From: Pseudofrankia inefficax
GTDB lineage: Bacteria; Actinomycetota; Actinomycetes; Frankiales; Frankiaceae
Reading direction: 5' to 3'
DNA: 64,000 bases
NCBI RefSeq assembly: GCF_000166135.1
Contig: NC_014666.1
Coordinates: forward strand, 1,178,001 to 1,242,000
A program made the position numbers and the translations under genes. Numbering within the stretch: the first letter of the stretch is position 1; every line of letters begins with the position of its first letter. Positions 1-64,000 of the stretch are shown one piece after another. The notes beneath the pieces were generated by a model. It saw nothing but the letters and a program-made list of their open reading frames with translations. It searched no databases and was not told the origin of the DNA.

Positions 1-317
1 AAGTCCTGGAGGAGACGGGGCTCGCCGTCGAGCCCGTCCGGCTTACCGGCGTGTATCTGAATGTCGTGCGGAATGTCGTCGCGCTGGTCTTCGCGTGCCG
101 GCTGGCCAGCGACGCGGGCGAGGCCAGCACCCAGACCGAGGAATCAGCCGAGATCAGCTGGCTGACGCTGGATGAAATTCGCCAGCGTTCTGTCCCCGCC
201 TTCGCGATCCGAGTACTGGACGCCTGCGCGGACAACGCGGAAACGGCGATCCGCAGCCACGACGGCCTCAACCTGATCGCCGCCGGCCTCGAAGGCTCCA
301 TAGCCGACGCCTCCTGA
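1..317 (+). CDS. NUDIX hydrolase, C-terminal part (cut by window start)
   Basis: An open frame enters from the left edge and stops at 315-317. The first readable residues are VLEETGL, which matches the end of the NUDIX box (REVLEETGL in the family), so the metal-binding helix straddles the window boundary. The rest has the alternating strand-helix pattern of a NUDIX fold, including ISWLTLDEI, the usual 'W..leEl' position before the last helix. NUDIX enzymes hydrolyse nucleoside diphosphates linked to another moiety; the substrate cannot be told from this fragment. About 104 residues are visible, so the missing N-terminus is probably 40-60 residues. Confidence 0.7.
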   Translation, partial: VLEETGLAVEPVRLTGVYLNVVRNVVALVFACRLASDAGEASTQTEESAEISWLTLDEIRQRSVPAFAIRVLDACADNAETAIRSHDGLNLIAAGLEGSIADAS

Positions 318-337
318 GCCTGGCGGGGCGCGGGCGG

Positions 338-2401
338 CTAGGTCAGCCCGCCTGCCTCGCGGATGATGTCGACGAAGCCGGACATGATGTCGGTGAGGCC
401 GTAGTCCTTCGGGGTGTACACGGCGGCCACGCCGGCGGCGCGTAGGGTCTCGGCGTCGCGGTCGGGGATGATGCCGCCGACGACGACCGGAAGGTCGGCG
501 AGGCCCGCGGCGCGCAGGCCGTCGAGGACCTGGGGGACCAGCTCCAGGTGCGAGCCGGACAGGATCGACAGCCCGACGAGGTGGACGTCCTCCTGGACCG
601 CGGCGGCGACGATCTGTTCGGGCGTCAGGCGGATGCCCTGGTAGACGACCTCGAAGCCGGTGTCGCGGGCGCGCACGGCGATCTGCTCGGCGCCGTTGGA
701 GTGGCCATCGAGGCCTGGCTTGCCGATGAGGACCTTCAGCCGCCGGCCCAGCTCGTCGCCGGTCGCCGCCACGCGGGCCCGGACGGCCGCGAGCTCGTCG
801 CCCTGGGAGCCGGCGCCGACCGTCGCGCCGACGGCCACGCCGGAGACGCCGGTGGGAGCGCGGTACTCGCCGAAGACCTCGCGCAGCACCCCCGACCACT
901 CGCCGGTCGTCACCCCGGCGCGGGCGCAGACCAGCGTGGCGGGCACCAGGTTGGCCTCGGTCTTGGCGGCCTCGCGCAGCGCGAGGAGGGCCTCGTCGAC
1001 GGCGGCCGGGTCGCGCCGCGCCTTCCAGCTGGCGAGCGACTTTCGGGCGGCCTCCTCGACGGCGGGGTCGACCGTCTGGATCGCGGTGTCCAGGTCGGCG
1101 AGCAGCGGGTTCGGCTCGGTCTCGGTGAAGCGGTTGACGCCGACGACGACGTCCTCGCCACTCTCGATCCTGGCGCGGCGCAGCGCCTGCGACCCGACCA
1201 GCTGCGACTTCATGTAGCCGGACTCGACGGCGGCCACCGCGCCGCCCATCGCCTGCACCCGGTCGATCTCGGCCTTCGCCGCCGCCACCAGCTCGCCGAC
1301 GCGACGCTCGACGACGACCGAGCCGGTGAAGATGTCCTCGTACTCCAGCAGGTCGGTCTCGTAGGCGAGGATCTGCTGGATCCGCATCGACCACTGCTGG
1401 TCCCACGGCCGGGGCAGGCCTAGTGCCTCGTTCCATGCCGGCAGCTGAAGCGCCCGGCAGCGGGCGTCCTTCGACAGCGTGACGCCGAGCGCCTCCAGGA
1501 CGATGCGGATGACGTTGTTCTCCGGCTGCGCCTCGGTCAGGCCCAGCGAGTTGACCTGCACCCCGTAGCGGAACCGGCGGTGCTTCGGGTTCTGCACGCC
1601 GTACCGGGTGCGCAGCAGGTCGTCCCAGAGCGCCACGAAGGCGCGCATCTTGCACAGCTCCTCGACGAACCGGACCCCGGCGTTGACGAAGAACGAGATA
1701 CGGGCGCAGACCTCACCCAGCCGCTCGGCCGGCACCTGCCCGGACGCGACGACGGCGTCCAGCACCGCGATGACGGTGCAGATCGAGTAGGCCAGCTCCT
1801 GCACCGGCGTGGCCCCGGCCTCCTGCAGGTGGTAGCTGCAGATGTTGATCGGGTTCCACTTCGGGATCTCGGTGACCGTGTAGGCGATCAGGTCGGTGAT
1901 CAGCCGCAGCGACGGGCCGGGCGGGAACACGTACGTCCCCCGGGACAGGTACTCCTTGATGATGTCGTTCTGGGTCGTCCCGTTCAGCAGGGCCGGGTCG
2001 GCCCCCTGTTCCTCGGCGACGACCTGGTAGAGCGCGAGCAGCCACATGGCCGTCGCGTTGATCGTCATCGAGGTGTTCATCTTCTCGACCGGGATCTGGT
2101 CGAACAGGGCGCGCATGTCGCCCAGATGGGCCACCGGGACCCCGACCTTGCCGACCTCGCCCCTGGCCAGCACGTGGTCCGGGTCATAGCCGGTCTGGGT
2201 CGGCAGGTCGAAGGCGACCGAGAGGCCGGTCTGGCCCTTGGCGAGGTTGCGGCGGTAGAGCGCGTTGCTCTCCGCCGGGCTGGAGTGGCCCGCGTAGGTC
2301 CGGATGATCCAGGGCCGGTCCCGTTCCTTGCGGGCCTCGGGCGCCGCTGTCCCGTTGGAGGGCGCTTCCGCTGCCGGCGGGGACCCGTGTTCTTCGGCCA
2401 T
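338..2401 (-). CDS. ecm: Ethylmalonyl-CoA mutase (B12-dependent, MeaA type)
   Basis: This 687-residue protein is a single-chain coenzyme B12-dependent acyl-CoA mutase. The mutase TIM barrel covers about residues 25-540 (RTYAGHS near 34, FDLPTQTGYDPDH, TSMTINATA). The cobalamin-binding domain starts near 556 with GLDGHSNG, whose His is the expected lower cobalt ligand. The single-chain form and these motifs fit MeaA/ethylmalonyl-CoA mutase, which converts ethylmalonyl-CoA to methylsuccinyl-CoA, better than two-subunit methylmalonyl-CoA mutase. The crotonyl-CoA carboxylase/reductase at 11.3-12.7 kb, which makes its substrate, supports this. I chose the ATG at 2401, preceded by GAGGGG, over an ATG at 2548 that would add 49 unconserved-looking residues. 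Methylmalonyl- or isobutyryl-CoA mutase activity is less likely. Confidence 0.88.
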   Translation of the reverse strand: MAEEHGSPPAAEAPSNGTAAPEARKERDRPWIIRTYAGHSSPAESNALYRRNLAKGQTGLSVAFDLPTQTGYDPDHVLARGEVGKVGVPVAHLGDMRALFDQIPVEKMNTSMTINATAMWLLALYQVVAEEQGADPALLNGTTQNDIIKEYLSRGTYVFPPGPSLRLITDLIAYTVTEIPKWNPINICSYHLQEAGATPVQELAYSICTVIAVLDAVVASGQVPAERLGEVCARISFFVNAGVRFVEELCKMRAFVALWDDLLRTRYGVQNPKHRRFRYGVQVNSLGLTEAQPENNVIRIVLEALGVTLSKDARCRALQLPAWNEALGLPRPWDQQWSMRIQQILAYETDLLEYEDIFTGSVVVERRVGELVAAAKAEIDRVQAMGGAVAAVESGYMKSQLVGSQALRRARIESGEDVVVGVNRFTETEPNPLLADLDTAIQTVDPAVEEAARKSLASWKARRDPAAVDEALLALREAAKTEANLVPATLVCARAGVTTGEWSGVLREVFGEYRAPTGVSGVAVGATVGAGSQGDELAAVRARVAATGDELGRRLKVLIGKPGLDGHSNGAEQIAVRARDTGFEVVYQGIRLTPEQIVAAAVQEDVHLVGLSILSGSHLELVPQVLDGLRAAGLADLPVVVGGIIPDRDAETLRAAGVAAVYTPKDYGLTDIMSGFVDIIREAGGLT

Positions 2402-2591
2402 TGCCAGCCGTCCCCTCGCCTTTGGGGAGGTCGGGCACGCACGCGCCGCCGCGACCCCCAGATCGTGGCCAACGGCGAAAGCGTACCGGCGCCACCCGGT
2501 CGCGCGCCCGCGAAGCGAACTGTCATCAAACGGTTCGACCAGCGTCAAGGGGCTGGATCTTGGTTGTTTTGGCCCCGGCCAGTCGGCTTGG

Positions 2592-3254
2592 TTAGAAAAG
2601 GGTGGGGATGGACGGCTCCAGGCCGCGAAGGGCGTCGTAGTCGACGGTCGCGCAGGACAGGCCGCGGTCGGATGCCAACAGGCGGGCCTGTGGGGTGATG
2701 GACTGCGCGGCCAGGATGCCGTGCACGGGGTGCGGGAGCGCGGGGTCGTCGGTCATCCGGGCGATGTACCGGGTCAGCTGCTCGACGCCGTCGATCTCGC
2801 CGCGCCGCTTGATCTCGACGGCGACCGTGGACCCGTCGCCGGCCCGGCAGAGCAGGTCGACAGGGCCGATCCCGGTCTCGTACTCGCGGCGCACCAGGGT
2901 CAGGTCCGGCCGGATCGCGTCGGGGCGGTCGGCCAGCAGCACCTGCAGGTGGGCCTCGACGCCGTCCTTGCGCAGCCCGGGGTCGATCCCGAGGTCGTGC
3001 GTGGAGTCGTGCACGATCTCCTCGATCGTGATGACGAGGGTCTCGGCGGCCTTGTTGGTGACCCGCCAGACGCCCTCGCCCTCCGCCAGCACGCAGGGGG
3101 GGCTCATCCAGTTCAGCGGCTTGTAGGCACGGCCGTCGGCGTGGATCGAGACCGAACCATCAGCCTTGATCAGCAAGAGCCGCACCGCGCTGGGAAGATG
3201 CGCGTTGAGCCGTCCGACGTAGTCCACGCTGCACCGAGCGATCACGAGGCGCAC
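2592..3254 (-). CDS. nucS: NucS/EndoMS mismatch-specific endonuclease
   Basis: The 220-residue product opens with [15 protein letters not shown], typical of actinobacterial and archaeal NucS. The N-terminal part is the DNA-binding/dimerisation beta domain. The C-terminal part is a RecB-like PD-(D/E)XK nuclease, with GPVDLLC followed by [17 protein letters not shown] carrying the catalytic Asp, Glu and Lys. NucS cuts both strands at G-T, G-G and T-T mismatches and provides mismatch repair in actinobacteria lacking MutS/MutL. The start is GTG at 3254. It lies 190 bp upstream of the mutase gene on the same strand and is probably transcribed separately. Length and motifs are normal for the family. 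Confidence 0.93.
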
Positions 3255-3395
3255 CCGGCCACGTTATCGCGCCGGTCGCCCACTACCCGGCGCAGGTACC
3301 GCCTTGGTCGCTGAAGGCCCGCCATCGCCCGATCTGGGCGGCCTTGGGCCTCTCCTGGAATCGGCGAGGCGCGGCTGGGGGCCTCCGGGGCCGTC

Positions 3396-3905
3396 TCAGC
3401 CGCTGCCGTGCCTGCCGGGCGGCGTCGCGGCCCGCTCGACCACCAGCTCGTCGAGCATCGCCCGCCGGGCGACGTAGCGACGGGTGAGCCGATCGGCCTC
3501 CTCGGCGGGCAGCCGGCCCAGCCGGACGGGGTCGCTGTTGTCGGCCATGTCGGCATGTTTCACGACGACGGCGGCCGGGTCGGCCGCGACGCGGGCCAGG
3601 TAGTCCCTGACTGGCTCCTCCGGCCGTTTGGTCAGCGCGTCGACCGTCGCGACGACCTGCGGTGAGTACCCACGCTCGGCCAGGTTCGCGAGGGTCACCG
3701 GGGTGTCCTCGACGACGTCGTGCAGGAGCGCGGCCAGCTGGGCGTGCACCGGGTCGACGCCGGCGGCTGCCGCGGTGCGCCCGACCGTCGCGCAGACCCG
3801 CAGCGGGTGCCCGATGTACTCCTCCCCGGCCTTGTCGAGCTGGCCGGCGTGCATCTCGGCCGCGAACGACTCCGTCGCGGCGATGCCTGGTTCAGGACGC
3901 ACCAT
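3396..3905 (-). CDS. HD-domain hydrolase, (p)ppGpp hydrolase-like
   Basis: This 169-residue protein has the metal-binding HD signature LLHDVVEDT and the downstream KHADMADNSD, as in the hydrolase domain of RelA/SpoT proteins. The early AAEMHAGQ..K..EEYIGHPLRV matches the 'AH.gQ.rk.g.pYi.HPl.Va' opening of that family. It has no synthetase, TGS or ACT domain, so it could be a small alarmone hydrolase (Mesh1-like) or a generic HD phosphohydrolase. The ATG at 3905 was preferred; an in-frame GTG 39 bp upstream is possible. It is divergent from murA across about 125 bp, which should hold both promoters. Confidence 0.75.
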   Translation of the reverse strand: MVRPEPGIAATESFAAEMHAGQLDKAGEEYIGHPLRVCATVGRTAAAAGVDPVHAQLAALLHDVVEDTPVTLANLAERGYSPQVVATVDALTKRPEEPVRDYLARVAADPAAVVVKHADMADNSDPVRLGRLPAEEADRLTRRYVARRAMLDELVVERAATPPGRHGSG

Positions 3906-4030
3906 GGGCCTCACCGTAGCCGCGGCCGGTGAACGCCGGCCCAACCGGCCGGACGGTCCCGACCTGGTCCTGGAGGATGGGACTCTTCGACTCTGGCTTG
4001 GCGGGTCAATGCGCCGGGAAGGGGCGGGAC

Positions 4031-5407
4031 ATGCCGGAGGCTACGCGGGATGAGCCCGTATCGGGTGAAGGACAGCCGTTGCGATCCCGTGGGGGCGCAA
4101 GGGGATCCGCGCAGGCCCTAGCATCGCTTTCCGTGGAACGCTTCGTCGTGACCGGCGGATGTCAGCTGGCGGGTGAGGTCCTCATCCCGGGGGCGAAGAA
4201 CTCGGTCCTGAAGCTCATGGCCGCGAGCCTGCTGGCGCCCGGGGTGACGACCCTGTCCGCGGTGCCCGAGATCCTCGACGTGGACGTCATGGCCGACGTG
4301 CTGACCACGCTCGGCGCCACCGTGCACCGTGACGTCGCCACGGGGACGATGACCATCGACACCCCGGTCACCCCGGGCGCGGCCGCCGATCCCGATCTGG
4401 TGCGCCGGATCCGGGCCTCGGTGGCCATCCTGGGCCCGCTCGTGGGCCGCTGCGGCGAGGCGCGGGTCGCGCTGCCCGGCGGCGACGCGATCGGCTCGCG
4501 GGCGCTGGACATGCACGTCAACGGCCTGCGCCGGCTCGGCGCGGTGGTCGACATCGAGGACGGGGTCCTGGTCGCCCGTTCGTCCGGCCGGCTGCAGGGC
4601 GCGGCCATCTGGCTGGACTTCCCGAGTGTCGGCGCGACCGAGAACCTGCTCATGGCGGGGGTTCTCGCGAAGGGGACGACGGTCGTCGACAACGCCGCGC
4701 GTGAGCCGGAGATCGCCGACCTGTGCCAGTTCCTGACCGAGATGGGCGCGCGGATCGAGGGCATCGGCGGTTCGACGCTGGTCATCGAGGGCGTCGACGA
4801 GCTGCGGCCCGCCACCCACGAGACGGTGCCGGACCGGATCGTCGCCGGCACCTACGCGATCGGCGCCGTCATGACCCGAGGCGACGTCTTCATCCGCAAC
4901 GGCCGGGCCGAGCATCTCGGCATCGTGCTGGAGAAGCTGTCCGCCGCCGGAGCCATCGTCGACGTCGGCGGCGATGGGTTCCGGGTCTCGATGGACGACC
5001 GGCCCCGCTCCATCGACGTGGTGACGCTGCCCTACCCGGGGTTCCCGACCGACCTGCTGCCGCAGATCATCGCCCTGGAGGCGGTCAGCCAGGGTGTCTC
5101 GCTGATCACCGAGAACGTGTTCGACAGCCGCTTCGTGTTCTGCCGCGAGCTGCTGCGGCTGGGAGCGCAGCTGCGGACCGACGGGCACCATGTGGTGGTC
5201 CGCCCGGCCACCCAGCTCGTCGGCGCCTCGGTGTCCGCCTCGGACGTGCGGGCGGGCGCCGGCCTGGTGCTGGCCGGACTGGTCGCGGACGGCATCACCG
5301 AGGTCCACGAGGTGCATCACATCGACCGCGGCTACGCGGGCTTCGTGGAGAACCTGCGCGCGCTCGGCGCGGACATCCGCCGCGAGCGCGACGCCGTCGC
5401 CGCCTGA
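4031..5407 (+). CDS. murA: UDP-N-acetylglucosamine 1-carboxyvinyltransferase
   Basis: MurA transfers enolpyruvate from PEP to UDP-GlcNAc, the first committed step of peptidoglycan synthesis, in the cytoplasm. The 458-residue protein has the EPSP-synthase-like fold with the PGAKN nucleotide-sugar loop near the start and repeated inside-out barrel elements to the end. At the catalytic loop, where E. coli has Cys115, this protein has Asp (GGDAIGSR, Asp152 here), as in mycobacteria. That substitution is known to give intrinsic fosfomycin resistance. The start at ATG 4031 follows GAAGGGGCGGGAC; the first 37 residues are a low-complexity extension before the conserved VERFVVTGG, so a GTG start at 4133 cannot be excluded. 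Confidence 0.95.
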
Positions 5408-5749
5408 CCGACGGCGGCCCCGTCACGCGCCCTGACCGACGGCGGCCTCGCCCGCCTGTGCGCCGCTCACCCGGCATACTGCATCCGTGCGAGCCGTATC
5501 ACTGTTCGCCGGGCGCGGGACTGCCTGAGCTGGCTCGCGGGAACCACCGGTCGACTGGTGAGGCGGCGTCTCACACCGCTCGCGGTCAGGCGGTGCGCCT
5601 CACCGGCCGGGTTGCGGCGACAGCGCACCCCGGGGGCAGGATCATGCTCGACGCTGTGCGATCCTGCCTTCGAGTGCACGCCGGAGGCCCACGTCCCCCG
5701 GAGCGGGTGGGGGAAAGGTGCGCAGGCCGAACGGAGGCACGTGCTGGAT
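5408..5749. other. Intergenic region with direct and inverted repeats
   Basis: The 342 bp between murA and the next gene hold no convincing gene. A 16-base sequence, CTGACCGACGGCGGCC, occurs at the end of murA (from 5404) and again about 27 bp later. A perfect 9-bp inverted repeat, GGTGAGGCG/CGCCTCACC, spans 5557-5565 and 5596-5604 and encloses a smaller CACCGC/GCGGTG pair. No T-run follows, so it may be an operator or an RNA hairpin in the downstream gene's leader rather than a terminator. Confidence 0.45.
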
Positions 5750-6448
5750 ATGGATGTACCGATGCCGGCGGGCTCTGGAGCTCGCGCCAGTGGCGTGCCC
5801 TGGAAGGCCTGGGTGGAGCAGCGGCGCCGGCCCGTGATCATCGGCGCTTTCGTCGCCGCGGCCCTCCTGGGCATCCTGATCGGCCTGCTGACCGCGCCCA
5901 CCAGCAAGCAGGGGTCCGGCTCGGCCGCCCCGGCCGTCGTGGCGCCCGCTCGCGAGCCATCCCAGGCGCCTGCCCCCTGGGCGGCCAACCGGACTCCCGG
6001 GACGGCCGTCAACGTCACCCTCGACCAGAGCATGTCGCCGATCGTGCGAACGGCTCTCGCCTGGGCCGCCGCCGACGACGCTCTCGCCAGCGCGGGCCGC
6101 AAGACCTGGTCCGAGGTCTACCTCGCGGCGGGCTCGCCGGCCGCGGGCACCGCCAACGCGCAGGCGGCCACGAGCAGGGCCAGCCTGACGGACCAGTCCA
6201 TCACGATCCCGCAGGGCCTGCTGTACGGCGCCATTCAGGGAACCGACGCGGCTTCTGACCAGTTCTGGGCGGTTGGCTTCGCCGACACCACGAGCACCGC
6301 GGTCACGATGAACCGGCTGCATGTCTGGGAGCGGGTCGGCAGCGATCCCTGGAAGGTCATCGCCAGCGGCGCGGGCGCCTGCGGCAAGGTTCCCCCGAGT
6401 ATGACCGCTGTCTGGGGAAACCACCCGGAGATCTGCAACGCCTCCTGA
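5750..6448 (+). CDS. Membrane-anchored extracytoplasmic protein of unknown function
   Basis: I do not recognise this 232-residue protein. After a short basic cytoplasmic stretch (EQRRRP) there is one hydrophobic segment, roughly residues 30-50 (IIGAFVAAALLGILIGLL), then an Ala/Pro-rich linker and a globular domain of about 150 residues. That domain ends with two Cys (GACGKV and EICNAS) that could form a disulfide outside the cell. The topology suggests a type II anchored or secreted domain, similar in layout to actinobacterial envelope proteins of unknown role. GGAGG at 5733-5737 sits 12 nt before ATG 5750 and 3 nt before GTG 5741; either may be the start. It converges with the next gene. Confidence 0.55.
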   Translation: MDVPMPAGSGARASGVPWKAWVEQRRRPVIIGAFVAAALLGILIGLLTAPTSKQGSGSAAPAVVAPAREPSQAPAPWAANRTPGTAVNVTLDQSMSPIVRTALAWAAADDALASAGRKTWSEVYLAAGSPAAGTANAQAATSRASLTDQSITIPQGLLYGAIQGTDAASDQFWAVGFADTTSTAVTMNRLHVWERVGSDPWKVIASGAGACGKVPPSMTAVWGNHPEICNAS

Positions 6449-6468
6449 CCGAGCTCCCGCCCGGGGAC

Positions 6469-6942
6469 TCACTGACCGAACGGCGCGATCTCGCCAGTCG
6501 TATAGAAGTTCTGGCCAATCGTGTAGCGCAGCTGGGTGCTCACCTGCCAGTTGTTCGTGACAGTTGAGCACCAGCCCCCACTGGGCGCGGTTCCGATGCC
6601 GCCGGTGACCCCCAGGTCGGTGCCGCCGTACACCGTTCCAGCGGTCATGAGCAGGTTGGCCTTGCCGTTGGCGATGTAGTTGGCGCCGCGCGCGACCTTC
6701 AGGCTGCCTTTCACCCAGGTCTCGATGGCGGCACCGTACTCAGCCGAACCCGTGCCGTTCAGACGCGGATAAATGCGTTCGACGAAGAAGTACCCCTGAT
6801 TCGACAGGTCTGCGGCGCTGCAGGGCCCGGCCGCCTGCGCCATCGACGGAAAACCGATGAATGCGATTCCTAGTGTGAGCAGGGCGAGCGGAAAGACCAC
6901 CAGGCGGCGACGGACCGAAGTGTTGACCTCGCTAAGGCGCAT
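6469..6942 (-). CDS. Small secreted protein of unknown function
   Basis: This is a 157-residue product with a clear Sec-type signal peptide: RRR followed by a hydrophobic core (LVVFPLALLTLGIAFIGF) and an AQAA cleavage site near residue 38. The mature part is about 120 residues with two Cys (GPCSAAD near the start and GGWCSTV near 130), probably one disulfide. It is rich in Gly, Thr, Asn and Tyr, as in small extracellular beta proteins. Codon use is less GC-biased than in its neighbours, with several A/T-ending codons, which may mean recent acquisition. No function is assigned. Confidence 0.6.
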   Translation of the reverse strand: MRLSEVNTSVRRRLVVFPLALLTLGIAFIGFPSMAQAAGPCSAADLSNQGYFFVERIYPRLNGTGSAEYGAAIETWVKGSLKVARGANYIANGKANLLMTAGTVYGGTDLGVTGGIGTAPSGGWCSTVTNNWQVSTQLRYTIGQNFYTTGEIAPFGQ

Positions 6943-7069
6943 GAAAAGACGATAACGATCAGCCAGTAGCCGCCCGGTGACGATCCTCGCCCGTTGTTCG
7001 TCCGTTGTCTTTTCTGATCTGCCGTAAGCCGCCGACAGAGTTGTCCGCCGGATCGCGTCCCGGGCGCGA

Positions 7070-8842
7070 CTAACGCCGGTGGTCGTGGAAGCCGCGGCCG
7101 GTCTTGCGGCCGAGATAACCGGCCGTCACGAGGTGCTCCAGCAGCGGCGCGGGCGCATAGCCGGGCTCGCGGAACTCCAGGTAAAGCGTCCGCTGGATGG
7201 CGAGCGTGACGTCGAGGCCGACGACGTCGGCCAGCTCGAACGGGCCCATCGGGTGCCCGCAGCCGACCTTCATCGCCGTGTCGATGTCCTCGACGCCCGC
7301 GTAGTGCGCCTCCAGCATCCGCACCGCGTCGTTCAGATACGGGAACAGCAGCGCGTTGACGATGAACCCGGCCCGGTCGGCGCAGATCACCGGGTGCTTG
7401 CGCGAGGCCCTGGCGACGGCGAGCACGGTCGCGACCACGTCCGGCGCGGTGAGCACGGTCGGCACGACCTCGACGAGCTTCATCGCCGGCGCCGGGTTGA
7501 ACCAGTGCATGCCGATGACGTCGGCCGGACGGCCGGTCGCCGCCGCGCACTCCACCACCGGCAGCGACGAGGTGGTCGTCGCCAGCACCGCGCCCGGCTT
7601 CACCACCCGGTCGAGCTCGGCGAACAGCGCCTGCTTGACCGCGAGGTCCTCGACGACGGCCTCGATGACGAGGTCGGCGTCGGCGAGGTCGGCGAGCTCG
7701 GTCGTCCCGCGCAGCCGGGTCAGCGTGGCGTCCCGGTCGTCGGAGGTCATCCGGCCCTTCTCGACGGAACGCGCCAGCGACGACTCGACCTTCTTGCGGA
7801 CCGCGGCCACCTTGTCGTCGGTCCGGGCCCGCACGACCACCTCGTAGCCCGACTTGGCGAGCACCTCGGCGATGCCGCTGGCCATCGTCCCGGTGCCGAC
7901 GACGCCGACGGTGCGCACCGGCCGCTCGGTCGTGCCCGCGATGGTCACGGGGGGAGCGGGGTCGACGACCTCGGGCGAGTCGGGCCCGGCGTAGCTGTAG
8001 AAGCCACGGCCGGTCTTGCGGCCCAGCATGCCGGCGGTCACCAACTGCTTGAGCAGCGGTGCCGGGGCGTGCAGGTGGTCGCGAGAGGTGTGGTAGATCG
8101 AGTCGAGGATCGCGTACGCGGTGTCCAGGCCGATCAGGTCGAGCAGCGCGAGGGGGCCCATCGGGTGGCCACAGCCGAACCGCATCGCCGCGTCGATGTC
8201 CTCGCGGCTCGCGTAGTGCGCCTCGAGCATCCGGACCGCGTTGTTCAGGTAGCCGAACAGCAGCGCGTCGACGATGAACCCGGCCCGGTCGCCCGCCGTC
8301 ACCGCGTTCTTGTCGACCCGTTCGACGAGTGCCGCGAGGTCGGCGAGCACCGCCGGGTCGGTGACGACCGTGCTGATGATCTCGACGAGGCCCATCACCG
8401 GCGCCGGGTTGAACCAGTGCGTCCCGACCACCCGGGCCGGGCGGCCGGTGGCGGCGGCGAGCCGGGTGACCGACAGCGAGCTGGTGTTCGTCGCGAAGAT
8501 GGTCTCCGGCGGGCAGAGCCCGTCCAGCCGCGCGAACAGCGCCATCTTGGCGTCGAGGTCCTCGTCGATCGCCTCGATGACGAGTGACGCCCCGGCGGCG
8601 GCGGCCAGGTCGGTCCCGGCCTGGATCCGGGTGAGCAGCGCGTCGCGCTCGGCCGGGGTCAGCTTGCCGCCGGCCACCGCCCGGTCGGTCGAGTGCGCCA
8701 GGTGCCCGAGCCCGCGGCGCAGGCCCGCGTCGTCCTTCTCGACGCCGACCACCCCGATGCCCGCCCGCGCGAGGACCTCGGCGATGCCGGCGCCCATCGT
8801 GCCGAGCCCGACCACCGCGACCGTCGTCAGCTCACGACTCAT
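7070..8842 (-). CDS. 3-hydroxyacyl-CoA dehydrogenase, tandem fused double domain
   Basis: The 590-residue protein is two full 3-hydroxyacyl-CoA dehydrogenase units joined head to tail (about 1-285 and 300-590). Each has a Rossmann NAD-binding motif (GLGTMGAGIAE; GTGTMASGIAE), the catalytic-His motif (THWFNPAP; MHWFNPAP) and the C-terminal helical domain with GCGHPMGP and GRKTGRGF. The enzyme interconverts 3-oxoacyl- and (S)-3-hydroxyacyl-CoA, here plausibly 3-hydroxybutyryl-CoA next to the thiolase and Ccr steps. Copy 1 has ATNTSSL at the active-site loop while copy 2 has ATTTSSL, so the second site may be altered. Both C-terminal ends are strongly alike, indicating internal duplication. ATG 8842 follows GGGAG. 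Confidence 0.88.
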   Translation of the reverse strand: MSRELTTVAVVGLGTMGAGIAEVLARAGIGVVGVEKDDAGLRRGLGHLAHSTDRAVAGGKLTPAERDALLTRIQAGTDLAAAAGASLVIEAIDEDLDAKMALFARLDGLCPPETIFATNTSSLSVTRLAAATGRPARVVGTHWFNPAPVMGLVEIISTVVTDPAVLADLAALVERVDKNAVTAGDRAGFIVDALLFGYLNNAVRMLEAHYASREDIDAAMRFGCGHPMGPLALLDLIGLDTAYAILDSIYHTSRDHLHAPAPLLKQLVTAGMLGRKTGRGFYSYAGPDSPEVVDPAPPVTIAGTTERPVRTVGVVGTGTMASGIAEVLAKSGYEVVVRARTDDKVAAVRKKVESSLARSVEKGRMTSDDRDATLTRLRGTTELADLADADLVIEAVVEDLAVKQALFAELDRVVKPGAVLATTTSSLPVVECAAATGRPADVIGMHWFNPAPAMKLVEVVPTVLTAPDVVATVLAVARASRKHPVICADRAGFIVNALLFPYLNDAVRMLEAHYAGVEDIDTAMKVGCGHPMGPFELADVVGLDVTLAIQRTLYLEFREPGYAPAPLLEHLVTAGYLGRKTGRGFHDHRR

Positions 8843-9341
8843 GTCAGCTCCCTGTCGAAAGTGCCGCGCGCCGGTCCACCAGCTCTCCCACGGCCGGCGC
8901 GGGTCGGGTGTCACAAGCGTCTGCTGCTGGGCGGAATCCTCCCAGATTGGTGACGGACAAGCTCGTGATCGCGAGGTGGACTGTCGTACATCGGGCCCGG
9001 GGTCGGCTGGTGACAGCGAGTGTTGTCACGGGGGCGGGCGGTCCGCAATCGAAGGCCGCCGCCGGAGGGGTCATCCGGCTGACCTCTCCGATTTCGCCCC
9101 GGCCGGCGGGCCCGTTCTCGCCCTGATCGGCGGATCGGGCGATTGGGGCGGATTGGGGGCGTACGCGAGGACTGGATGACCACGTCGGTGGGGACTGTGC
9201 GGTCGTACGCCCGTTCTAGGATGGGTCGGCAGACGGGCGTCGGGCGCCGCCGCGGCGGCCCGCCGAGCGGACCTGGACGGGCGGAGCGCTCCCGGCGGGG
9301 CTCGTGGCGCTGGGAACCCGGACGGGAGGAAGGGTCGGCCG
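8843..9341. other. Divergent intergenic region with promoter
   Basis: This 499-bp gap separates the divergent dehydrogenase and DUF1232 genes, and I see no gene in it. A good actinobacterial -10 element, TAGGAT, lies at 9217-9222 on the plus strand, about 120 nt before the DUF1232 start, giving a leader of roughly 110 nt. No clear -35 box precedes it. G-rich runs (GATTGGGGCGGATTGGGGGC) lie just upstream near 9140-9160. Confidence 0.4.
9217..9222 (+). promoter_or_regulatory. Candidate -10 element (TAGGAT) for the DUF1232 gene
   Basis: TAGGAT matches the TANNNT consensus of actinobacterial housekeeping promoters. It is oriented toward the gene starting at 9342. The -35 region is not recognisable, so the assignment rests on the -10 hexamer and its position alone. 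Confidence 0.4.
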
Positions 9342-9875
9342 ATGGTCTCCCTGGACAAGGACGCGGTACGAACGTTCGGCCGAGAGGTCGCTACCTTCCT
9401 GCCCGACCTGGTGCTCATGCTGCGCGGGGTCGTGGCCGACCCGCGGGTGCCGCAGTCGGCGAAGGTCGAGGCCGGGGCCGCGTTGGCCTACCTTGTCTCG
9501 CCGCGCAACTGGATCACCAACGTCATCCCGGTCATCGGGCAGCTCGACGACGTCGCGGTGGTCGCCTTCGCGTTCCGCCGGCTGGTCGTCGGCGCGGGTG
9601 AGCCGATCCTGCGCGAGCACTGGCGGGGGAGCGACCGGGCCTTCCACGCGCTCATCGGGGCGTCGTCGGCGCTCGCGAGCCCCGCCGGCGCGCTGCGCAA
9701 GGCGAAGCTCGCGACGACGCTGGCCGGCGCGGCCTTCGGCCGGGTCGGCTACCTGGGCGGGCGGTTCGGCCACTCGGACCGCGTCGTCGACGGCGAGGTC
9801 GTCGGCCGCGTCGACGAGGCGGCCCCGTCCGGCTCGTCGCGACGGACCGACGGCGGCGGCCGCTTCCGCAAGTGA
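9342..9875 (+). CDS. DUF1232 (YkvA-like) family protein
   Basis: A 177-residue protein whose N-terminal half matches the DUF1232/YkvA pattern: LPDLVLMLRGVVADPRVP, AKVEAGAALAYLVSPRNWI, then NVIPVIGQLDDVAVVAFAFRRLV. In this family the short helical segment around 'P-ID-IP-G-DD' probably lies at the membrane; the biochemical role is unknown. The C-terminal 50 residues are polar and low-complexity (SSRRTDGGGRFRK) and probably disordered. A strong GGAGGAAGG precedes the ATG. Confidence 0.75.
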   Translation: MVSLDKDAVRTFGREVATFLPDLVLMLRGVVADPRVPQSAKVEAGAALAYLVSPRNWITNVIPVIGQLDDVAVVAFAFRRLVVGAGEPILREHWRGSDRAFHALIGASSALASPAGALRKAKLATTLAGAAFGRVGYLGGRFGHSDRVVDGEVVGRVDEAAPSGSSRRTDGGGRFRK

Positions 9876-9957
9876 GCGGCCGGCGTCCGGCCGGCCAGGA
9901 GACGTGGCGTTCCGGCGGCGGGGATGTGCCTACGGCCGCATCGGTCGAGACGCTGCC

Positions 9958-10269
9958 GTGAGCCCACGGCGCGGAGGGTCGGCCGGTCGGCCCCGGAAGG
10001 ACCGGCACCGGGAGGACGAGCAGGAGTCCCGGCCGGGATGGCTCGTCGAGTCGGTCGTGATCAACGGCGAGGACTGGTCGCAGCGGCCGGTGACCGGAGC
10101 GGCGAGCGGTAAGTCCTACCGCTGCCCAGGCTGCGACCACGAGATCTCGCCGGGCGTCCCGCACATGGTGGTCTGGCCGAGCGGGCGCACCGACAGCCGG
10201 CGCCACTGGCACACGCCCTGCTGGGCACGCCGCCGCGCGGGAGGGCGCCCGTACCGGGCCCCCTACTGA
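9958..10269 (+). CDS. Small zinc-ribbon-like protein
   Basis: A 103-residue protein starting at GTG 9958. The first 30 residues are basic and charged; the rest holds a likely zinc site made of CPGC, then H (VPHMVV), then HWHTPCW. The layout Cys-x2-Cys...His...His-x3-Cys is common in a conserved actinobacterial family often labelled 'ATP/GTP-binding protein' without biochemical support. I would predict a nucleic-acid or protein-binding zinc module. It lies 82 bp after the DUF1232 gene on the same strand and may be co-transcribed. The same frame stays open far upstream, but that part is a shadow of the DUF1232 gene. Confidence 0.6.
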   Translation: MSPRRGGSAGRPRKDRHREDEQESRPGWLVESVVINGEDWSQRPVTGAASGKSYRCPGCDHEISPGVPHMVVWPSGRTDSRRHWHTPCWARRRAGGRPYRAPY

Positions 10270-10426
10270 CGGGCGCCCGTGCCGCGGAGGCCGACCGCGC
10301 CGCGACCCAGCCCGGCCCTGTGCCCCTGCCTGGGTCCCAGCACCGAGACCAGCCCGATGCCCCACCCGGCCCCGGCGCGGGGCCGCGCCGGGCGTTCGGA
10401 GGATCGGGCTGCCTGGACGCGGCTGC

Positions 10427-11110
10427 CTAGATGCGGCTGCCGGCCTTCGAGCTGACGGCCTTCTGCTCTTCCGGGCCGGGCAGCTCGATGGCCGCAGTGG
10501 CGGCGGCGAGCTGGTTCTGCAGCGCGGACAGCTGCTGAGTGACCTGGTTACGCAGCGCGCCGAGCTGCTGGGTGACCTGGTCCCGCTGCCGCTCGAGCTC
10601 GGCCAGCCGATGCGCCGACTCGTCCTCGAGCTTGTGCGCCTTGGTCCGGGACGTGTCGATGATGTGCTCGGCCTCGCCGCGCGCGGTCGACACGATCCCG
10701 GCGGCCTGCTCGTCGGCCTCGCGCAGGGTCCGGTCCCTGGTGTGCTCGGCGTCGGAGACGATCCGCCGGGCCTCCTCGAGCTGCGAGTCGGCGTCCCGGG
10801 TCCGCTCGGACCGCACGGTGGCGGCCTCTTCCTCGGCCAGCATCAGGATCTGGGTGATCCGCCCGCCGAAGTCGTCCCAGGCCGGCCGGCCGGCCGCGAG
10901 GTCGTCGCGGACGCGCGCGGCCTCGGCCGCGGCCTCCGACGCCGCCGCCTCGGCGGCAGCGCGATGCGCCTCGGCCTCGCGGAGTTGTTCCATAAGCCAG
11001 GCGACATGAGAGTTCACCTGGTGGGGGTCATAGCCGCGGCGAACCAAGTCGAAGCCGGGAGAGCCTTCGACTTCGCCGCCCATTGGCAACATGTCAGAGT
11101 GCTCGGTCAT
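10427..11110 (-). CDS. DivIVA-domain coiled-coil protein
   Basis: The 227-residue product begins with a short DivIVA-type segment (FDLVRRGYDPHQVNSHVAWL, about residues 20-39). It continues as a long Ala/Glu/Arg-rich coiled coil to about residue 200, ending with a repeat (QVTQQLGALRNQ / QVTQQLSALQNQ). DivIVA/Wag31 relatives bind negatively curved membrane and organise polar growth in actinobacteria. This one is shorter than Wag31 and lacks the usual second conserved helix, so it is more likely a paralogue such as a filament-type or septum-associated protein. It lies 190 bp downstream of ccr on the same strand. Confidence 0.75.
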   Translation of the reverse strand: MTEHSDMLPMGGEVEGSPGFDLVRRGYDPHQVNSHVAWLMEQLREAEAHRAAAEAAASEAAAEAARVRDDLAAGRPAWDDFGGRITQILMLAEEEAATVRSERTRDADSQLEEARRIVSDAEHTRDRTLREADEQAAGIVSTARGEAEHIIDTSRTKAHKLEDESAHRLAELERQRDQVTQQLGALRNQVTQQLSALQNQLAAATAAIELPGPEEQKAVSSKAGSRI

Positions 11111-11301
11111 AGCAGACCAGCAATCCAGACGGTCGCGTGCCTAGTCACGAGGGCAACCCTACCGCCCGGTGGAGCGCCTTCCACAGCACCCCCGCCGCAA
11201 TGGTTTCCGGCCGGTTTCGGGCGCTCCGAAACCGGCCCACCTGCCCAGGGGCCGGTCCCGGACAGGTACGGACGGCATGCAATCCGTGGCCGCCGAGTCC
11301 G

Positions 11302-12651
11302 TCAGATGCCGCGGAACCGGTTGATCGCCGCGAGGTGGCGGTCCCGGAGCGCCTGGTCGCGGACACCGAGGCCCTCGGTGGGGGCCAGACACAGGACACC
11401 GACCTTTCCCTGGTGCACGTTGCGGTGCACGTCGTGGGCCGCCTGGCCGGTCTCGTCGAGCGGGTAGACCCGCGACAGCGTCGGGTGGATCAGACCGCGG
11501 GCGATCAGCCGGTTGGCCTCCCAGGCCTCGCGGTAGTTCGCGAAGTGCGAGCCGATGATTCGCTTGAGGTTCATCCACAGGTAACGGTTGTCGTAGCTGT
11601 GCATGAACCCGCTGGTCGACGCGCACGTCACGATCTGGCCGCCACGCCGGGCGACGTAGACAGACGCGCCGAACGTCTCCCGGCCGGGGTGCTCGAACAC
11701 GATGTCCGGGTCCTCGCCGCCGGTCAGCTGGCGGATCCGCTTCCCCAGGCGCTGCCACTCCTTCGGGTCCTGGTTGTGCTCGTCCTTCCAGAACTGGTAG
11801 CCCTCGACATTGCGGTCGATGACCAGCTCGGCGCCCATAGACCGGCAGATGTCGGCCTTCTGCGGTGACGACACGACGCAGACCGGGATGGCACCGCCGC
11901 GCAGCGCCATCTGCGTCGCATACGAGCCCAGGCCGCCGGAGGCGCCCCAGATCAGCACGATGTCGCCCTGCTTCATGGCCGCGCCGTTGCGGGACACGAG
12001 CTGCCGGTAGGCCGTCGAGTTCACCAGGCCGGGGCTCGCCGCCTCCTCCCAGCTCAGGTGGTCGGGTTTCGGCATCAGCTGGTTGGCCTTCACCAGGGCG
12101 AGCTGGGCCAGGCCGCCGAAGTTCGTCTCGAATCCCCAGATGCGCTGCTCGGGGTCGAGCATCGTGTCGTTGTGGCCCTCGGGCCGCTCCAGCTCGACCG
12201 ACAGGCAGTGGGCCACGACCTCGTCACCGGGCTTCCACGCGTGCACGCCCGGGCCGGTGCGCAGCACCACACCGGCCAGGTCGGAGCCGACCACGTGGTA
12301 GGGCAGGTCGTGCCGCTTCGCCTGCGGCGACGTCTTCCCGTAGCGCTCCAGGAAGCCGAACGTCGACATCGGCTCGAAGATCGACGTCCAGACGGTGTTG
12401 TAGTTGATCGCCGAGGCCATCACGGCGACCAGCGCCTCGCCCGGTCCCACCTCCGGGGTGGCGACCTCGTCAAGGTGCAGCGACCGGCGCGGGTCCTTGT
12501 CCCGGGAGGCCATGCCCTCGAACAGGCCGACCTCGTCCTTGCGGACGACCACCCCCCGGTAGGACTCGGGGACGGGCAGCCTGGCGAACTCCTTCTCGCG
12601 GGTCTCAGCAGGGGACCCTTCGGCGAGGATCGCGTCGAGGATGTCCTTCAC
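11302..12651 (-). CDS. ccr: Crotonyl-CoA carboxylase/reductase
   Basis: Ccr reduces crotonyl-CoA with NADPH while fixing CO2, giving ethylmalonyl-CoA, the defining step of the ethylmalonyl-CoA pathway and a source of extender units. The 449-residue protein is a medium-chain dehydrogenase-fold enzyme with the Ccr-specific AINYNTVWTSIFEP, WGFETNFGG and GSHFANYREAWEAN motifs; the Phe-Glu pair and the His in these lie where the CO2-binding residues are known in the family. The Rossmann motif is WGASGGLGSYA. The start at GTG 12651 is fixed by an excellent GGAGGTAGACCC just upstream. The product feeds the mutase at 338-2401. Confidence 0.95.
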   Translation of the reverse strand: MKDILDAILAEGSPAETREKEFARLPVPESYRGVVVRKDEVGLFEGMASRDKDPRRSLHLDEVATPEVGPGEALVAVMASAINYNTVWTSIFEPMSTFGFLERYGKTSPQAKRHDLPYHVVGSDLAGVVLRTGPGVHAWKPGDEVVAHCLSVELERPEGHNDTMLDPEQRIWGFETNFGGLAQLALVKANQLMPKPDHLSWEEAASPGLVNSTAYRQLVSRNGAAMKQGDIVLIWGASGGLGSYATQMALRGGAIPVCVVSSPQKADICRSMGAELVIDRNVEGYQFWKDEHNQDPKEWQRLGKRIRQLTGGEDPDIVFEHPGRETFGASVYVARRGGQIVTCASTSGFMHSYDNRYLWMNLKRIIGSHFANYREAWEANRLIARGLIHPTLSRVYPLDETGQAAHDVHRNVHQGKVGVLCLAPTEGLGVRDQALRDRHLAAINRFRGI

Positions 12652-12745
12652 GGGTCTACCTCCGGCGGTCGAGCGGCAGTCAGTCCTTCGAACGGCACGG
12701 CAAGTGTCATCGATAACCGCCATCGGAGTCGCGCTGTAGTGAGGT

Positions 12746-12870
12746 GATCGGCCAGAACGGGCGCGGAGCGCCCGCTGGCCGATCACCTGGTTCGGGCGCT
12801 GAGCGCCCTCCCTGACGCTGGATCGAGGTGGGGGTGAGGTGCGGGGGTGGAGCTGGTCCAGGGTCGGGAC
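12746..12870. repeat. Dispersed intergenic element, copy A
   Basis: The element has two adjacent hairpins followed by a G-rich tail. Hairpin 1 has 14-nt arms AGGTGATCGGCCAG / CTGGCCGATCACCT (12742-12755 and 12775-12788) around GGGCGC/GCGCCC. Hairpin 2 is TTCGGGCGCTGAGCGCCCT. The tail contains GACGCTGGATCGAGG and later GGTCCAGGGTCGGGA. The same order recurs at 14858-14982 and 36625-36751. Arms differ between copies while pairing is kept, which suggests selection on structure. Confidence 0.7.
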
Positions 12871-13003
12871 CTGGGGTGCGTTTCGCTCGGGGGGTTCCCG
12901 GTCGGCGGGCCGCGACGGCTGGGTGTCTGCGGGGTCGGTGCGCCCGCTGGTGGGCGATGGGGTTGGCGCTCGTACGGCCTGAACCTCGTGTGGGCTTGAA
13001 CCT

Positions 13004-13088
13004 CGTGTGGGTCTGGACGTCGTGTGGGTCTGGACGTCGTGTGGGTCTGGACGTCGTGTGGGTCTGGACGTCGTGTGGGTCTGGACAG
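13004..13088. repeat. 17-bp tandem repeat, five units
   Basis: The unit CGTGTGGGTCTGGACGT is repeated head to tail from 13004, with the last unit diverging at its end. Two degenerate half-units (ACCTCGTGTGGG) precede it from 12984. At 17 bp, about one and a half helical turns, and not a multiple of three, it is unlikely to be coding. It lies about 220 bp upstream of the sigma-factor start. Confidence 0.8.
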
Positions 13089-13307
13089 GGTGATGGCTTG
13101 GGCTTTTGGGGGGCTAAACCCGGGTCAAAGGCACCAAGGTGGGGTTGGTCGGGCTGAACTGGGGTGGGGAGGGTGCTCGGCGCCCGAACCAGGCCGGTCG
13201 GTCGGCGGTGGGGAGCGTCGTTTCTGGGCCATGCCGCTGACTAGCCGTGGCGCAAAGCGGTAGAACGGTGAAGACAACCCATACGGCCCGGTCGGCGTCA
13301 AAGAGTC

Positions 13308-13877
13308 GTGACCGCGCCCATGACAGTCGTGGAAGGGTGGCGGCCCGTGCCTGCGCGGAGCGACGCCGCCCGCAGTGCCGTGGCCCGAGACGCGGATCAG
13401 GCGCTGACCGCGCTCTACTCCGAGCACTACCGGTCGCTCGTCCGGCTGGCGGCCCTGCTGCTGGACGACATCGGTCTGTGCGAGGAGGTCGTGCAGGACG
13501 CCTACATCCGCGTCCATGCGGCCTGGGGACGCCTGCAGGACAAGGACAAGGCCCTCGCCTACCTACGACAGACCGTCGTCAACCTCGCCCGTTCCACGCT
13601 GCGGCGCCGCCTTGTGGCGCTCAAGCACGCTCCCAAGCCGATGCCCAACGCCGCCAGCGCCGAGGAGGGGGCCTACTCTCTCGTCGAACGCGCGGCGGTC
13701 GTGCAGGCCCTGCGAGAGTTGCCCCGCCGGCAGCGGGAGGCCGTCGTCCTGCGCTACTACGGGGACATGTCCGAGGCCGACGCCGCCGCCGTCATGGGAT
13801 GCAGTGTCGGTTCCGTCAAGGCGTACACCTCCCGTGGCCTGGCGGCCCTGTCGACCAAGCTGGCGGACCTACGGTGA
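13308..13877 (+). CDS. SigE-family RNA polymerase sigma factor (ECF)
   Basis: A 189-residue ECF sigma factor. Region 2 runs from DQALTALYSEHYRSLVRLA through DDIGLCEEVVQDAYIRVHAAW, with the typical CEEVVQDAY helix. Region 4 is ALRELPRRQREAVVLRYYGDMSEADAAAVMGCSVGSVKAYTSRGL, a helix-turn-helix for -35 recognition, interrupted here for length. It matches the actinobacterial SigE/SigM-like group whose genes are followed by a membrane partner. Start may be GTG 13308 or ATG 13320. The stop overlaps the start of the next gene, so the pair is translationally coupled. Confidence 0.9.
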   Translation: MTAPMTVVEGWRPVPARSDAARSAVARDADQALTALYSEHYRSLVRLAALLLDDIGLCEEVVQDAYIRVHAAWGRLQDKDKALAYLRQTVVNLARSTLRRRLVALKHAPKPMPNAASAEEGAYSLVERAAVVQALRELPRRQREAVVLRYYGDMSEADAAAVMGCSVGSVKAYTSRGLAALSTKLADLR

Positions 13878-14854
13878 ACACCCCTGAGCAGCGGGACGTG
13901 CTCGGCCCTGAGGAGCTGAGCCGGCTGCTGCATGCCGCTGTCGAGCCGCTGCGGCCGTCGCCGGAGGCCTACCAGCGGATTCAGGCCGGCGTCGAGCGCC
14001 GCGGCCGGTGGCGGGCGCCGCTCTTCGCGGCGGGCGGGGTCGTGCTCGCCGGCGTCGTCGCGCTGGCCGTGCTGCTGCTGCGGCCGTCGCAGCAGAACCA
14101 CGTCATCGAGGTGCAGCCGCCGATCAGCCTCACGGTGGGCACCCAGGACGGCACCGCGAGCGGCCCGGGCCCGCACCCCACGAACTCGCCCAGCCACGGC
14201 GGGACGGGACCGAGCAGCTCGGCGTCGACCGGCCCCGGGACGAGCGACCCCACTACCGGTCACTCGACTTCCACCGGGTCCGTCAGTCCCTCCGCCAGTT
14301 CGCACGACCCCGGCAGCCCGACCCGGCCGACGCCCGTGGCGCGGCCCGCGAAGGCCGGCGACATCGACGGTGACGGCACGGTCGACTCGATCCGCCCCAG
14401 CGGCACCGGCGTCGTCGTGAGCCTCAGCCGCGGTGGCTCGGCCTCGGTGCCACTCCCAGCCGGCTCGACCCCCGGCGCGTCCACAGCCGTCGACCTGGAC
14501 GGCGACGGCTTCGCCGAGCTGATCATCCAGACGGGCAGCAGCAACGGCGTCGCGACGTACGCGGTCGCGCGGTACCTCACCCCCAGGGACATCGAGCTGG
14601 TGCCGGCGCCGCCTCGGCAGATCGCGGCCGGCACGGACAACTCGGGCGAGGGGTGGGGCTTCTCCTGCGGCAGCAACGGCATCCAGTTCGTCGACGGGAA
14701 GTCGTCGGACGGCGGCCAGACCTACCAGGTCACGACCACCACGCTGAAGCCGACCTTCGACGGCTGGTCCCAGCAGGGCAGCCCCGCCACCAGCACGATG
14801 GCAGCGGCCGCCGCGACGCCCTCCTTCGCGGCCCGCTGCGGCTCGCTGGGATAA
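13874..14854 (+). CDS. Membrane protein coupled to the sigma factor, probable anti-sigma or sensor, with EF-hand-like repeats
   Basis: This 326-residue protein starts at a GTG overlapping the sigma-factor stop. Layout: about 50 cytoplasmic residues (LSRLLHAAVEPLRPSPEAYQ), one membrane segment near 54-74 (LFAAGGVVLAGVVALAVLLL), a Ser/Thr/Pro-rich linker of about 90 residues, then an extracytoplasmic domain. That domain has two calcium-loop-like DxDxDG motifs (DIDGDGTVDSI, DLDGDGFAELI), as in FG-GAP/VCBS or dockerin-type repeats, and a Cys pair. The position and topology suggest it holds or senses for the sigma factor, but no zinc anti-sigma HxxxCxxC motif is visible, so the anti-sigma role is inferred. 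Confidence 0.65.
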   Translation: MNTPEQRDVLGPEELSRLLHAAVEPLRPSPEAYQRIQAGVERRGRWRAPLFAAGGVVLAGVVALAVLLLRPSQQNHVIEVQPPISLTVGTQDGTASGPGPHPTNSPSHGGTGPSSSASTGPGTSDPTTGHSTSTGSVSPSASSHDPGSPTRPTPVARPAKAGDIDGDGTVDSIRPSGTGVVVSLSRGGSASVPLPAGSTPGASTAVDLDGDGFAELIIQTGSSNGVATYAVARYLTPRDIELVPAPPRQIAAGTDNSGEGWGFSCGSNGIQFVDGKSSDGGQTYQVTTTTLKPTFDGWSQQGSPATSTMAAAAATPSFAARCGSLG

Positions 14855-14857
14855 CGC

Positions 14858-14982
14858 GATCGGGCCGAACGGGCGCTGAGCGCCCGCGGCCCGCTCCGCC
14901 TGGTTCGGGCGCCGAGCGCCCTCTCCAACGTGGCTCAGGGGTGGCGTTGGAGTGCCGGGGTGGGCGCCAATCCAGGGTCGGG
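14858..14982. repeat. Dispersed intergenic element, copy B
   Basis: This copy begins 4 bp after the stop of the preceding gene. Hairpin 1 is CGGGCCGAACGGGCGC...GCGCCCGCGGCCCG, hairpin 2 is TTCGGGCGCCGAGCGCCCT, and the tail ends in CCAATCCAGGGTCGGG. It shares order and core sequences with the copies at 12746 and 36625. It could terminate transcription of the sigma-factor operon, though no T-run follows. Confidence 0.7.
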
Positions 14983-15124
14983 CCACTGGCCAGGTCTCGC
15001 TCGCGGCGGGAAGTGTGGGCACGCCTGGTGGTGCTTGCCACGCTCCGGCGGCACGTTCCGCAAGATCACGTTAGTGTTGGGAGAAAGCTTTCCTGACTCG
15101 CAATCCCCTCTGCTGGAGGCAGCC

Positions 15125-16315
15125 ATGCCTGGTTCGGTCATCGTGGCGGGCGCGCGGACCCCGATCGGCAAGCTCTCCGGGGCGCTCAAGGGCTTCTCCG
15201 CGGTCGAGCTGGGCGGGGTCGCGATCAAGGGCGCGCTGGAGCGGGCCGGGGTCGCCGGCGACGCCGTCCAGTACGTGATCTTCGGTCAGGTGATCCAGGC
15301 CGGTTCCATGCAGATGACGGCCCGCCAGGCCGCGGCGAAGGCGGGTATCCCGCTGAGCGTGCCCTCGATCACGATCAACAAGGTCTGTCTGTCTGGCCTG
15401 GACGCGATCGCGCTCGCCGACACCTACATCGCCAGCGGCGAGTTCGACATCATCGTCGCGGGCGGCATGGAGTCGATGACCAACACCCCGCACATGCTGC
15501 TCGGCGGCCGTGCCGGGACGCGGTACGGCTCCACCGAGCTGGTCGACGCGACCGAGTACGACGCGCTCACCGACGCCTTCGAGCGCATCGGCATGGGCCT
15601 GGCAACCGAGCGGTACAACGTGCCGCTGAACATCACCCGCGCGGAGCAGGACGAGTTCTCCGCCCTGTCGCACCAGCGGGCCGCGGCGGCCATCAAGAAC
15701 GGCCTGTTCGAGGAGGAGATCGTCCCGGTCGAGGTGCCGCAGCGCAAGGGCGACCCGATCGTCGTCAGCCAGGACGAGGGCGTCCGCGGCGACACCACCG
15801 CGGAGACCCTCGCGAAGCTGCGCCCGGCCTTCACCAAGGACGGCACGATCACCGCGGGCTCGTCCTCGCAGATCTCCGACGGCGCCTGCGCCGTCCTCGT
15901 GATGAGCCGGGCCAAGGCCGAGGAGCTCGGCCTGCCGATCCTCGCCGAGATCGGCCACCACGGCTTCGTCGCCGGCCCGGACACCTCCCTGCAGTCGCAG
16001 CCGGCCAACGCCATCAAGGCCGCGCTGGACAAGGAGGGCCTGACCACCGCGGACGTCGACCTCTACGAGATCAACGAGGCCTTCGCGTCGGTCGGCATCC
16101 AGTCGATGCGCGAGCTGGGGATCACCTCCGACGTGGTCAACGTCAACGGCGGCGCGATCGCGCTCGGCCACCCGGTCGGCATGTCCGGCGCCCGGATCGC
16201 CCTCACCCTGGCCTACGAGCTGCGCCGGCGCGGCGGCGGCGTCGGCGCCGCCGGGCTGTGCGGCGGCGGCGGCCAGGGTGACGCGCTGATCCTGCGCGTG
16301 CCGGCCGCCTCCTGA
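15125..16315 (+). CDS. Acetyl-CoA C-acetyltransferase (thiolase)
   Basis: A 396-residue type II thiolase joining two acetyl-CoA into acetoacetyl-CoA (or the reverse). The nucleophilic Cys is in INKVCLSGL, the His in [10 protein letters not shown] and the second catalytic Cys in [10 protein letters not shown]. Length is typical for biosynthetic thiolases. ATG 15125 follows CTGGAGGCAGCC, an ideal ribosome binding site. It is the entry step to the ethylmalonyl-CoA route whose other enzymes lie nearby, and meaB begins 5 bp after its stop, so the two form an operon. Confidence 0.93.
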
Positions 16316-16320
16316 CCCAC

Positions 16321-17361
16321 TTGCCCCGCCAGGTGGCCGCTCCCGTCCGGGGCGGGTACGCGAACCCGGAGGCGCTGGTCGCCGCGGCGGTCGAGGACCG
16401 GTCGCCGCGCGCGCTGGCTCGGCTGATCTCGCTGGTCGAGGACGGCTCGCCGTGGCTGCGGGAGATCGCCCGGCTGCTCGCGCCGCTGGCCGGGTCGGCG
16501 CAGGTCATCGGCGTCACCGGGGCGCCCGGGGTGGGCAAGTCGACGTCCACCTCGGCGCTGGTGAGCGCGCTGCGGGCCCAGGGACGCCGGGTGGGTGTGC
16601 TCGCCGTCGACCCGTCGTCGCCGTTCACCGGCGGCGCGCTGCTCGGCGACCGGGTCCGGATGACGGCCCACACCACCGACCCGGACGTCTACATCCGGTC
16701 GCTGGCCTCCCGGGGCCACCTGGGCGGCCTGTCGTGGGCGACACCGCAGGCGCTGCGGGTGCTCGACGCGGCCGGCTACGACGTCGTGCTCGTCGAGACG
16801 GTCGGGGTCGGCCAGGCCGAGGTGGACATCGCCTCGCTGGCCGACACCACCCTGGTGCTGCTCGCTCCCGGGATGGGCGACGGCATCCAGGCGGCCAAAG
16901 CCGGCATTCTGGAGATCGCGGACGTTCTCGTCGTCAACAAGGCCGACCGTCCCGGCGCCGACGACACCTACCGCGACCTGACGAACATGGTCCGCCTCTC
17001 CGGGCTGACCGGCTATGGCGGGCGCAACGCCGCGGTGGCCGGCGACGGGCGCTGGGTCCCGACGGTGGTCCGGACGGTCGCGGCCGCGGGAACGGGCGTC
17101 ACCGAGGTGGTCGACGCCGTCGCGGCGCATCGGGCCTGGCTGGAGGCCAGCGGCGAGCTGACCCGCCGCCGGGCCAGGCGGGCCGCCGACGAGATCGAGC
17201 AGATCGCCCTCGCGGGGCTGCGGGCCCGGTTCGGCGAGACCCGCGGCTCCCGTCACCTCGGCGCGCTGGCCGACGAGGTCGTGGCCGGGCGGCTCGACCC
17301 CTGGACGGCGGCCGACGACCTGATCGCCGCGCTGACCGGCTCGCCGGAGCCGGACCGGTGA
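16321..17361 (+). CDS. meaB: Acyl-CoA mutase-associated GTPase MeaB
   Basis: MeaB is a G3E-type GTPase that loads, protects and reactivates B12-dependent acyl-CoA mutases. The 346-residue protein has Walker A GAPGVGKST near residue 64, LAVDPSSPFTGGALLGDR, the switch-region ETVGVGQAEVDIA and the base-recognition NKAD. The C-terminal helices form the dimerisation arm. The longest start is TTG 16321; GTG 16333 would remove four residues. It follows the thiolase by 5 bp. No mutase is adjacent, so the likely client in this window is the ethylmalonyl-CoA mutase at 338-2401, although methylmalonyl-CoA mutase elsewhere in the genome is equally possible. Confidence 0.92.
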   Translation: MPRQVAAPVRGGYANPEALVAAAVEDRSPRALARLISLVEDGSPWLREIARLLAPLAGSAQVIGVTGAPGVGKSTSTSALVSALRAQGRRVGVLAVDPSSPFTGGALLGDRVRMTAHTTDPDVYIRSLASRGHLGGLSWATPQALRVLDAAGYDVVLVETVGVGQAEVDIASLADTTLVLLAPGMGDGIQAAKAGILEIADVLVVNKADRPGADDTYRDLTNMVRLSGLTGYGGRNAAVAGDGRWVPTVVRTVAAAGTGVTEVVDAVAAHRAWLEASGELTRRRARRAADEIEQIALAGLRARFGETRGSRHLGALADEVVAGRLDPWTAADDLIAALTGSPEPDR

Positions 17362-17852
17362 CCGGTAGCCCCGAACACGCTCCCCGCCCCGGCTCGTCGG
17401 CCGCGGCGGGGACGCCGGAGCACCCGCTGATCGCCGCGCTCGGGCTGGCGGCGCACCCGGAGGGTGGCTGGTACCGGCGGACCTGGGCGAGCCCCGACGA
17501 GATCCCGGCGCACGGCGGCAGCCGCCCGGTCGCCACGTCGATCCTCTTCCTGCTTCAGCCCGGCGAGGTCTCCGCCTGGCATCGGGTCGCCTCGGCCGAG
17601 ATCTGGCTCTGGCAGGGCGGCGGCCGGCTCACCCTGACGCTCGGCGGCACGGCGGCGGACCCCGTGCCCGGCGAGCGGATCACGCTGGGTCCCGACCCGG
17701 CCGGCGGCGACGCGCTGCAGGCCGTGGTCCCCGCCGGCCACTGGCAGACGGCGCGCCCGCTCGCGGGCGACGCGGTCCTGGTCGGCTGCGTGGTGGCTCC
17801 GGGCTTCGACTTCGCCGACTTCGAGCTCCACAGCCCGCACCCGGCGCCCTGA
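17358..17852 (+). CDS. DUF985 cupin-fold protein
   Basis: This 164-residue protein starts at GTG 17358, overlapping the meaB stop by 4 bp. After a low-complexity 20-residue start it shows the DUF985 signature: HPLIAALGLAAHPEGGWYRRTW, then TSILFLLQPGEVSAWHRV, then WLWQGGGRL and a late VVPAGHWQTARPL, a double-stranded beta-helix with a probable sugar- or metal-site His. The substrate is unknown for this family. Coupling to meaB is probably operon convenience. It converges with the kinase gene across 16 bp. Confidence 0.8.
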   Translation: MTGSPEHAPRPGSSAAAGTPEHPLIAALGLAAHPEGGWYRRTWASPDEIPAHGGSRPVATSILFLLQPGEVSAWHRVASAEIWLWQGGGRLTLTLGGTAADPVPGERITLGPDPAGGDALQAVVPAGHWQTARPLAGDAVLVGCVVAPGFDFADFELHSPHPAP

Positions 17853-17868
17853 CGCCCGGCCCCGCGGG

Positions 17869-19515
17869 TCAGGTCGGGTACTGCGTGGTGGCGGGGTACT
17901 GGGGCGCCGCCGGGTACTGGCCGTCGGGGTATTGGGCGTCGGGGTACTGGGCGTCCGGGTACTGAGGGTCCGGGTACTGGGCGCCGGCCGGCGGGCCGCC
18001 GTTGCGATGGGCCCCGTTCAGGTCCGTCGCGGCGCTGCCGGCGGCGCCCCTGACGGCGATGACGAGCGCGCCGGTGTCCATCGGCGAGGGGACCACGTCC
18101 CGAGCGCCGGCCTGGCGCAGGCGCAGTGCCTCCGCGGCGTCGTCGGCCGCGGAGAGGATCACGTTGGGCACCGCGCCGGCCTTGGGGTCGCCGGCCAGGT
18201 GGGCGAGCAGGTCGGACGCCGTGGTGTCCGGCAGCTGCTGGTCGATCATGATGAGGTCCGGCTGGGCGCGGTGGATGGCGTCGAGCGCGAGCGCGCCGCG
18301 CGGCACGCTGATCGTGTCGGCCCCGAACGCGCGGGCCAGCGTCTGGGTCACCTGGGCCCGGGTCGCCGGGTCACCGCTGACGTGCACGACCCGCATGCTC
18401 GCGCCGGTCGGGATCCGGCCGCCGATCCCCGGCGGGAACGGGTCCTGGTCCGGGTCGGGGTGCGGGTAGCGGACGTCCACGGCGTCGAGCACCACCGCGA
18501 AGACGCTGCCGACGCCGTACCGGCTCGCCGCCGTCAGCACGCCCCCCATCGCGGTGACCAGCGCGTGCGACAGCGCGAGCCCGAGCCCGCTGCCCTCGAT
18601 CCGGGTCTGCTCGGCGCCGAGCCGCTCGAACGGGCGGAACAGCCGGGCCATCGCGTCCGGCGGCAGGCCCTGGCCGTCGTCCTCGACCTCGATGCGCAGC
18701 CGCCCGCCGGTGATCGGCACGATGCCGACCCGCACGGTGCCACCCTCGCGGCCGTACTTCAGCGCGTTGCCGACCAGGTTGAGCAGCACCTGCCACAGGC
18801 GGCGGCGGTCCGCGTCCGCGATCAGCGGCTCCGACGGGTGGATCACCCGGCGGATGCCGCGCCGCTGCGCGAGCGGCTCGACCAGCTCCACCACGCCCTC
18901 GACGATGTCCAGGACGTTGACCGGCGCCTTCGTGATGTCGCCACGGCCGGCGCGCAGCCGGGCCAGGTCCAGCACGTCGTCGATGATCGCCTGCATGTGC
19001 CGGCCGCCGGTGATGATCCGCTGGACGTCGTCCAGCAGGTTGTTCGGCAGCGGCTCCAGCTCCAGCAGCTGGGCGAAGCCGAGCATGGCGTTCAGCGGGG
19101 TGCGCAGCTCGTGACCGAGCCGGGCCATGAACTCGTCCTTGGCCCGGGAGTCCCGCGCGGCGATCACCCTGGCGTGGCGGTCGGTGACGTCGCGGGCGAC
19201 GAGGGCCACCCAGCCGGCCCGGTCGGCCCGGATCGTCACGTCGAACGGCACCGGGTTGCCGGCCATGTCCAGCAGGTTCGCCGAGCCGCGCCACTCGCCG
19301 AAGCGGGCCAGCCCGTCCAGCACGGTCTCGGGTGACACGCGCGAGGCCGGCTCCACCACCTCGGCGAGCTCGCGCAGGCAGGTCACGCCGGCCAGCCGGT
19401 CGCCGAGGAAGGCGCGCGCCGCGGCGCCGATGTCGAGCAGACGTCCGTCGGCACCGACCACAACCACGAGGTCGTTCAGTGCGTCCAACAGCGTGCGGGT
19501 GCTCACCTGGTCCAC
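17869..19515 (-). CDS. PAS hybrid histidine kinase with degenerate receiver and QYP-repeat tail
   Basis: The 548-residue protein is cytoplasmic. It has a PAS-like sensor (about 5-115), a HisKA domain with H-box GHELRTPLN, and an HATPase domain with N-box NLVGNALKYG, G1 DDGQGLP and G2 GSGLGLAL. A receiver-like domain spans about 375-495. The receiver keeps a possible phosphoacceptor (LIMIDQQLPD), but the usual acidic pair is reduced to SGD and the conserved Lys site reads VPSPMD, so it may be a pseudo-receiver. The last 40 residues repeat QYPDA/QYPAA units. No membrane segment is seen. No partner regulator is adjacent. The start is GTG 19515. Confidence 0.85.
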   Translation of the reverse strand: MDQVSTRTLLDALNDLVVVVGADGRLLDIGAAARAFLGDRLAGVTCLRELAEVVEPASRVSPETVLDGLARFGEWRGSANLLDMAGNPVPFDVTIRADRAGWVALVARDVTDRHARVIAARDSRAKDEFMARLGHELRTPLNAMLGFAQLLELEPLPNNLLDDVQRIITGGRHMQAIIDDVLDLARLRAGRGDITKAPVNVLDIVEGVVELVEPLAQRRGIRRVIHPSEPLIADADRRRLWQVLLNLVGNALKYGREGGTVRVGIVPITGGRLRIEVEDDGQGLPPDAMARLFRPFERLGAEQTRIEGSGLGLALSHALVTAMGGVLTAASRYGVGSVFAVVLDAVDVRYPHPDPDQDPFPPGIGGRIPTGASMRVVHVSGDPATRAQVTQTLARAFGADTISVPRGALALDAIHRAQPDLIMIDQQLPDTTASDLLAHLAGDPKAGAVPNVILSAADDAAEALRLRQAGARDVVPSPMDTGALVIAVRGAAGSAATDLNGAHRNGGPPAGAQYPDPQYPDAQYPDAQYPDGQYPAAPQYPATTQYPT

Positions 19516-19858
19516 ATCCCGTCGGGCCGTCCGCGGCGTGGGGGCGCCGGGGCGGACAGGGGCGGTTCGGCCGGGTGGTGGCGCGAGTCAGGGCCCACCG
19601 AGCCACCTCGGTGGGTGTACGCCACCCGTGTCCGTCCCACGGCGGCCAATGGTAGGGCGTGCTGTCATCCGGTGTTGTGGCGGGTTTGCGTGGCACGGCC
19701 GGGCGTAGCGTCACCGTGGACCCGATGCGACCATTCGTTAGCACGGCGGGCTCGTCCCGGAGTTAACGTCACATGTCGAATCGGTTCCGAAGCCCGGGGT
19801 GTTCGCCGTCCGCGGGGTGGGCGCGGCAGCGCACCCGGGGCGTGATATTCCGTGAACC
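19516..19858. other. Divergent intergenic region with a perfect hairpin
   Basis: The 343 bp between the kinase and the thiamine-binding-type gene carry no gene. A perfect hairpin with 9-bp arms CCCACCGAG / CTCGGTGGG and a CCAC loop lies at 19594-19615, about 80 bp upstream of the kinase start. With no T-run it could be an operator for a dimeric regulator or a leader structure in the kinase mRNA. Confidence 0.5.
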
Positions 19859-20164
19859 ATGCTTGTCGCCTTCAGCGTGACCCCGATCGGCGTCGGCGAG
19901 GACGTCGGCGCTCTGGTGGCCGAGGCCGTCCGGGTGGTCCGGGCCAGCGGTCTGCCCAACGAGACCACATCGATGTTCACGACCATCGAGGGCGAGTGGG
20001 ACGAGGTCATGGACGTCGTGCGCCGGGCGACCGAGGCGGTGGCCGCCGGCGGCGGGCGCGTCAGCCTCGTCCTGAAGGCCGACATCCGCCCCGGCGCCCA
20101 CGACGCCCTGCATGCCAAGGTGGCAACCGTCGAGCGTTACCTGGAGTCCTCGGGCGAGTCCTGA
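19859..20164 (+). CDS. MTH1187-family (DUF77) thiamine-binding-type protein
   Basis: A 101-residue protein with the family opening [22 protein letters not shown], followed by [28 protein letters not shown] and the terminal [13 protein letters not shown]. The fold is ferredoxin-like and oligomeric. Members have been reported to bind thiamine or hydroxymethylpyrimidine, but their cellular role is unsettled. Length is normal. It precedes the thioredoxin-like gene by 91 bp on the same strand and could share a transcript. Confidence 0.85.
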
Positions 20165-20255
20165 GGCCGCTCCCGTTCGGTCGGGCGAACGGTTCCTGAG
20201 CGTTCGGGAAAACAGTCGTGTCCGGCTCGGCCCGGTCGCCGTGGGAGGTGTCACG

Positions 20256-21290
20256 ATGGTGGGTATGCAACGTAGGCCTCCAGTCCCACCCGCGGCTGGT
20301 CGACAGGGCGCGCCCGGCGCCAGACCCCCGCGCGGGCAGTCCTCCCGCACCCAGGCCGGGCCGCTGCCGGACCGGCTCGGCGGGCTGCGGCTGGCCGGCG
20401 CGGTGCCGCTCGACCCGAAGCCGGCCGCGCCGCCCGCCGCCCGCCCGCCCGCTGGCCCGCCGGCCGGCGGCGCGGAGGGCGCCCCAGCCGGCCCTGTGAT
20501 CATTGACGTCACCGAGGCGACCTTTGCCGACGAGGTCGTCAACCGGTCCCTGCAGGTCCCGGTGGTGCTCGACTTCTGGGCCGACTGGTGTGGCCCGTGC
20601 AAGCAGCTCAGCCCGATCCTGGAGCGCCTGGCCGAGGCCGACGGCGGCCGGTGGGTGCTGGCGAAGATCGACGTGGACGCGAACCCGGGCCTCGCCCAGG
20701 CCGCGCAGGTCCAGGGCATCCCGGCGGTGAAGGCGGTCGTCGGCGGCCGGATCATCGGTGAGTTCACCGGCGCGATGCCGGAGGCCGAGGTGCGCGGCTG
20801 GCTCGACCAGCTTCTCGACCTCGTCGCCGAGGCCTTCGGTGACCTGCCCGGCGCCGGTGGCGGCGGCCCCGCCCGCGACCCCAACCTGACCGCGGCCGAC
20901 GAGGCGATCGAGCGCGGCGACCTGCCCGCGGCGGCCGCGGCGTACCGGGCCCGGCTCGGCGAGGCGCCGGCCGACCCGGAGGCGATCCTCGGCCTCGCCC
21001 GGGTCACCCTGCTGGAGCGGGTGAGCGGCGTCGACCCGGCGGACGTGCGCCGCCGCCTCACCGCCAACCCGGACGACGTCGACGCCGCGCTCGTCGCGGC
21101 CGATCTGATGATCGTGCACCAGGGCCAGATCGAGGACGCCTTCGGCCAGCTGGTCGCGCTGGTCCGGCGTACCGCCGGCGACGACCGGGAGAAGGTGCGC
21201 GCCCACCTCGTCGGCCTGTTCCAGGCCCTGGGCGACGCCGACCCGGCCGTCCCCCCGGCCCGCCGAGCCCTGGCCGCCGCGCTGTTCTAG
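20256..21290 (+). CDS. Thioredoxin-domain chaperedoxin, CnoX/YbbN-like
   Basis: This 344-residue protein starts at ATG 20256 after GGGAGGTG. It has a Pro/Ala-rich N-terminal linker (to about residue 80), a thioredoxin domain with an intact WCGPCK active site near 111, and a C-terminal TPR-like helical domain (ADEAIERGDLPAAAAAYRARL onward). That layout is the CnoX/YbbN family, which in E. coli protects substrates from oxidation and hands them to chaperones; E. coli CnoX has lost the classical CxxC activity, whereas this one keeps both Cys and may also be an oxidoreductase. It ends at a strong terminator. Confidence 0.88.
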   Translation: MVGMQRRPPVPPAAGRQGAPGARPPRGQSSRTQAGPLPDRLGGLRLAGAVPLDPKPAAPPAARPPAGPPAGGAEGAPAGPVIIDVTEATFADEVVNRSLQVPVVLDFWADWCGPCKQLSPILERLAEADGGRWVLAKIDVDANPGLAQAAQVQGIPAVKAVVGGRIIGEFTGAMPEAEVRGWLDQLLDLVAEAFGDLPGAGGGGPARDPNLTAADEAIERGDLPAAAAAYRARLGEAPADPEAILGLARVTLLERVSGVDPADVRRRLTANPDDVDAALVAADLMIVHQGQIEDAFGQLVALVRRTAGDDREKVRAHLVGLFQALGDADPAVPPARRALAAALF

Positions 21291-21296
21291 ACGAAG

Positions 21297-21332
21297 GGCC
21301 GGAACGGGCGCTGGGTGGCACCCGTTCCGGCC
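21297..21332. terminator. Bidirectional terminator hairpin
   Basis: A 12-bp perfect stem, GGCCGGAACGGG / CCCGTTCCGGCC, with a 12-nt loop sits between the convergent thioredoxin-like gene and glgB. It serves both strands. The arm resembles the hairpin after terD at 30965-30999. Confidence 0.75.
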
Positions 21333-21352
21333 TCCTGGCCGTGCGCTGAGGG

Positions 21353-23647
21353 CTATTCCCCCTCGTAGGCGAACCAGAGGGTGGCGAGGGCTGGCAGGGT
21401 CAGCGGGGCCGAGGCCGGCTGGCCGTGGTGCGGCTCGGCGCTGGCCGTGACCTCGCCCAGGTTGCCCTGGCCGGCGCCGCCGTAGCTGCCCGCGTCGGTG
21501 TTGAGCACCTCGCGCCAGCGGCCGGTCCTGGGCAGGCCGAGCCGGTAGCCGTAGTGCGGGCTGCCGGAGAAGTTGGTGACGCAGGCCAGCATCGTGCTGC
21601 CGGCGCCGCCGGCCTGGGGCTCGCCAGGGTGCTCCCCGAAGCGCAGGAACGACAGGACGTTGTTCTCCGCGTCGTTCGCGTCGATCCAGCCGAAGCCGCT
21701 CGGGTCGTTGTCTTTTGCCCAGAGCGCGGGCGTCGCACGGTAGGCGCGGTTCAGATCGCCGACCAGGCTGAAGACGCCGCGGTGGCCCGGGTCGTCGAGA
21801 TGGCCCCAGTCCAGGGTGGTCGCCTCGTCCCATTCCCGGTCCTGGCCGAACTCGCAGCCCATGAACAGCAGCTGCTTGCCCGGGTGAGCCCACATGTAGG
21901 CGTAGAGCGCGCGCAGGTTGGCCAGCTGCTGCCAGCGGTCGCCCGGCATCTTGCGCAGCAGCGAGCCCTTGCCGTGCACGACCTCGTCATGGCTGAACGG
22001 CAGCATGTAGTTCTCGGAGTAGGCGTAGACCATCGAGAACGTCACCTGGTGGTGGTGATACATCCGGTAGATGGGCGCCTTGGTCATGTAGTCGAGCGTG
22101 TCGTGCATCCAGCCCATGTTCCATTTGAAGCCGAAGCCCAGCCCGCCGAGATGGGTCGGCCGGGTGACTCCCGGCCAGGCCGTCGACTCCTCGGCGATCA
22201 TCATCGCGCCCGGTGCCTTGCGGTACACCGTCGCGTTGACCTCCTGCAGGAACGACACCGCGTCGAGGTTCTCCCGGCCGCCGTGGATGTTCGGAATCCA
22301 CTCGCCCGGCTTGCGGGAGTAGTCGAGGTAGAGCATCGAGGCGACGGCGTCGACCCGCAGGCCGTCGATGTGGAACTCCTCGAACCAGTACAGAGCGTTC
22401 GCGACCAGGAAGTTGCGCACCTCGGGCCGGCCGAAGTCGAAGACGAACGTGCCCCAGTCCGGGTGCTCGCCGCGGCGCGGGTCCCCGTGCTCGTAGAGCG
22501 CGGTGCCGTCGAACCTGCCGAGCGCCCAGTTGTCCCGAGGGAAGTGGGCGGGCACCCAGTCGACCAGCACGCCGATGCCGGCCTGGTGCAGCGCGTCGAC
22601 CAGGTAGCGGAAGTCGTCGGGGCTGCCGAACCGGGACGTCGGCGCGTAGTAGGCCGACACCTGGTAGCCCCACGAGCCGCCGAACGGGTGCTCGGCGACC
22701 GGCAGGAGCTCGACGTGGGTGAACCCGGCCTCGCGCACGTAGTCGACCAGCTCGGTCGCCAGCTGCCGGTAGGACAGGCCACGCCGCCAGGAGCCCAGAT
22801 GCACCTCGTAGACGGAGATCGGCGCGGCGTGCCACGCGGTGCCGGCCCGCTCGGCCATCCACGCCTCGTCCGACCAGACGTGGTCGGACTCGAACACGAC
22901 GCTGGCCGTCGCGGGCGGCGTCTCGGTGTGGGTCGCCATCGGGTCGGCCTTCTGGCGCCACACGCCGTCGAAGCCGAGGATCTCGAACTTGTACCGGGTG
23001 CCCGCGTCGACGCCGGGCACGAACAGCTCCCAGATCCCGGTGTGGCCCAGCGAGCGCAGCGGGTAGGCCCGGCCGTCCCAGAAGTCGAAGTCGCCGACGA
23101 CACGCACGCCTCGGGCGTTCGGCGCCCAGACGGCGAAGCTCACCCCGCTGACGACACCGCCGCCCGGCGTCGGGTAGTGGCGCACATGCGCGCCCAGCAC
23201 CGTCCACAGCCGCTCGTGGCGCCCCTCGGCGATCAGGTGCAGGTCGACCTCGCCGACGGTCGGCAGGTAGCGGTAGGGATCGTCGACCAGGTAGGTGGAG
23301 TCGGGGTAGGTGACCTCCAGCCGGTAGTCGGGCACCTTGCCGATGGGCACCGCCACGCCGAAGACACCGCTGGAGTGCAGCCGGGTCGTCGGGTAGCGCT
23401 CGTCGCCGACGACGACCGTGACACTGACCGCGTCCGGGCGCAGCGCCCGCACGATCGTCCAGTCACCGGCCGGATGGGCTCCCAGGATGCCGTGGGGCTG
23501 GTGATGGCGCCCCCCCACCAGCCGGTCGAGCTCCCCGCGTGGCAGGTCGATGCCAGGCGGCGCGAGGACCGGCTGCTCGGCGAGCGCCGGGCCGTCCGTC
23601 GCTGGCCTCGGGCGACCGTCGTCAGTGTCGATCACTTCAGCTCCCAC
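21353..23647 (-). CDS. glgB: 1,4-alpha-glucan branching enzyme
   Basis: GlgB makes alpha-1,6 branches in the linear glucan built by GlgE. The 764-residue GH13 protein has two N-terminal beta domains (N1 from about 45, then CBM48 with [20 protein letters not shown]) and the catalytic barrel with [11 protein letters not shown], the nucleophile in [10 protein letters not shown], the acid/base in AEEST and [12 protein letters not shown]. Length suits the N1-containing actinobacterial type. The start is GTG 23647, preceded by GGAAGAGA. It is 83 bp downstream of mak on the same strand, so the two are probably co-transcribed. Confidence 0.96.
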
Positions 23648-23730
23648 GCGTCTCTTCCGGTCTTCCGGCTGGTGTCACGATGTTTCCTCTCTTGCGTGCC
23701 CCCATTGGCCGCCCGGCCAACCTCGGCGCC

Positions 23731-25128
23731 TCAAGCGGCGGCGGATCCGGTCGGCAACGGTGGCTGGAGGGCGGTGAGCCGGCGGACGGCGCCGAGCGGG
23801 ATCTCGACCCAGGACGGCCGGTGCCGGGCCTCGTAGAGCACCTCGTAGACGGCCTTGTCCAGCTCGTACGCCCGCAGCTCGACCGCGTGCGCGGCCAGGT
23901 CGAGGCCACTGGCGGCCTGGTAGCCGTCGAGGAAGGCCACCCGGTTGCGCTCGGCCCACTCGCGGGCCCGGTAGGCCAGGCCCGGCTCGTCGGCGCGCTC
24001 CAGCAGCATCGACTGGGCGGCGTAGTCGAACGAGCGCAGCATGCCCGCGATGTCGCGCAGCGGCGAGTCCAGCCGGCGGCGCTCGGGCACCGGCCGGGCC
24101 GGCTCGCCCTCGAAGTCGAACAGCACCCAGCCGTTCTCCGTGCGCAGCACCTGGCCGAGGTGCAGGTCGCCGTGGATCCGCTGGTAGGGCGCCGCGGCGG
24201 TCTCCGCGGCCAGGGCGTCGTAGGCGGCCCGGGCGCCCCCCTCGTGCGGGGCGAGCTCGGGGACGGCGGTGAGGGCGGCGTCGAGGCGGCCGTGCAGGCC
24301 GAGAGCGGTGGTGTGCAGCGACTCGGGGTCGACCGCGGCCGTCGGGAAGCAGCCAGCCAGCAGGGTGTGCACCTCGGCGGTCGCAGCGCCCAGCCGTTCG
24401 GACTCGCCCGCGAAGTCGCCACCGACCTCGTCGGGGGGCAGGTCGCCCTCGGCGTACAGGTCACGGACGCTGGTGATCGCGAGCTTCCAGCCCTCGGTGC
24501 CGCTGCGCAGGTACTCCTGCATGAAGGCGAAGGTGGTGTCGGCGTCCGAGCCGCCCTCGCCCGCGCCGGGCAGTTCGCCGTCGAGCCAGGCCAGCGGGCT
24601 GGCGACATGGCGGGTGCCGGCGGCGGCCAGCGCCCTGGTGACCTCCAGGTCCGGGTTGACGCCCGGCCAGAGGCGACGGAAGACCTTGAGGATGTACTCC
24701 TCGCCGTACACGATCGAGGTGTTCGACTGCTCGGCGCCGACCGAGTGCGCCGGCAGCTGGCTCAGCGGCGCGACGGCGTGCGCCGCCAGGGTGCCGTGGC
24801 GTTGGCCGGCGGAGAGGAAGTCGAGCAGCGCGGCGCTGCCGTCCGCGTCGTGCAGACCGTCGTAGACCAGCCCGGTCGACATCTCGCCGAGCAGGAAGCC
24901 CGAGTGGCCGTGCGGCGCGTCCGGCCGGATCACCAGCGGGACCTGGTAGAGGTCGCGCGGGCCGCCGTCGGAGTAGACGACCTCGACGATCAGGTGACGC
25001 AGGCGGTCGGAGACGGGGACGTCCTGGACGATGCCCACCCGCGCGTCGGCGCGGCCCTTGCCCGCGAACCAGCGTTGCCTGGGCAGCCAGTCCGCCAACA
25101 GGGTCGTGAGCTCGGAATGGTCTCGCAC
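23731..25128 (-). CDS. mak: Maltokinase (Mak/Pep2)
   Basis: Maltokinase phosphorylates maltose with ATP to give maltose-1-phosphate, the GlgE donor. The 465-residue protein has an N-terminal cap domain (LADWLPRQRWFAGKGR), a kinase core with VYGEEYILKVFRRL as the ATP-site Lys segment, the catalytic-loop HGDLHLGQVL and the metal-binding VLFDFEGEPARP. It is free-standing rather than fused to TreS as in some actinobacteria. GTG 25128 follows GGGAGGTC, fixing the start. A structured 550-bp gap separates it from treS, so mak-glgB may have its own promoter. Confidence 0.94.
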   Translation of the reverse strand: MRDHSELTTLLADWLPRQRWFAGKGRADARVGIVQDVPVSDRLRHLIVEVVYSDGGPRDLYQVPLVIRPDAPHGHSGFLLGEMSTGLVYDGLHDADGSAALLDFLSAGQRHGTLAAHAVAPLSQLPAHSVGAEQSNTSIVYGEEYILKVFRRLWPGVNPDLEVTRALAAAGTRHVASPLAWLDGELPGAGEGGSDADTTFAFMQEYLRSGTEGWKLAITSVRDLYAEGDLPPDEVGGDFAGESERLGAATAEVHTLLAGCFPTAAVDPESLHTTALGLHGRLDAALTAVPELAPHEGGARAAYDALAAETAAAPYQRIHGDLHLGQVLRTENGWVLFDFEGEPARPVPERRRLDSPLRDIAGMLRSFDYAAQSMLLERADEPGLAYRAREWAERNRVAFLDGYQAASGLDLAAHAVELRAYELDKAVYEVLYEARHRPSWVEIPLGAVRRLTALQPPLPTGSAAA

Positions 25129-25681
25129 GGTCGACCTCCCTCTGGCCGGCGGCTGTGCGATCATGATCTACATCTCGCACGGCCGGAGGCCTGTAGTTGA
25201 CGCTGGGCCAAGGAGTGCGCTTCGAGAGGCTGCCGGCGGCTGGGTACGCGTCTCGATCACGCAGCCGGAGGGCCGTTGTCCCCGGATCCGGAGGCGTTAT
25301 CCCCTCGCGGGTCGTCGGATGTGGCGGTGTTCAGTTGAGTAGTTCCCCTGGGACGCGGGCCAAGACGAGCGACCGGGCCAGGCCGTCGGATCCCGGCCCG
25401 CCCCCTGGTCACCCACCCCGGCCTCTCCGGCGCCGAAGCGCCGGAGCACATATGCCGCGGCCCATCGGGATAGGGCCTAAGGCCTGTCTCCGATGGGCCG
25501 GTCGGCGAACCGACACGTCTCTGCGGCTGCCGTCAACCTAACGGACATGTCATCCGGTAGATAGCACTTGTCCATCCGATTTGCCAGAGATGGCGGGGCG
25601 CCCGTCCGCCCGTGGGCGGGCGCCCCCATACGAACACGCGGCGGCCCGGCCGGGCGTGCCCGGCGGGCGCTCGGCGTCCGT
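25129..25681. other. Structured intergenic region within the glg cluster
   Basis: This 553-bp gap between treS and mak holds three inverted repeats. 25595-25626 is GGGGCGC/GCGCCCC enclosing CCGCCC/GGGCGG, just past the treS stop and a probable terminator. 25459-25499 has 10-bp arms GGCCCATCGG/CCGATGGGCC. 25425-25446 has perfect 9-bp arms CTCCGGCGC/GCGCCGGAG with a CGAA loop. On the minus strand a TTGACG near 25535 could be the -35 of a mak promoter, but the spaced hexamer TCGGTT is a poor -10. I see no gene. Confidence 0.5.
25595..25626 (-). terminator. Probable treS terminator
   Basis: A long GC hairpin (outer arms GGGGCGC/GCGCCCC, inner CCGCCC/GGGCGG) lies 56 bp after the treS stop. No T-tract is seen, as is usual in this GC range. 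Confidence 0.55.
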
Positions 25682-27432
25682 TCAGCGCTGGAATTCACCC
25701 GCGGCGGACAGCGCGAACCAGTAGTGGCCGTGACCCGGGAGGGTGAGCAGGTAGGGCAGCTCGCCGATAGGCGGGAAATGCACCCGGCCGAGCAGCTCCA
25801 CCGGGACCATTCCCTCGAACCGGCGCAGGTCCAGCTCGACCGGCTGGGCGAACCGGGAGAGGTTCGCGACGCACAGCACCCGGTCGTCGCCGAGAGTCCG
25901 CACATACGCGAACACCGACGGGTTCGACGCGGCCAGCTCCTCGAAGTCGCCGAGCCCGAAGACGGCGTGGCGTTTGCGCACCTCGATCATGCGCTTCGTC
26001 CAGGACAGGAACGACGTCGACAGCCGCTGGCCCGCCTCGACGTTGAGGCCCTGGTACCCGTACACCGGGTCCATGATCGGCGGCAGGTAGAGCCGAGCCG
26101 GGTCGGCGGCGGAGAAGCCGCCGTTGCGGTCCGGCGACCACTGCATCGGGGTCCGCACACCGTCCCGGTCGCCCAGGTAGATGTTGTCGCCCATACCGAT
26201 CTCGTCGCCGTAGTACAGCACCGGCGAGCCCGGCAGCGACAGCAGCAACGAGGTGAACAGCTCCATCTGGTCGCGGCTGTTGTCCAGCAGCGGGGCCAGC
26301 CGGCGGCGGATGCCGATGTTCGCCTTCATACGCGGGTCCTGCGCGTACTCGGAGTACATGTAGTCGCGTTCCTCGTCGGTCACCATCTCAAGGGTGAGCT
26401 CGTCGTGGTTACGCAGGAAGATGCCCCACTGGCAGTTCGGCGGGATCGCCGGCGTCTGGGCGAGGATCTCCGAGATCGGGTAGCGCGACTCCCGGCGCAC
26501 CGCCATGAAGATGCGCGGCATCAGCGGGAAGTGGAACGCCATGTGGCACTCGTCGTCGTTGCCGAAGTACTCGACGACGTCCGACGGCCACTGGTTCGCC
26601 TCGGCGAGCATGACGCGGTCGGCGTACTTGGCGTCGATCTCCTTGCGGACCCGGCGCAGGTACTCGTGCGTCTCCGGCAGGTTCTCGCCGTTGGTGCCGT
26701 CCCGGACGTAGAGGTAGGGCACCGCGTCGAGACGGAACCCGTCGATGCCCAGGTCCAGCCAGAACCGCAGGACCTCCAGCATCGCGTCCTGGACGTCGGG
26801 ATTGTCGAAGTTCAGGTCGGGCTGGTGGGAGAAGAACCGGTGCCAGTAGTACTGGCCGCGCACCGGATCCCACGTCCAGTTCGACTTCTCCGTGTCGACG
26901 AAGATGATCCGGGCGTCCGGGTAGCGGTCGTCGGTGTCGGACCAGACGTAGAAGTCGCCGTAGGGGCCGTCCGGCTCGGAGCGTGAGGCCTGGAACCAGG
27001 GGTGCTGGTCCGAGGTGTGGTTCATCACCAGGTCGGCGATGATCCGGATGCCGCGCTTGTGCGCCTCCTCGACCAGCGAGACGAAGTCGCCGAGATCCCC
27101 GAACTCCGGCAGGACCTGGAAGTAGTCGGAGATGTCGTAGCCGCCGTCCTTGAGTGGCGACTCGTAGATCGGCAGCAGCCACAGGCAGTCGACGCCCAGC
27201 CAGTGCAGGTAGTCCAGCTTGCCGATCAGCCCGCGGATGTCCCCGGTGCCGTCGCCGTTGGAGTCGGCGAAGCCACGGATGAGCACCTCGTAGAAGACCG
27301 CCCGCTTGTACCAGAGCGGGTCCTTGGTGAGCCGGTCACCGAGCAGCGGCTCGGCGCCCGTCTCGGGGCCCATCGGGAGATCCTTCCCGGACCCCGTGTT
27401 CTCGTCGACGTTCGTTGCCCCCCCGTCGTCTG

Positions 27433-27436
<4 letters not shown>
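25682..27436 (-). CDS. treS: Maltose alpha-D-glucosyltransferase (trehalose synthase)
   Basis: TreS isomerises trehalose and maltose; in the GlgE pathway it supplies maltose to maltokinase. The 584-residue GH13 protein has [19 protein letters not shown], the nucleophile in [10 protein letters not shown] (Asp237), the acid/base in [10 protein letters not shown] and [11 protein letters not shown]. The C-terminal beta domain ends at GHYWFAL. No maltokinase domain is fused. The ATG at 27436 overlaps the glgE stop by 4 bp (ATGA), so the two are coupled; a longer reading to 27562 would only read into glgE. Confidence 0.96.
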
Positions 27437-29418
<1,982 letters not shown>

Positions 29419-30380
29419 CGCTGCGACCTTATCCAGACGAACCACGGGCTCAATGATCCGCCTCCGAGATGGCAAATGGCGATACCCCAACGTGAACTGC
29501 GTGAGACCACCGGACACCCCCATGTGGTGATCTGGTGGGGGTGACTCTGGGCGTGGGACGAGCGCCCGGCCGGTTGACCCGTGGTCGATGTTCCCAGGTT
29601 GGGTCTGGGAAACCGCGCGGGGCACAGTTGGTCGTCGACGACGCCGTCCGAAGCGGGGTCACGCTGCGGCTGACACCCGCCAGCGCGGGCCGCCGACCCG
29701 ACGGGTCGTCGCTCCGAGCAGGCCGTTCACCTGGAATTGCCATGGACGCCCCCACCTTCGTGGGATCTGCCGGTGTCTGGCCGCGAATCCGAACGGTCGG
29801 GCGGCACCCGCGACCGCCGCCCCGGCGTCCGGACGCCGCCGCGCCGGGCGCCCGCCGGGCACGGCGGCGTCCCGGGCCGGACCTCTCCGGGCACCGGCGG
29901 CAGCGATCCGTGCGTGTCGGCCGGGTGACAGCACGGCGCGCGGCACCCCCGGGCGACCGGCGGGGCACGGCGGCGGGGCACGGCGGGGGCAATGACGGGG
30001 TACAGGGCGGGCCGGCCGCGACGGTGCGCCGCAAAGGAGTCCTTATGAGGACCTTCGCCGGGCCTGGACGGCGCCAGAAGCGGCAAGAATGTCGCGGTCC
30101 GGGCCAGGTTGCCGGCGCACGAAGGGGAGCGTGCGTCGCCGCGCGGCTCCCGGCGGCCCACGTTTCGCATTCGGAGCCGGGCGCGCCGCCCGCGTCGGGA
30201 ACTCTGGGCACCGCATCATTCGTATGGCTCTTCAGAAGCCCCGGTGCATGTCGCCCGGACGGGCGAGCGCCCGGTCCGGCCGAGTATGGGCAGTAGGCTG
30301 CCGCTCGTACCGGCAGCGAGCCAGGGTGTGGGTGCTCGGGGCGCCGAAGCCCCGTCCGCACGGACAGCGGGAGGAAAACA
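29419..30380. other. Divergent intergenic region upstream of glgE and terD
   Basis: A 962-bp gap. Several long open frames cross it on both strands, but none has a plausible start, family motif or ribosome binding site, so I treat it as non-coding. It contains GC-rich low-complexity stretches around 29810-30000 (runs of CGGCGGGGCACGG type). A likely -10 for terD lies at 30294-30299. Confidence 0.45.
30294..30299 (+). promoter_or_regulatory. Candidate -10 element (TAGGCT) for terD
   Basis: TAGGCT lies 82 nt before the terD GTG and fits TANNNT. The region 17-18 bp upstream (CCGGTCCGGCC) is not a standard -35, which could mean an alternative sigma factor or an activator. Confidence 0.4.
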
Positions 30381-30956
30381 GTGGGAGTCAGCCTCAGCAA
30401 GGGCGGCAACGTCTCGTTGTCGAAGGAGGCACCTGGCCTCACGAGCATCATGGTCGGTCTCGGCTGGGACGCTCGGACGACGACCGGTTCGGACTTCGAC
30501 CTCGACGCGAGCGCGATTGCGTGCCGCGCCGACGGTCGGGTGGTCTCCGACCAGTACTTCGTCTTCTTCAACAATCTGCGTAGCCCGGATGGCGCGATCG
30601 AGCACCAGGGCGACAACCTCACCGGCGCCGGCGAGGGTGACGACGAGCAGGTGAAGGTCAACCTCGCCACCCTGCCGGCCGAGATCGACAAGATCGTGTT
30701 CCCGGTCTCGATCTACGACGCCGAGTCGCGGCAGCAGAGCTTCGGCCAGGTGCGCAACGCGTTCATTCGCATCGCGAACGAGGTCGGCGGCGCCGAGATC
30801 GCCCGGTACGACCTGTCCGAGGACGCCTCGACCGAGACCGCCATGATCTTCGGTGAGGTCTACCGGCACGGCGCCGACTGGAAGTTCCGCGCGGTCGGCC
30901 AGGGCTACGCGACCGGCCTGCGCGGCATCGCTCAGGACTACGGCGTCAACGTTTAA
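30381..30956 (+). CDS. terD: TerD-family stress protein
   Basis: A 191-residue TerD domain protein: [29 protein letters not shown], interrupted here for length, then [30 protein letters not shown], then [24 protein letters not shown], and [25 protein letters not shown] at the end. TerD proteins bind calcium through the conserved Asp/Glu clusters (DFDLD and GDN.TG) and act in tellurite, phage and envelope stress responses; the molecular role is unsettled. The start GTG 30381 follows GGGAGGAAAACA. It opens the 16-kb Ter-type locus and ends at a strong hairpin. Confidence 0.95.
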
Positions 30957-30964
30957 CGGCAAAG

Positions 30965-30999
30965 CGGCCGGAATGGGCGCGTCGCGCCCGTTCCGGCCG
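30965..30999 (+). terminator. Terminator after terD
   Basis: Arms CGGCCGGAA (30965-30973) and TTCCGGCCG (30991-30999) extend inward through GGGCGC/GCGCCC with one T-G wobble, giving about 16 paired bases and almost no loop. It begins 9 bp past the terD stop. It resembles the hairpin at 21297-21332. Confidence 0.7.
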
Positions 31000-31350
31000 T
31001 AGCTCGGTGCGGCCGGTCGGGTCGTATGGGTGGCCGGGCCGGTCGCCGCCGTGATTGTTCACATCTTGTCGGCCGCTTGTCAGCTTTGTCCCAGGTGGGG
31101 CTGGCTACGATGCGAGGGCCGCGCACCATCTACGAGCGTGTCGTCGGTCGTTTGTCTGGTGCGGCCTCGGTCCGCCGGAGCTTCCCACGGGCCGTGGGGA
31201 GCGGGCGGGCGGCCGGCAAGCCTTGTCGGGCGCGGCTGACGGCGGCGTCGATCAAGGCGGTGCGGTGGACTCCGGCGGACCGGAGCCGCAGCGCCACAGG
31301 CGCCGGCCGACCATCATCCCTTAGACCGGTCCGCGGAGGTGCAGGTCCTG
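31000..31350 (+). promoter_or_regulatory. Leader and candidate promoter of the DUF475/TerC-like gene
   Basis: This 350-bp gap has no supported gene. A -10-like TACGAT is at 31106-31111; TTGTCC at 31086-31091 is a possible -35, but the 14-bp spacing is short. A transcript from there would have a leader of about 235 nt, rich in GC, before the GGAGG at 31335. Confidence 0.35.
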
Positions 31351-32472
31351 GTGCACATCTTGCGGATCTTCGGCTGGTCGTTCGCCGTGACCGCCGTGGT
31401 CGTCGCTGGCGCCGGCGTGATCGGCGGAGGGCAGGCCGCGGCACTCGTCGCGATCCTGGCCGTCCTCGAGATCAGTCTGTCGTTCGACAACGCGGTCATC
31501 AACGCGACGATCCTCGGCCGGATGAGCGCCGCCTGGCAACGGATCTTCCTGACAGTCGGTGTGCTGATCGCCGTCTTCGGCATGCGGCTGATCTTCCCGA
31601 TCGTGGTCGTCGCGCTGACGGCGCATCTGAGCCCCTACGACGTCTTCGACCTGGCGGTCAACCACTCCGACCAGTACGCGGACAAGCTGCACGCGGCCCA
31701 TCCCGCGATCGCCGCGTTCGGCGGGATCTTCCTGTTCATGATCTTCCTGGACTTCATGTTCGACAACGAGCGTGACGTCCAGTGGCTGCGCTGGCTGGAA
31801 GAGCCGCTGCGCAAGGCCGGTGCCCTCGACGTCATCCCGGTCGTGCTCGGGCTGGTCGCGCTGCTGGTCGTCGGCGAGTGGTTCTCCGGCGGCCACACCG
31901 AGCAGGTCTTCGTCGCCGGCGTCGCCGGTCTCGCGACCTACCTGGCCGTCAGCGGCCTCGGCGAGTTCTTCGAGTCACGTGGGCTCGGCGCCGAGGAGGA
32001 CGACGGCGACGAGCCGGCCACCGCTGGCACGGGCGGGGCCTCCAGCACTGCCCTCGCCACCGGCAAGGCCGCGTTCTTCCTCTTCCTCTACCTCGAGGTC
32101 CTGGACGCGAGCTTCTCGTTCGACGGCGTCGTCGGCGCGTTCGCGATCTCCCAGAACATCTTCATCATCGCCGCCGGTCTCGGCATCGGGGCGATGTACA
32201 TCCGGTCACTGACCGTCTTCCTGGTACGCCAGGGGACGCTGTCGGAGTACGTGTTCCTCGAGCATGGCGCTCATTACGCGATCGGCGCCCTGGCGGTGAT
32301 CCTCGCCGTCTCGATCGAGAACGACGTGCCCGAGATCGTCACTGGGCTGATCGGTGTCGCGTTCATCGGCCTCGCGTTGCTGACCTCGATCCGCCACCGC
32401 AGGAAGAACGCGGACCAGGACGGGAACTCCGACGAGAGCTCGGCACCCGAACCGGTCGGCGCCAGCTCGTGA
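31351..32472 (+). CDS. DUF475/TerC-like integral membrane protein
   Basis: The 373-residue protein has about nine hydrophobic segments and the TerC-superfamily signature LEISLSFDNAVINATILGRM near residue 45, where the acidic/Asn residues in the membrane are thought to bind metal. A second acidic membrane motif, LYLEVLDASFSFDGVVGAF, lies near 250, and VSIENDVPEIVTGLIG near the end. This two-half layout is that of DUF475 (YceF/TerC-like) proteins, probable Mn/Ca transporters or partners of TerD at the membrane. GTG 31351 is preferred because the GTG at 31339 overlaps the GGAGG site itself. Confidence 0.88.
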   Translation: MHILRIFGWSFAVTAVVVAGAGVIGGGQAAALVAILAVLEISLSFDNAVINATILGRMSAAWQRIFLTVGVLIAVFGMRLIFPIVVVALTAHLSPYDVFDLAVNHSDQYADKLHAAHPAIAAFGGIFLFMIFLDFMFDNERDVQWLRWLEEPLRKAGALDVIPVVLGLVALLVVGEWFSGGHTEQVFVAGVAGLATYLAVSGLGEFFESRGLGAEEDDGDEPATAGTGGASSTALATGKAAFFLFLYLEVLDASFSFDGVVGAFAISQNIFIIAAGLGIGAMYIRSLTVFLVRQGTLSEYVFLEHGAHYAIGALAVILAVSIENDVPEIVTGLIGVAFIGLALLTSIRHRRKNADQDGNSDESSAPEPVGASS

Positions 32473-32776
32473 CCGAGCCGCGGCTGGGTCCCCGGCGCGA
32501 ATGTTGGCCGGGCGGAGCCTGACCGGGACCAGACACGTTGTCTGGACAGGGCAGGTGGACGCGACCGGCGGTCCGCGCCGAGTTGGCCGCTGTGCAGAAT
32601 GGTCGGCGGGATCGTCGGGGGTGTTTGGTGGTCGGCCCGGGGCGGCAGGTAAGGCCCCAGGCCGACCAGTGCTCGGGAAGCCGCGCCACCCCTACCGGGG
32701 GCCGGGTCGATGGTCCGAGGAGGCTCTCCCGGGCGCCCGGCTGGCGGCGGCGGACGACGACCGCGAAGGAGCGGAC
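32473..32776. other. Intergenic region with operator-like and terminator-like palindromes
   Basis: The 304 bp between the TerC-like gene and the second TerD-like gene carry two strong inverted repeats. 32529-32545 is CCAGACA-CGT-TGTCTGG, a compact perfect 7-bp dyad suited to a dimeric regulator. 32629-32668 has arms TGGTCGGCC/GGCCGACCA continuing as GGGGC/GCCCC after one mismatch, a probable terminator. No gene is seen. Confidence 0.5.
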
Positions 32777-33451
32777 ATGGCTTTCGACAACCCGAACCCA
32801 GGGGCCACCGGCGGGCCAGGCGGCGCGACGCCCGGGGTGTCCCTGAGCAAGGTCACCCTCACGAAGTCCGCGCCGAGCGTGTCGCTGTCGAAGCAGGGCG
32901 GCGGCGGTCGGCTGCACGTGAACCTGAACTGGCAGACGGGTGCCCCCCAGAAGGGCGGCTTCCTCAAGCGCGTGCTCGGTGGCACCGGCGGGATCGACCT
33001 CGACCTCGCCGCCCTCTACGAGCTCAGCGACGGCCAGAAGGGGGTCATCCAGGCCCTCGGCGACACGTTCGGATCCTTCGACGCCCCGCCGTTCGTCGTG
33101 CTCGACGCCGACGACCGCACCGGGTCCGCGGTCGGCGGCGAGAACCTGTACGTCAACCTGGCCCGGGCGGGGCAGATCCGCCGGGTACTGATCTTCGCGT
33201 TCATCTACGAGGGCGTCGCCTCGTTCGACCAGGCCAACGCGGTCGTGACGCTGACCCCCGCGCAGGGCGCGCCGATCGAGGTCCGCCTCGACGAGCAGGC
33301 CGGCGGTTCCCGAATGTGCGCCATCGCGCTGCTGACGAACAACGGCGCCGGCGACTTCACGGTCAGCCGGGAGGTCAAGTACGTCGGCGGCCACCGTCAG
33401 CTCGACGCCCTCTACAACTGGGGCCTCAACTGGACGCCGGGCCGCAAGTGA
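32777..33451 (+). CDS. Second TerD-superfamily protein
   Basis: A 224-residue protein with a divergent TerD domain. It has a Gly-rich start, then two 'SLSK' strands (GVSLSKVTLTKSAPSVSLSKQ), LHVNLNWQTGAP, GIDLDLAALYELSDGQKGVI, FVVLDADDRTGS, GENLYVNLARAGQIRRVLIFAFIYEG and the terminal YVGGHRQLDALYNWGLNW. The DLDLA and DADD-type acidic clusters correspond to the calcium sites of TerD. The start at ATG 32777 follows AAGGAGCGGAC. Its stop overlaps the next start by 4 bp, so it is coupled to the GrpE-like gene, tying TerD function to the chaperone set. Confidence 0.88.
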   Translation: MAFDNPNPGATGGPGGATPGVSLSKVTLTKSAPSVSLSKQGGGGRLHVNLNWQTGAPQKGGFLKRVLGGTGGIDLDLAALYELSDGQKGVIQALGDTFGSFDAPPFVVLDADDRTGSAVGGENLYVNLARAGQIRRVLIFAFIYEGVASFDQANAVVTLTPAQGAPIEVRLDEQAGGSRMCAIALLTNNGAGDFTVSREVKYVGGHRQLDALYNWGLNWTPGRK

Positions 33452-34548
33452 CCGAACCACGCCGCAGGCGCGACCGGGCGGGTCGCTGGTTCCCCGGCTC
33501 CGACCCGCTCGGTCCTGGCCAGGGCGACGGCCCGGACGCCGGTGAGACCACCAGCCTTCCCGGGCTCTCCGGCGCGGGCGGCTCGCCGACGGCGCTGCCG
33601 ACCGTGCCCGCCGGGGCGTTGCCCGGCATCATGACCCCGCCGGACGGCGTGCGCGGGGTTCCCGGCATGGTCGACGTCGCCCGCGGGCCCGCCCGGGGCG
33701 GGGAGCCCGACCCGGGCGGCCCGCCGCGTGGCACATCGGGGCTTCCCGGGGTCAGCGGCCGAGGCTCGATCGACAGCCTCCCGCCGTTCGTCGAGGCGGG
33801 GCCGTATGACTACGACGCCTACGTGGACGCGGCGACCGGCCCGGACTGGGCCGCCGCGCCGACCCGCGGGCCGGCCCCGCAGCCCGGCGGCGATCGGTCA
33901 GGCAACGACCGCCAGGGCAACGACCGGCAAGGCATCGATCGCCAGGCCGGCGACCGCCAGGCCGCCGAGCGCCAGAGCGCCGAGCGTCAGGTGGGCGATC
34001 GGCCGGGCAACGACCGGCAGGGCGGCGAGCGGGCCCTGGCGGGGGACACCGGCCCGGCCGCCGGCGGGCCGACCGGTCCGCGGGCCGCCGGTTCCGGCGA
34101 CCTGGTCGAGGAGCTCGCCGCGGTGGGCCGCCGGCTCGACGAGCTGGCCCGGCTGCGCCGGCACGACGTGGAGCTCGTCGACCGGCTGCACGAGGAGAAC
34201 GGCAAGCTGCGCCAGGGCGAGCTGACCGAGGCGATGGGCCCGCTGCTGCGTGGCCTGATCCGGCTGCACGACCAGATGTCCAGCCTCGGCGGGGACGACC
34301 CGCAGAGCGTCGCCGGCATCCTGCGCAAGCAGCTGCTGCAGGTGCTCGACATCTCCGCCGACGTGCGCCCCTACATCGCGGTGCCGGGCAGCCCCTTCGA
34401 CCCGACCCGCCACCTCGCGCTACGCGGGATCGCCACCGACGACCCGGCCCGCGACCGCACGATCGCCCGCGGTGTCCGGCCCGGTTTCGTGCGTGGCTCC
34501 TCGACGGTCCTGCGCCCGGCCGAGGCCGAGGTGTACCGCAACCGTTGA
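33448..34548 (+). CDS. GrpE-like protein with disordered N-terminus
   Basis: The 366-residue product starts at GTG 33448 inside the preceding stop. Residues 1-145 are Pro/Gly-rich. About 148-195 is a nine-fold pentapeptide array of the type GNDRQ/AGDRQ/SAERQ. From about 219 on it resembles GrpE: a long helix (DLVEELAAVGRRLDELARL), LRQGELTEAMGPLLRGLIRLHDQM, and a beta-rich end with PGSPFDPTRHLALRGIATDD and VRPGFVRGSSTVLRPAEAEVY, the hallmarks of the GrpE beta wing. GrpE exchanges nucleotide on Hsp70; the Hsp70-like gene is next. The main dnaK/grpE set of the genome is presumably elsewhere. Confidence 0.8.
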   Translation: MTEPRRRRDRAGRWFPGSDPLGPGQGDGPDAGETTSLPGLSGAGGSPTALPTVPAGALPGIMTPPDGVRGVPGMVDVARGPARGGEPDPGGPPRGTSGLPGVSGRGSIDSLPPFVEAGPYDYDAYVDAATGPDWAAAPTRGPAPQPGGDRSGNDRQGNDRQGIDRQAGDRQAAERQSAERQVGDRPGNDRQGGERALAGDTGPAAGGPTGPRAAGSGDLVEELAAVGRRLDELARLRRHDVELVDRLHEENGKLRQGELTEAMGPLLRGLIRLHDQMSSLGGDDPQSVAGILRKQLLQVLDISADVRPYIAVPGSPFDPTRHLALRGIATDDPARDRTIARGVRPGFVRGSSTVLRPAEAEVYRNR

Positions 34549-34732
34549 TGAGGCACGACGGGTCGATCCGGCTGAGGACGTACCGTGTCGCCCTGGTGGC
34601 CTGATGCGCCCGAAATGGGGGCGGTGGCGGCCGGCCGGGTAGCGCTAGGTACAAAACTCATGGGCAAACAGTCAGACCAGCGCGTCGCCGGTTGGCCGTG
34701 ACAGAACACGGCCGGCGTCCGGGTGGGCGGCG

Positions 34733-36622
34733 GTGATGACAAACGCGGCGCCCGGGCGCCGCGTCGGAAGGGACGGTGGCGGCGTGGCAGACGGCCCGCA
34801 CCTGGCCTCAAGCGACTCAGGCCCGCACGTGGCCTCAGGGAACGCAGGCCCGCACGTGGCCTCAGGAAACGCAGGCCCGCACGTGGCCTCGGGGAACGCA
34901 GGCCCGCAGGTGGCATCAGGGAGCGCGCAGCCGACCTCGGGCGACGGTGCCAAGGGCGCCAAGGTCTTCGGGATCGACCTGGGCACGACCTACTCGTGCA
35001 TCGCGCGCCTGGACGAGTACGGCCGGCCGGACGTGATCCGCAACATCGAGTCGCAGCCGACCACCCCGAGCGTGGTGCTGTTCGACGAGGGCGCCGACAG
35101 CCAGGTCTCCTTCGTCGTCGGCACGCAGGCCAAGCGCCAGCTACGGATCCGGCCGGACGACGTGGCCAGCCTGGTCAAGCGGCACATGGGCACGTCCGAC
35201 TGGCGGTTCGTCGCGCACGGCGTCGAGTACACCGCGGCCGCCGTCTCCAGCCTCGTCCTCAAGGCCCTGGCCGCCGACGCGGAGCGCGCCACCGGTGGGC
35301 CGGTGACCGACGTCGTCATCACGGTGCCGGCCTACTTCGGCGACGAGGAGCGCAAGGCGACCAAGCTGGCCGGCGAGCTCGCCGGGCTCACGGTCGTCGA
35401 CATCATCAACGAGCCGACCGCCGCCGCCTTCGCCTACGGCTTCGCCCAGGACGGCGCGGCCGAGTCGACGGTGCTCGTCTACGACCTCGGTGGCGGAACC
35501 TTCGACACCACCGTGATCCGGCTGCGCGAGGGCGGCATCACCGTCGTCGCCACCGACGGCGACCACGAGCTGGGTGGCGCCGACTGGGACCTGGAGCTGG
35601 TCCGCCACCTTGCCCGCCGGTTCGTCGAGGCGCAGCCGGACGCCGGCGACCCGCTCGACGACGTCTACGACGAGCAGGAGCTGCTCACCTCGGCCGAGGA
35701 CGCGAAGCTCGCCCTGTCCGGCCGGGAGAGCGTCGACGTGCTGGTCGTGCACGGTGGCCGGCGCACCAGCGTGACGGTGACCCGCTCGTCGTTCGAGGAG
35801 CTGACCAAGCCGCTGCTGGACCGCACGGTCGAGCTTACGGCGTCGGTCCTCGGCCGGGCGAAGGAGAAGGGTGTCGACCGGATCGACACCTGCCTGCTCG
35901 TCGGGGGCATGAGCAAGTCCCCCGCGGTCGCCCGCCGGCTCGCGGAGCAGTTCGGCCTCACCTGCAAGCTGATCGACCCGGACCTCGCGGTGGCCAAGGG
36001 TGCGGCCGTCTACGGCCAGAAGAAGGCGCTGGAGCGGGCCGTCCGCGAGGACCTGGTCAAGGCTGGGCGGATCGGCGCCGACGACGACCTGACCGCTGCC
36101 TCCGACGCAGACGTCGCCGCCGCGGCGGCCGAGCGGGCCGGTGAGGTCGGCCTGCCTGCCTCCGCCGTCGCGGACCTGGTGCGCACCACCGTCACCAACG
36201 TGACGTCCCGCGGCTTCGGCATCTTCGCCGAGGACCGGGGCCGGCCGGTAGCCGCGTTCCTCGCCCAGCAGAACGACCCGCTGCCCATCTCGGTCGCCAG
36301 GACCTTCTACACCGTCACCGACGACCAGACCGAGGTCGACATCCGGGTGTTCGAGCAGGGCACCGGGGTCGCGTCGCCGGTGATCGAGGACAACAAGGTC
36401 ATCGTCGCCGGCGCGCTGCGCGGCATCCCGTCCGGCCACCAGCGCGGGACCCCCGTCGAGGTGACCTTCATCATGGGCCGCGACCAGACGATCGAGGTCC
36501 GGGCCACCCACCCCGGCACGGCCGACCCGCTGGTACTGCGGGTCACCGCCGGTGTGGGCAGCGAGGCGCTGCGCACCGCCGAGGCAGCGAAGGTCAACAA
36601 GCTCGTCGAACGCCGCGAATAG
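34733..36622 (+). CDS. Hsp70 (DnaK)-like chaperone without the C-terminal lid
   Basis: A 629-residue Hsp70. An N-terminal extension of about 75 residues holds five 9-residue repeats (GPHVASGNA type, 34793-34927). The ATPase domain starts near 80 with GIDLGTTYSC; other landmarks are VKRHMG, INEPTAAAFAYGF, VYDLGGGTFDTT and LLVGGMSKSPAV. After a 50-residue Ala/Glu-rich insert comes a beta-type substrate domain (SRGFGIFAEDRGRP ... VTFIMGRDQTIEVRATHP), and the protein ends soon after, so the alpha-helical lid of DnaK (roughly 100 residues) is missing. ADP/ATP-binding residues look intact. Start is uncertain: GTG 34733, ATG 34736 or GTG 34784. Confidence 0.9.
   Translation: MMTNAAPGRRVGRDGGGVADGPHLASSDSGPHVASGNAGPHVASGNAGPHVASGNAGPQVASGSAQPTSGDGAKGAKVFGIDLGTTYSCIARLDEYGRPDVIRNIESQPTTPSVVLFDEGADSQVSFVVGTQAKRQLRIRPDDVASLVKRHMGTSDWRFVAHGVEYTAAAVSSLVLKALAADAERATGGPVTDVVITVPAYFGDEERKATKLAGELAGLTVVDIINEPTAAAFAYGFAQDGAAESTVLVYDLGGGTFDTTVIRLREGGITVVATDGDHELGGADWDLELVRHLARRFVEAQPDAGDPLDDVYDEQELLTSAEDAKLALSGRESVDVLVVHGGRRTSVTVTRSSFEELTKPLLDRTVELTASVLGRAKEKGVDRIDTCLLVGGMSKSPAVARRLAEQFGLTCKLIDPDLAVAKGAAVYGQKKALERAVREDLVKAGRIGADDDLTAASDADVAAAAAERAGEVGLPASAVADLVRTTVTNVTSRGFGIFAEDRGRPVAAFLAQQNDPLPISVARTFYTVTDDQTEVDIRVFEQGTGVASPVIEDNKVIVAGALRGIPSGHQRGTPVEVTFIMGRDQTIEVRATHPGTADPLVLRVTAGVGSEALRTAEAAKVNKLVERRE
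34793..34927 (+). repeat. 27-bp in-frame tandem repeat, five units
   Basis: Five 27-bp units encode GPHLASSDS, GPHVASGNA three times, and GPQVASGSA in the N-terminal extension of the Hsp70-like protein. The middle three differ only at a few positions, so the array is young or kept uniform by recombination. Confidence 0.85.
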
Positions 36623-36624
36623 GC

Positions 36625-36751
36625 CGGAAGCGGCCGAACGGGCGCCAAGCGCCCGCGGCCGCTTCCGCCGACTCGGGCGCAGAGCGCCCTCCTCAACGCT
36701 GGATCGAGGCGGGCGGTGATGTTCGGGGTTGGCCGCGGTCCAGGGTCAGGA
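36625..36751. repeat. Dispersed intergenic element, copy C
   Basis: This copy begins 3 bp after the Hsp70-like stop. Hairpin 1 is GGAAGCGGCCGAACGGGCGC...GCGCCCGCGGCCGCTTCC, hairpin 2 is CTCGGGCGCAGAGCGCCCT, and the tail contains CAACGCTGGATCGAGG and GGTCCAGGGTCAGGA. It matches the copies at 12746 and 14858. It may end transcription of the Hsp70 operon. Confidence 0.7.
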
Positions 36752-36832
36752 TCTTGGTTGGGTTCGCGCATGGGTGCGCCCGTCCGCGATCTGTCTCGGA
36801 CGGCACCGCGTTACGTGAGACGAGGGTGAGGC

Positions 36833-39800
36833 GTGAGCGCGGCTTTCGACGGCAGCGGTTACCGCCAGCGGGTGCTGGCGGTGCTGCGGGCGCGTTCCCC
36901 GCTGCGCATCGACGATCCGTTCCTCGTCGCCGACCTCGACCCCGAGGACAGCCACAGCGACGCCGAGGTGCAGGCTCGGCTCGCCCGCGTGCTCGGCTTC
37001 CTGCAGCGGGAGCGCGGCTCGGCGAAGTACGCCACGCTCGCCACCGAGCTGGTCCGCCGCCGGGCCGAGTGGGAGGCCCCGCTGCTCGACCCGGCGCAGC
37101 GTGACCGGGTCCGCGCGCTCGTCGTGGAGGCCCGCCGCGACGGCGAGACGGAGCGGCTCGCCAAGGTCGACGGGTACCTGGCCACGGTCCGGGAGAGGTT
37201 CGGCGGCATCCCGACCTCCCGGGTCGACGGGCTGCGCCGGCTGGCGGCCCAGGCCGGCGTGACCGGCGAGCGGTTCGACGTCCGGCTGGCGCGGGAACGG
37301 ATCATCGAGGACGCCCCCGGCGCTCGGGTGGCTCCGTTGCCGGCCGACGCGCGTGGCCAGATCCGCGACCGGCTCGACGAGCTGCGCGCCCTGCGCCGCG
37401 GCGACCACGCCTCCACCGCCTCGCTGTGGGCCTTCCTCGGCGTCGCGCCGGAGTCGCCGCCGGCGCGGCTGGCCGCCGCCTACGAAGCGGTCGCCGCCGT
37501 GAACGCCCGCCGGCCGCACGACCGGGAGAAGACGGTCACCGCCGACCTGCTGGCGCTGGTCCGCGCCCGGCTGCTGGAGGCGGACCCCGCCGCGTACTCC
37601 GCCGGGCTGCTCGTGGACGCCGCCGACGAGCTGCGCGGGGCCGTCGAGGAGCACGTCCTGCTCGACGGCGAGATCACCGCTGTCGCGTTCGAGGGCCTGA
37701 TGCGCCGGGCGCTGGCCACCGGGCGCGGGCTGAGCGCCACCCAGATCCGCACCGTCGTGCTCGGCCTCGCCCGCGACCTCGGGGTCCCGGTCAGCACGGG
37801 CGCGACGGTCGACTTCGTCGTCTGCCCCGGCTGTGCCCGCCCCGAGCCCGTCGGGGAGGTGCGGGTCTGCCGTTACTGCGACACCGACCTCTACATCGGC
37901 TGCCCCAGCTGCTCCCGGCTCACCGAGGCCGCGGCCGTCGTCTGCCGGCACTGCGGGCAGAGCGTCCGGCAGTCCAGGGACGCCACCGAGGCCGTCGCCG
38001 CGATCCGCCGGGCCCTCGACGAGGGGCGGCCGGCCCAGGCCGTCGAGCTCGTCGGCCGGGCCCGGCCGCTGCTGGTCGCGCTCGGCGGCCCGACCGGCGC
38101 CGTCGGCGAGGAGCTGGCCGCGCGGGCCGCGGCAGCGCTGGCGGCGGCGGAGGCCGGCTGGCGGGCGCTCGCCGACGACCGCGCGGCCGGCCGGGCCCAG
38201 GCCGCGCTGGACCGGGCCCGCTGGCTGGTCGCGCAGGCCGCCGACGTGCGCGGACCCGACGGCCGGGACGGCGCCGAGGTGCTCGGGGAGCTGACCGTCG
38301 CGCAGGCGATGATCCGCCGCCGGGTGGACGCGGCGCTCGGGCTGCCCCCGGCCCAGCGGGAGGCCGCGCTGGTCGCGGTGCTCGCGAGCGCGTCCGACAG
38401 CCCCGAGGCGCTCGCGGCGCTGGCCGCGCTGCCGCTCGCCGCGCCGGCCGACCTGGTCGCGGTGCCGACCGTCGCCACCGGGCCCACCGGCGCGGTGCTG
38501 CTGCGCTGGCGGTCCGCCGACACCGCAGCCCCGGTCTCGTTCCGGGTCGACCGGGTGGTCGCCGGCACGCTCGGCGTCCCGCCGACCCGGTCCGGCCTGG
38601 GCACGACAACGGTCGCCGAGCTGACCGACGCCGGCGCTCCGGCCTGGGTGCCGGTGTTCTACGAGGTGACGGCGTTCTCGGCCAGCCGTCGCTCGGCGCT
38701 CGCCCGGACGGCGCCGCTGGTGCTGACCCGTGAGGTCGAGCAACTGCGCGCGCAGCAAACCGCGGACGGCGTCCGGCTCACCTGGCGGCTCGACGGCCCG
38801 GTCCAGGTGGTCACCGTCGAGCGGGCCGTAGACGCCGTCGACGCCGTCGATCCGAGCGTCGTCCCGGAGGCCGACGAGGACGGCGACCCGGCGACCGGCG
38901 GCACCGTGCCGAGCGCGGCCCGCGTCGTCGACCGGTCCGTGCGGCACACCAGGGCCGGCGGCGGGACGCTGACCGACCCGGACGTCCAGCCCGGCGTCAC
39001 CTACCGCTACCGGCTGTCGGTCGAATACGTCGCCGCCGACGGCATGCCGGCGCGCACGGCCGGGGTCGAGGTCTCGGTGGCGGTCGTGGCGCGGCCGCTG
39101 CCGGTCCTCGACCTGGCGGTCTCCTACTCCGCTGGCGGGACCATGCTGCGCTGGACGGCGCCGCCCGGCCCCGAGGTGCGGGTCTACGCGACCCCCGGGG
39201 TGCTGCCCGACATGGGCGCGCCGCCCGGCGGCCGGTTCGGACCCCCGCCGGCGGCACCGGTGGGACCGTTCGGGCCGGAGAACGTCGACCTGCCGCTGGA
39301 GGCGCTCACGGGCCCGGTCCGGCTTGTGGGTACCAGCCGCCGTGGCCGGCTACTGGACCCGGCGGCGGTCGGCCCGGTCGTGTACACCCCGGTCAGCGTG
39401 CTCGGCGGTCGCGGCGTCATCGGCCGCCCGGTCCAGCACATCGCCCCGGGCGGCGTCACCGAGCTGCGCGCCGAGGACCGTGGCGACGAGCTGGTGCTGT
39501 TCTTCCGGCTGGCGCCGGGCCTGACCGAGGCGCGGGTGCTGTGGCGGCGGGACCGCACCCCGACCGGGCCGGACGACCCGACCGCCTCTGCCGCGACCGT
39601 GACCGTCGCCGGCCTCCAGCCGCGCGGCGGCGGCTGGCGGTTGTCCGCGCCGCGCGACGGCTGGCCCTACTACGTCGCCTGCTTCCCGGTGTTCCGCGTC
39701 GGCGGGCAGCCGAGGGCCGCCGCCGCGGGCGCCGAGGTGGTCGTGCGGGCCCCGGCCAGGCCACGTGTCGACGCCGGCACGGCTCCGCCCCTGGCGGCCG

Positions 39801-41356
39801 CAGCGGCCGGACCGCTGGCCGCTCCCGAGCCGTCCTACCTCGCGCCGGTCCCCGCTGGCCCGGCGACCTCCGCGATCCCGGTCGCCGTGCCGACCGGCGC
39901 CCTGCCGATGCCACCGCCAGGCCTGGCCCAGCGGCCGGTCCCGTCGGCGGCACCGCTGGCCGGCCCGCCATTGACGGGGCCGCCGATCACGGGCTCACCG
40001 CTGGTGGGGCCGCCGCTGACGGGGTCGCCGCTGGTCGGCCCGCCGGTGACCGGGCTGCCGCCTCGGATGGGCGTCCCGGCGGCGGCGCCGCCAGCCGGCC
40101 CGCCGGCCATGCCGCTCGCGGCGCCGCTGGGCGGGCCCCTGCCGGCCGGCGCCCTGCCGCCTCCGGCGGTCACCGGGCCGGTCCCGGTCGTGGTCCCGTC
40201 GGCGCAGCAGCTCCCACCCCCCGGATTTCCCACGGGTACCGGCCCGAACCCGCTCCCCACGGCCACCGTCGGGCCGGACCGGCAGCCGGAGCGGCCGTTG
40301 CCGCCGATGGTGAATCCACCGACCGGCGCCGGCCTGCCCATCGTCGGTCAGGTGGGTGGCCCGCCCCGGCCCGGCCCCGCGTCGGCCGTCGTGCCGCCCA
40401 TGCCCACCGTGCCGCCCATGCCCACCGTGCCGCCCATGTCGACCGTGCCGCCCATGTCGACCGGGCTGCCCATGTCGACCGGGCCACTGCCCAGCGCGCC
40501 AGGACCGGAGGAGGAGATCCCGAGCGGCCCCGGCTGGTTCCGCCCGGCGATGCCCGTCCCTGTGGTCGCCTTCCAGCCGTTCCCGGCCGTCCCGCCGGGC
40601 GAGCCCGGCGGGGAGCCTGCGTGGACCCCGTCGGTACCGGGTGACGCCGGCTCGGACCCCGCGGGCCCAGCGGGCCGGCTCCCGGCGCTTGGCGTGCCCG
40701 CCGGGCCGGACTCGCGCGCTGGCTGGACGCTGCCCGCGACCCATACCGACCTCTTCGCCCCCGCTGGCCAGGACGGCACCGCCGGGTTCGGCGCGCGGAC
40801 CTGGCCGCCCGGGCTGGCCACGGTCCCCGGCGCCGCTGGCGGCACGCCGCCCGGCGGCGACGACGCCGGCCAGCCGGGTGCCGCCGGTGCTGCCGGTGCT
40901 GCCGGTCGGCCGGGCCGGTCCGGCCGGTCCGACTCGGCGGACGGCCTGCTGGAGGACCTGGACGACGAGGCTGACGAGGCCGACGAGCACGCCGACGACG
41001 ATCGGTTCGACGACGACCTGGACGACGACGAGGCCGGCTCGGGCGAGCCCCGGGTGTCCTACTTCTCGACCCGGGCGGGCTGGCGTCGGCGCGTCCTTCG
41101 GGTGCGGGTCCGCACCGACGGCGCGGTGCCCGAGCTCGTGCTGGTCGCCCGGCCGGGGACGGTGCCGCCCGCCACTCTCGGCGAGGGCCAGGCGCTCGCC
41201 CGGCTCGCGCCGTGCGCCGAGCGAGCCACCAGGACGATGGACGTCCGGCTCGAGGGCGCCCTGCTGCCGTGGGGCATCCGGCTGCTGCCCGCGTCCGGAG
41301 AGGGCGGCGACCTCACGGTTGACCACCCGCCGGACGACGCGCTCGTCATTCGCTGA
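36833..41356 (+). CDS. Giant zinc-ribbon/FN3-like protein of the Ter-Hsp70 locus, with possible J-like segment
   Basis: A 1507-residue protein I cannot assign to one named family. Seen in order: an all-helical N-terminus to about 190; a segment at about 197-260 (SLWAFLGVAPESPPARLAAAYEAV interrupted for length, ARRPHDREKT, LLEADPAAY) that resembles a degenerate J domain, with PHD where HPD is expected; two zinc ribbons at about 332-380 (CPGC, CRYC, CPSC, CRHC); a helical region; beta-rich repeats at about 535-975 that look FN3-like; a Pro-rich linker to about 1360 with PPMPTV/PPMSTV and GPPLTGSP units; an acidic patch (DLDDEADEADEHADDD); and a last beta domain. GTG 36833 starts it. It could be the co-chaperone or client adaptor of the upstream Hsp70. 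No signal peptide or membrane segment is seen. Confidence 0.75.
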   Translation: MSAAFDGSGYRQRVLAVLRARSPLRIDDPFLVADLDPEDSHSDAEVQARLARVLGFLQRERGSAKYATLATELVRRRAEWEAPLLDPAQRDRVRALVVEARRDGETERLAKVDGYLATVRERFGGIPTSRVDGLRRLAAQAGVTGERFDVRLARERIIEDAPGARVAPLPADARGQIRDRLDELRALRRGDHASTASLWAFLGVAPESPPARLAAAYEAVAAVNARRPHDREKTVTADLLALVRARLLEADPAAYSAGLLVDAADELRGAVEEHVLLDGEITAVAFEGLMRRALATGRGLSATQIRTVVLGLARDLGVPVSTGATVDFVVCPGCARPEPVGEVRVCRYCDTDLYIGCPSCSRLTEAAAVVCRHCGQSVRQSRDATEAVAAIRRALDEGRPAQAVELVGRARPLLVALGGPTGAVGEELAARAAAALAAAEAGWRALADDRAAGRAQAALDRARWLVAQAADVRGPDGRDGAEVLGELTVAQAMIRRRVDAALGLPPAQREAALVAVLASASDSPEALAALAALPLAAPADLVAVPTVATGPTGAVLLRWRSADTAAPVSFRVDRVVAGTLGVPPTRSGLGTTTVAELTDAGAPAWVPVFYEVTAFSASRRSALARTAPLVLTREVEQLRAQQTADGVRLTWRLDGPVQVVTVERAVDAVDAVDPSVVPEADEDGDPATGGTVPSAARVVDRSVRHTRAGGGTLTDPDVQPGVTYRYRLSVEYVAADGMPARTAGVEVSVAVVARPLPVLDLAVSYSAGGTMLRWTAPPGPEVRVYATPGVLPDMGAPPGGRFGPPPAAPVGPFGPENVDLPLEALTGPVRLVGTSRRGRLLDPAAVGPVVYTPVSVLGGRGVIGRPVQHIAPGGVTELRAEDRGDELVLFFRLAPGLTEARVLWRRDRTPTGPDDPTASAATVTVAGLQPRGGGWRLSAPRDGWPYYVACFPVFRVGGQPRAAAAGAEVVVRAPARPRVDAGTAPPLAAAAAGPLAAPEPSYLAPVPAGPATSAIPVAVPTGALPMPPPGLAQRPVPSAAPLAGPPLTGPPITGSPLVGPPLTGSPLVGPPVTGLPPRMGVPAAAPPAGPPAMPLAAPLGGPLPAGALPPPAVTGPVPVVVPSAQQLPPPGFPTGTGPNPLPTATVGPDRQPERPLPPMVNPPTGAGLPIVGQVGGPPRPGPASAVVPPMPTVPPMPTVPPMSTVPPMSTGLPMSTGPLPSAPGPEEEIPSGPGWFRPAMPVPVVAFQPFPAVPPGEPGGEPAWTPSVPGDAGSDPAGPAGRLPALGVPAGPDSRAGWTLPATHTDLFAPAGQDGTAGFGARTWPPGLATVPGAAGGTPPGGDDAGQPGAAGAAGAAGRPGRSGRSDSADGLLEDLDDEADEADEHADDDRFDDDLDDDEAGSGEPRVSYFSTRAGWRRRVLRVRVRTDGAVPELVLVARPGTVPPATLGEGQALARLAPCAERATRTMDVRLEGALLPWGIRLLPASGEGGDLTVDHPPDDALVIR

Positions 41357-41838
41357 GCCGCGCTGTTCGCCGGATGGATGGCGAAATGTCATCCGCGCGA
41401 GCCGGATCGGGATGCGCGACGTATTCGACCGATCGGTCTTCAGTAATGTCCGCGCTCCGGCCCGGCTCCGGGTGAACCGAAGATGGCCGCCAAACAAGCC
41501 GGCGGCGGAGCACGGGTGGACCCTCCGGCCCGCGAGGCCGGGCCTGAGCCCGCTGTAGCCCAGCGTGTGACCCCTATTACTACACGTGTGTAGCAGTAGG
41601 TGAGCGGTTGATCCTCGTCCGGATCCGTGTTCACACTGGCGTAGATCGCGTGGGACGTGGACATTACAAGAAAATGTCGTGATGGCGTCAGTGACCCGTT
41701 TCCCGGCGGTCTTCGTCATTGTGGGGGTACGTTCCCCGCGTCGGGCGTTGCCCCAGGTCCGGCGGCGATCGGGGGTGAAGCCGGGCCGGCCCCGGGCGCG
41801 CAGCGTCAAGCCCGTCGAGCCTTGAAGGAGCCGCTCTG
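41357..41838. other. Intergenic region upstream of the biosynthetic module, relatively AT-rich
   Basis: A 482-bp gap with lower GC than its surroundings between 41560 and 41690. Two small dyads stand out: CTACAC-GT-GTGTAG at 41580-41593, flanked by further imperfect symmetry (ACTA/AGTA type), and GACATT...AATGTC near 41659-41678. Both look like regulator sites or promoter neighbourhoods for the operon starting at 41839. No gene is seen. Confidence 0.45.
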
Positions 41839-43032
41839 GTGCGACACTTCGCCTTCCTCGACCCGGCGGCTCGTGACGCGTTGTTCCACTGCCCGCCGAA
41901 GGAGATCAGCCGCGACGACGACCGCCGGCTGGTCGCCACGGCCCTCGGCGCGACGCTGTACGCACCCGGGACCCGGCCGAAGCTCGCCGACGACGTGCGC
42001 CGCCAGTCGGCGGCCGGCGTCGCGTCGATGGTCCTCTGCCTGGAGGACGCGATCTCCGACGGCGACGTGCCGGCGGCCGAGGCGAACGTGGTGCGCGCGC
42101 TCAACGAACTGGGTGAGAACCCGCCGACCGTCGGCGACAGCCCGGGCCTGATCTTCGTCCGGGTCCGCTCGGCCGAGCAGATCCCGGCCCTGGTCGCGGG
42201 CCTCACGCCGGCCGCCGCCGACGTGCTCGCCGGCTTCGTCCTGCCGAAGTTCGTCGAGGACTCGGGCGAGGTGTCGATGGCCGCCGTGCTGCAGGCCTGC
42301 GACCGCCTGGGCCGGCAGCTGTGGGCGATGCCGGTGCTGGAGAGCCCCGAGGTGATCCACCGGGAGACCAGGCTGGAGACGCTGCTGGGGGTGCGCCGGC
42401 TGGTCGACAAGCACGCCGACCACGTCCTCGCCGTCCGGCTGGGCGCGACCGACCTGTCTGGCCTCTACGGGCTGCGCCGCGACCGCGACCTGACCATCTA
42501 CGACATCGCCGTGGTCCGCGACTGCATCGCCGACATCGTCAACGTCTGCGCCCGCGGCGGCGACCACGTCGTCACCGGCCCGGTGTGGGAGTACTTCGCC
42601 CAGCCGGAGCGGTTGTTCGTCAGCTCGCTGCGAGTCACCCCGTTCGCCACCGCCGACCTCGCCGACCCGGTCGTCCAGGGCCCCGCGATGCGCCGCGACC
42701 TGGTCTCGGCCGACCTGGACCGGCTGATCAAGGAGGTCGTGCTCGACAAGGCGAACGGCCTGATCGGCAAGACCGTGATCCACCCCAGCCACGTCGCGGC
42801 CGTGCACGCGCTCTACGTCGTCACCCATGAGGAGTACGAGGACGCGCTCACGGTCGCCGACGGCGAGACCGGCGGGGTCCGGCGCAGCAGCTACGCCAAC
42901 AAGATGAACGAGCTGCGCCCGCACCGGCGGTGGGCCCAGACCGTGCTGCGCCGCGCCGAGGCCTTCGGCGTCCTGAAGGCGGGCCACACCTTCGTCGACG
43001 TCCTGGCGGCCAGCCAGGCGGTGATGTCGTGA
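41839..43032 (+). CDS. TIM-barrel C-C bond lyase (HpcH/citrate lyase beta-like) of the Ter module
   Basis: A 397-residue aldolase/lyase-type TIM barrel. It has an N-terminal RHFAFLDPAARDALFHCPP, then TLYAPGTRPKLADDV, VLCLEDAISDGDV (metal/acid cluster as in CitE-like lyases), VRVRSAEQI, FVLPKFVE, WAMPVLESPEVI, VRLGATDLSGLYGLRR and IGKTVIHPSHV. This fits the 'C-C_Bond_Lyase' family linked to Ter systems rather than citrate lyase proper, because no citrate lyase alpha or ACP genes are near. It probably cleaves or forms a C-C bond on an acyl or sugar-derived intermediate. GTG 41839 follows GAAGGAG. Confidence 0.85.
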   Translation: MRHFAFLDPAARDALFHCPPKEISRDDDRRLVATALGATLYAPGTRPKLADDVRRQSAAGVASMVLCLEDAISDGDVPAAEANVVRALNELGENPPTVGDSPGLIFVRVRSAEQIPALVAGLTPAAADVLAGFVLPKFVEDSGEVSMAAVLQACDRLGRQLWAMPVLESPEVIHRETRLETLLGVRRLVDKHADHVLAVRLGATDLSGLYGLRRDRDLTIYDIAVVRDCIADIVNVCARGGDHVVTGPVWEYFAQPERLFVSSLRVTPFATADLADPVVQGPAMRRDLVSADLDRLIKEVVLDKANGLIGKTVIHPSHVAAVHALYVVTHEEYEDALTVADGETGGVRRSSYANKMNELRPHRRWAQTVLRRAEAFGVLKAGHTFVDVLAASQAVMS

Positions 43033-43300
43033 GCCCGCGCGCAGCGGGAAGTATGAGCGGTCCTGTTTCCGGCCTGCTGGCGTCCGAGGGGCCGGCGTGA
43101 GCCCGCGCACAGCGGGATCGATGAGCGAGCCTCTTTCCGGCCTGCTGGCGTCCGGGAACCTGGCGTGAGCCCGCGCACAGCGGGATCGATGAGCGAGCCT
43201 CTTTCCGGCCTGCTGGCGTCCGGGAACCTGGCGTGAGCCCGCTCGCAGCGGGATCCACGAGCGGGCCCGTTTCCGGTCTCCTGGTGTCCGGGGTGCCGGC
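43029..43300. repeat. 68-bp tandem repeat, four units
   Basis: Four head-to-tail 68-bp units start at 43029, 43097, 43165 and 43233. Units 2 and 3 are identical or nearly so; units 1 and 4 diverge. Each begins GTGAGCCCG, includes a small CCCGC-GCGGG hairpin and ends around GCTGGCGTCCGGG. The first unit overlaps the lyase stop codon. At 68 bp the frame shifts every unit, so the array is not coding as a whole. The array fills the gap between the lyase and PRTase genes. Confidence 0.9.
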
Positions 43301-43343
43301 GTCCGACCGGCCCGCGTCGCGGGGACCCGCGCAGGGGAGTGGT

Positions 43344-44663
43344 GTGGACGACGACTGGCTGTGGGAGGCGCTCGGGCTCGTCGCCGAGGTGACCGAGGAC
43401 GCCACCGGTGGCGGGCTGCGCGGCCTGGTCGGGCTCGCGCTGCGGCGCAACCCGCGCCGCGCGCACCTGCTGGTAAGCCGGGTGCTCGGCAAGCACCTGC
43501 CGGTCCCGCCGGCGGTCGCGCTCGAGGCAGGGGCGGCGCTCGCCGCCAGAGCCCGGGCCGGCTCCGCCGCCGCCCAGGCGTCCCTGGCCAGCGGCGAGAC
43601 CGTGTTCGTGCTCGGCTACTGCGAGACGGCGACCGCGCTCGGGCACGCCGTCGCGGACGGGATGCCGGGCGCCGACTACCTGCACACCACCCGCCGGGCC
43701 GTGGCCGGGATGCGCTCCGAGCTGGAGCTCGCCGAGGCGCACTCGCACGCCGTCCACCACTGGCTGCTGCCCGCCGATCGGCGCCTGCTGACCGACCCGC
43801 GCCCCCTGTTGCTCGTCGACGACGAGCTGTCCACCGGCAACACCGCGATCGGGACGATCCGGGCCCTGCACGCGCTCGCCCCCCGGCCCGCCTACACGGT
43901 CGCCGCGTTGCTGGACGCCCGGCCGGCCCCGGCGCGGGCGGCCTTCGACCGGCTCGCCGACGAGCTGGGCGTGCCGGTCGACGTCGTCTCGCTGGTCTCG
44001 GCGACCGTCCAGGTGCCCGCGGACGTCGCCGAGCGGGCCAGCGCGATCCGCGCGCGGTTCGCCGCTCCCAGCCCGGAGAACGAAGCCGACGCCGCGCGTG
44101 GCCGGGTGAGCTGGGTGCGGCCGCCATGGCCGGCCGAGCTGCCCGACGGCGGGCGCCACGGCTGGACGCCCGCGCACGGCCGGCTGCTCGACGAGGTCGT
44201 CGACGCGGCGGGCGCCTCGATCGCCGCCCGGCTTACCGCCCCGGCCGGACGGACCCTCGTGCTGGGCACCGAGGAGCTCATGTACACGCCGATGCGACTG
44301 GCGGCGGCCCTCGCCGGGGTGACCGGCGGCGACGTGCGCTACCAGTCGACGACGCGCTCGCCGGTGCACCCGCTGGACGTCCCCGGCTACGCGATCCGCA
44401 CCGCGCTGGAATTCCCCGCGCCCGACGACCCGAGCCGGGTCAGCCAGGTCTACAACGTCGGGCCCGCCCGTCACGGCGGCGCCACGGACAGCTCGGCCGC
44501 CGGCCGCTATGACGACATCGTGGTGGTCGTCGACGGCGGGGTCGACGCCGCGGCCGACCGCGGTGACGGCCCGGCCCTGGCTGGGCTGGTCGAGGCGTTG
44601 CGCACCCACGCGCCGGTCACAGTCCTCACCCTGCCGTCGTTCGTCCCGGAAGGCGCCCGATGA
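43344..44663 (+). CDS. Phosphoribosyltransferase with C-terminal TRSP domain
   Basis: A 439-residue protein. The PRPP-binding loop is LLLVDDELSTGNTA near residue 157, diagnostic of type I phosphoribosyltransferases, with GYCETATALGHAVADGM upstream. The C-terminal domain contains the exact TTRSP motif (336-340) and TALEF, so it belongs to the PRTase_2-TRSP family found in Ter operons. It is predicted to attach or remove a ribose-phosphate in making a nucleoside-like compound. I chose GTG 43344, with GGGGAG just upstream, over GTG 43233 because the longer reading would start inside the 68-bp repeat. Confidence 0.86.
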   Translation: MDDDWLWEALGLVAEVTEDATGGGLRGLVGLALRRNPRRAHLLVSRVLGKHLPVPPAVALEAGAALAARARAGSAAAQASLASGETVFVLGYCETATALGHAVADGMPGADYLHTTRRAVAGMRSELELAEAHSHAVHHWLLPADRRLLTDPRPLLLVDDELSTGNTAIGTIRALHALAPRPAYTVAALLDARPAPARAAFDRLADELGVPVDVVSLVSATVQVPADVAERASAIRARFAAPSPENEADAARGRVSWVRPPWPAELPDGGRHGWTPAHGRLLDEVVDAAGASIAARLTAPAGRTLVLGTEELMYTPMRLAAALAGVTGGDVRYQSTTRSPVHPLDVPGYAIRTALEFPAPDDPSRVSQVYNVGPARHGGATDSSAAGRYDDIVVVVDGGVDAAADRGDGPALAGLVEALRTHAPVTVLTLPSFVPEGAR

Positions 44664-45982
44664 CCGCGACCACTCAGCCTGCCGCGACCACTCAGCCTGC
44701 CGCGGCGACCCAGCCTCCCGCGACGACTCAGCCTGCCCCGGCGACCCAGCCTCCCGCGACCACTCAGCCGGCCGCGGCGACCGGACGCCACCCCGGCCCG
44801 GTCCCGGTGGACGCCCCGGCGGAGGCCGGCCTGCCGGGCACGATCGGCTCCGGCTCCTACGACCCGGCCGACGTCACCTTCCTGCTCAAGGACCTCTCCG
44901 CCGCCGACCTCGAACGGGCGACCGAGGACCGCGAGGAGGACATGCAGCGCGGCCGGCACTACTCGGAGGACCTGCCGGTCGAGTACCAGCCGGACGAGAG
45001 CTACCTGGCGCTGTACCACCAGGCGCTGGAGCGCTCGGCGACCCGGGTGGCGCTGGCGGTGGGGCTGGTCTGTGAGCTGGTCCGGGTGGCCAAGCCCGCG
45101 CCGGTGCTCGTCTCGATCGCCCGTGCCGGCACTCCGATCGGCATCCTGATGCGCCGCTGGTACGCCTACAGCCTCGGGCTGGACGTGCCGCACTACGCCA
45201 TCTCGGTGATCAAGGACCGGGGCATCGACCTGAACGCCGTCCGGTACCTCACCGAGCGCCACGACCCGGCCGCCCTCCAGTTCGTCGACGGCTGGACGGG
45301 CAAGGGCGTGATGACCCGCGTCCTGGCCGAGGCGGCACCGGGCCTCGGCCTGGACGACACGATGGCCGTCCTCGCCGACCCGGCCCGCTGCGTCTCCCTC
45401 TACGGCACCCGCGACGACTTCCTGATCCCGAGCGCCTGCCTGAACTCGACCGTCTCCGGCCTGGTCAGCCGTACGGTGCTGAACGCCGAGCACATCGGCC
45501 CGGCCGACTTCCACGGCGCCAAGTACTACCGCGACCTGGAGCCGCACGACCTGTCCCGCCACTTCATCGAGACGGTCGTCGCCCGGTTCCCGGAGGTCGC
45601 CGCCGAGGTGGCCGCGACCTGGCCCGAGCTGTGGTCGTCCGACCGGACCCCGACGTGGGCCGGCTGGGCCGCCGTCGAGCGGATCGCCGAGCGCTACGAG
45701 ATCCCGGACGTCGCCATGGTCAAGCCGGGGGTCGGCGAGGCCACCCGGGTGCTGCTGCGCCGGGTGCCGTGGCGGGTCCTGGTGGCCCCGGACCGGGTCG
45801 AGGAGCTGCCGCATGTGCTGGCGCTGGCCGAGGCTCGCGGCGTGCCGGTCGAGGAGATGCCAGGCCTGCCGTTCTCCTGCGTCGGTCTGGTCCGCCCCGT
45901 GCGGGCCGACGGCGAGGCACCCGTGTTCCACACCCCGCAGTCGCGCTGGCGCCCCTCCGACGTAGCGGAGGGCGGCCAGTGA
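44660..45982 (+). CDS. PRTase-like protein with C-terminal PELOTA RNA-binding domain
   Basis: A 440-residue protein whose ATG overlaps the previous stop by 4 bp. Residues 1-42 are a Thr/Gln/Pro/Ala array (ATTQPA and ATQPPA units). The core has YDPADVTFLLKDLSAADLE, VLVSIARAGTPIGILMRRW, HYAISVIKDRGID and FVDGWTGKG, the family sometimes labelled 'cysteine protease StiP' but classed by comparative genomics as PRTase_1. The last part (about 365-425: WRVLVAPDRVEELPHVLALAEARGV, interrupted, GLVRPV) matches the PELOTA-type RNA-binding fold. It is coupled to the HAD gene downstream. A pairing of PRTase and RNA-binding domains suggests a nucleotide or RNA substrate. Confidence 0.85.
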   Translation: MTATTQPAATTQPAAATQPPATTQPAPATQPPATTQPAAATGRHPGPVPVDAPAEAGLPGTIGSGSYDPADVTFLLKDLSAADLERATEDREEDMQRGRHYSEDLPVEYQPDESYLALYHQALERSATRVALAVGLVCELVRVAKPAPVLVSIARAGTPIGILMRRWYAYSLGLDVPHYAISVIKDRGIDLNAVRYLTERHDPAALQFVDGWTGKGVMTRVLAEAAPGLGLDDTMAVLADPARCVSLYGTRDDFLIPSACLNSTVSGLVSRTVLNAEHIGPADFHGAKYYRDLEPHDLSRHFIETVVARFPEVAAEVAATWPELWSSDRTPTWAGWAAVERIAERYEIPDVAMVKPGVGEATRVLLRRVPWRVLVAPDRVEELPHVLALAEARGVPVEEMPGLPFSCVGLVRPVRADGEAPVFHTPQSRWRPSDVAEGGQ

Positions 45983-46824
45983 CGCCGGCCCCGGCCGCGC
46001 GCTGGCTGGTGGCCTGTGATCTCGACCAGACGCTGATCTTCTCCCGCCGCTCGTTCCGGCTGCCGCCGGGCGTGGCCGAACCGGACCTGGTCCTCGTGGA
46101 GCGGCTGAACGGGGAGCCGGCGGCGTTCATGACCGCGCCGGCCTTCGCGGGCGTCGCCGAGCTTGCCCGGCGAGCGGTCCTGGTGCCGGTGACGACTCGC
46201 ACGCTGGGCCAGTACCGCCGGGTCGACCTGGGAGTGACGCCGCCGTTCGCGGTCGCCGCCAACGGCGGCCACGTGCTCGTCGACGGCGAGCCTGATCCGG
46301 GCTGGGCGGCCGCCGTCGCCGCCCGGCTGCGCGACGCGGCGCCGCTCGCCGAGGTGCTCGTCCTCGCCGAGCGGCTCGCCACCGGCGGCTGGTGCCGGCT
46401 GACCCGCGTCGCCGACGACCTCTTCGTCTACCTCGTCGCCCACGAGCGCGACGGCATCCCCGACCTGGCAGCGGTCACCGCCGAGCTCGCCGCCGCGGGG
46501 TGGACGGTCTCGGTCCAGGGCCGCAAGGTCTACTTCGTGCCCGCGACGCTCACCAAGCAGGCGGCCCTCGCCGAGGTGGCCCGCCGCGCCCACACCGACC
46601 GGACCGCCGCCGCCGGCGACTCGCTCCTCGACGCGCCGATGCTCGCCGCCGCCGACGTCGCGGTGCGCCCGGCCCACGGTGAGCTGCACGACCGTGCCTG
46701 GGATGCCCCCAACCTGCGCGTCACCGCCGCCGCGGGCATCCTGGGCGGCGCGGAGATCGTCGGCCAGCTCGTCACCGTCGTCACGGACGCCATGGCCTTT
46801 CCCGCGGGCCGCCCTGCTGGTTAG
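45979..46824 (+). CDS. HAD-superfamily phosphatase of the Ter module
   Basis: A 281-residue HAD hydrolase starting at GTG 45979, overlapping the previous stop. Motif I is ACDLDQTLIF, motif II is VPVTTRT, and motif IV is AAGDSLLDAPML, with a Lys (VYFVPATLTKQ) as motif III. The C2 cap between motifs II and III resembles sucrose-phosphatase/Cof-type enzymes. It should remove a phosphate late in the pathway run by the two PRTases and the lyase. Its last codons (GRPAG) lie inside the first unit of the 73-bp repeat array. Confidence 0.88.
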   Translation: MTPAPAARWLVACDLDQTLIFSRRSFRLPPGVAEPDLVLVERLNGEPAAFMTAPAFAGVAELARRAVLVPVTTRTLGQYRRVDLGVTPPFAVAANGGHVLVDGEPDPGWAAAVAARLRDAAPLAEVLVLAERLATGGWCRLTRVADDLFVYLVAHERDGIPDLAAVTAELAAAGWTVSVQGRKVYFVPATLTKQAALAEVARRAHTDRTAAAGDSLLDAPMLAAADVAVRPAHGELHDRAWDAPNLRVTAAAGILGGAEIVGQLVTVVTDAMAFPAGRPAG

Positions 46825-47099
46825 GGGTGGCGGTCCGGGGATTGTCTCGTGTGATGCGGACGGCGATGGCCTGGCCGCGGGCCGCCCTGCTGGTTAGGGG
46901 TGGCGGTCCGGGGATTGTCTCGTGTGATGCGGACGGCGATGGCCTGGCCGCGGGCCGCCCTGCTGGTTAGGGGTGGCGGTCCGGGGATTGTCTCGTGTGA
47001 TGCGGACGGCGATGGCCTGGCCGCGAGCTGCCCTGCCGGCCAGGGGTAGCGGTCCGGGGATTGTCTCGTGCAGCGCGGTCCCGATGGCCTGTGCGGTCG
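46808..47099. repeat. 73-bp tandem repeat, four units
   Basis: Units start at 46808, 46881, 46954 and 47027. The first three are nearly identical (GCCGCCCTGCTGGTTAGGGG at the start, GGTCCGGGGATTGTCTCGTG in the middle); the fourth diverges. The first unit includes the last codons and stop of the HAD gene, so every unit carries a copy of that gene end (TTAGGGG), as expected if the array grew by duplicating the 3' end of the gene and its flank. Confidence 0.9.
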
Positions 47100-47256
47100 G
47101 ATGCGGGGCGAGCCTGAACGAGCATCGCGTCGCGGGCTCCTGGTAGAGGTCTTCAGGAGAAATGCCTTCGCCGTCACATGAGGTCGAGGACGGGTTCGCG
47201 CGAAAGCGCGCGGCGAGGCCTTCGCGATGGGGCCTAGCCGGGCCTAGGCCCGCCGT
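47100..47256. terminator. Hairpins at the 3' end of the HNH gene
   Basis: GGGCCTA / TAGGCCC (47230-47251, 8-nt loop) lies just past the stop of the minus-strand HNH gene and could end its transcript. Another small hairpin, CGCGC-GAAA-GCGCG, with a stable tetraloop lies about 30 bp further (near 47197-47210). The rest of the segment shows nothing. Confidence 0.45.
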
Positions 47257-48750
47257 TCAGAATGGACACCGAGTACCAGAGTGTCCTCTCTGGGTGGGGA
47301 TAGTAGATCGGGCCGCCGCGGGGTTTACATGCCCGCTCGCGGGCGCGGGAATCGGGGTGTTGGATTCTTCCTCGTTGACGGTCGTATCTGTGGTGAAAAC
47401 CCGGCGGGTAGGGCTGGTCCAGACAAAGACGCCTGGTTTGGATTGTTCGAGCGTCCATTGGCCTCCGTGTTTGGCACGGTGGTGGTGCCGGCAGAGAAGG
47501 CCCAAGTTGTCCAGGGCGGTGGCACCTCCCTCTGCATGGGCTGTGACGTGGTCGATGTCGGTCCGGGTCGCAGGCATACCGCAGCCGGGGAAAACACAGC
47601 GGGTCTGTTGGTGGCGCACGAGGCGGGCGAGTGCGGGGGTGGGCACTCGGCGGTGACCCAGGTCCAGGACCGTGCCGGTCTCGGGGTCGGTGAGAACGCG
47701 GCGCCATCGGGCGTCGGCGGCGAGCGCCCGACCGACCTCCGCGGGGATCGGCCCGAATCCCGCGAGCTCCACAGGGTTCTGGTCGAGCCCAGCCAGGGTC
47801 CCGACGGGGGCGATGACCTGGAGCTCGACGGTGACGTGTTCGCGGCGGTTGCCCAGGAGCAGCGCGGTGAGGACGTCGGCGCGGCGCGCGTCGATCGGAC
47901 GGGTGTCGCCGTGGTGGGGGTCGCCGTTGGCGAGGGTGCCGGAGTGGACGATCTTGTTGATCCGGTCGTAGATCGCCTGGGCGTCCTCGGCGGTGAGCAC
48001 CGCCGTCAGCTGGGCCATGCCGTCGTGGAGAGCCTGGATGCTGACCGTGCGTTCGGCGTGAGCCCGCTGGCGGCGTTTCGCGGCGGCCTCCGGATCGAGA
48101 CGGCCGACGAGCCGATGGATCTTCCGTCGCCACCGCGGCGGGGATGCCAGCCGGCTGCCGGCGAGCATCGCGGCCTCGACGGTGGCTCGCTGCCCGGCGG
48201 TGAGGCATGCCGTGAGCTGATGCAGTGCGGCGAGTCGGGTGTGATCGAGCATGCCGGCGGTCAGCTCGGCGAGCGCGGCTGGGAGTTCGTGAGCGATCTC
48301 CCAGGCAGTCGCCAGCCGGCTCGACATCGTCCGTGGCGACTGCGCCAGTTCCGCCGCCAGTTCGTCGGCAGCGAACGACGAGTACGGGTCACCCGTCTCG
48401 TCTCCGGGATCGGTCGGGCGCAGTCGGGCGAGATGCACGTGGGTGTGGATCGTCAGCCCCTCCAACCGGGAGGTCAATCGAGCCAACCGGGCTGCCAGCG
48501 CCAACGTCGCCGATGCGTCGCAGCCAGCCAGCCCGGCGAGTGCTTCGTCGAACACCGCGTCAACCACGTCCAGTCGCTCCGTCGGATCCGCGTCGGGCCC
48601 GCGCGAGCGAGAGTGCTCAGGAAGCCGTCCGGGCGGCCATGGGCCGACGGGCGAATCGTGCACTGGCAGTTCGGCGAGAAGTGGCCTGTCTGGCGACACG
48701 GAACCAGACGACGTGGCGACGGGCCAAGCAGTAACGGTCGGCGTCATCAC
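47257..48750 (-). CDS. DUF222/HNH endonuclease domain protein (13E12-repeat family)
   Basis: A 497-residue protein with an N-terminal helical DUF222 domain (about 60-330: LAALHQLTACLTAGQRATVE, AQAIYDRINKIV) and a C-terminal HNH nuclease (about 383-428). The nuclease has a CVFPGC zinc knuckle, DIDHVTAHAEGGATALDNL with the catalytic DH and Asn, and CRHHHRAKHGG. This family is multicopy in mycobacteria (13E12) and other actinobacteria and behaves like a dispersed paralogous or mobile-linked group; its cellular role is unknown. The GTG/ATG region at 48750 is the longest start. All nuclease residues are intact, so it is not an obvious pseudogene. Confidence 0.9.
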   Translation of the reverse strand: MMTPTVTAWPVATSSGSVSPDRPLLAELPVHDSPVGPWPPGRLPEHSRSRGPDADPTERLDVVDAVFDEALAGLAGCDASATLALAARLARLTSRLEGLTIHTHVHLARLRPTDPGDETGDPYSSFAADELAAELAQSPRTMSSRLATAWEIAHELPAALAELTAGMLDHTRLAALHQLTACLTAGQRATVEAAMLAGSRLASPPRWRRKIHRLVGRLDPEAAAKRRQRAHAERTVSIQALHDGMAQLTAVLTAEDAQAIYDRINKIVHSGTLANGDPHHGDTRPIDARRADVLTALLLGNRREHVTVELQVIAPVGTLAGLDQNPVELAGFGPIPAEVGRALAADARWRRVLTDPETGTVLDLGHRRVPTPALARLVRHQQTRCVFPGCGMPATRTDIDHVTAHAEGGATALDNLGLLCRHHHRAKHGGQWTLEQSKPGVFVWTSPTRRVFTTDTTVNEEESNTPIPAPASGHVNPAAARSTIPTQRGHSGTRCPF

Positions 48751-49824
48751 GGCTGCGTCCTAACGGGCTGGGTCGCTGCGGACTGCGTCAAAGGGTAGAA
48801 AGGAAATGGCTGCGTTACTCGAGCTGCGTAAAATTGCCGAGTCGACGGCTGCGTCACGACGGGTGTCGGCCGCAGTCGGTGCCCGGCTCGGGCATGCGTT
48901 CATGATACCGCCGGGCCGAGAATGTGCAAGCGGCGAGAATGGAGTTGAACGCTTATCGCGTCGCTCCGCAAAAACTTTCTGAAACACCCCGAAAATAGAA
49001 TTCATCAAATCGGTGGTCGGTGCCGCCGGCATCGAGAACCATGCGGCACCCAGCGGCTCGAAGAACCCGCTTCAGCTCTGAGGCGCCGAGCCATCGCCGA
49101 ACTCGGCGAAGAGGGAGTCGCCACGCTCAGTGCGGACAGCGCGGCGCTGTCGTGCGAGCCTGGATGGATTCGCGCGGTCTGGAGAGGCTGCGCCCCTGGC
49201 CGCGCCGCCCTGCGCTGGCCGCGCCGCCCCTGGCCGTGCCGCCCTGCGCTGGCCGCGCCGCCCCTGGCCGTGCCGCCCTGCTCCGGCCACGTCGCGCAGC
49301 CCTGCCCACGCCGCGCAGCCCTGCCCACGCCGCGCAGCCCTGCCCACGCCGCGCGGCCCCCTGTTCTGGTCGCACCCCGAGCCCCGGCAGCGCCGCCCTG
49401 CTCTGGTCGCGCCCCCAGCCCCGGCAGCGCCGCCCAGCCCAGGGCACTCCGCCCTGCCGCGAGCGCTCCGCCCTGCTCAGGCCATGCCACGAGCCCCGGC
49501 CGCGCGGCGGGGGCTCAGGTCGCCACGCTGAGTCCAGATGACGGTGGCCGTCCGGCGCGCCGGACGCGGCGTCTGGCTGCGACGGCGATCGACGTCTCGT
49601 TCCGGTTCGTGGTAGACCCGGACCTGTGCCCCGGCTCACGGGGTAGGCAGCGGCTTTGGCAGTGCTGGCCCGCGAGTGCCTGTCGCCGTCACACGCAGAG
49701 CCGTGCCCGGTCCGAGCCCAGGCGCCGTCACACCCAGACCAGCCGCGACCCAGACCGGGCGCGCAGAGCCGGCCACGGGCCCGAACGCTGGGCCGCCGAC
49801 CCCCTCGACGCCGTAGGAGGACGC
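48751..49824. other. Low-complexity intergenic region
   Basis: This 1074-bp gap sits between the HNH gene and acs. 48913-49010 is unusually A/T-rich for this genome. 49190-49510 is built of GCCGCCC-type repeats: a 34-bp unit (GCCCTGCGCTGGCCGCGCC...) twice at 49207-49274 and a 19-bp unit (GCGCAGCCCTGCCCACGCC) three times from 49294. Open frames exist on both strands here but encode only Ala/Pro/Arg/Gly repeats with no start signals. I do not call a gene. It may be repeat decay or an insertion hot spot. Confidence 0.5.
49207..49350. repeat. Imperfect tandem repeats (34-bp x2, 19-bp x3)
   Basis: Two identical 34-bp units at 49207 and 49241 are followed by a partial third unit at 49275, then three 19-bp units starting at about 49294, 49313 and 49332. 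Neither period is a multiple of three. Confidence 0.75.
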
Positions 49825-51831
<2,007 letters not shown>

Positions 51832-52050
51832 GGCGCAAACGGCGCCCGAGCCGCCGCCACCGCAAGATCAACTGCTCTAGGACAACCTGGCAGCGGCTCG
51901 ATGGTGGAATTGACGACGTGTGGGAAACGGGCTCGATACGGCGCAATCGTGCCCATTTCCGCGCGTGTGCACAGGGTTTTTCCTGTTGGTAACCCGGTGG
52001 TGCGACCCGGGTGCTGCCAGTTCACGGGCGGTGTCTAGGCTGCCGTTTCC
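51832..52050 (+). promoter_or_regulatory. Promoter region of glgP
   Basis: TAGGCT at 52036-52041 is a fair -10 element ending 9 nt before the GTG at 52051, and the sequence between (GCCGTTTCC) has no Shine-Dalgarno site, so glgP mRNA may be leaderless or nearly so. CCCGGGT/ACCCGG symmetry lies just upstream around 51993-52012. No -35 is clear. Confidence 0.45.
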
Positions 52051-54606
52051 GTGAGAGCACTCCGACGGTTCACCGTCCGCGCGCAGCTTCCCGAGCAGCT
52101 TGCTCCGCTCGCCGACCTGGTGATGAACCTCCGCTGGTCCTGGCACCCGGAGACGCTGGACCTTTTCGAGTCCGTCGACCCCGAGCTGTGGCGGTCGACG
52201 AAGGGCGATCCGGTCCGGCTTCTCGGCGAGGTCGACCACAGCCGGCTTGTGACCCTGGCCGGGGACAGACGTTTTGTCCGTCGGCTGACCGACGCGGCCG
52301 ACGAGCTCCAGGAGTACCTGAGCGCCGAGTTCTGGTACCAGAAGCAGAACCTGCCGGGCGCGCCCAGCGCGATCGGTTACTTCTCGCCTGAGTTCGGCAT
52401 CACCGAGGTGCTGCCGCAGTACTCCGGCGGGCTCGGCATCCTGGCCGGTGACCATCTGAAGACCGCGAGCGACCTCGGCGTGCCGATCATCGGCGTGGGG
52501 CTGCTCTACCGGGCCGGCTACTTCGTCCAGTCGCTGTCCCGCGACGGCTGGCAGCAGGAGCGCTACCCGGGCATCGACCCGCACGGCCTCCCGATCACCC
52601 AGCTGACCGACGCCGACGGCGTCCCGCAGAAGATCACGGTCGGCCTGCCCGAGGGCCGCACCCTGCACGCGCAGATCTGGAAGGCCCAGGTCGGCCGGGT
52701 TCCGCTGCTGCTGATGGACTCGGACGTCGAGGACAACCAGCCGGCCGAGCGGGGCGTCACCGACCGCCTCTACGGCGGCGGCACCGACCACCGGCTGCTG
52801 CAGGAGATGCTCCTGGGCATCGGCGGCGTGCGGGCCCTGCGGGTGTTCTCGCGGGTCACCGGCGCGCCGGCGCCGGAGGTCTACCACACGAACGAGGGCC
52901 ACGCCGGCTTCCTCGGCCTGGAGCGGATCCGGGAGCTGACCGCGACCGGGCTCAGCTTCGACGAGGCGCTCGAGGCCACCCGGTCGGGCACCCTGTTCAC
53001 CACCCACACCCCGGTCCCGGCCGGCATCGACCGGTTCCCGAAGGACATGGTGTCCCGCCACTTCGGCGGGGAGTGCGCCTGGGACGGCGTGCCGGTCGAG
53101 CGGGTGTTGGAGCTCGGCGCCGAGCCGGACCCCAACGTGTTCAACATGGCGCACATGGGCCTGCGCCTGGCCCAGCGCTCCAACGGCGTGAGCAAGCTGC
53201 ACGGCATCGTCAGCCGGGAGATGTTCAACGGCCTGTGGCCGGGCTTCGACCCGACCGACGTGCCGATCGGCTCGGTCACCAACGGCGTGCACGCCCCGAC
53301 GTGGGTCGCCCGCACGCTCATCGAGCTCGCCGACCGTGAGCCCGAGCCGGCCCTGCTGTCGCCCGACGGCCGCGGCTTCGCCAAGATCGACAAGATCTCC
53401 GACGAGGCGCTGTTCGCCACCCGCCGGGAGCTGCGCGAAGGGCTGGTCGCCGAGGTCCGGCGCCGGGTCCGCGCCTCCTGGCTGGAGCGCGGCGCCGCCT
53501 CCGGCGAGCTGGACTGGGTCGAGGGTGTCTTCGACCCGGAGGTCCTGACCGTCGGCTTCGCCCGCCGGGTGCCGTCCTACAAGCGGCTGACCCTGATGCT
53601 GCACGACCGGGACCGGCTGACCCGGCTGCTGCTGCACGCGGACCGGCCGATCCAGATGGTCATCGCCGGCAAGGCGCACCCCGCTGACGACGGCGGCAAG
53701 CAGCTCGTCCAGCAGATCGTCCAGTTCACCGACGACCCGGTGGTCCGCCACCGGATCGTCTTCCTGCCGGACTACGACATCGGCATGGCCCGCTTCCTGT
53801 ACGCCGGCTGCGACGTCTGGCTGAACAACCCGCTGCGGCCGCTGGAGGCCTGCGGCACGTCCGGGATGAAGTCCGCGCTGAACGGCGGCCTGAACCTCTC
53901 GATCCGGGACGGCTGGTGGGACGAGCTGTTCGACGGCCAGAACGGCTGGGCGATCCCCACCGCCGACGGTGTCGAGGACCCGGACCGCCGGGACGCCATC
54001 GAGGCCGCCGCGCTCTACGACCTGCTGGAGAACGCGGTCGCCGCCCGGTTCTACGACCGGTCCGACGGCCTGCCGCACCGCTGGACGGCCATGGTCCGGC
54101 ACACCCTCTCGACGCTGGGGCCGAAGGTGCTCGCCACCCGGATGGTCGAGGAGTACGTCGAGAAGTACTACGTCCCGGCCGGCGTCTCGGCCCGGGCCGC
54201 GGCGGCCGGCGCCTACGGCGGTGCCCGCGAGCTCTCGGCCTGGAAGCACAAGGTCCGCTCCGGCTGGAGCGGCGTGCGGGTCGTCAACGTCGACTCGTCC
54301 GGGCTCGGTGACACCCCGCAGGTGGGCCAGGACCTGGTCGTGCGGGCCACCATCGAGCTCGGTGGCCTGGACCCGTCCGACGTGGTGGTGCGGGTGTCCT
54401 ACGGCCGCGTCGACGAGACCGACCGGCTGCTCGACCCGGTGACGGCCGACCTGCACCCGGCCGGCGACGCCGAGGGCGGTGGCCACCGCTTCGAGGGCAC
54501 CATCCCGCTGTCGCGGACCGGGCCGTTCGGCTACACGGTGAGCGTGCTGCCCGCGCACGGCCTGCTCGCGACCCCGGCCGAGGTCGGCCTCATCGCCGTG
54601 CCGTAG
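52051..54606 (+). CDS. glgP: Alpha-glucan (glycogen/maltodextrin) phosphorylase, long GT35 form
   Basis: GlgP releases glucose-1-phosphate from alpha-glucan chains. The 851-residue protein starts with a DUF3417 domain (about 1-120: LADLVMNLRWSWHPETLDLF), followed by the GT35 core with GYFSPEFGITEVLPQYSGGLGILAGDHLKTASD, interrupted for length, the PLP-Lys motif in EACGTSGMKSALNGG, and WWDELFDGQNGW. This is the long form common in actinobacteria, distinct from the E. coli GlgP/MalP length. It ends with a C-terminal beta domain and no regulatory tail. The start is GTG 52051 with no ribosome binding site. Confidence 0.93.
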   Translation: MRALRRFTVRAQLPEQLAPLADLVMNLRWSWHPETLDLFESVDPELWRSTKGDPVRLLGEVDHSRLVTLAGDRRFVRRLTDAADELQEYLSAEFWYQKQNLPGAPSAIGYFSPEFGITEVLPQYSGGLGILAGDHLKTASDLGVPIIGVGLLYRAGYFVQSLSRDGWQQERYPGIDPHGLPITQLTDADGVPQKITVGLPEGRTLHAQIWKAQVGRVPLLLMDSDVEDNQPAERGVTDRLYGGGTDHRLLQEMLLGIGGVRALRVFSRVTGAPAPEVYHTNEGHAGFLGLERIRELTATGLSFDEALEATRSGTLFTTHTPVPAGIDRFPKDMVSRHFGGECAWDGVPVERVLELGAEPDPNVFNMAHMGLRLAQRSNGVSKLHGIVSREMFNGLWPGFDPTDVPIGSVTNGVHAPTWVARTLIELADREPEPALLSPDGRGFAKIDKISDEALFATRRELREGLVAEVRRRVRASWLERGAASGELDWVEGVFDPEVLTVGFARRVPSYKRLTLMLHDRDRLTRLLLHADRPIQMVIAGKAHPADDGGKQLVQQIVQFTDDPVVRHRIVFLPDYDIGMARFLYAGCDVWLNNPLRPLEACGTSGMKSALNGGLNLSIRDGWWDELFDGQNGWAIPTADGVEDPDRRDAIEAAALYDLLENAVAARFYDRSDGLPHRWTAMVRHTLSTLGPKVLATRMVEEYVEKYYVPAGVSARAAAAGAYGGARELSAWKHKVRSGWSGVRVVNVDSSGLGDTPQVGQDLVVRATIELGGLDPSDVVVRVSYGRVDETDRLLDPVTADLHPAGDAEGGGHRFEGTIPLSRTGPFGYTVSVLPAHGLLATPAEVGLIAVP

Positions 54607-54697
54607 CCCAGGCGCTGTTACCAGAGACGCTGTGGACCGGGCGCTGTGACCAGGCTCCGTGGTCTACGGCGCCGGTAGACAAGACGAGGCGTGCGTC

Positions 54698-54734
54698 GCC
54701 CCCGGTCCGGCCCGATGAGGGCCGGGCCGGGGGC
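54698..54734. terminator. Terminator between glgP and the pirin gene
   Basis: A 14-bp stem, GCCCCCGGTCCGGC / GCCGGGCCGGGGGC, with one T-G wobble, lies between the two convergent genes and can serve both. A small dyad GTCTAC/GTAGAC (54663-54680) precedes it. Confidence 0.65.
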
Positions 54735-54783
54735 TTCCGCGTCTGCCGCCGACCGCACGTCCCTGCGGTCGGATCGCGCCGGC

Positions 54784-55737
54784 CTACCGCCAGGGCGGCG
54801 CCGGGGCCGGGACGCGGCCGAGTTCGGAGGCGACCGGGCCGAACCGCTCGTCGCGGGCCTCCCACTGCTCGAACGACGTGGTGAGCTCGGCGCGGGTGCG
54901 CGCCACGAAGTTCCACCACATGACGATCGGCTCGCCGAACGGGACGCCGCCGAGCACCAGCGCGCGGGCCGGCTCGCGCACGTCGAGCGTCACCTCCGCG
55001 CGGCCGGCGCCGAGGTAGGCCAGCTGCCCCGGCCGGGCCACCACCTCGCCGGCCGGGCCGTTCGCGACCAGCACCGCGCCCTCGGTCACGACCAGGGCGT
55101 ACTCGAAGTCGGGCCGCAGCGGAAGCACGGTCCGCCCCGGCCGCAGCACCAGGTCGGCGCCCATCAGCTCACTGTCCCGGCGCGCCGGCGACGCCGCGCC
55201 CGCGAGCTCGCCGACCAGCACGGTGGCCACCGCGGCGCCGATCTCGGCGCGCGGCAGCTCGCCGTGGTGCTCGAACGCGGCCGGGCCGTCCCGGGTCGCC
55301 GCGGGCTGCGCCACCCACAGCTGCACGCCGTGCAGCGGGCCGCGGTAGTCGGTGCCCTCCTCGGCGTGGACGACGCCATGGCCGGCCGTCATCAGGTTGA
55401 GCTGGCCCGGCCTGACGAGCTGCTCGGAGCCGAGGCTGTCGCGATGGCGGACCTCCCCGGCCATCAGCCAGGTGACGGTGTGCAGCCCGGTGTGCGGGTG
55501 CGGGCCGATGTCGATGCCACGCGCCCCCGCGTCCGGCCCGACCGCGAGCGGGCCCATGTGGTCGACGAAGCACCAGGCTCCGACGGTCCGCCGGGTCCGG
55601 ATCGGCAGCGTCCGGCGTACCGGGATCGCACCGACGGTCTGCGCGCGGCCGTCGGTGAGCCGCACCTGCGGCGGCGGGTCCGTGCTCGCCCCGGGCTGGC
55701 CCACCAGGGTGTCCGCGCCGGTGACCGGGCCGCTCAT
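54784..55737 (-). CDS. Pirin-family protein
   Basis: A 317-residue bicupin. The N-terminal cupin has FVDHMGP and the metal-site run GPHPHTGLHTVTWLM, then LNLMTAGHGVVHAEE, the classic pirin His/Glu metal ligands; the C-terminal cupin has LPLRPDFEYALVVTEG and FGEPIVMWWNFV. Pirins are iron-binding proteins; some have quercetin dioxygenase activity, others affect redox-sensitive regulators or acyl-CoA metabolism. The substrate here is unknown. The start is ATG 55737. Confidence 0.92.
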   Translation of the reverse strand: MSGPVTGADTLVGQPGASTDPPPQVRLTDGRAQTVGAIPVRRTLPIRTRRTVGAWCFVDHMGPLAVGPDAGARGIDIGPHPHTGLHTVTWLMAGEVRHRDSLGSEQLVRPGQLNLMTAGHGVVHAEEGTDYRGPLHGVQLWVAQPAATRDGPAAFEHHGELPRAEIGAAVATVLVGELAGAASPARRDSELMGADLVLRPGRTVLPLRPDFEYALVVTEGAVLVANGPAGEVVARPGQLAYLGAGRAEVTLDVREPARALVLGGVPFGEPIVMWWNFVARTRAELTTSFEQWEARDERFGPVASELGRVPAPAPPWR

Positions 55738-55846
55738 CGTCCCCGCCTGCCCTTCTCGTCCCCGCCCCTGGACCTGCCAGCCCGGGAGGCGCTCGTTGCA
55801 GATGCAACCATCGGGCTGCTCCGGTGCTTCCGGGCCGGCGCCGCGG

Positions 55847-56623
55847 TCAGTGGCCGGTGAACTTCGCCTTGCCGGGGCCGTTCTCCTGGAAGGACTCCAT
55901 GCCGACCTTCTGGTCCTGCGTGCCGAAGAGGCCGACGAACAGCCCGTTCTCCAGCCGCAGCGCCTCCGACAGGCCCATCTCCAGCCCGTCGTCGATCGCC
56001 CGCTTCGCCGCGGCGAGGGCCAGCGCCGGGCCGTCGACGAACCGCTTCGCCCGCCGGATCGCCTCGTCGTAGACCTCTGCCGCCGGGACGACCACGTCGG
56101 CCAGGCCGATCTCCAGTGCCTCCTGGGCGCGCACCTGCCGGCCGGAGAACACCAGCTCCTTCGCCCTGGACGGGCCGACCAGCCTGGGCAGCCGCTGGGT
56201 GCCGCCCGCGCCAGGGATCACGCCGAGCAGGATCTCCGGCTGCCCGACCTTGGCGTTGTCCGCGAAGATCCGGAAGTCGGCGCACAGGGCCAGCTCCAGC
56301 CCGCCGCCGAGCGCGTAGCCGGTGACCGCGGCGAAGACCGGCTTCGGGATGCGCGCCACGAGCTCGAACGTCTGGGTGAGGTCCGTCGCCCACCCGGACA
56401 TGGCGGCGACGTCCATGGGAGCCATCTCCTTGATGTCGGCGCCCGCCGCGAACACCCGCTCGCCGCCGTAGAGGACGACCGCGCGGATGTCGTCGCGCCG
56501 GGACGCCTCCAGCGCCACGGCGCGCAGCTCCGCCGTGAGCTCAGCGTTCAGCGCGTTCACCTTCGGCCGATCCAGCCGGATCGTCCCCACACCGTCCGCA
56601 ACCTCTAGCCGTACGACCGCCAC
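55847..56623 (-). CDS. Enoyl-CoA hydratase (crotonase family)
   Basis: A 258-residue crotonase-fold enzyme with the oxyanion-hole segments FAAGADIKEM and YALGGGLELAL, the catalytic Glu positions in KVGQPEILLG and IPGAGGTQRLPRLVG, and a normal C-terminal helix. It can hydrate crotonyl-CoA to 3-hydroxybutyryl-CoA or act in beta-oxidation; in this window it could fill the dehydratase step missing from the ethylmalonyl-CoA set. GTG 56623 follows GAGGAGGTC. It is divergent from glgX. Confidence 0.92.
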   Translation of the reverse strand: MAVVRLEVADGVGTIRLDRPKVNALNAELTAELRAVALEASRRDDIRAVVLYGGERVFAAGADIKEMAPMDVAAMSGWATDLTQTFELVARIPKPVFAAVTGYALGGGLELALCADFRIFADNAKVGQPEILLGVIPGAGGTQRLPRLVGPSRAKELVFSGRQVRAQEALEIGLADVVVPAAEVYDEAIRRAKRFVDGPALALAAAKRAIDDGLEMGLSEALRLENGLFVGLFGTQDQKVGMESFQENGPGKAKFTGH

Positions 56624-56842
56624 CGGCCGACCTCCTCATCCCGCCATCACCCGTGCCCGTCGTGCGGGCCCGCTCGTGGAACATCGCACCCCGTCGCGGC
56701 ACCTGCCGGCCGCCTCCGGGTGACGGATCTCACGATCTCATCGAGTACGCCGTCGAGCGCGGGCCCTGTGGATGGCACATTGCTGTCCACAGCCAAGCCG
56801 TTCACCCGGAGGCGATCAGTCTGTTCCACTAGCGTCGCCGAT

Positions 56843-59227
<2,385 letters not shown>

Positions 59228-59254
59228 CGCGGCGCGACCGCCCGGCCGGCGCGG

Positions 59255-60328
59255 CTACGGCCGACGGAGCGCCAGGTTGGCGATGACGGGAAGGTGGTCG
59301 CTGCCGTCGTTGCCGCCGCGGTGGTAGCCGGTGATCGCGAACGCCGGTGAGGCGAGCACGTGGTCGATCCGGATGACCGGCGGCAGGGTCAGGTCGGCCG
59401 GCCAGGTGGGCTGCCACCCGGCGCCGGTGACGTCATGGGCGTCCCTGACCCCGGAGTCCAGCAGGTGGCGGAACGGGCGATGATCCCGGGTCGCGTTGAA
59501 GTCGCCGGCCAGCACGACCGGCAGCGGTGAGCTCCGCACGTCGGCGGCGAGCTGGTCCAGCTGGGCGCGCCAACGCTTCGTGTAGGCCGTGGTCGTCGGC
59601 GAGATCGTGTGGACGGCGAACAGCTCGAACCGCTGGCCGTCGCCGACCGTGACCGTCATCCGGGCCATCGGCTCCCCGCCGACCACGGGCGCGCGCACGG
59701 CCGACAGCGGGAACCGGGAGAAGACGGCGTACCCGAACGCCCCCAGGTCCTGGTGGACCACGCGGTATGGGTAGGGCTTCAGCGCGCCGGAGCCGTCGAT
59801 GCCGGCGAACGTCAGCGGGGAGACCTCCTCCAGCACGACGATGTCCGGGTGCTGGGCCGCGATCTGCGGGGCGAGATCCTGAGCCCGCGCGTTCGAGTAC
59901 TGGAGATTCGCGGCGAGCAGGCGGACCGAGACGGCGCCCGCTGGGACATCGTCGGGGCTGCTCGGCCAGAGCTCCGGCACCGTCCAGAACAGGTGCAGCC
60001 CGATCAGCGGCACGGCGGCGAGCATCAGCAGGTTGCGCCGCAGCCCGAAGCCGACCGCCGCGGCGGCGTACGCGGGCAGGTACACCAGTGGCGTCAGCGC
60101 GTTCACCACCGAGTACGGGTAGGCCAACGCGTCGTCGAGGTGCGTCAGCCGGCCCAGCGCGAGCAGCGCCAGGACGGCCAGCACGAGCCACGTCAGCCAG
60201 CCGAGCACCGTGCGGCCCGCGGGCGGGCGCCGAACGTCGTGCTCGCCGCCGAGCGCGGTCCCGTCGGCGGTCCGGTCGTTCGCCAGGTCGGCCGCCGTCT
60301 TGCCGGGGCTCTCCCCCGAAGTCACCAC
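59255..60328 (-). CDS. Membrane-anchored endonuclease/exonuclease/phosphatase-fold hydrolase
   Basis: A 357-residue protein: a polar N-terminus, three hydrophobic segments between about 40 and 120 (TVLGWLTWLVLAVLALLAL, YLPAYAAAAVGFGL, LLMLAAVPLIGLHLFWTV), then an EEP domain. The domain has the metal and catalytic residues in LLAANLQYSN, VVLEEV, GDFNATRDH, RIDHVL and GSDHLPV. Members with this N-terminal three-helix anchor occur across actinobacteria; the substrate (phosphodiester, lipid or nucleic acid) is unknown and the active site should face outside. The start is GTG 60328. Confidence 0.88.
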   Translation of the reverse strand: MVTSGESPGKTAADLANDRTADGTALGGEHDVRRPPAGRTVLGWLTWLVLAVLALLALGRLTHLDDALAYPYSVVNALTPLVYLPAYAAAAVGFGLRRNLLMLAAVPLIGLHLFWTVPELWPSSPDDVPAGAVSVRLLAANLQYSNARAQDLAPQIAAQHPDIVVLEEVSPLTFAGIDGSGALKPYPYRVVHQDLGAFGYAVFSRFPLSAVRAPVVGGEPMARMTVTVGDGQRFELFAVHTISPTTTAYTKRWRAQLDQLAADVRSSPLPVVLAGDFNATRDHRPFRHLLDSGVRDAHDVTGAGWQPTWPADLTLPPVIRIDHVLASPAFAITGYHRGGNDGSDHLPVIANLALRRP

Positions 60329-60435
60329 GTGACCAGAGTGCCCGTTTCGCGCGCCTGCATCACCCTCGGCCCCCCCGCCGCGCCGAGGAGATCACCGTCA
60401 CACCCGTCCGCCCCGAGGTGACTCGGGCCGGACGC

Positions 60436-61848
60436 CTAGTCGAGCGGGCCTGGCCTGCGCGACGTCGGGAAGCGGTCGACGATCTGCGCCGCGTCGGCGC
60501 GCCATTCCTGGACGTCCGCCGACGTGGCCCGGTACGGCGCGAAGGCGGTGTCCAGCTCGCGCAGCTTGTCGGTGACCCGGACCGACGACACCGGCCCGGC
60601 GAACTCGACGGCACGCTGGCCGGCCTCCAGCGCGGCCTCCAGGTCGGGGGACTGGCCGCGCAGGTAGGCGATCGCGAGGTCCGCCTCGGCGTAGCTGCGG
60701 GTCCTGGCGCGGCTGGAGTCCTGCAGCACCCGCGCCTCGACCAGGTACTCGGCGGCCCGCTCCGGCCGGTCCAGCAGCAGGTAGCAGTGGCCGACGCACT
60801 CGGCGACGTCGCCCGCGTTGTAGTGCGCGGCCCAGGCCGGCTCGTCGGCATCCGCGCCGCGTCCGATGGCCCGCTCCATCGCGTTCAGCGCGCCGACGCA
60901 GCCCGCCTCGTCCTTCGCCTGCGCGCAGGCCCAGGCGTGTTTGTCGTACAGCATCGCCTCGACCGTCGGCGCGGCCCTGCGGTGCGCGCGGTCGACGGCC
61001 GCCCGCGCCATCGACAGGCCCTGGCGCTCGTAGCCGAGCCGAGCGGCCTGGTCGCTCATGGCAGCCAGCACCCGCCCGGCCAGCTGGGCGTCGTCGGCGT
61101 GCTCGGCGAGGCTGAGCGCCTGGATGTAGTAGCGCTGGGCGAGAGCCTGCCGGTCGCTGTCCTGCGCGAGCCAGCCGCCGAACTGGGTGAGCTCGGCGAG
61201 CGCACCGCACAGGTCGGCGTCCGGGTTGTCGCGCATCGCGGCCCGGGTGCGGTCGTGCAGGAAGGTCACCACCTGGGACCGGATCTCCCCGCTGCCGAAC
61301 CGCGCGTCCAGCCGGCGGAAGGTCTCCGTCATGTCTCTGATCATGGCGGCGCTGCTGGTCGAGACCTCCGTGCTCAGCTGCATGGCCCGCCGGACGACGC
61401 CGGTGATGCTCGACAGCACCGGCTCGGCGAACGCGCTGGCGACGAAGGCCGGCCCGTCCTGGAGCATGTCGCGACGTCGCATGTCCCTGCCCGTGAGCCC
61501 GGCCAGTGTCCTGACGGTCTCGACCGGGGCGTCGGCGACGTTCAGTCCAAGGTCCTCGCGCCCGTAGTGCTCGCCGCGCCAGCCGAGGTCGGCCGGCAGC
61601 ACCGGGTAGCCCACCAGCGCCGACACCTCGGCGGCCGCCAGCTCGGCCACCATCGGGTCCCGGGGCCGCATCCCCCGCCGCCAGTGCCCCACGGTCGTGC
61701 GCGCCAGACCGAGCTCGATCCGCCGGTGGTGGCGGGCCCGGCTGTTGACCTGCTTCGCGAACCGGGTGTCCGACATACCCGTCTCACGGAGCAGGCGGTC
61801 GAACACGGTTGATGCTGCAGGGTCGTTGGCAGGCGTGGAGCTGGACAT
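60436..61848 (-). CDS. Helix-turn-helix regulator with TPR-like domain (NsdA-like)
   Basis: A 470-residue protein. The N-terminal 75 residues form an XRE-like DNA-binding domain (FDRLLRETGMSDTRFAKQVN, then TTVGHWRRGMRP). A linker leads to a long all-helical region from about 190 with TPR-like repeats (YYIQALSLAEHADDAQLAGRVL, AAEYLVEARVLQ). The layout is that of NsdA-type regulators of Streptomyces, which negatively affect sporulation and antibiotic production; whether this is an orthologue is not clear. ATG 61848 was preferred to a reading from 62346, whose first 166 residues look non-coding. No partner gene is adjacent. Confidence 0.82.
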   Translation of the reverse strand: MSSSTPANDPAASTVFDRLLRETGMSDTRFAKQVNSRARHHRRIELGLARTTVGHWRRGMRPRDPMVAELAAAEVSALVGYPVLPADLGWRGEHYGREDLGLNVADAPVETVRTLAGLTGRDMRRRDMLQDGPAFVASAFAEPVLSSITGVVRRAMQLSTEVSTSSAAMIRDMTETFRRLDARFGSGEIRSQVVTFLHDRTRAAMRDNPDADLCGALAELTQFGGWLAQDSDRQALAQRYYIQALSLAEHADDAQLAGRVLAAMSDQAARLGYERQGLSMARAAVDRAHRRAAPTVEAMLYDKHAWACAQAKDEAGCVGALNAMERAIGRGADADEPAWAAHYNAGDVAECVGHCYLLLDRPERAAEYLVEARVLQDSSRARTRSYAEADLAIAYLRGQSPDLEAALEAGQRAVEFAGPVSSVRVTDKLRELDTAFAPYRATSADVQEWRADAAQIVDRFPTSRRPGPLD

Positions 61849-62461
61849 CGAACCCCCGGGATCGAATCCTGTCACTGAAAGTGGGAGAGCCGTCGCCTGG
61901 CGCATATCCAGGGCCAGAAAGTAGTGGACTCGTGACTTCTCTCCGAGAGAGTGTGCATAGTCCCAGGCGAATGCACAGGCTCGGGTAGCCGCGTGTCGTG
62001 GTTCCTGCTCGGTTCTGTGACGACAACGCCCCTCTGGCTGCCCCACAAACGGACATCCAGTCGCGAAAGGTGCACTTATTGAGCGCGGCCCCGGTCGCCC
62101 GCAGGTGCCGTCCGGTGCGGCCCAGCCGGGGCGCCGGGACTGGCACTGAGGTGTGTAAGACCGCTCACCTTGGCGGTCACCGCGACCCCTGAACCGGTAA
62201 AGCGGGATTAGGCACTCGTGTGCGTCAGCGGGTCGGGCCCGATCGCGATCGGCCACCCGAAATCGGCCCGCCACACCCCGACCGACCGGCCGCCGCCCGG
62301 CCGGGTGGGTCGCCGGGAGGGCGGGAGTGCCCATCTGGTAAGGCATTGTGAGTTATGCGGCTAGCGTCACGCCGCCGATCATCGGGCATGTCGCGGCGAC
62401 CGATGACACCATGTCAAGAGCACTGGACACCTGATTGTGTTGGCTACGGAGGCCCCAAGGC
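61849..62461. other. Divergent intergenic region upstream of the regulator and etfB
   Basis: This 613-bp gap holds both promoters of the divergent regulator and etfB, and I see no gene. Part of it (61900-62090) is clearly less GC-rich than coding DNA. Possible plus-strand -10 hexamers are TTAGGC near 62209 and TAGCGT near 62363, the latter about 95 nt before etfB; neither has a good -35. Confidence 0.4.
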
Positions 62462-63247
62462 GTGAACATCGTCGTTACCGTCAAGCAGGTTCCTGATACC
62501 TGGGCGGAGAAGAAGCTCGACGCCGCGGACAAGACGGTCGACCGCGTCAGCGTCGACAACGTCATGAACGAGATGGACGAGTACGGGGTCGAAGAGGCCC
62601 TCAAGATCAAGGAAGCGCACGGCGGTGAGGTGACCGTCGTCACGATGGGCCCGGCGAAGGCCGTCGAGACGATCCGCAAGGCCCTCTCGATGGGCGCGGA
62701 CAAGGCGGTTCACCTGACCGACGACTCGCTGCACGGCTCGGACGCGCTGCAGACGTCCGCCGCGCTGGCGAAGGTCATCGCGACGCTCAACCCGGATCTC
62801 GTCATCACGGCGACCGAGGCCTCTGACGCGCGCGGTGGCGTGATGGGTGCGCTTCTGGCCGAGCGGCTCGGGCTCCCGCAGCTCACCCAGGCCCGCAAGG
62901 TGACTGTCGACCCGGGTGCCAGCAAGGTCACCGTCGAGCGGCTGGCCGACAACGGCTACGCCCTCGTCGAGGCGAGCCTGCCGGCCGTCGTCGGCGTCGT
63001 CGAGAAGATCAACCAGCCGCGGTACCCCTCCTTCAAGGGCATCATGGCCGCGAAGAAGAAGCCGCTGACCACGCTCTCGGCCGGTGACGCCGGCCTGGAC
63101 GGTGGGTCGGTCGGTCTCGCGGCCGCGGGCTCGACGGTCGTCGACGCCAAGCCGGCGCCGCCGCGGCAGAGCGGCACGATCGTCAAGGACGAGGGTGACG
63201 GCGGAACGAAGATCGCCGACTTCCTCGCGGCGCAGAAGCTCATCTGA
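62462..63247 (+). CDS. etfB: Electron transfer flavoprotein, beta subunit
   Basis: A 261-residue ETF beta protein starting at GTG 62462, 9 nt after GGAGG. It opens NIVVTVKQVPDTWAEKKLD and contains the AMP-site and interaction segments VTMGPAKAVETIRKALSMGADKAVHL, interrupted for length, VITATEASDARGGVMGALLAERLGLPQ and RYPSFKGIMAAKKKP. ETF takes electrons from acyl-CoA dehydrogenases to the respiratory chain, for example from methylsuccinyl-CoA dehydrogenase in the ethylmalonyl-CoA route. The etfA gene starts 15 bp after its stop. Confidence 0.95.
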   Translation: MNIVVTVKQVPDTWAEKKLDAADKTVDRVSVDNVMNEMDEYGVEEALKIKEAHGGEVTVVTMGPAKAVETIRKALSMGADKAVHLTDDSLHGSDALQTSAALAKVIATLNPDLVITATEASDARGGVMGALLAERLGLPQLTQARKVTVDPGASKVTVERLADNGYALVEASLPAVVGVVEKINQPRYPSFKGIMAAKKKPLTTLSAGDAGLDGGSVGLAAAGSTVVDAKPAPPRQSGTIVKDEGDGGTKIADFLAAQKLI

Positions 63248-63262
63248 GGGGTATCGAGAGAA

Positions 63263-64000
63263 ATGGCAGAGGTTCTCGTTCTCGTCGAGCATGCCGACGG
63301 TGAGCCGAAAAAGGTCACCGGCGAGCTGCTGACGCTGGCCCGCTCGCTCGGTGAGCCGGCCGCGGTGTTCGCCGGCGGCGCCGGCACCTACGCGAAGGCC
63401 AAGGCATACCTGGCCGAGTACGGCGCCGCCAAGGTCTACGTCGTCGAATCCGACGACGTGGCCGACTACGTCGCGGCCCCGGTCGCCGAGGTGCTCGCCA
63501 AGCTGGTCGTCGACGCCACGCCGACGGCGGTGCTGGTCGCCGCGACGTCCGACTCCCGCGAGGTGGCGGCGCGCGTGGCCGCGAAGACCGACTCCGGCCT
63601 GATCTGGGACGCGGTCGCGGTCGACGCGGACCTGACCGCCACCCAGGGCGTCTTCGGTGGCTCCACGATCGTACATTCCAAGATCACCAAGGGCACCCCG
63701 GTGATCGTGGTCCGCCCGAACTCGACCGCCCCGGTCGCCGCCCCCGGCTCGCCCGCCGAGGTCACCGTCGACATCGCGATCTCCGACGCCGCCAAGGGCG
63801 CGAAGATCGTCGACCGGGTGGCCGAGGCCAAGTCCGGCCGGCCGGACCTCACCGAGGCGCAGGTTGTCGTCTCCGGTGGTCGCGGCCTCGGTGCCGCCGA
63901 GCACTTCGCCCTGGTGGAGAAGCTCGCCGACACCCTCGGCGCCGCGGTCGGCGCCTCCCGCGCCGCGACCGACGCCGGCTGGTACCCGCACCAGAACCAG
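63263..64000 (+). CDS. etfA: Electron transfer flavoprotein, alpha subunit (cut by window end)
   Basis: The frame opens at ATG 63263, after ATCGAGAGAA, and runs to the window edge with no stop, giving 246 residues of an expected 320 or so. It begins AEVLVLVEHADGEPKKVTGELL. The end shows the FAD-domain signature SGGRGLGAAEHFALVEKLAD and SRAATDAGWYPHQNQ, so domain II is only partly present. It pairs with etfB. Nothing odd is visible in the part seen. Confidence 0.93.
   Translation, partial: MAEVLVLVEHADGEPKKVTGELLTLARSLGEPAAVFAGGAGTYAKAKAYLAEYGAAKVYVVESDDVADYVAAPVAEVLAKLVVDATPTAVLVAATSDSREVAARVAAKTDSGLIWDAVAVDADLTATQGVFGGSTIVHSKITKGTPVIVVRPNSTAPVAAPGSPAEVTVDIAISDAAKGAKIVDRVAEAKSGRPDLTEAQVVVSGGRGLGAAEHFALVEKLADTLGAAVGASRAATDAGWYPHQNQ

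Follow-up and report, generated by a model that had tools for sequence, protein, structure and literature searches.

The window analysed here, a stretch of 64,000 nucleotides from Pseudofrankia inefficax, carries ten open genes between positions 30381 and 46824 that all lie on the + strand (Table 1), and their domain matches bear out the gene content and one-strand order of the original prediction. Several 4-bp overlaps had also been noted, and these are found at three of the nine junctions (TerD2/GrpE-like, PRTase/StiP, and StiP/HAD), while the other six are intergenic gaps of 184 to 482 bp. Of the Hsp70 system that was originally proposed to be translationally coupled to a TerD protein, the GrpE-like gene alone overlaps TerD2, since a gap of 184 bp separates it from the Hsp70 gene; the TerD2/GrpE-like overlap itself is present in all six loci of this genus that were examined (including the window). 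Two proteins had been read as phosphoribosyltransferases, which is right for the PRTase_2-TRSP protein but not for the second, a StiP-PELOTA protein.

Table 1. Genes of the Ter/chaperone locus, with coordinates in the window.
Gene product	Position	Strand	Evidence
TerD1, canonical TerD domain, 191 aa	30381..30956	+	PF02342 4.1e-85
DUF475/TerC-type membrane protein, 377 aa	31339..32472	+	PF04332 1.4e-118, PF03741 7.3e-20
TerD2, divergent TerD-fold protein, 224 aa	32777..33451	+	Fold match, no Pfam/NCBIfam match
GrpE-like protein, 366 aa	33448..34548	+	PF01025 2.2e-4, under cut-off, C-terminal part
Lidless Hsp70, 629 aa	34733..36622	+	PF00012 8.1e-96; alignment; trees
J-like/double zinc ribbon/beta-rich (FNIII-like) protein, 1507 aa	36833..41356	+	J-like segments, four CxxC pairs
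C-C bond lyase, TIM barrel, 397 aa	41839..43032	+	PF15617 1.3e-122
PRTase_2 + TRSP, 476 aa	43233..44663	+	PF15609 1.9e-66, PF12500 2e-39
StiP + PELOTA_1, 440 aa	44660..45982	+	PF11202 9.1e-99, PF15608 8.8e-33
HAD-type phosphatase, 281 aa	45979..46824	+	Weak HAD-IIB (best NCBIfam 4.3e-6), Hydrolase_3 0.022

Two features that mark membership of a Ter locus, a TerD domain and a TerC-type (DUF475/TerC) protein, are present. The second TerD-like protein, TerD2, is divergent: Pfam and NCBIfam searches gave no match, a profile search of the PDB returned nothing, and hhalign against TerD1 was weak (probability 44.7, E 2e-4). With profile methods weak or empty, its assignment to the TerD fold was settled by a fold search in which six rows scored Z 12.6 to 17.1 before the next fell to 4.9. 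The TerD2 model matches the solved TerD proteins 3ibz (Z 15.6), 2qz7 (13.8), and 2kxt (13.2), and a radial-spoke chain (7jtk_A, Z 12.6) is also among the six top rows. Within the order, 34 of 35 genomes encode relatives of TerD2 with 64% to 100% identity; G027, a genome of the same order, has no strong TerD2 match and yet encodes the J-like protein and PRTase_2.

The GrpE-like protein combines a long low-complexity N-terminus with a GrpE-type C-terminus. Its neighbor shares the ATPase domain and the substrate-binding beta domain with the Hsp70 of the DnaK-DnaJ-GrpE system, which likewise works with a GrpE-type exchange factor, and alignment to the canonical DnaKs encoded elsewhere in the same genome shows that the ATPase motifs are kept, that the linker carries an insert, and that the C-terminal lid is missing. 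In the Hsp70 tree, it falls into a 26-row clade (100/99), in which 16 rows come from genes next to Ter genes and which adjoins a clade of seven GAP1-N2-type rows (96/94), with both clades apart from the organism’s own DnaK. Judged by its sequence, the Hsp70 of the window is not a DnaK, and these trees place the Hsp70/J-like pair in a clade that is related to the Hsp70 of GAP1-N2 DO-GTPase systems but distinct from it. The two HAIR-like sites upstream of the organism’s own dnaK have no counterpart here, as neither HAIR- nor CIRCE-like sites were found in the window, though the missing HAIR site is weak evidence because just 0.6 sites would be expected by chance. Rfam gave no match in the window either.

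The third member of the chaperone set, which ends in a long Pro-rich tail, is read as J-like from a profile search against solved chains, hhalign, and a structural second look. Its fold match is modest (Z 6 to 7, a range that the tool calls common), and Foldseek found no match at E <= 0.001 for the 430-residue N-terminus. The HPD motif of DnaJ is not in place: it is absent from the first 430 residues of all 15 aligned J-like proteins, and in 2 of 40 named loci the letters occur at positions of about 41 and 293, which are not the J loop. The zinc ribbon matches Pfam DZR below threshold. Of 15 aligned relatives, 11 retain its four CxxC pairs, as do 23 of the 24 named loci that share the window’s type. 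We call the beta-rich part “FNIII-like” given weak fn3 support, with a match in 1 of 11 Ter-type members (E 0.012) and in 1 of 10 other partner proteins (E 7.6e-4), and with FNIII matches that were not significant in the PDB profile search. The N-terminus is homologous to that of the GAP1-N2 partner protein (hhalign 98.8%, E 8e-17).

The two halves of the locus (30.4 to 41.4 and 41.8 to 46.8 kb), whose separation in relatives was to have counted against the original prediction, co-occur in Frankiaceae, and the gene order TerD2-GrpE-Hsp70-zinc ribbon that it had proposed to search for is found in 24 of 31 loci from other Frankiaceae genomes, and in 19 of these the stretch also includes TerD1, DUF475, lyase, and PRTase. 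Among the remaining seven loci, four run off their contig, two are interrupted (assemblies L050 and L060), and one has no chaperone block. In the Frankiaceae genome G014, the lyase directly follows TerD2 and the GrpE-Hsp70-zinc ribbon trio lies on another contig. These comparisons show that the GrpE-like, lidless Hsp70, and J-like/zinc-ribbon proteins are inherited together in Frankiaceae, where the locus is conserved and not patchy. Three of the scanned Frankiaceae loci have a GH26-like gene inserted between zinc-ribbon gene and lyase; it is absent from the window and was dropped as a member of the unit.

In other families, the Hsp70/J-like pair is found beside Ter genes in other arrangements, namely in Gordonia, Geodermatophilus, Pseudonocardia, and one metagenome-assembled genome (MAG). 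Three Geodermatophilus, Pseudonocardia, and the Mycobacteriales MAG have the pair and Ter genes on one stretch in differing orders and strands. In Gordonia, GrpE, Hsp70, and the J-like gene are neighbors at all 17 loci, and TerD2 adjoins them at 16; across the loci compared, TerD2 is the Ter gene that most often stands beside the chaperone genes. The PRTase gene is remote in 15 of these 17 Gordonia loci, at a distance of at least 167 kb in eight and on a different contig in seven. Among 16 loci of the second type, eight have no Ter gene on the stretch taken, including the second copies present in three Frankiaceae. GrpE stands beside the pair in 8 of the 16 and was not seen there in Geodermatophilus, two MAGs, and the Frankiaceae second copies. 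Altogether, these loci show that the pair goes along with the Ter locus across several families of actinobacteria.

PRTase_2 was found in every one of the 55 distinct genomes that encode the J-like protein and were searched for both, a co-occurrence that the original prediction had proposed to look for; these include all 16 second-type genomes. In a sample of the class (n = 296), PRTase_2 accompanies the J-like protein in 28 of 28 genomes, and 40 of the 68 genomes with a strong PRTase_2 match lack the J-like protein; the dependence is one-way, from the J-like protein to PRTase_2, and the reverse fails. The J-like counts come from a profile search of this sample, because a class search with a single zinc-ribbon sequence scored two candidates per genome, and all presence counts are raw genome counts that are not corrected for phylogeny. 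Within Gordonia, PRTase_2 is present in 17 of 17 genomes with the J-like protein compared to 34 of 59 overall, mostly unlinked (Fisher p 1.5e-5, kinship ignored). That the chaperone set is accompanied by the signal-making genes of the Ter system wherever a genome was searched for both suggests a chaperone serving one signaling pathway.

A Ter stress-response locus with PRTase_2/TRSP, StiP/PELOTA, C-C lyase, and HAD was reportedly described by Anantharaman, Iyer, and Aravind in 2012. The window shares TerD, the TerC-type protein, and the enzyme module (HAD weakly) with this known locus and differs from it by the GrpE/Hsp70/J-like unit between TerD2 and the enzyme module. The claim that such a unit has not been described stands insofar as none of the literature searched, which covers papers other than the 2012 Ter paper, reports a Ter locus with an Hsp70/GrpE unit, but Kaur et al. 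2020 (PMC7159879) describe an HSP70/GrpE theme for GAP1-N2 DO-GTPase conflict systems in which an FNIII partner protein is typically fused to DnaJ or TPR. Among the papers searched, this is the only one that mentions TerD, GrpE, Hsp70, and zinc ribbon together, with the TerD passage separate from the HSP70 theme. The window resembles the GAP1-N2 systems in its related Hsp70, its GrpE-like protein (below the Pfam cut-off), and the N-terminus of the partner protein and is set apart by its own Hsp70 clade, the double zinc ribbon, and the Ter partners. Neither DO-GTPase nor GAP1 (E <= 1e-8) was found in the window or in any Ter-type stretch searched, and of 136 stretches, the eight that contain their relatives are all GAP1-N2-type; one GAP1-N2 locus (L132) is flanked by genes for a TerD-domain protein and for CATRA/EAD1. 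PMC7824862 summarizes a signal/receptor model of Ter systems and a proposed role against phage.

We give an even chance to the interpretation that this is a Ter stress or conflict locus with a built-in, dedicated Hsp70 switch. The lyase, PRTase, StiP, and HAD enzymes would make a nucleoside-like signal, and TerD2, as a TerD-fold and probably ligand-binding protein, would read it. With its zinc ribbons and beta-rich part, the J-like protein may hold a target or the TerD2 complex and offer it to Hsp70, and ATP hydrolysis together with the GrpE-like exchange factor would render this contact reversible, so that we propose the chaperone to act as a conformational threshold and not as a machine for general protein folding. 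Its output would probably be at the membrane, with DUF475/TerC. The coupling inferred originally is supported, whereas G014, with Ter genes and its chaperone trio on another contig, and the eight second-type loci without a Ter gene on the stretch speak against tight coupling. The mechanism first suggested, in which TerD/TerC would gate metal, the chaperones would handle client proteins, and the downstream enzymes would make a small molecule, is a hypothesis.

It seems unlikely that the set is instead an ordinary stress chaperone that refolds proteins damaged by metal or oxidation, with the Ter genes as neighbors sharing its trigger. Intact ATPase motifs would fit such a role, as would the link of Ter genes to tellurite resistance in many papers, but the missing lid, the J position without HPD, the lack of a HAIR- or CIRCE-like site (however weak for HAIR), and the canonical DnaKs already encoded elsewhere all argue against it, and so does the occurrence of the pair with PRTase_2 even when unlinked. 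The homology of GrpE, Hsp70, and partner N-terminus to GAP1-N2 systems, the gene neighbors at L132, and the proposed anti-phage role of Ter systems would fit a GTPase-free GAP1-N2 anti-invader offshoot using the Ter signal, in which the beta-repeat protein would sense the invader and Hsp70 would assemble a blocking complex. We consider this scenario doubtful, as the Ter-type stretches searched have no GTPase or GAP1, the Frankiaceae locus is conserved rather than patchy, and PADLOC matched none of the ten locus proteins, although its library may lack such systems. Finally, the parts are separable, as in G014 and the unlinked loci, which would suit an ancestral linkage kept by drift without shared function; this is highly improbable considering that the same partners recur in several different arrangements across families and that presence depends one-way on PRTase_2.

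Ter systems are widespread, and to our knowledge their mechanism is unsolved. The dedicated-switch interpretation offers a concrete handle in that the pair was never found here without the signal-making enzymes of Ter systems, yet can be encoded at a large chromosomal distance. TerD2 becomes the candidate receptor, and Hsp70 together with the J-like and GrpE-like proteins the candidate switch. By descent of its parts, the pair also links Ter systems to the GAP1-N2 DO-GTPase conflict systems. More tentatively, the Ter-clade Hsp70, the J-like and GrpE-like proteins, and TerD2 could together form a receptor that is gated by a chaperone and reads a nucleoside-like second messenger when actinobacteria face stress or phage conflict; the GAP1-N2 DO-GTPase systems would then be its sister design.

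The original prediction's gene content was confirmed as ten open genes in a single direction, the HAD gene matching its family weakly. The 4-bp overlaps ascribed to several of these genes hold at three of the nine junctions, whereas the remaining junctions are gaps of 184-482 bp. Between TerD2 (a divergent TerD-fold protein) and the GrpE-like gene, the 4-bp overlap is present in 6/6 loci examined from the window's genus, one of them the window's own. Eight further Frankiaceae loci have their first usable GrpE start 15-19 bp (n = 3) or 37-178 bp (n = 5) past TerD2. In the Frankia loci L046, L051 and L054, the GrpE-like frame after TerD2 is open for about 900-1100 residues, mostly an N-terminus with no recognised domain.

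Coordinates of the locus in the window and of features on other stretches
Stretch	Feature	Position	Strand
Window	Ten open genes, one direction: TerD1, DUF475/TerC, TerD2, GrpE-like, Hsp70, 1507-aa zinc-ribbon protein, C-C lyase, PRTase_2-TRSP, StiP-PELOTA, HAD	30381-46824	+
L127 (G000:C1:1378000-1397900)	Hsp70 of second pair	12083-13942	minus
L127	J-like partner of second pair	9773-12031	minus
L055	GH26-like glycosidase gene	4967-6865	
L051	GH26-like glycosidase gene	14597-16525	
L043	GH26-like glycosidase gene	13848-15476	
L049	Dimethylformamidase-like gene	1353-3098	
L138	AIM24-domain genes	10400-13094	
L188	AIM24-domain genes	14334-16003	
L132	TerD-domain gene upstream of GrpE and CATRA/EAD1 gene	12788-16008	

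TerD2 has no match in Pfam or NCBIfam and aligns weakly to the canonical TerD1 by hhalign. In a fold search, its AlphaFold2 model (pLDDT 79.5) paired with solved structures of TerD proteins at Z 13-16; six rows reached Z 12.6-17.1, a radial-spoke chain among them, before a fall to 4.9 in the seventh. Strong relatives (64-100% identity) occur in 34 of the 35 genomes of the order, G027 alone having a weak one. Of the class sample, 68/296 genomes reach E <= 0.001, in a few cases weakly.

The order has 34 other genomes, and 31 of them supplied one fetched locus each. The predicted gene order TerD2-GrpE-Hsp70-zinc-ribbon protein recurs in 24 of these 31 loci; in 19 of the 24 the fetched stretch also holds TerD1, DUF475, lyase and PRTase. 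Contigs end before the block is complete in L062, L067, L068 and L070. Other sequence follows the GrpE-like gene in L060, with a block of Hsp70, zinc-ribbon protein, lyase, PRTase, StiP and HAD opening another contig (L139), and soon follows TerD2 in L050, with Hsp70 and zinc-ribbon protein on another contig. The chaperone block is separable, since in genome G014 (L069) TerD2 directly precedes the lyase and the GrpE-Hsp70-zinc-ribbon trio lies on another contig (L128). Three loci carry a GH26-like gene between zinc-ribbon gene and lyase, one just below the Pfam cut-off; the window has none. In L049, from a single Frankiaceae genome, a dimethylformamidase-like gene separates HAD from StiP.

A partner-profile scan of named genomes with the zinc-ribbon protein, the J-like partner of the Hsp70, found 40 loci: 24 of the window's type, all in records titled Frankia, Pseudofrankia, Parafrankia or Protofrankia. 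The other 16 form a second type, Hsp70/J-like pairs in other arrangements. Ter genes lie on the stretch in 8/16 second-type loci (Pseudonocardia, three Geodermatophilus, three Gordonia, a Mycobacteriales MAG) and are absent from it in 8/16 (three Nocardioides, Nocardia seriolae, three Frankiaceae second copies, a short MAG contig). A divergent GrpE-like gene adjoins Hsp70 in 8/16; none was found in the second-type loci of Geodermatophilus, two MAGs and the Frankiaceae second copies. Of 20 stretches of 7-20 kb taken around TerD2 outside Frankiaceae, only that of G164, a Gordonia, has the Hsp70 pair beside TerD2. AIM24-domain genes lie within Ter loci of Gordonia and Geodermatophilus (L138, L188).

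The partner is present in 28 of the 296 class-sample genomes (27 Frankiaceae and G164), all among the 68 with PRTase_2 at E < 1e-40; the reverse dependence fails, as 40 of these 68 lack the partner. PRTase_2 also accompanies the second type in 16/16 genomes, in one split into two pieces. In Gordonia, all 17 partner genomes (of 59) fall within the 34 with PRTase_2 over the cut-off (Fisher p 1.5e-5, uncorrected for kinship), the two genes lying at least 167 kb apart in 8/17, on different contigs in 7/17 and about 8 kb apart in 2/17; GrpE, Hsp70 and the J-like gene are adjacent in 17/17 and TerD2 adjoins in 16/17. Across the 55 distinct genomes searched for both (class sample, second-type genomes and Gordonia, overlaps removed by coordinates), no partner genome lacks PRTase_2. 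The coupling of chaperone set and Ter genes, predicted from a single window, is supported, and more widely than that window could show.

A rival, less likely reading of these genes is a plain stress chaperone. Two HAIR-like sites lie upstream of the genome's own dnaK; no HAIR- or CIRCE-like site was found in the 64-kb window. The chaperone part of the locus is specialised: in an alignment with two DnaKs of the same genome, the ATPase motifs of the Hsp70 are conserved, an insert precedes its substrate-binding beta domain, and the C-terminal lid is missing. Modelling the first 430 residues of the zinc-ribbon protein (pLDDT 79.5, pTM 0.49) matched many J domains at residues about 20-105 (Z up to 6.7) and one at residues 188-269 (Z 6.1), Z values of 6-7 being by themselves no proof of a J fold. 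Residues 188-269 are also J-like by sequence profile (DNAJC3, E 0.004) and against own J domains by hhalign (prob 67, E 5e-5), and HPD is found at the J-like position in 0/15 aligned relatives. Four CxxC pairs are kept in 11/15 aligned relatives, and in 23/24 named loci of the window's type versus 0/16 of the second. The genome holds 19 segments that match the HSP70 family, spread over well more than a dozen places. It also has a second Hsp70/J-like pair (L127), on a stretch where the search found no relative of Ter, GrpE or GTPase proteins; other Frankiaceae carry similar pairs (L140, L141).

A second rival, also less likely, is that the unit is an offshoot of the GAP1-N2 conflict systems that has no GTPase; Kaur et al. 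2020 (PMC7159879) describe the HSP70 theme of those systems. Some loci, such as L136 (PF19993, PF20013, PF20014 and PF20052), combine DO-GTPases and GAP1 with homologues of GrpE, Hsp70 and the partner, and hhalign shows homology between the partner N-termini of the two kinds (98.8%, E 8e-17). The Hsp70 tree places a 26-row clade (100/99; 16 rows beside Ter genes, 10 not) adjacent to seven GAP1-N2-type rows (96/94), with two DnaKs apart from both. GTPase/GAP1 relatives occur in 8/136 stretches, every one GAP1-N2-type; L131, grouped with that type by its Hsp70, has none on a stretch cut by the contig end. The GAP1-N2 locus L132 of Parafrankia soli also holds, next to GrpE, a TerD-domain gene and a CATRA/EAD1 gene.

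No published account of an Hsp70/GrpE unit in a Ter locus was found in the literature searched, short of the primary Ter paper. In the Ter model set out in PMC7824862, PRTase and HAD enzymes produce a nucleoside-like signal that TerB/TerD domains might sense. The one-way dependence of partner on PRTase_2 fits a chaperone unit that would act downstream of this signal, with TerD2 as its likely reader and the lidless Hsp70 perhaps serving as a reversible switch.
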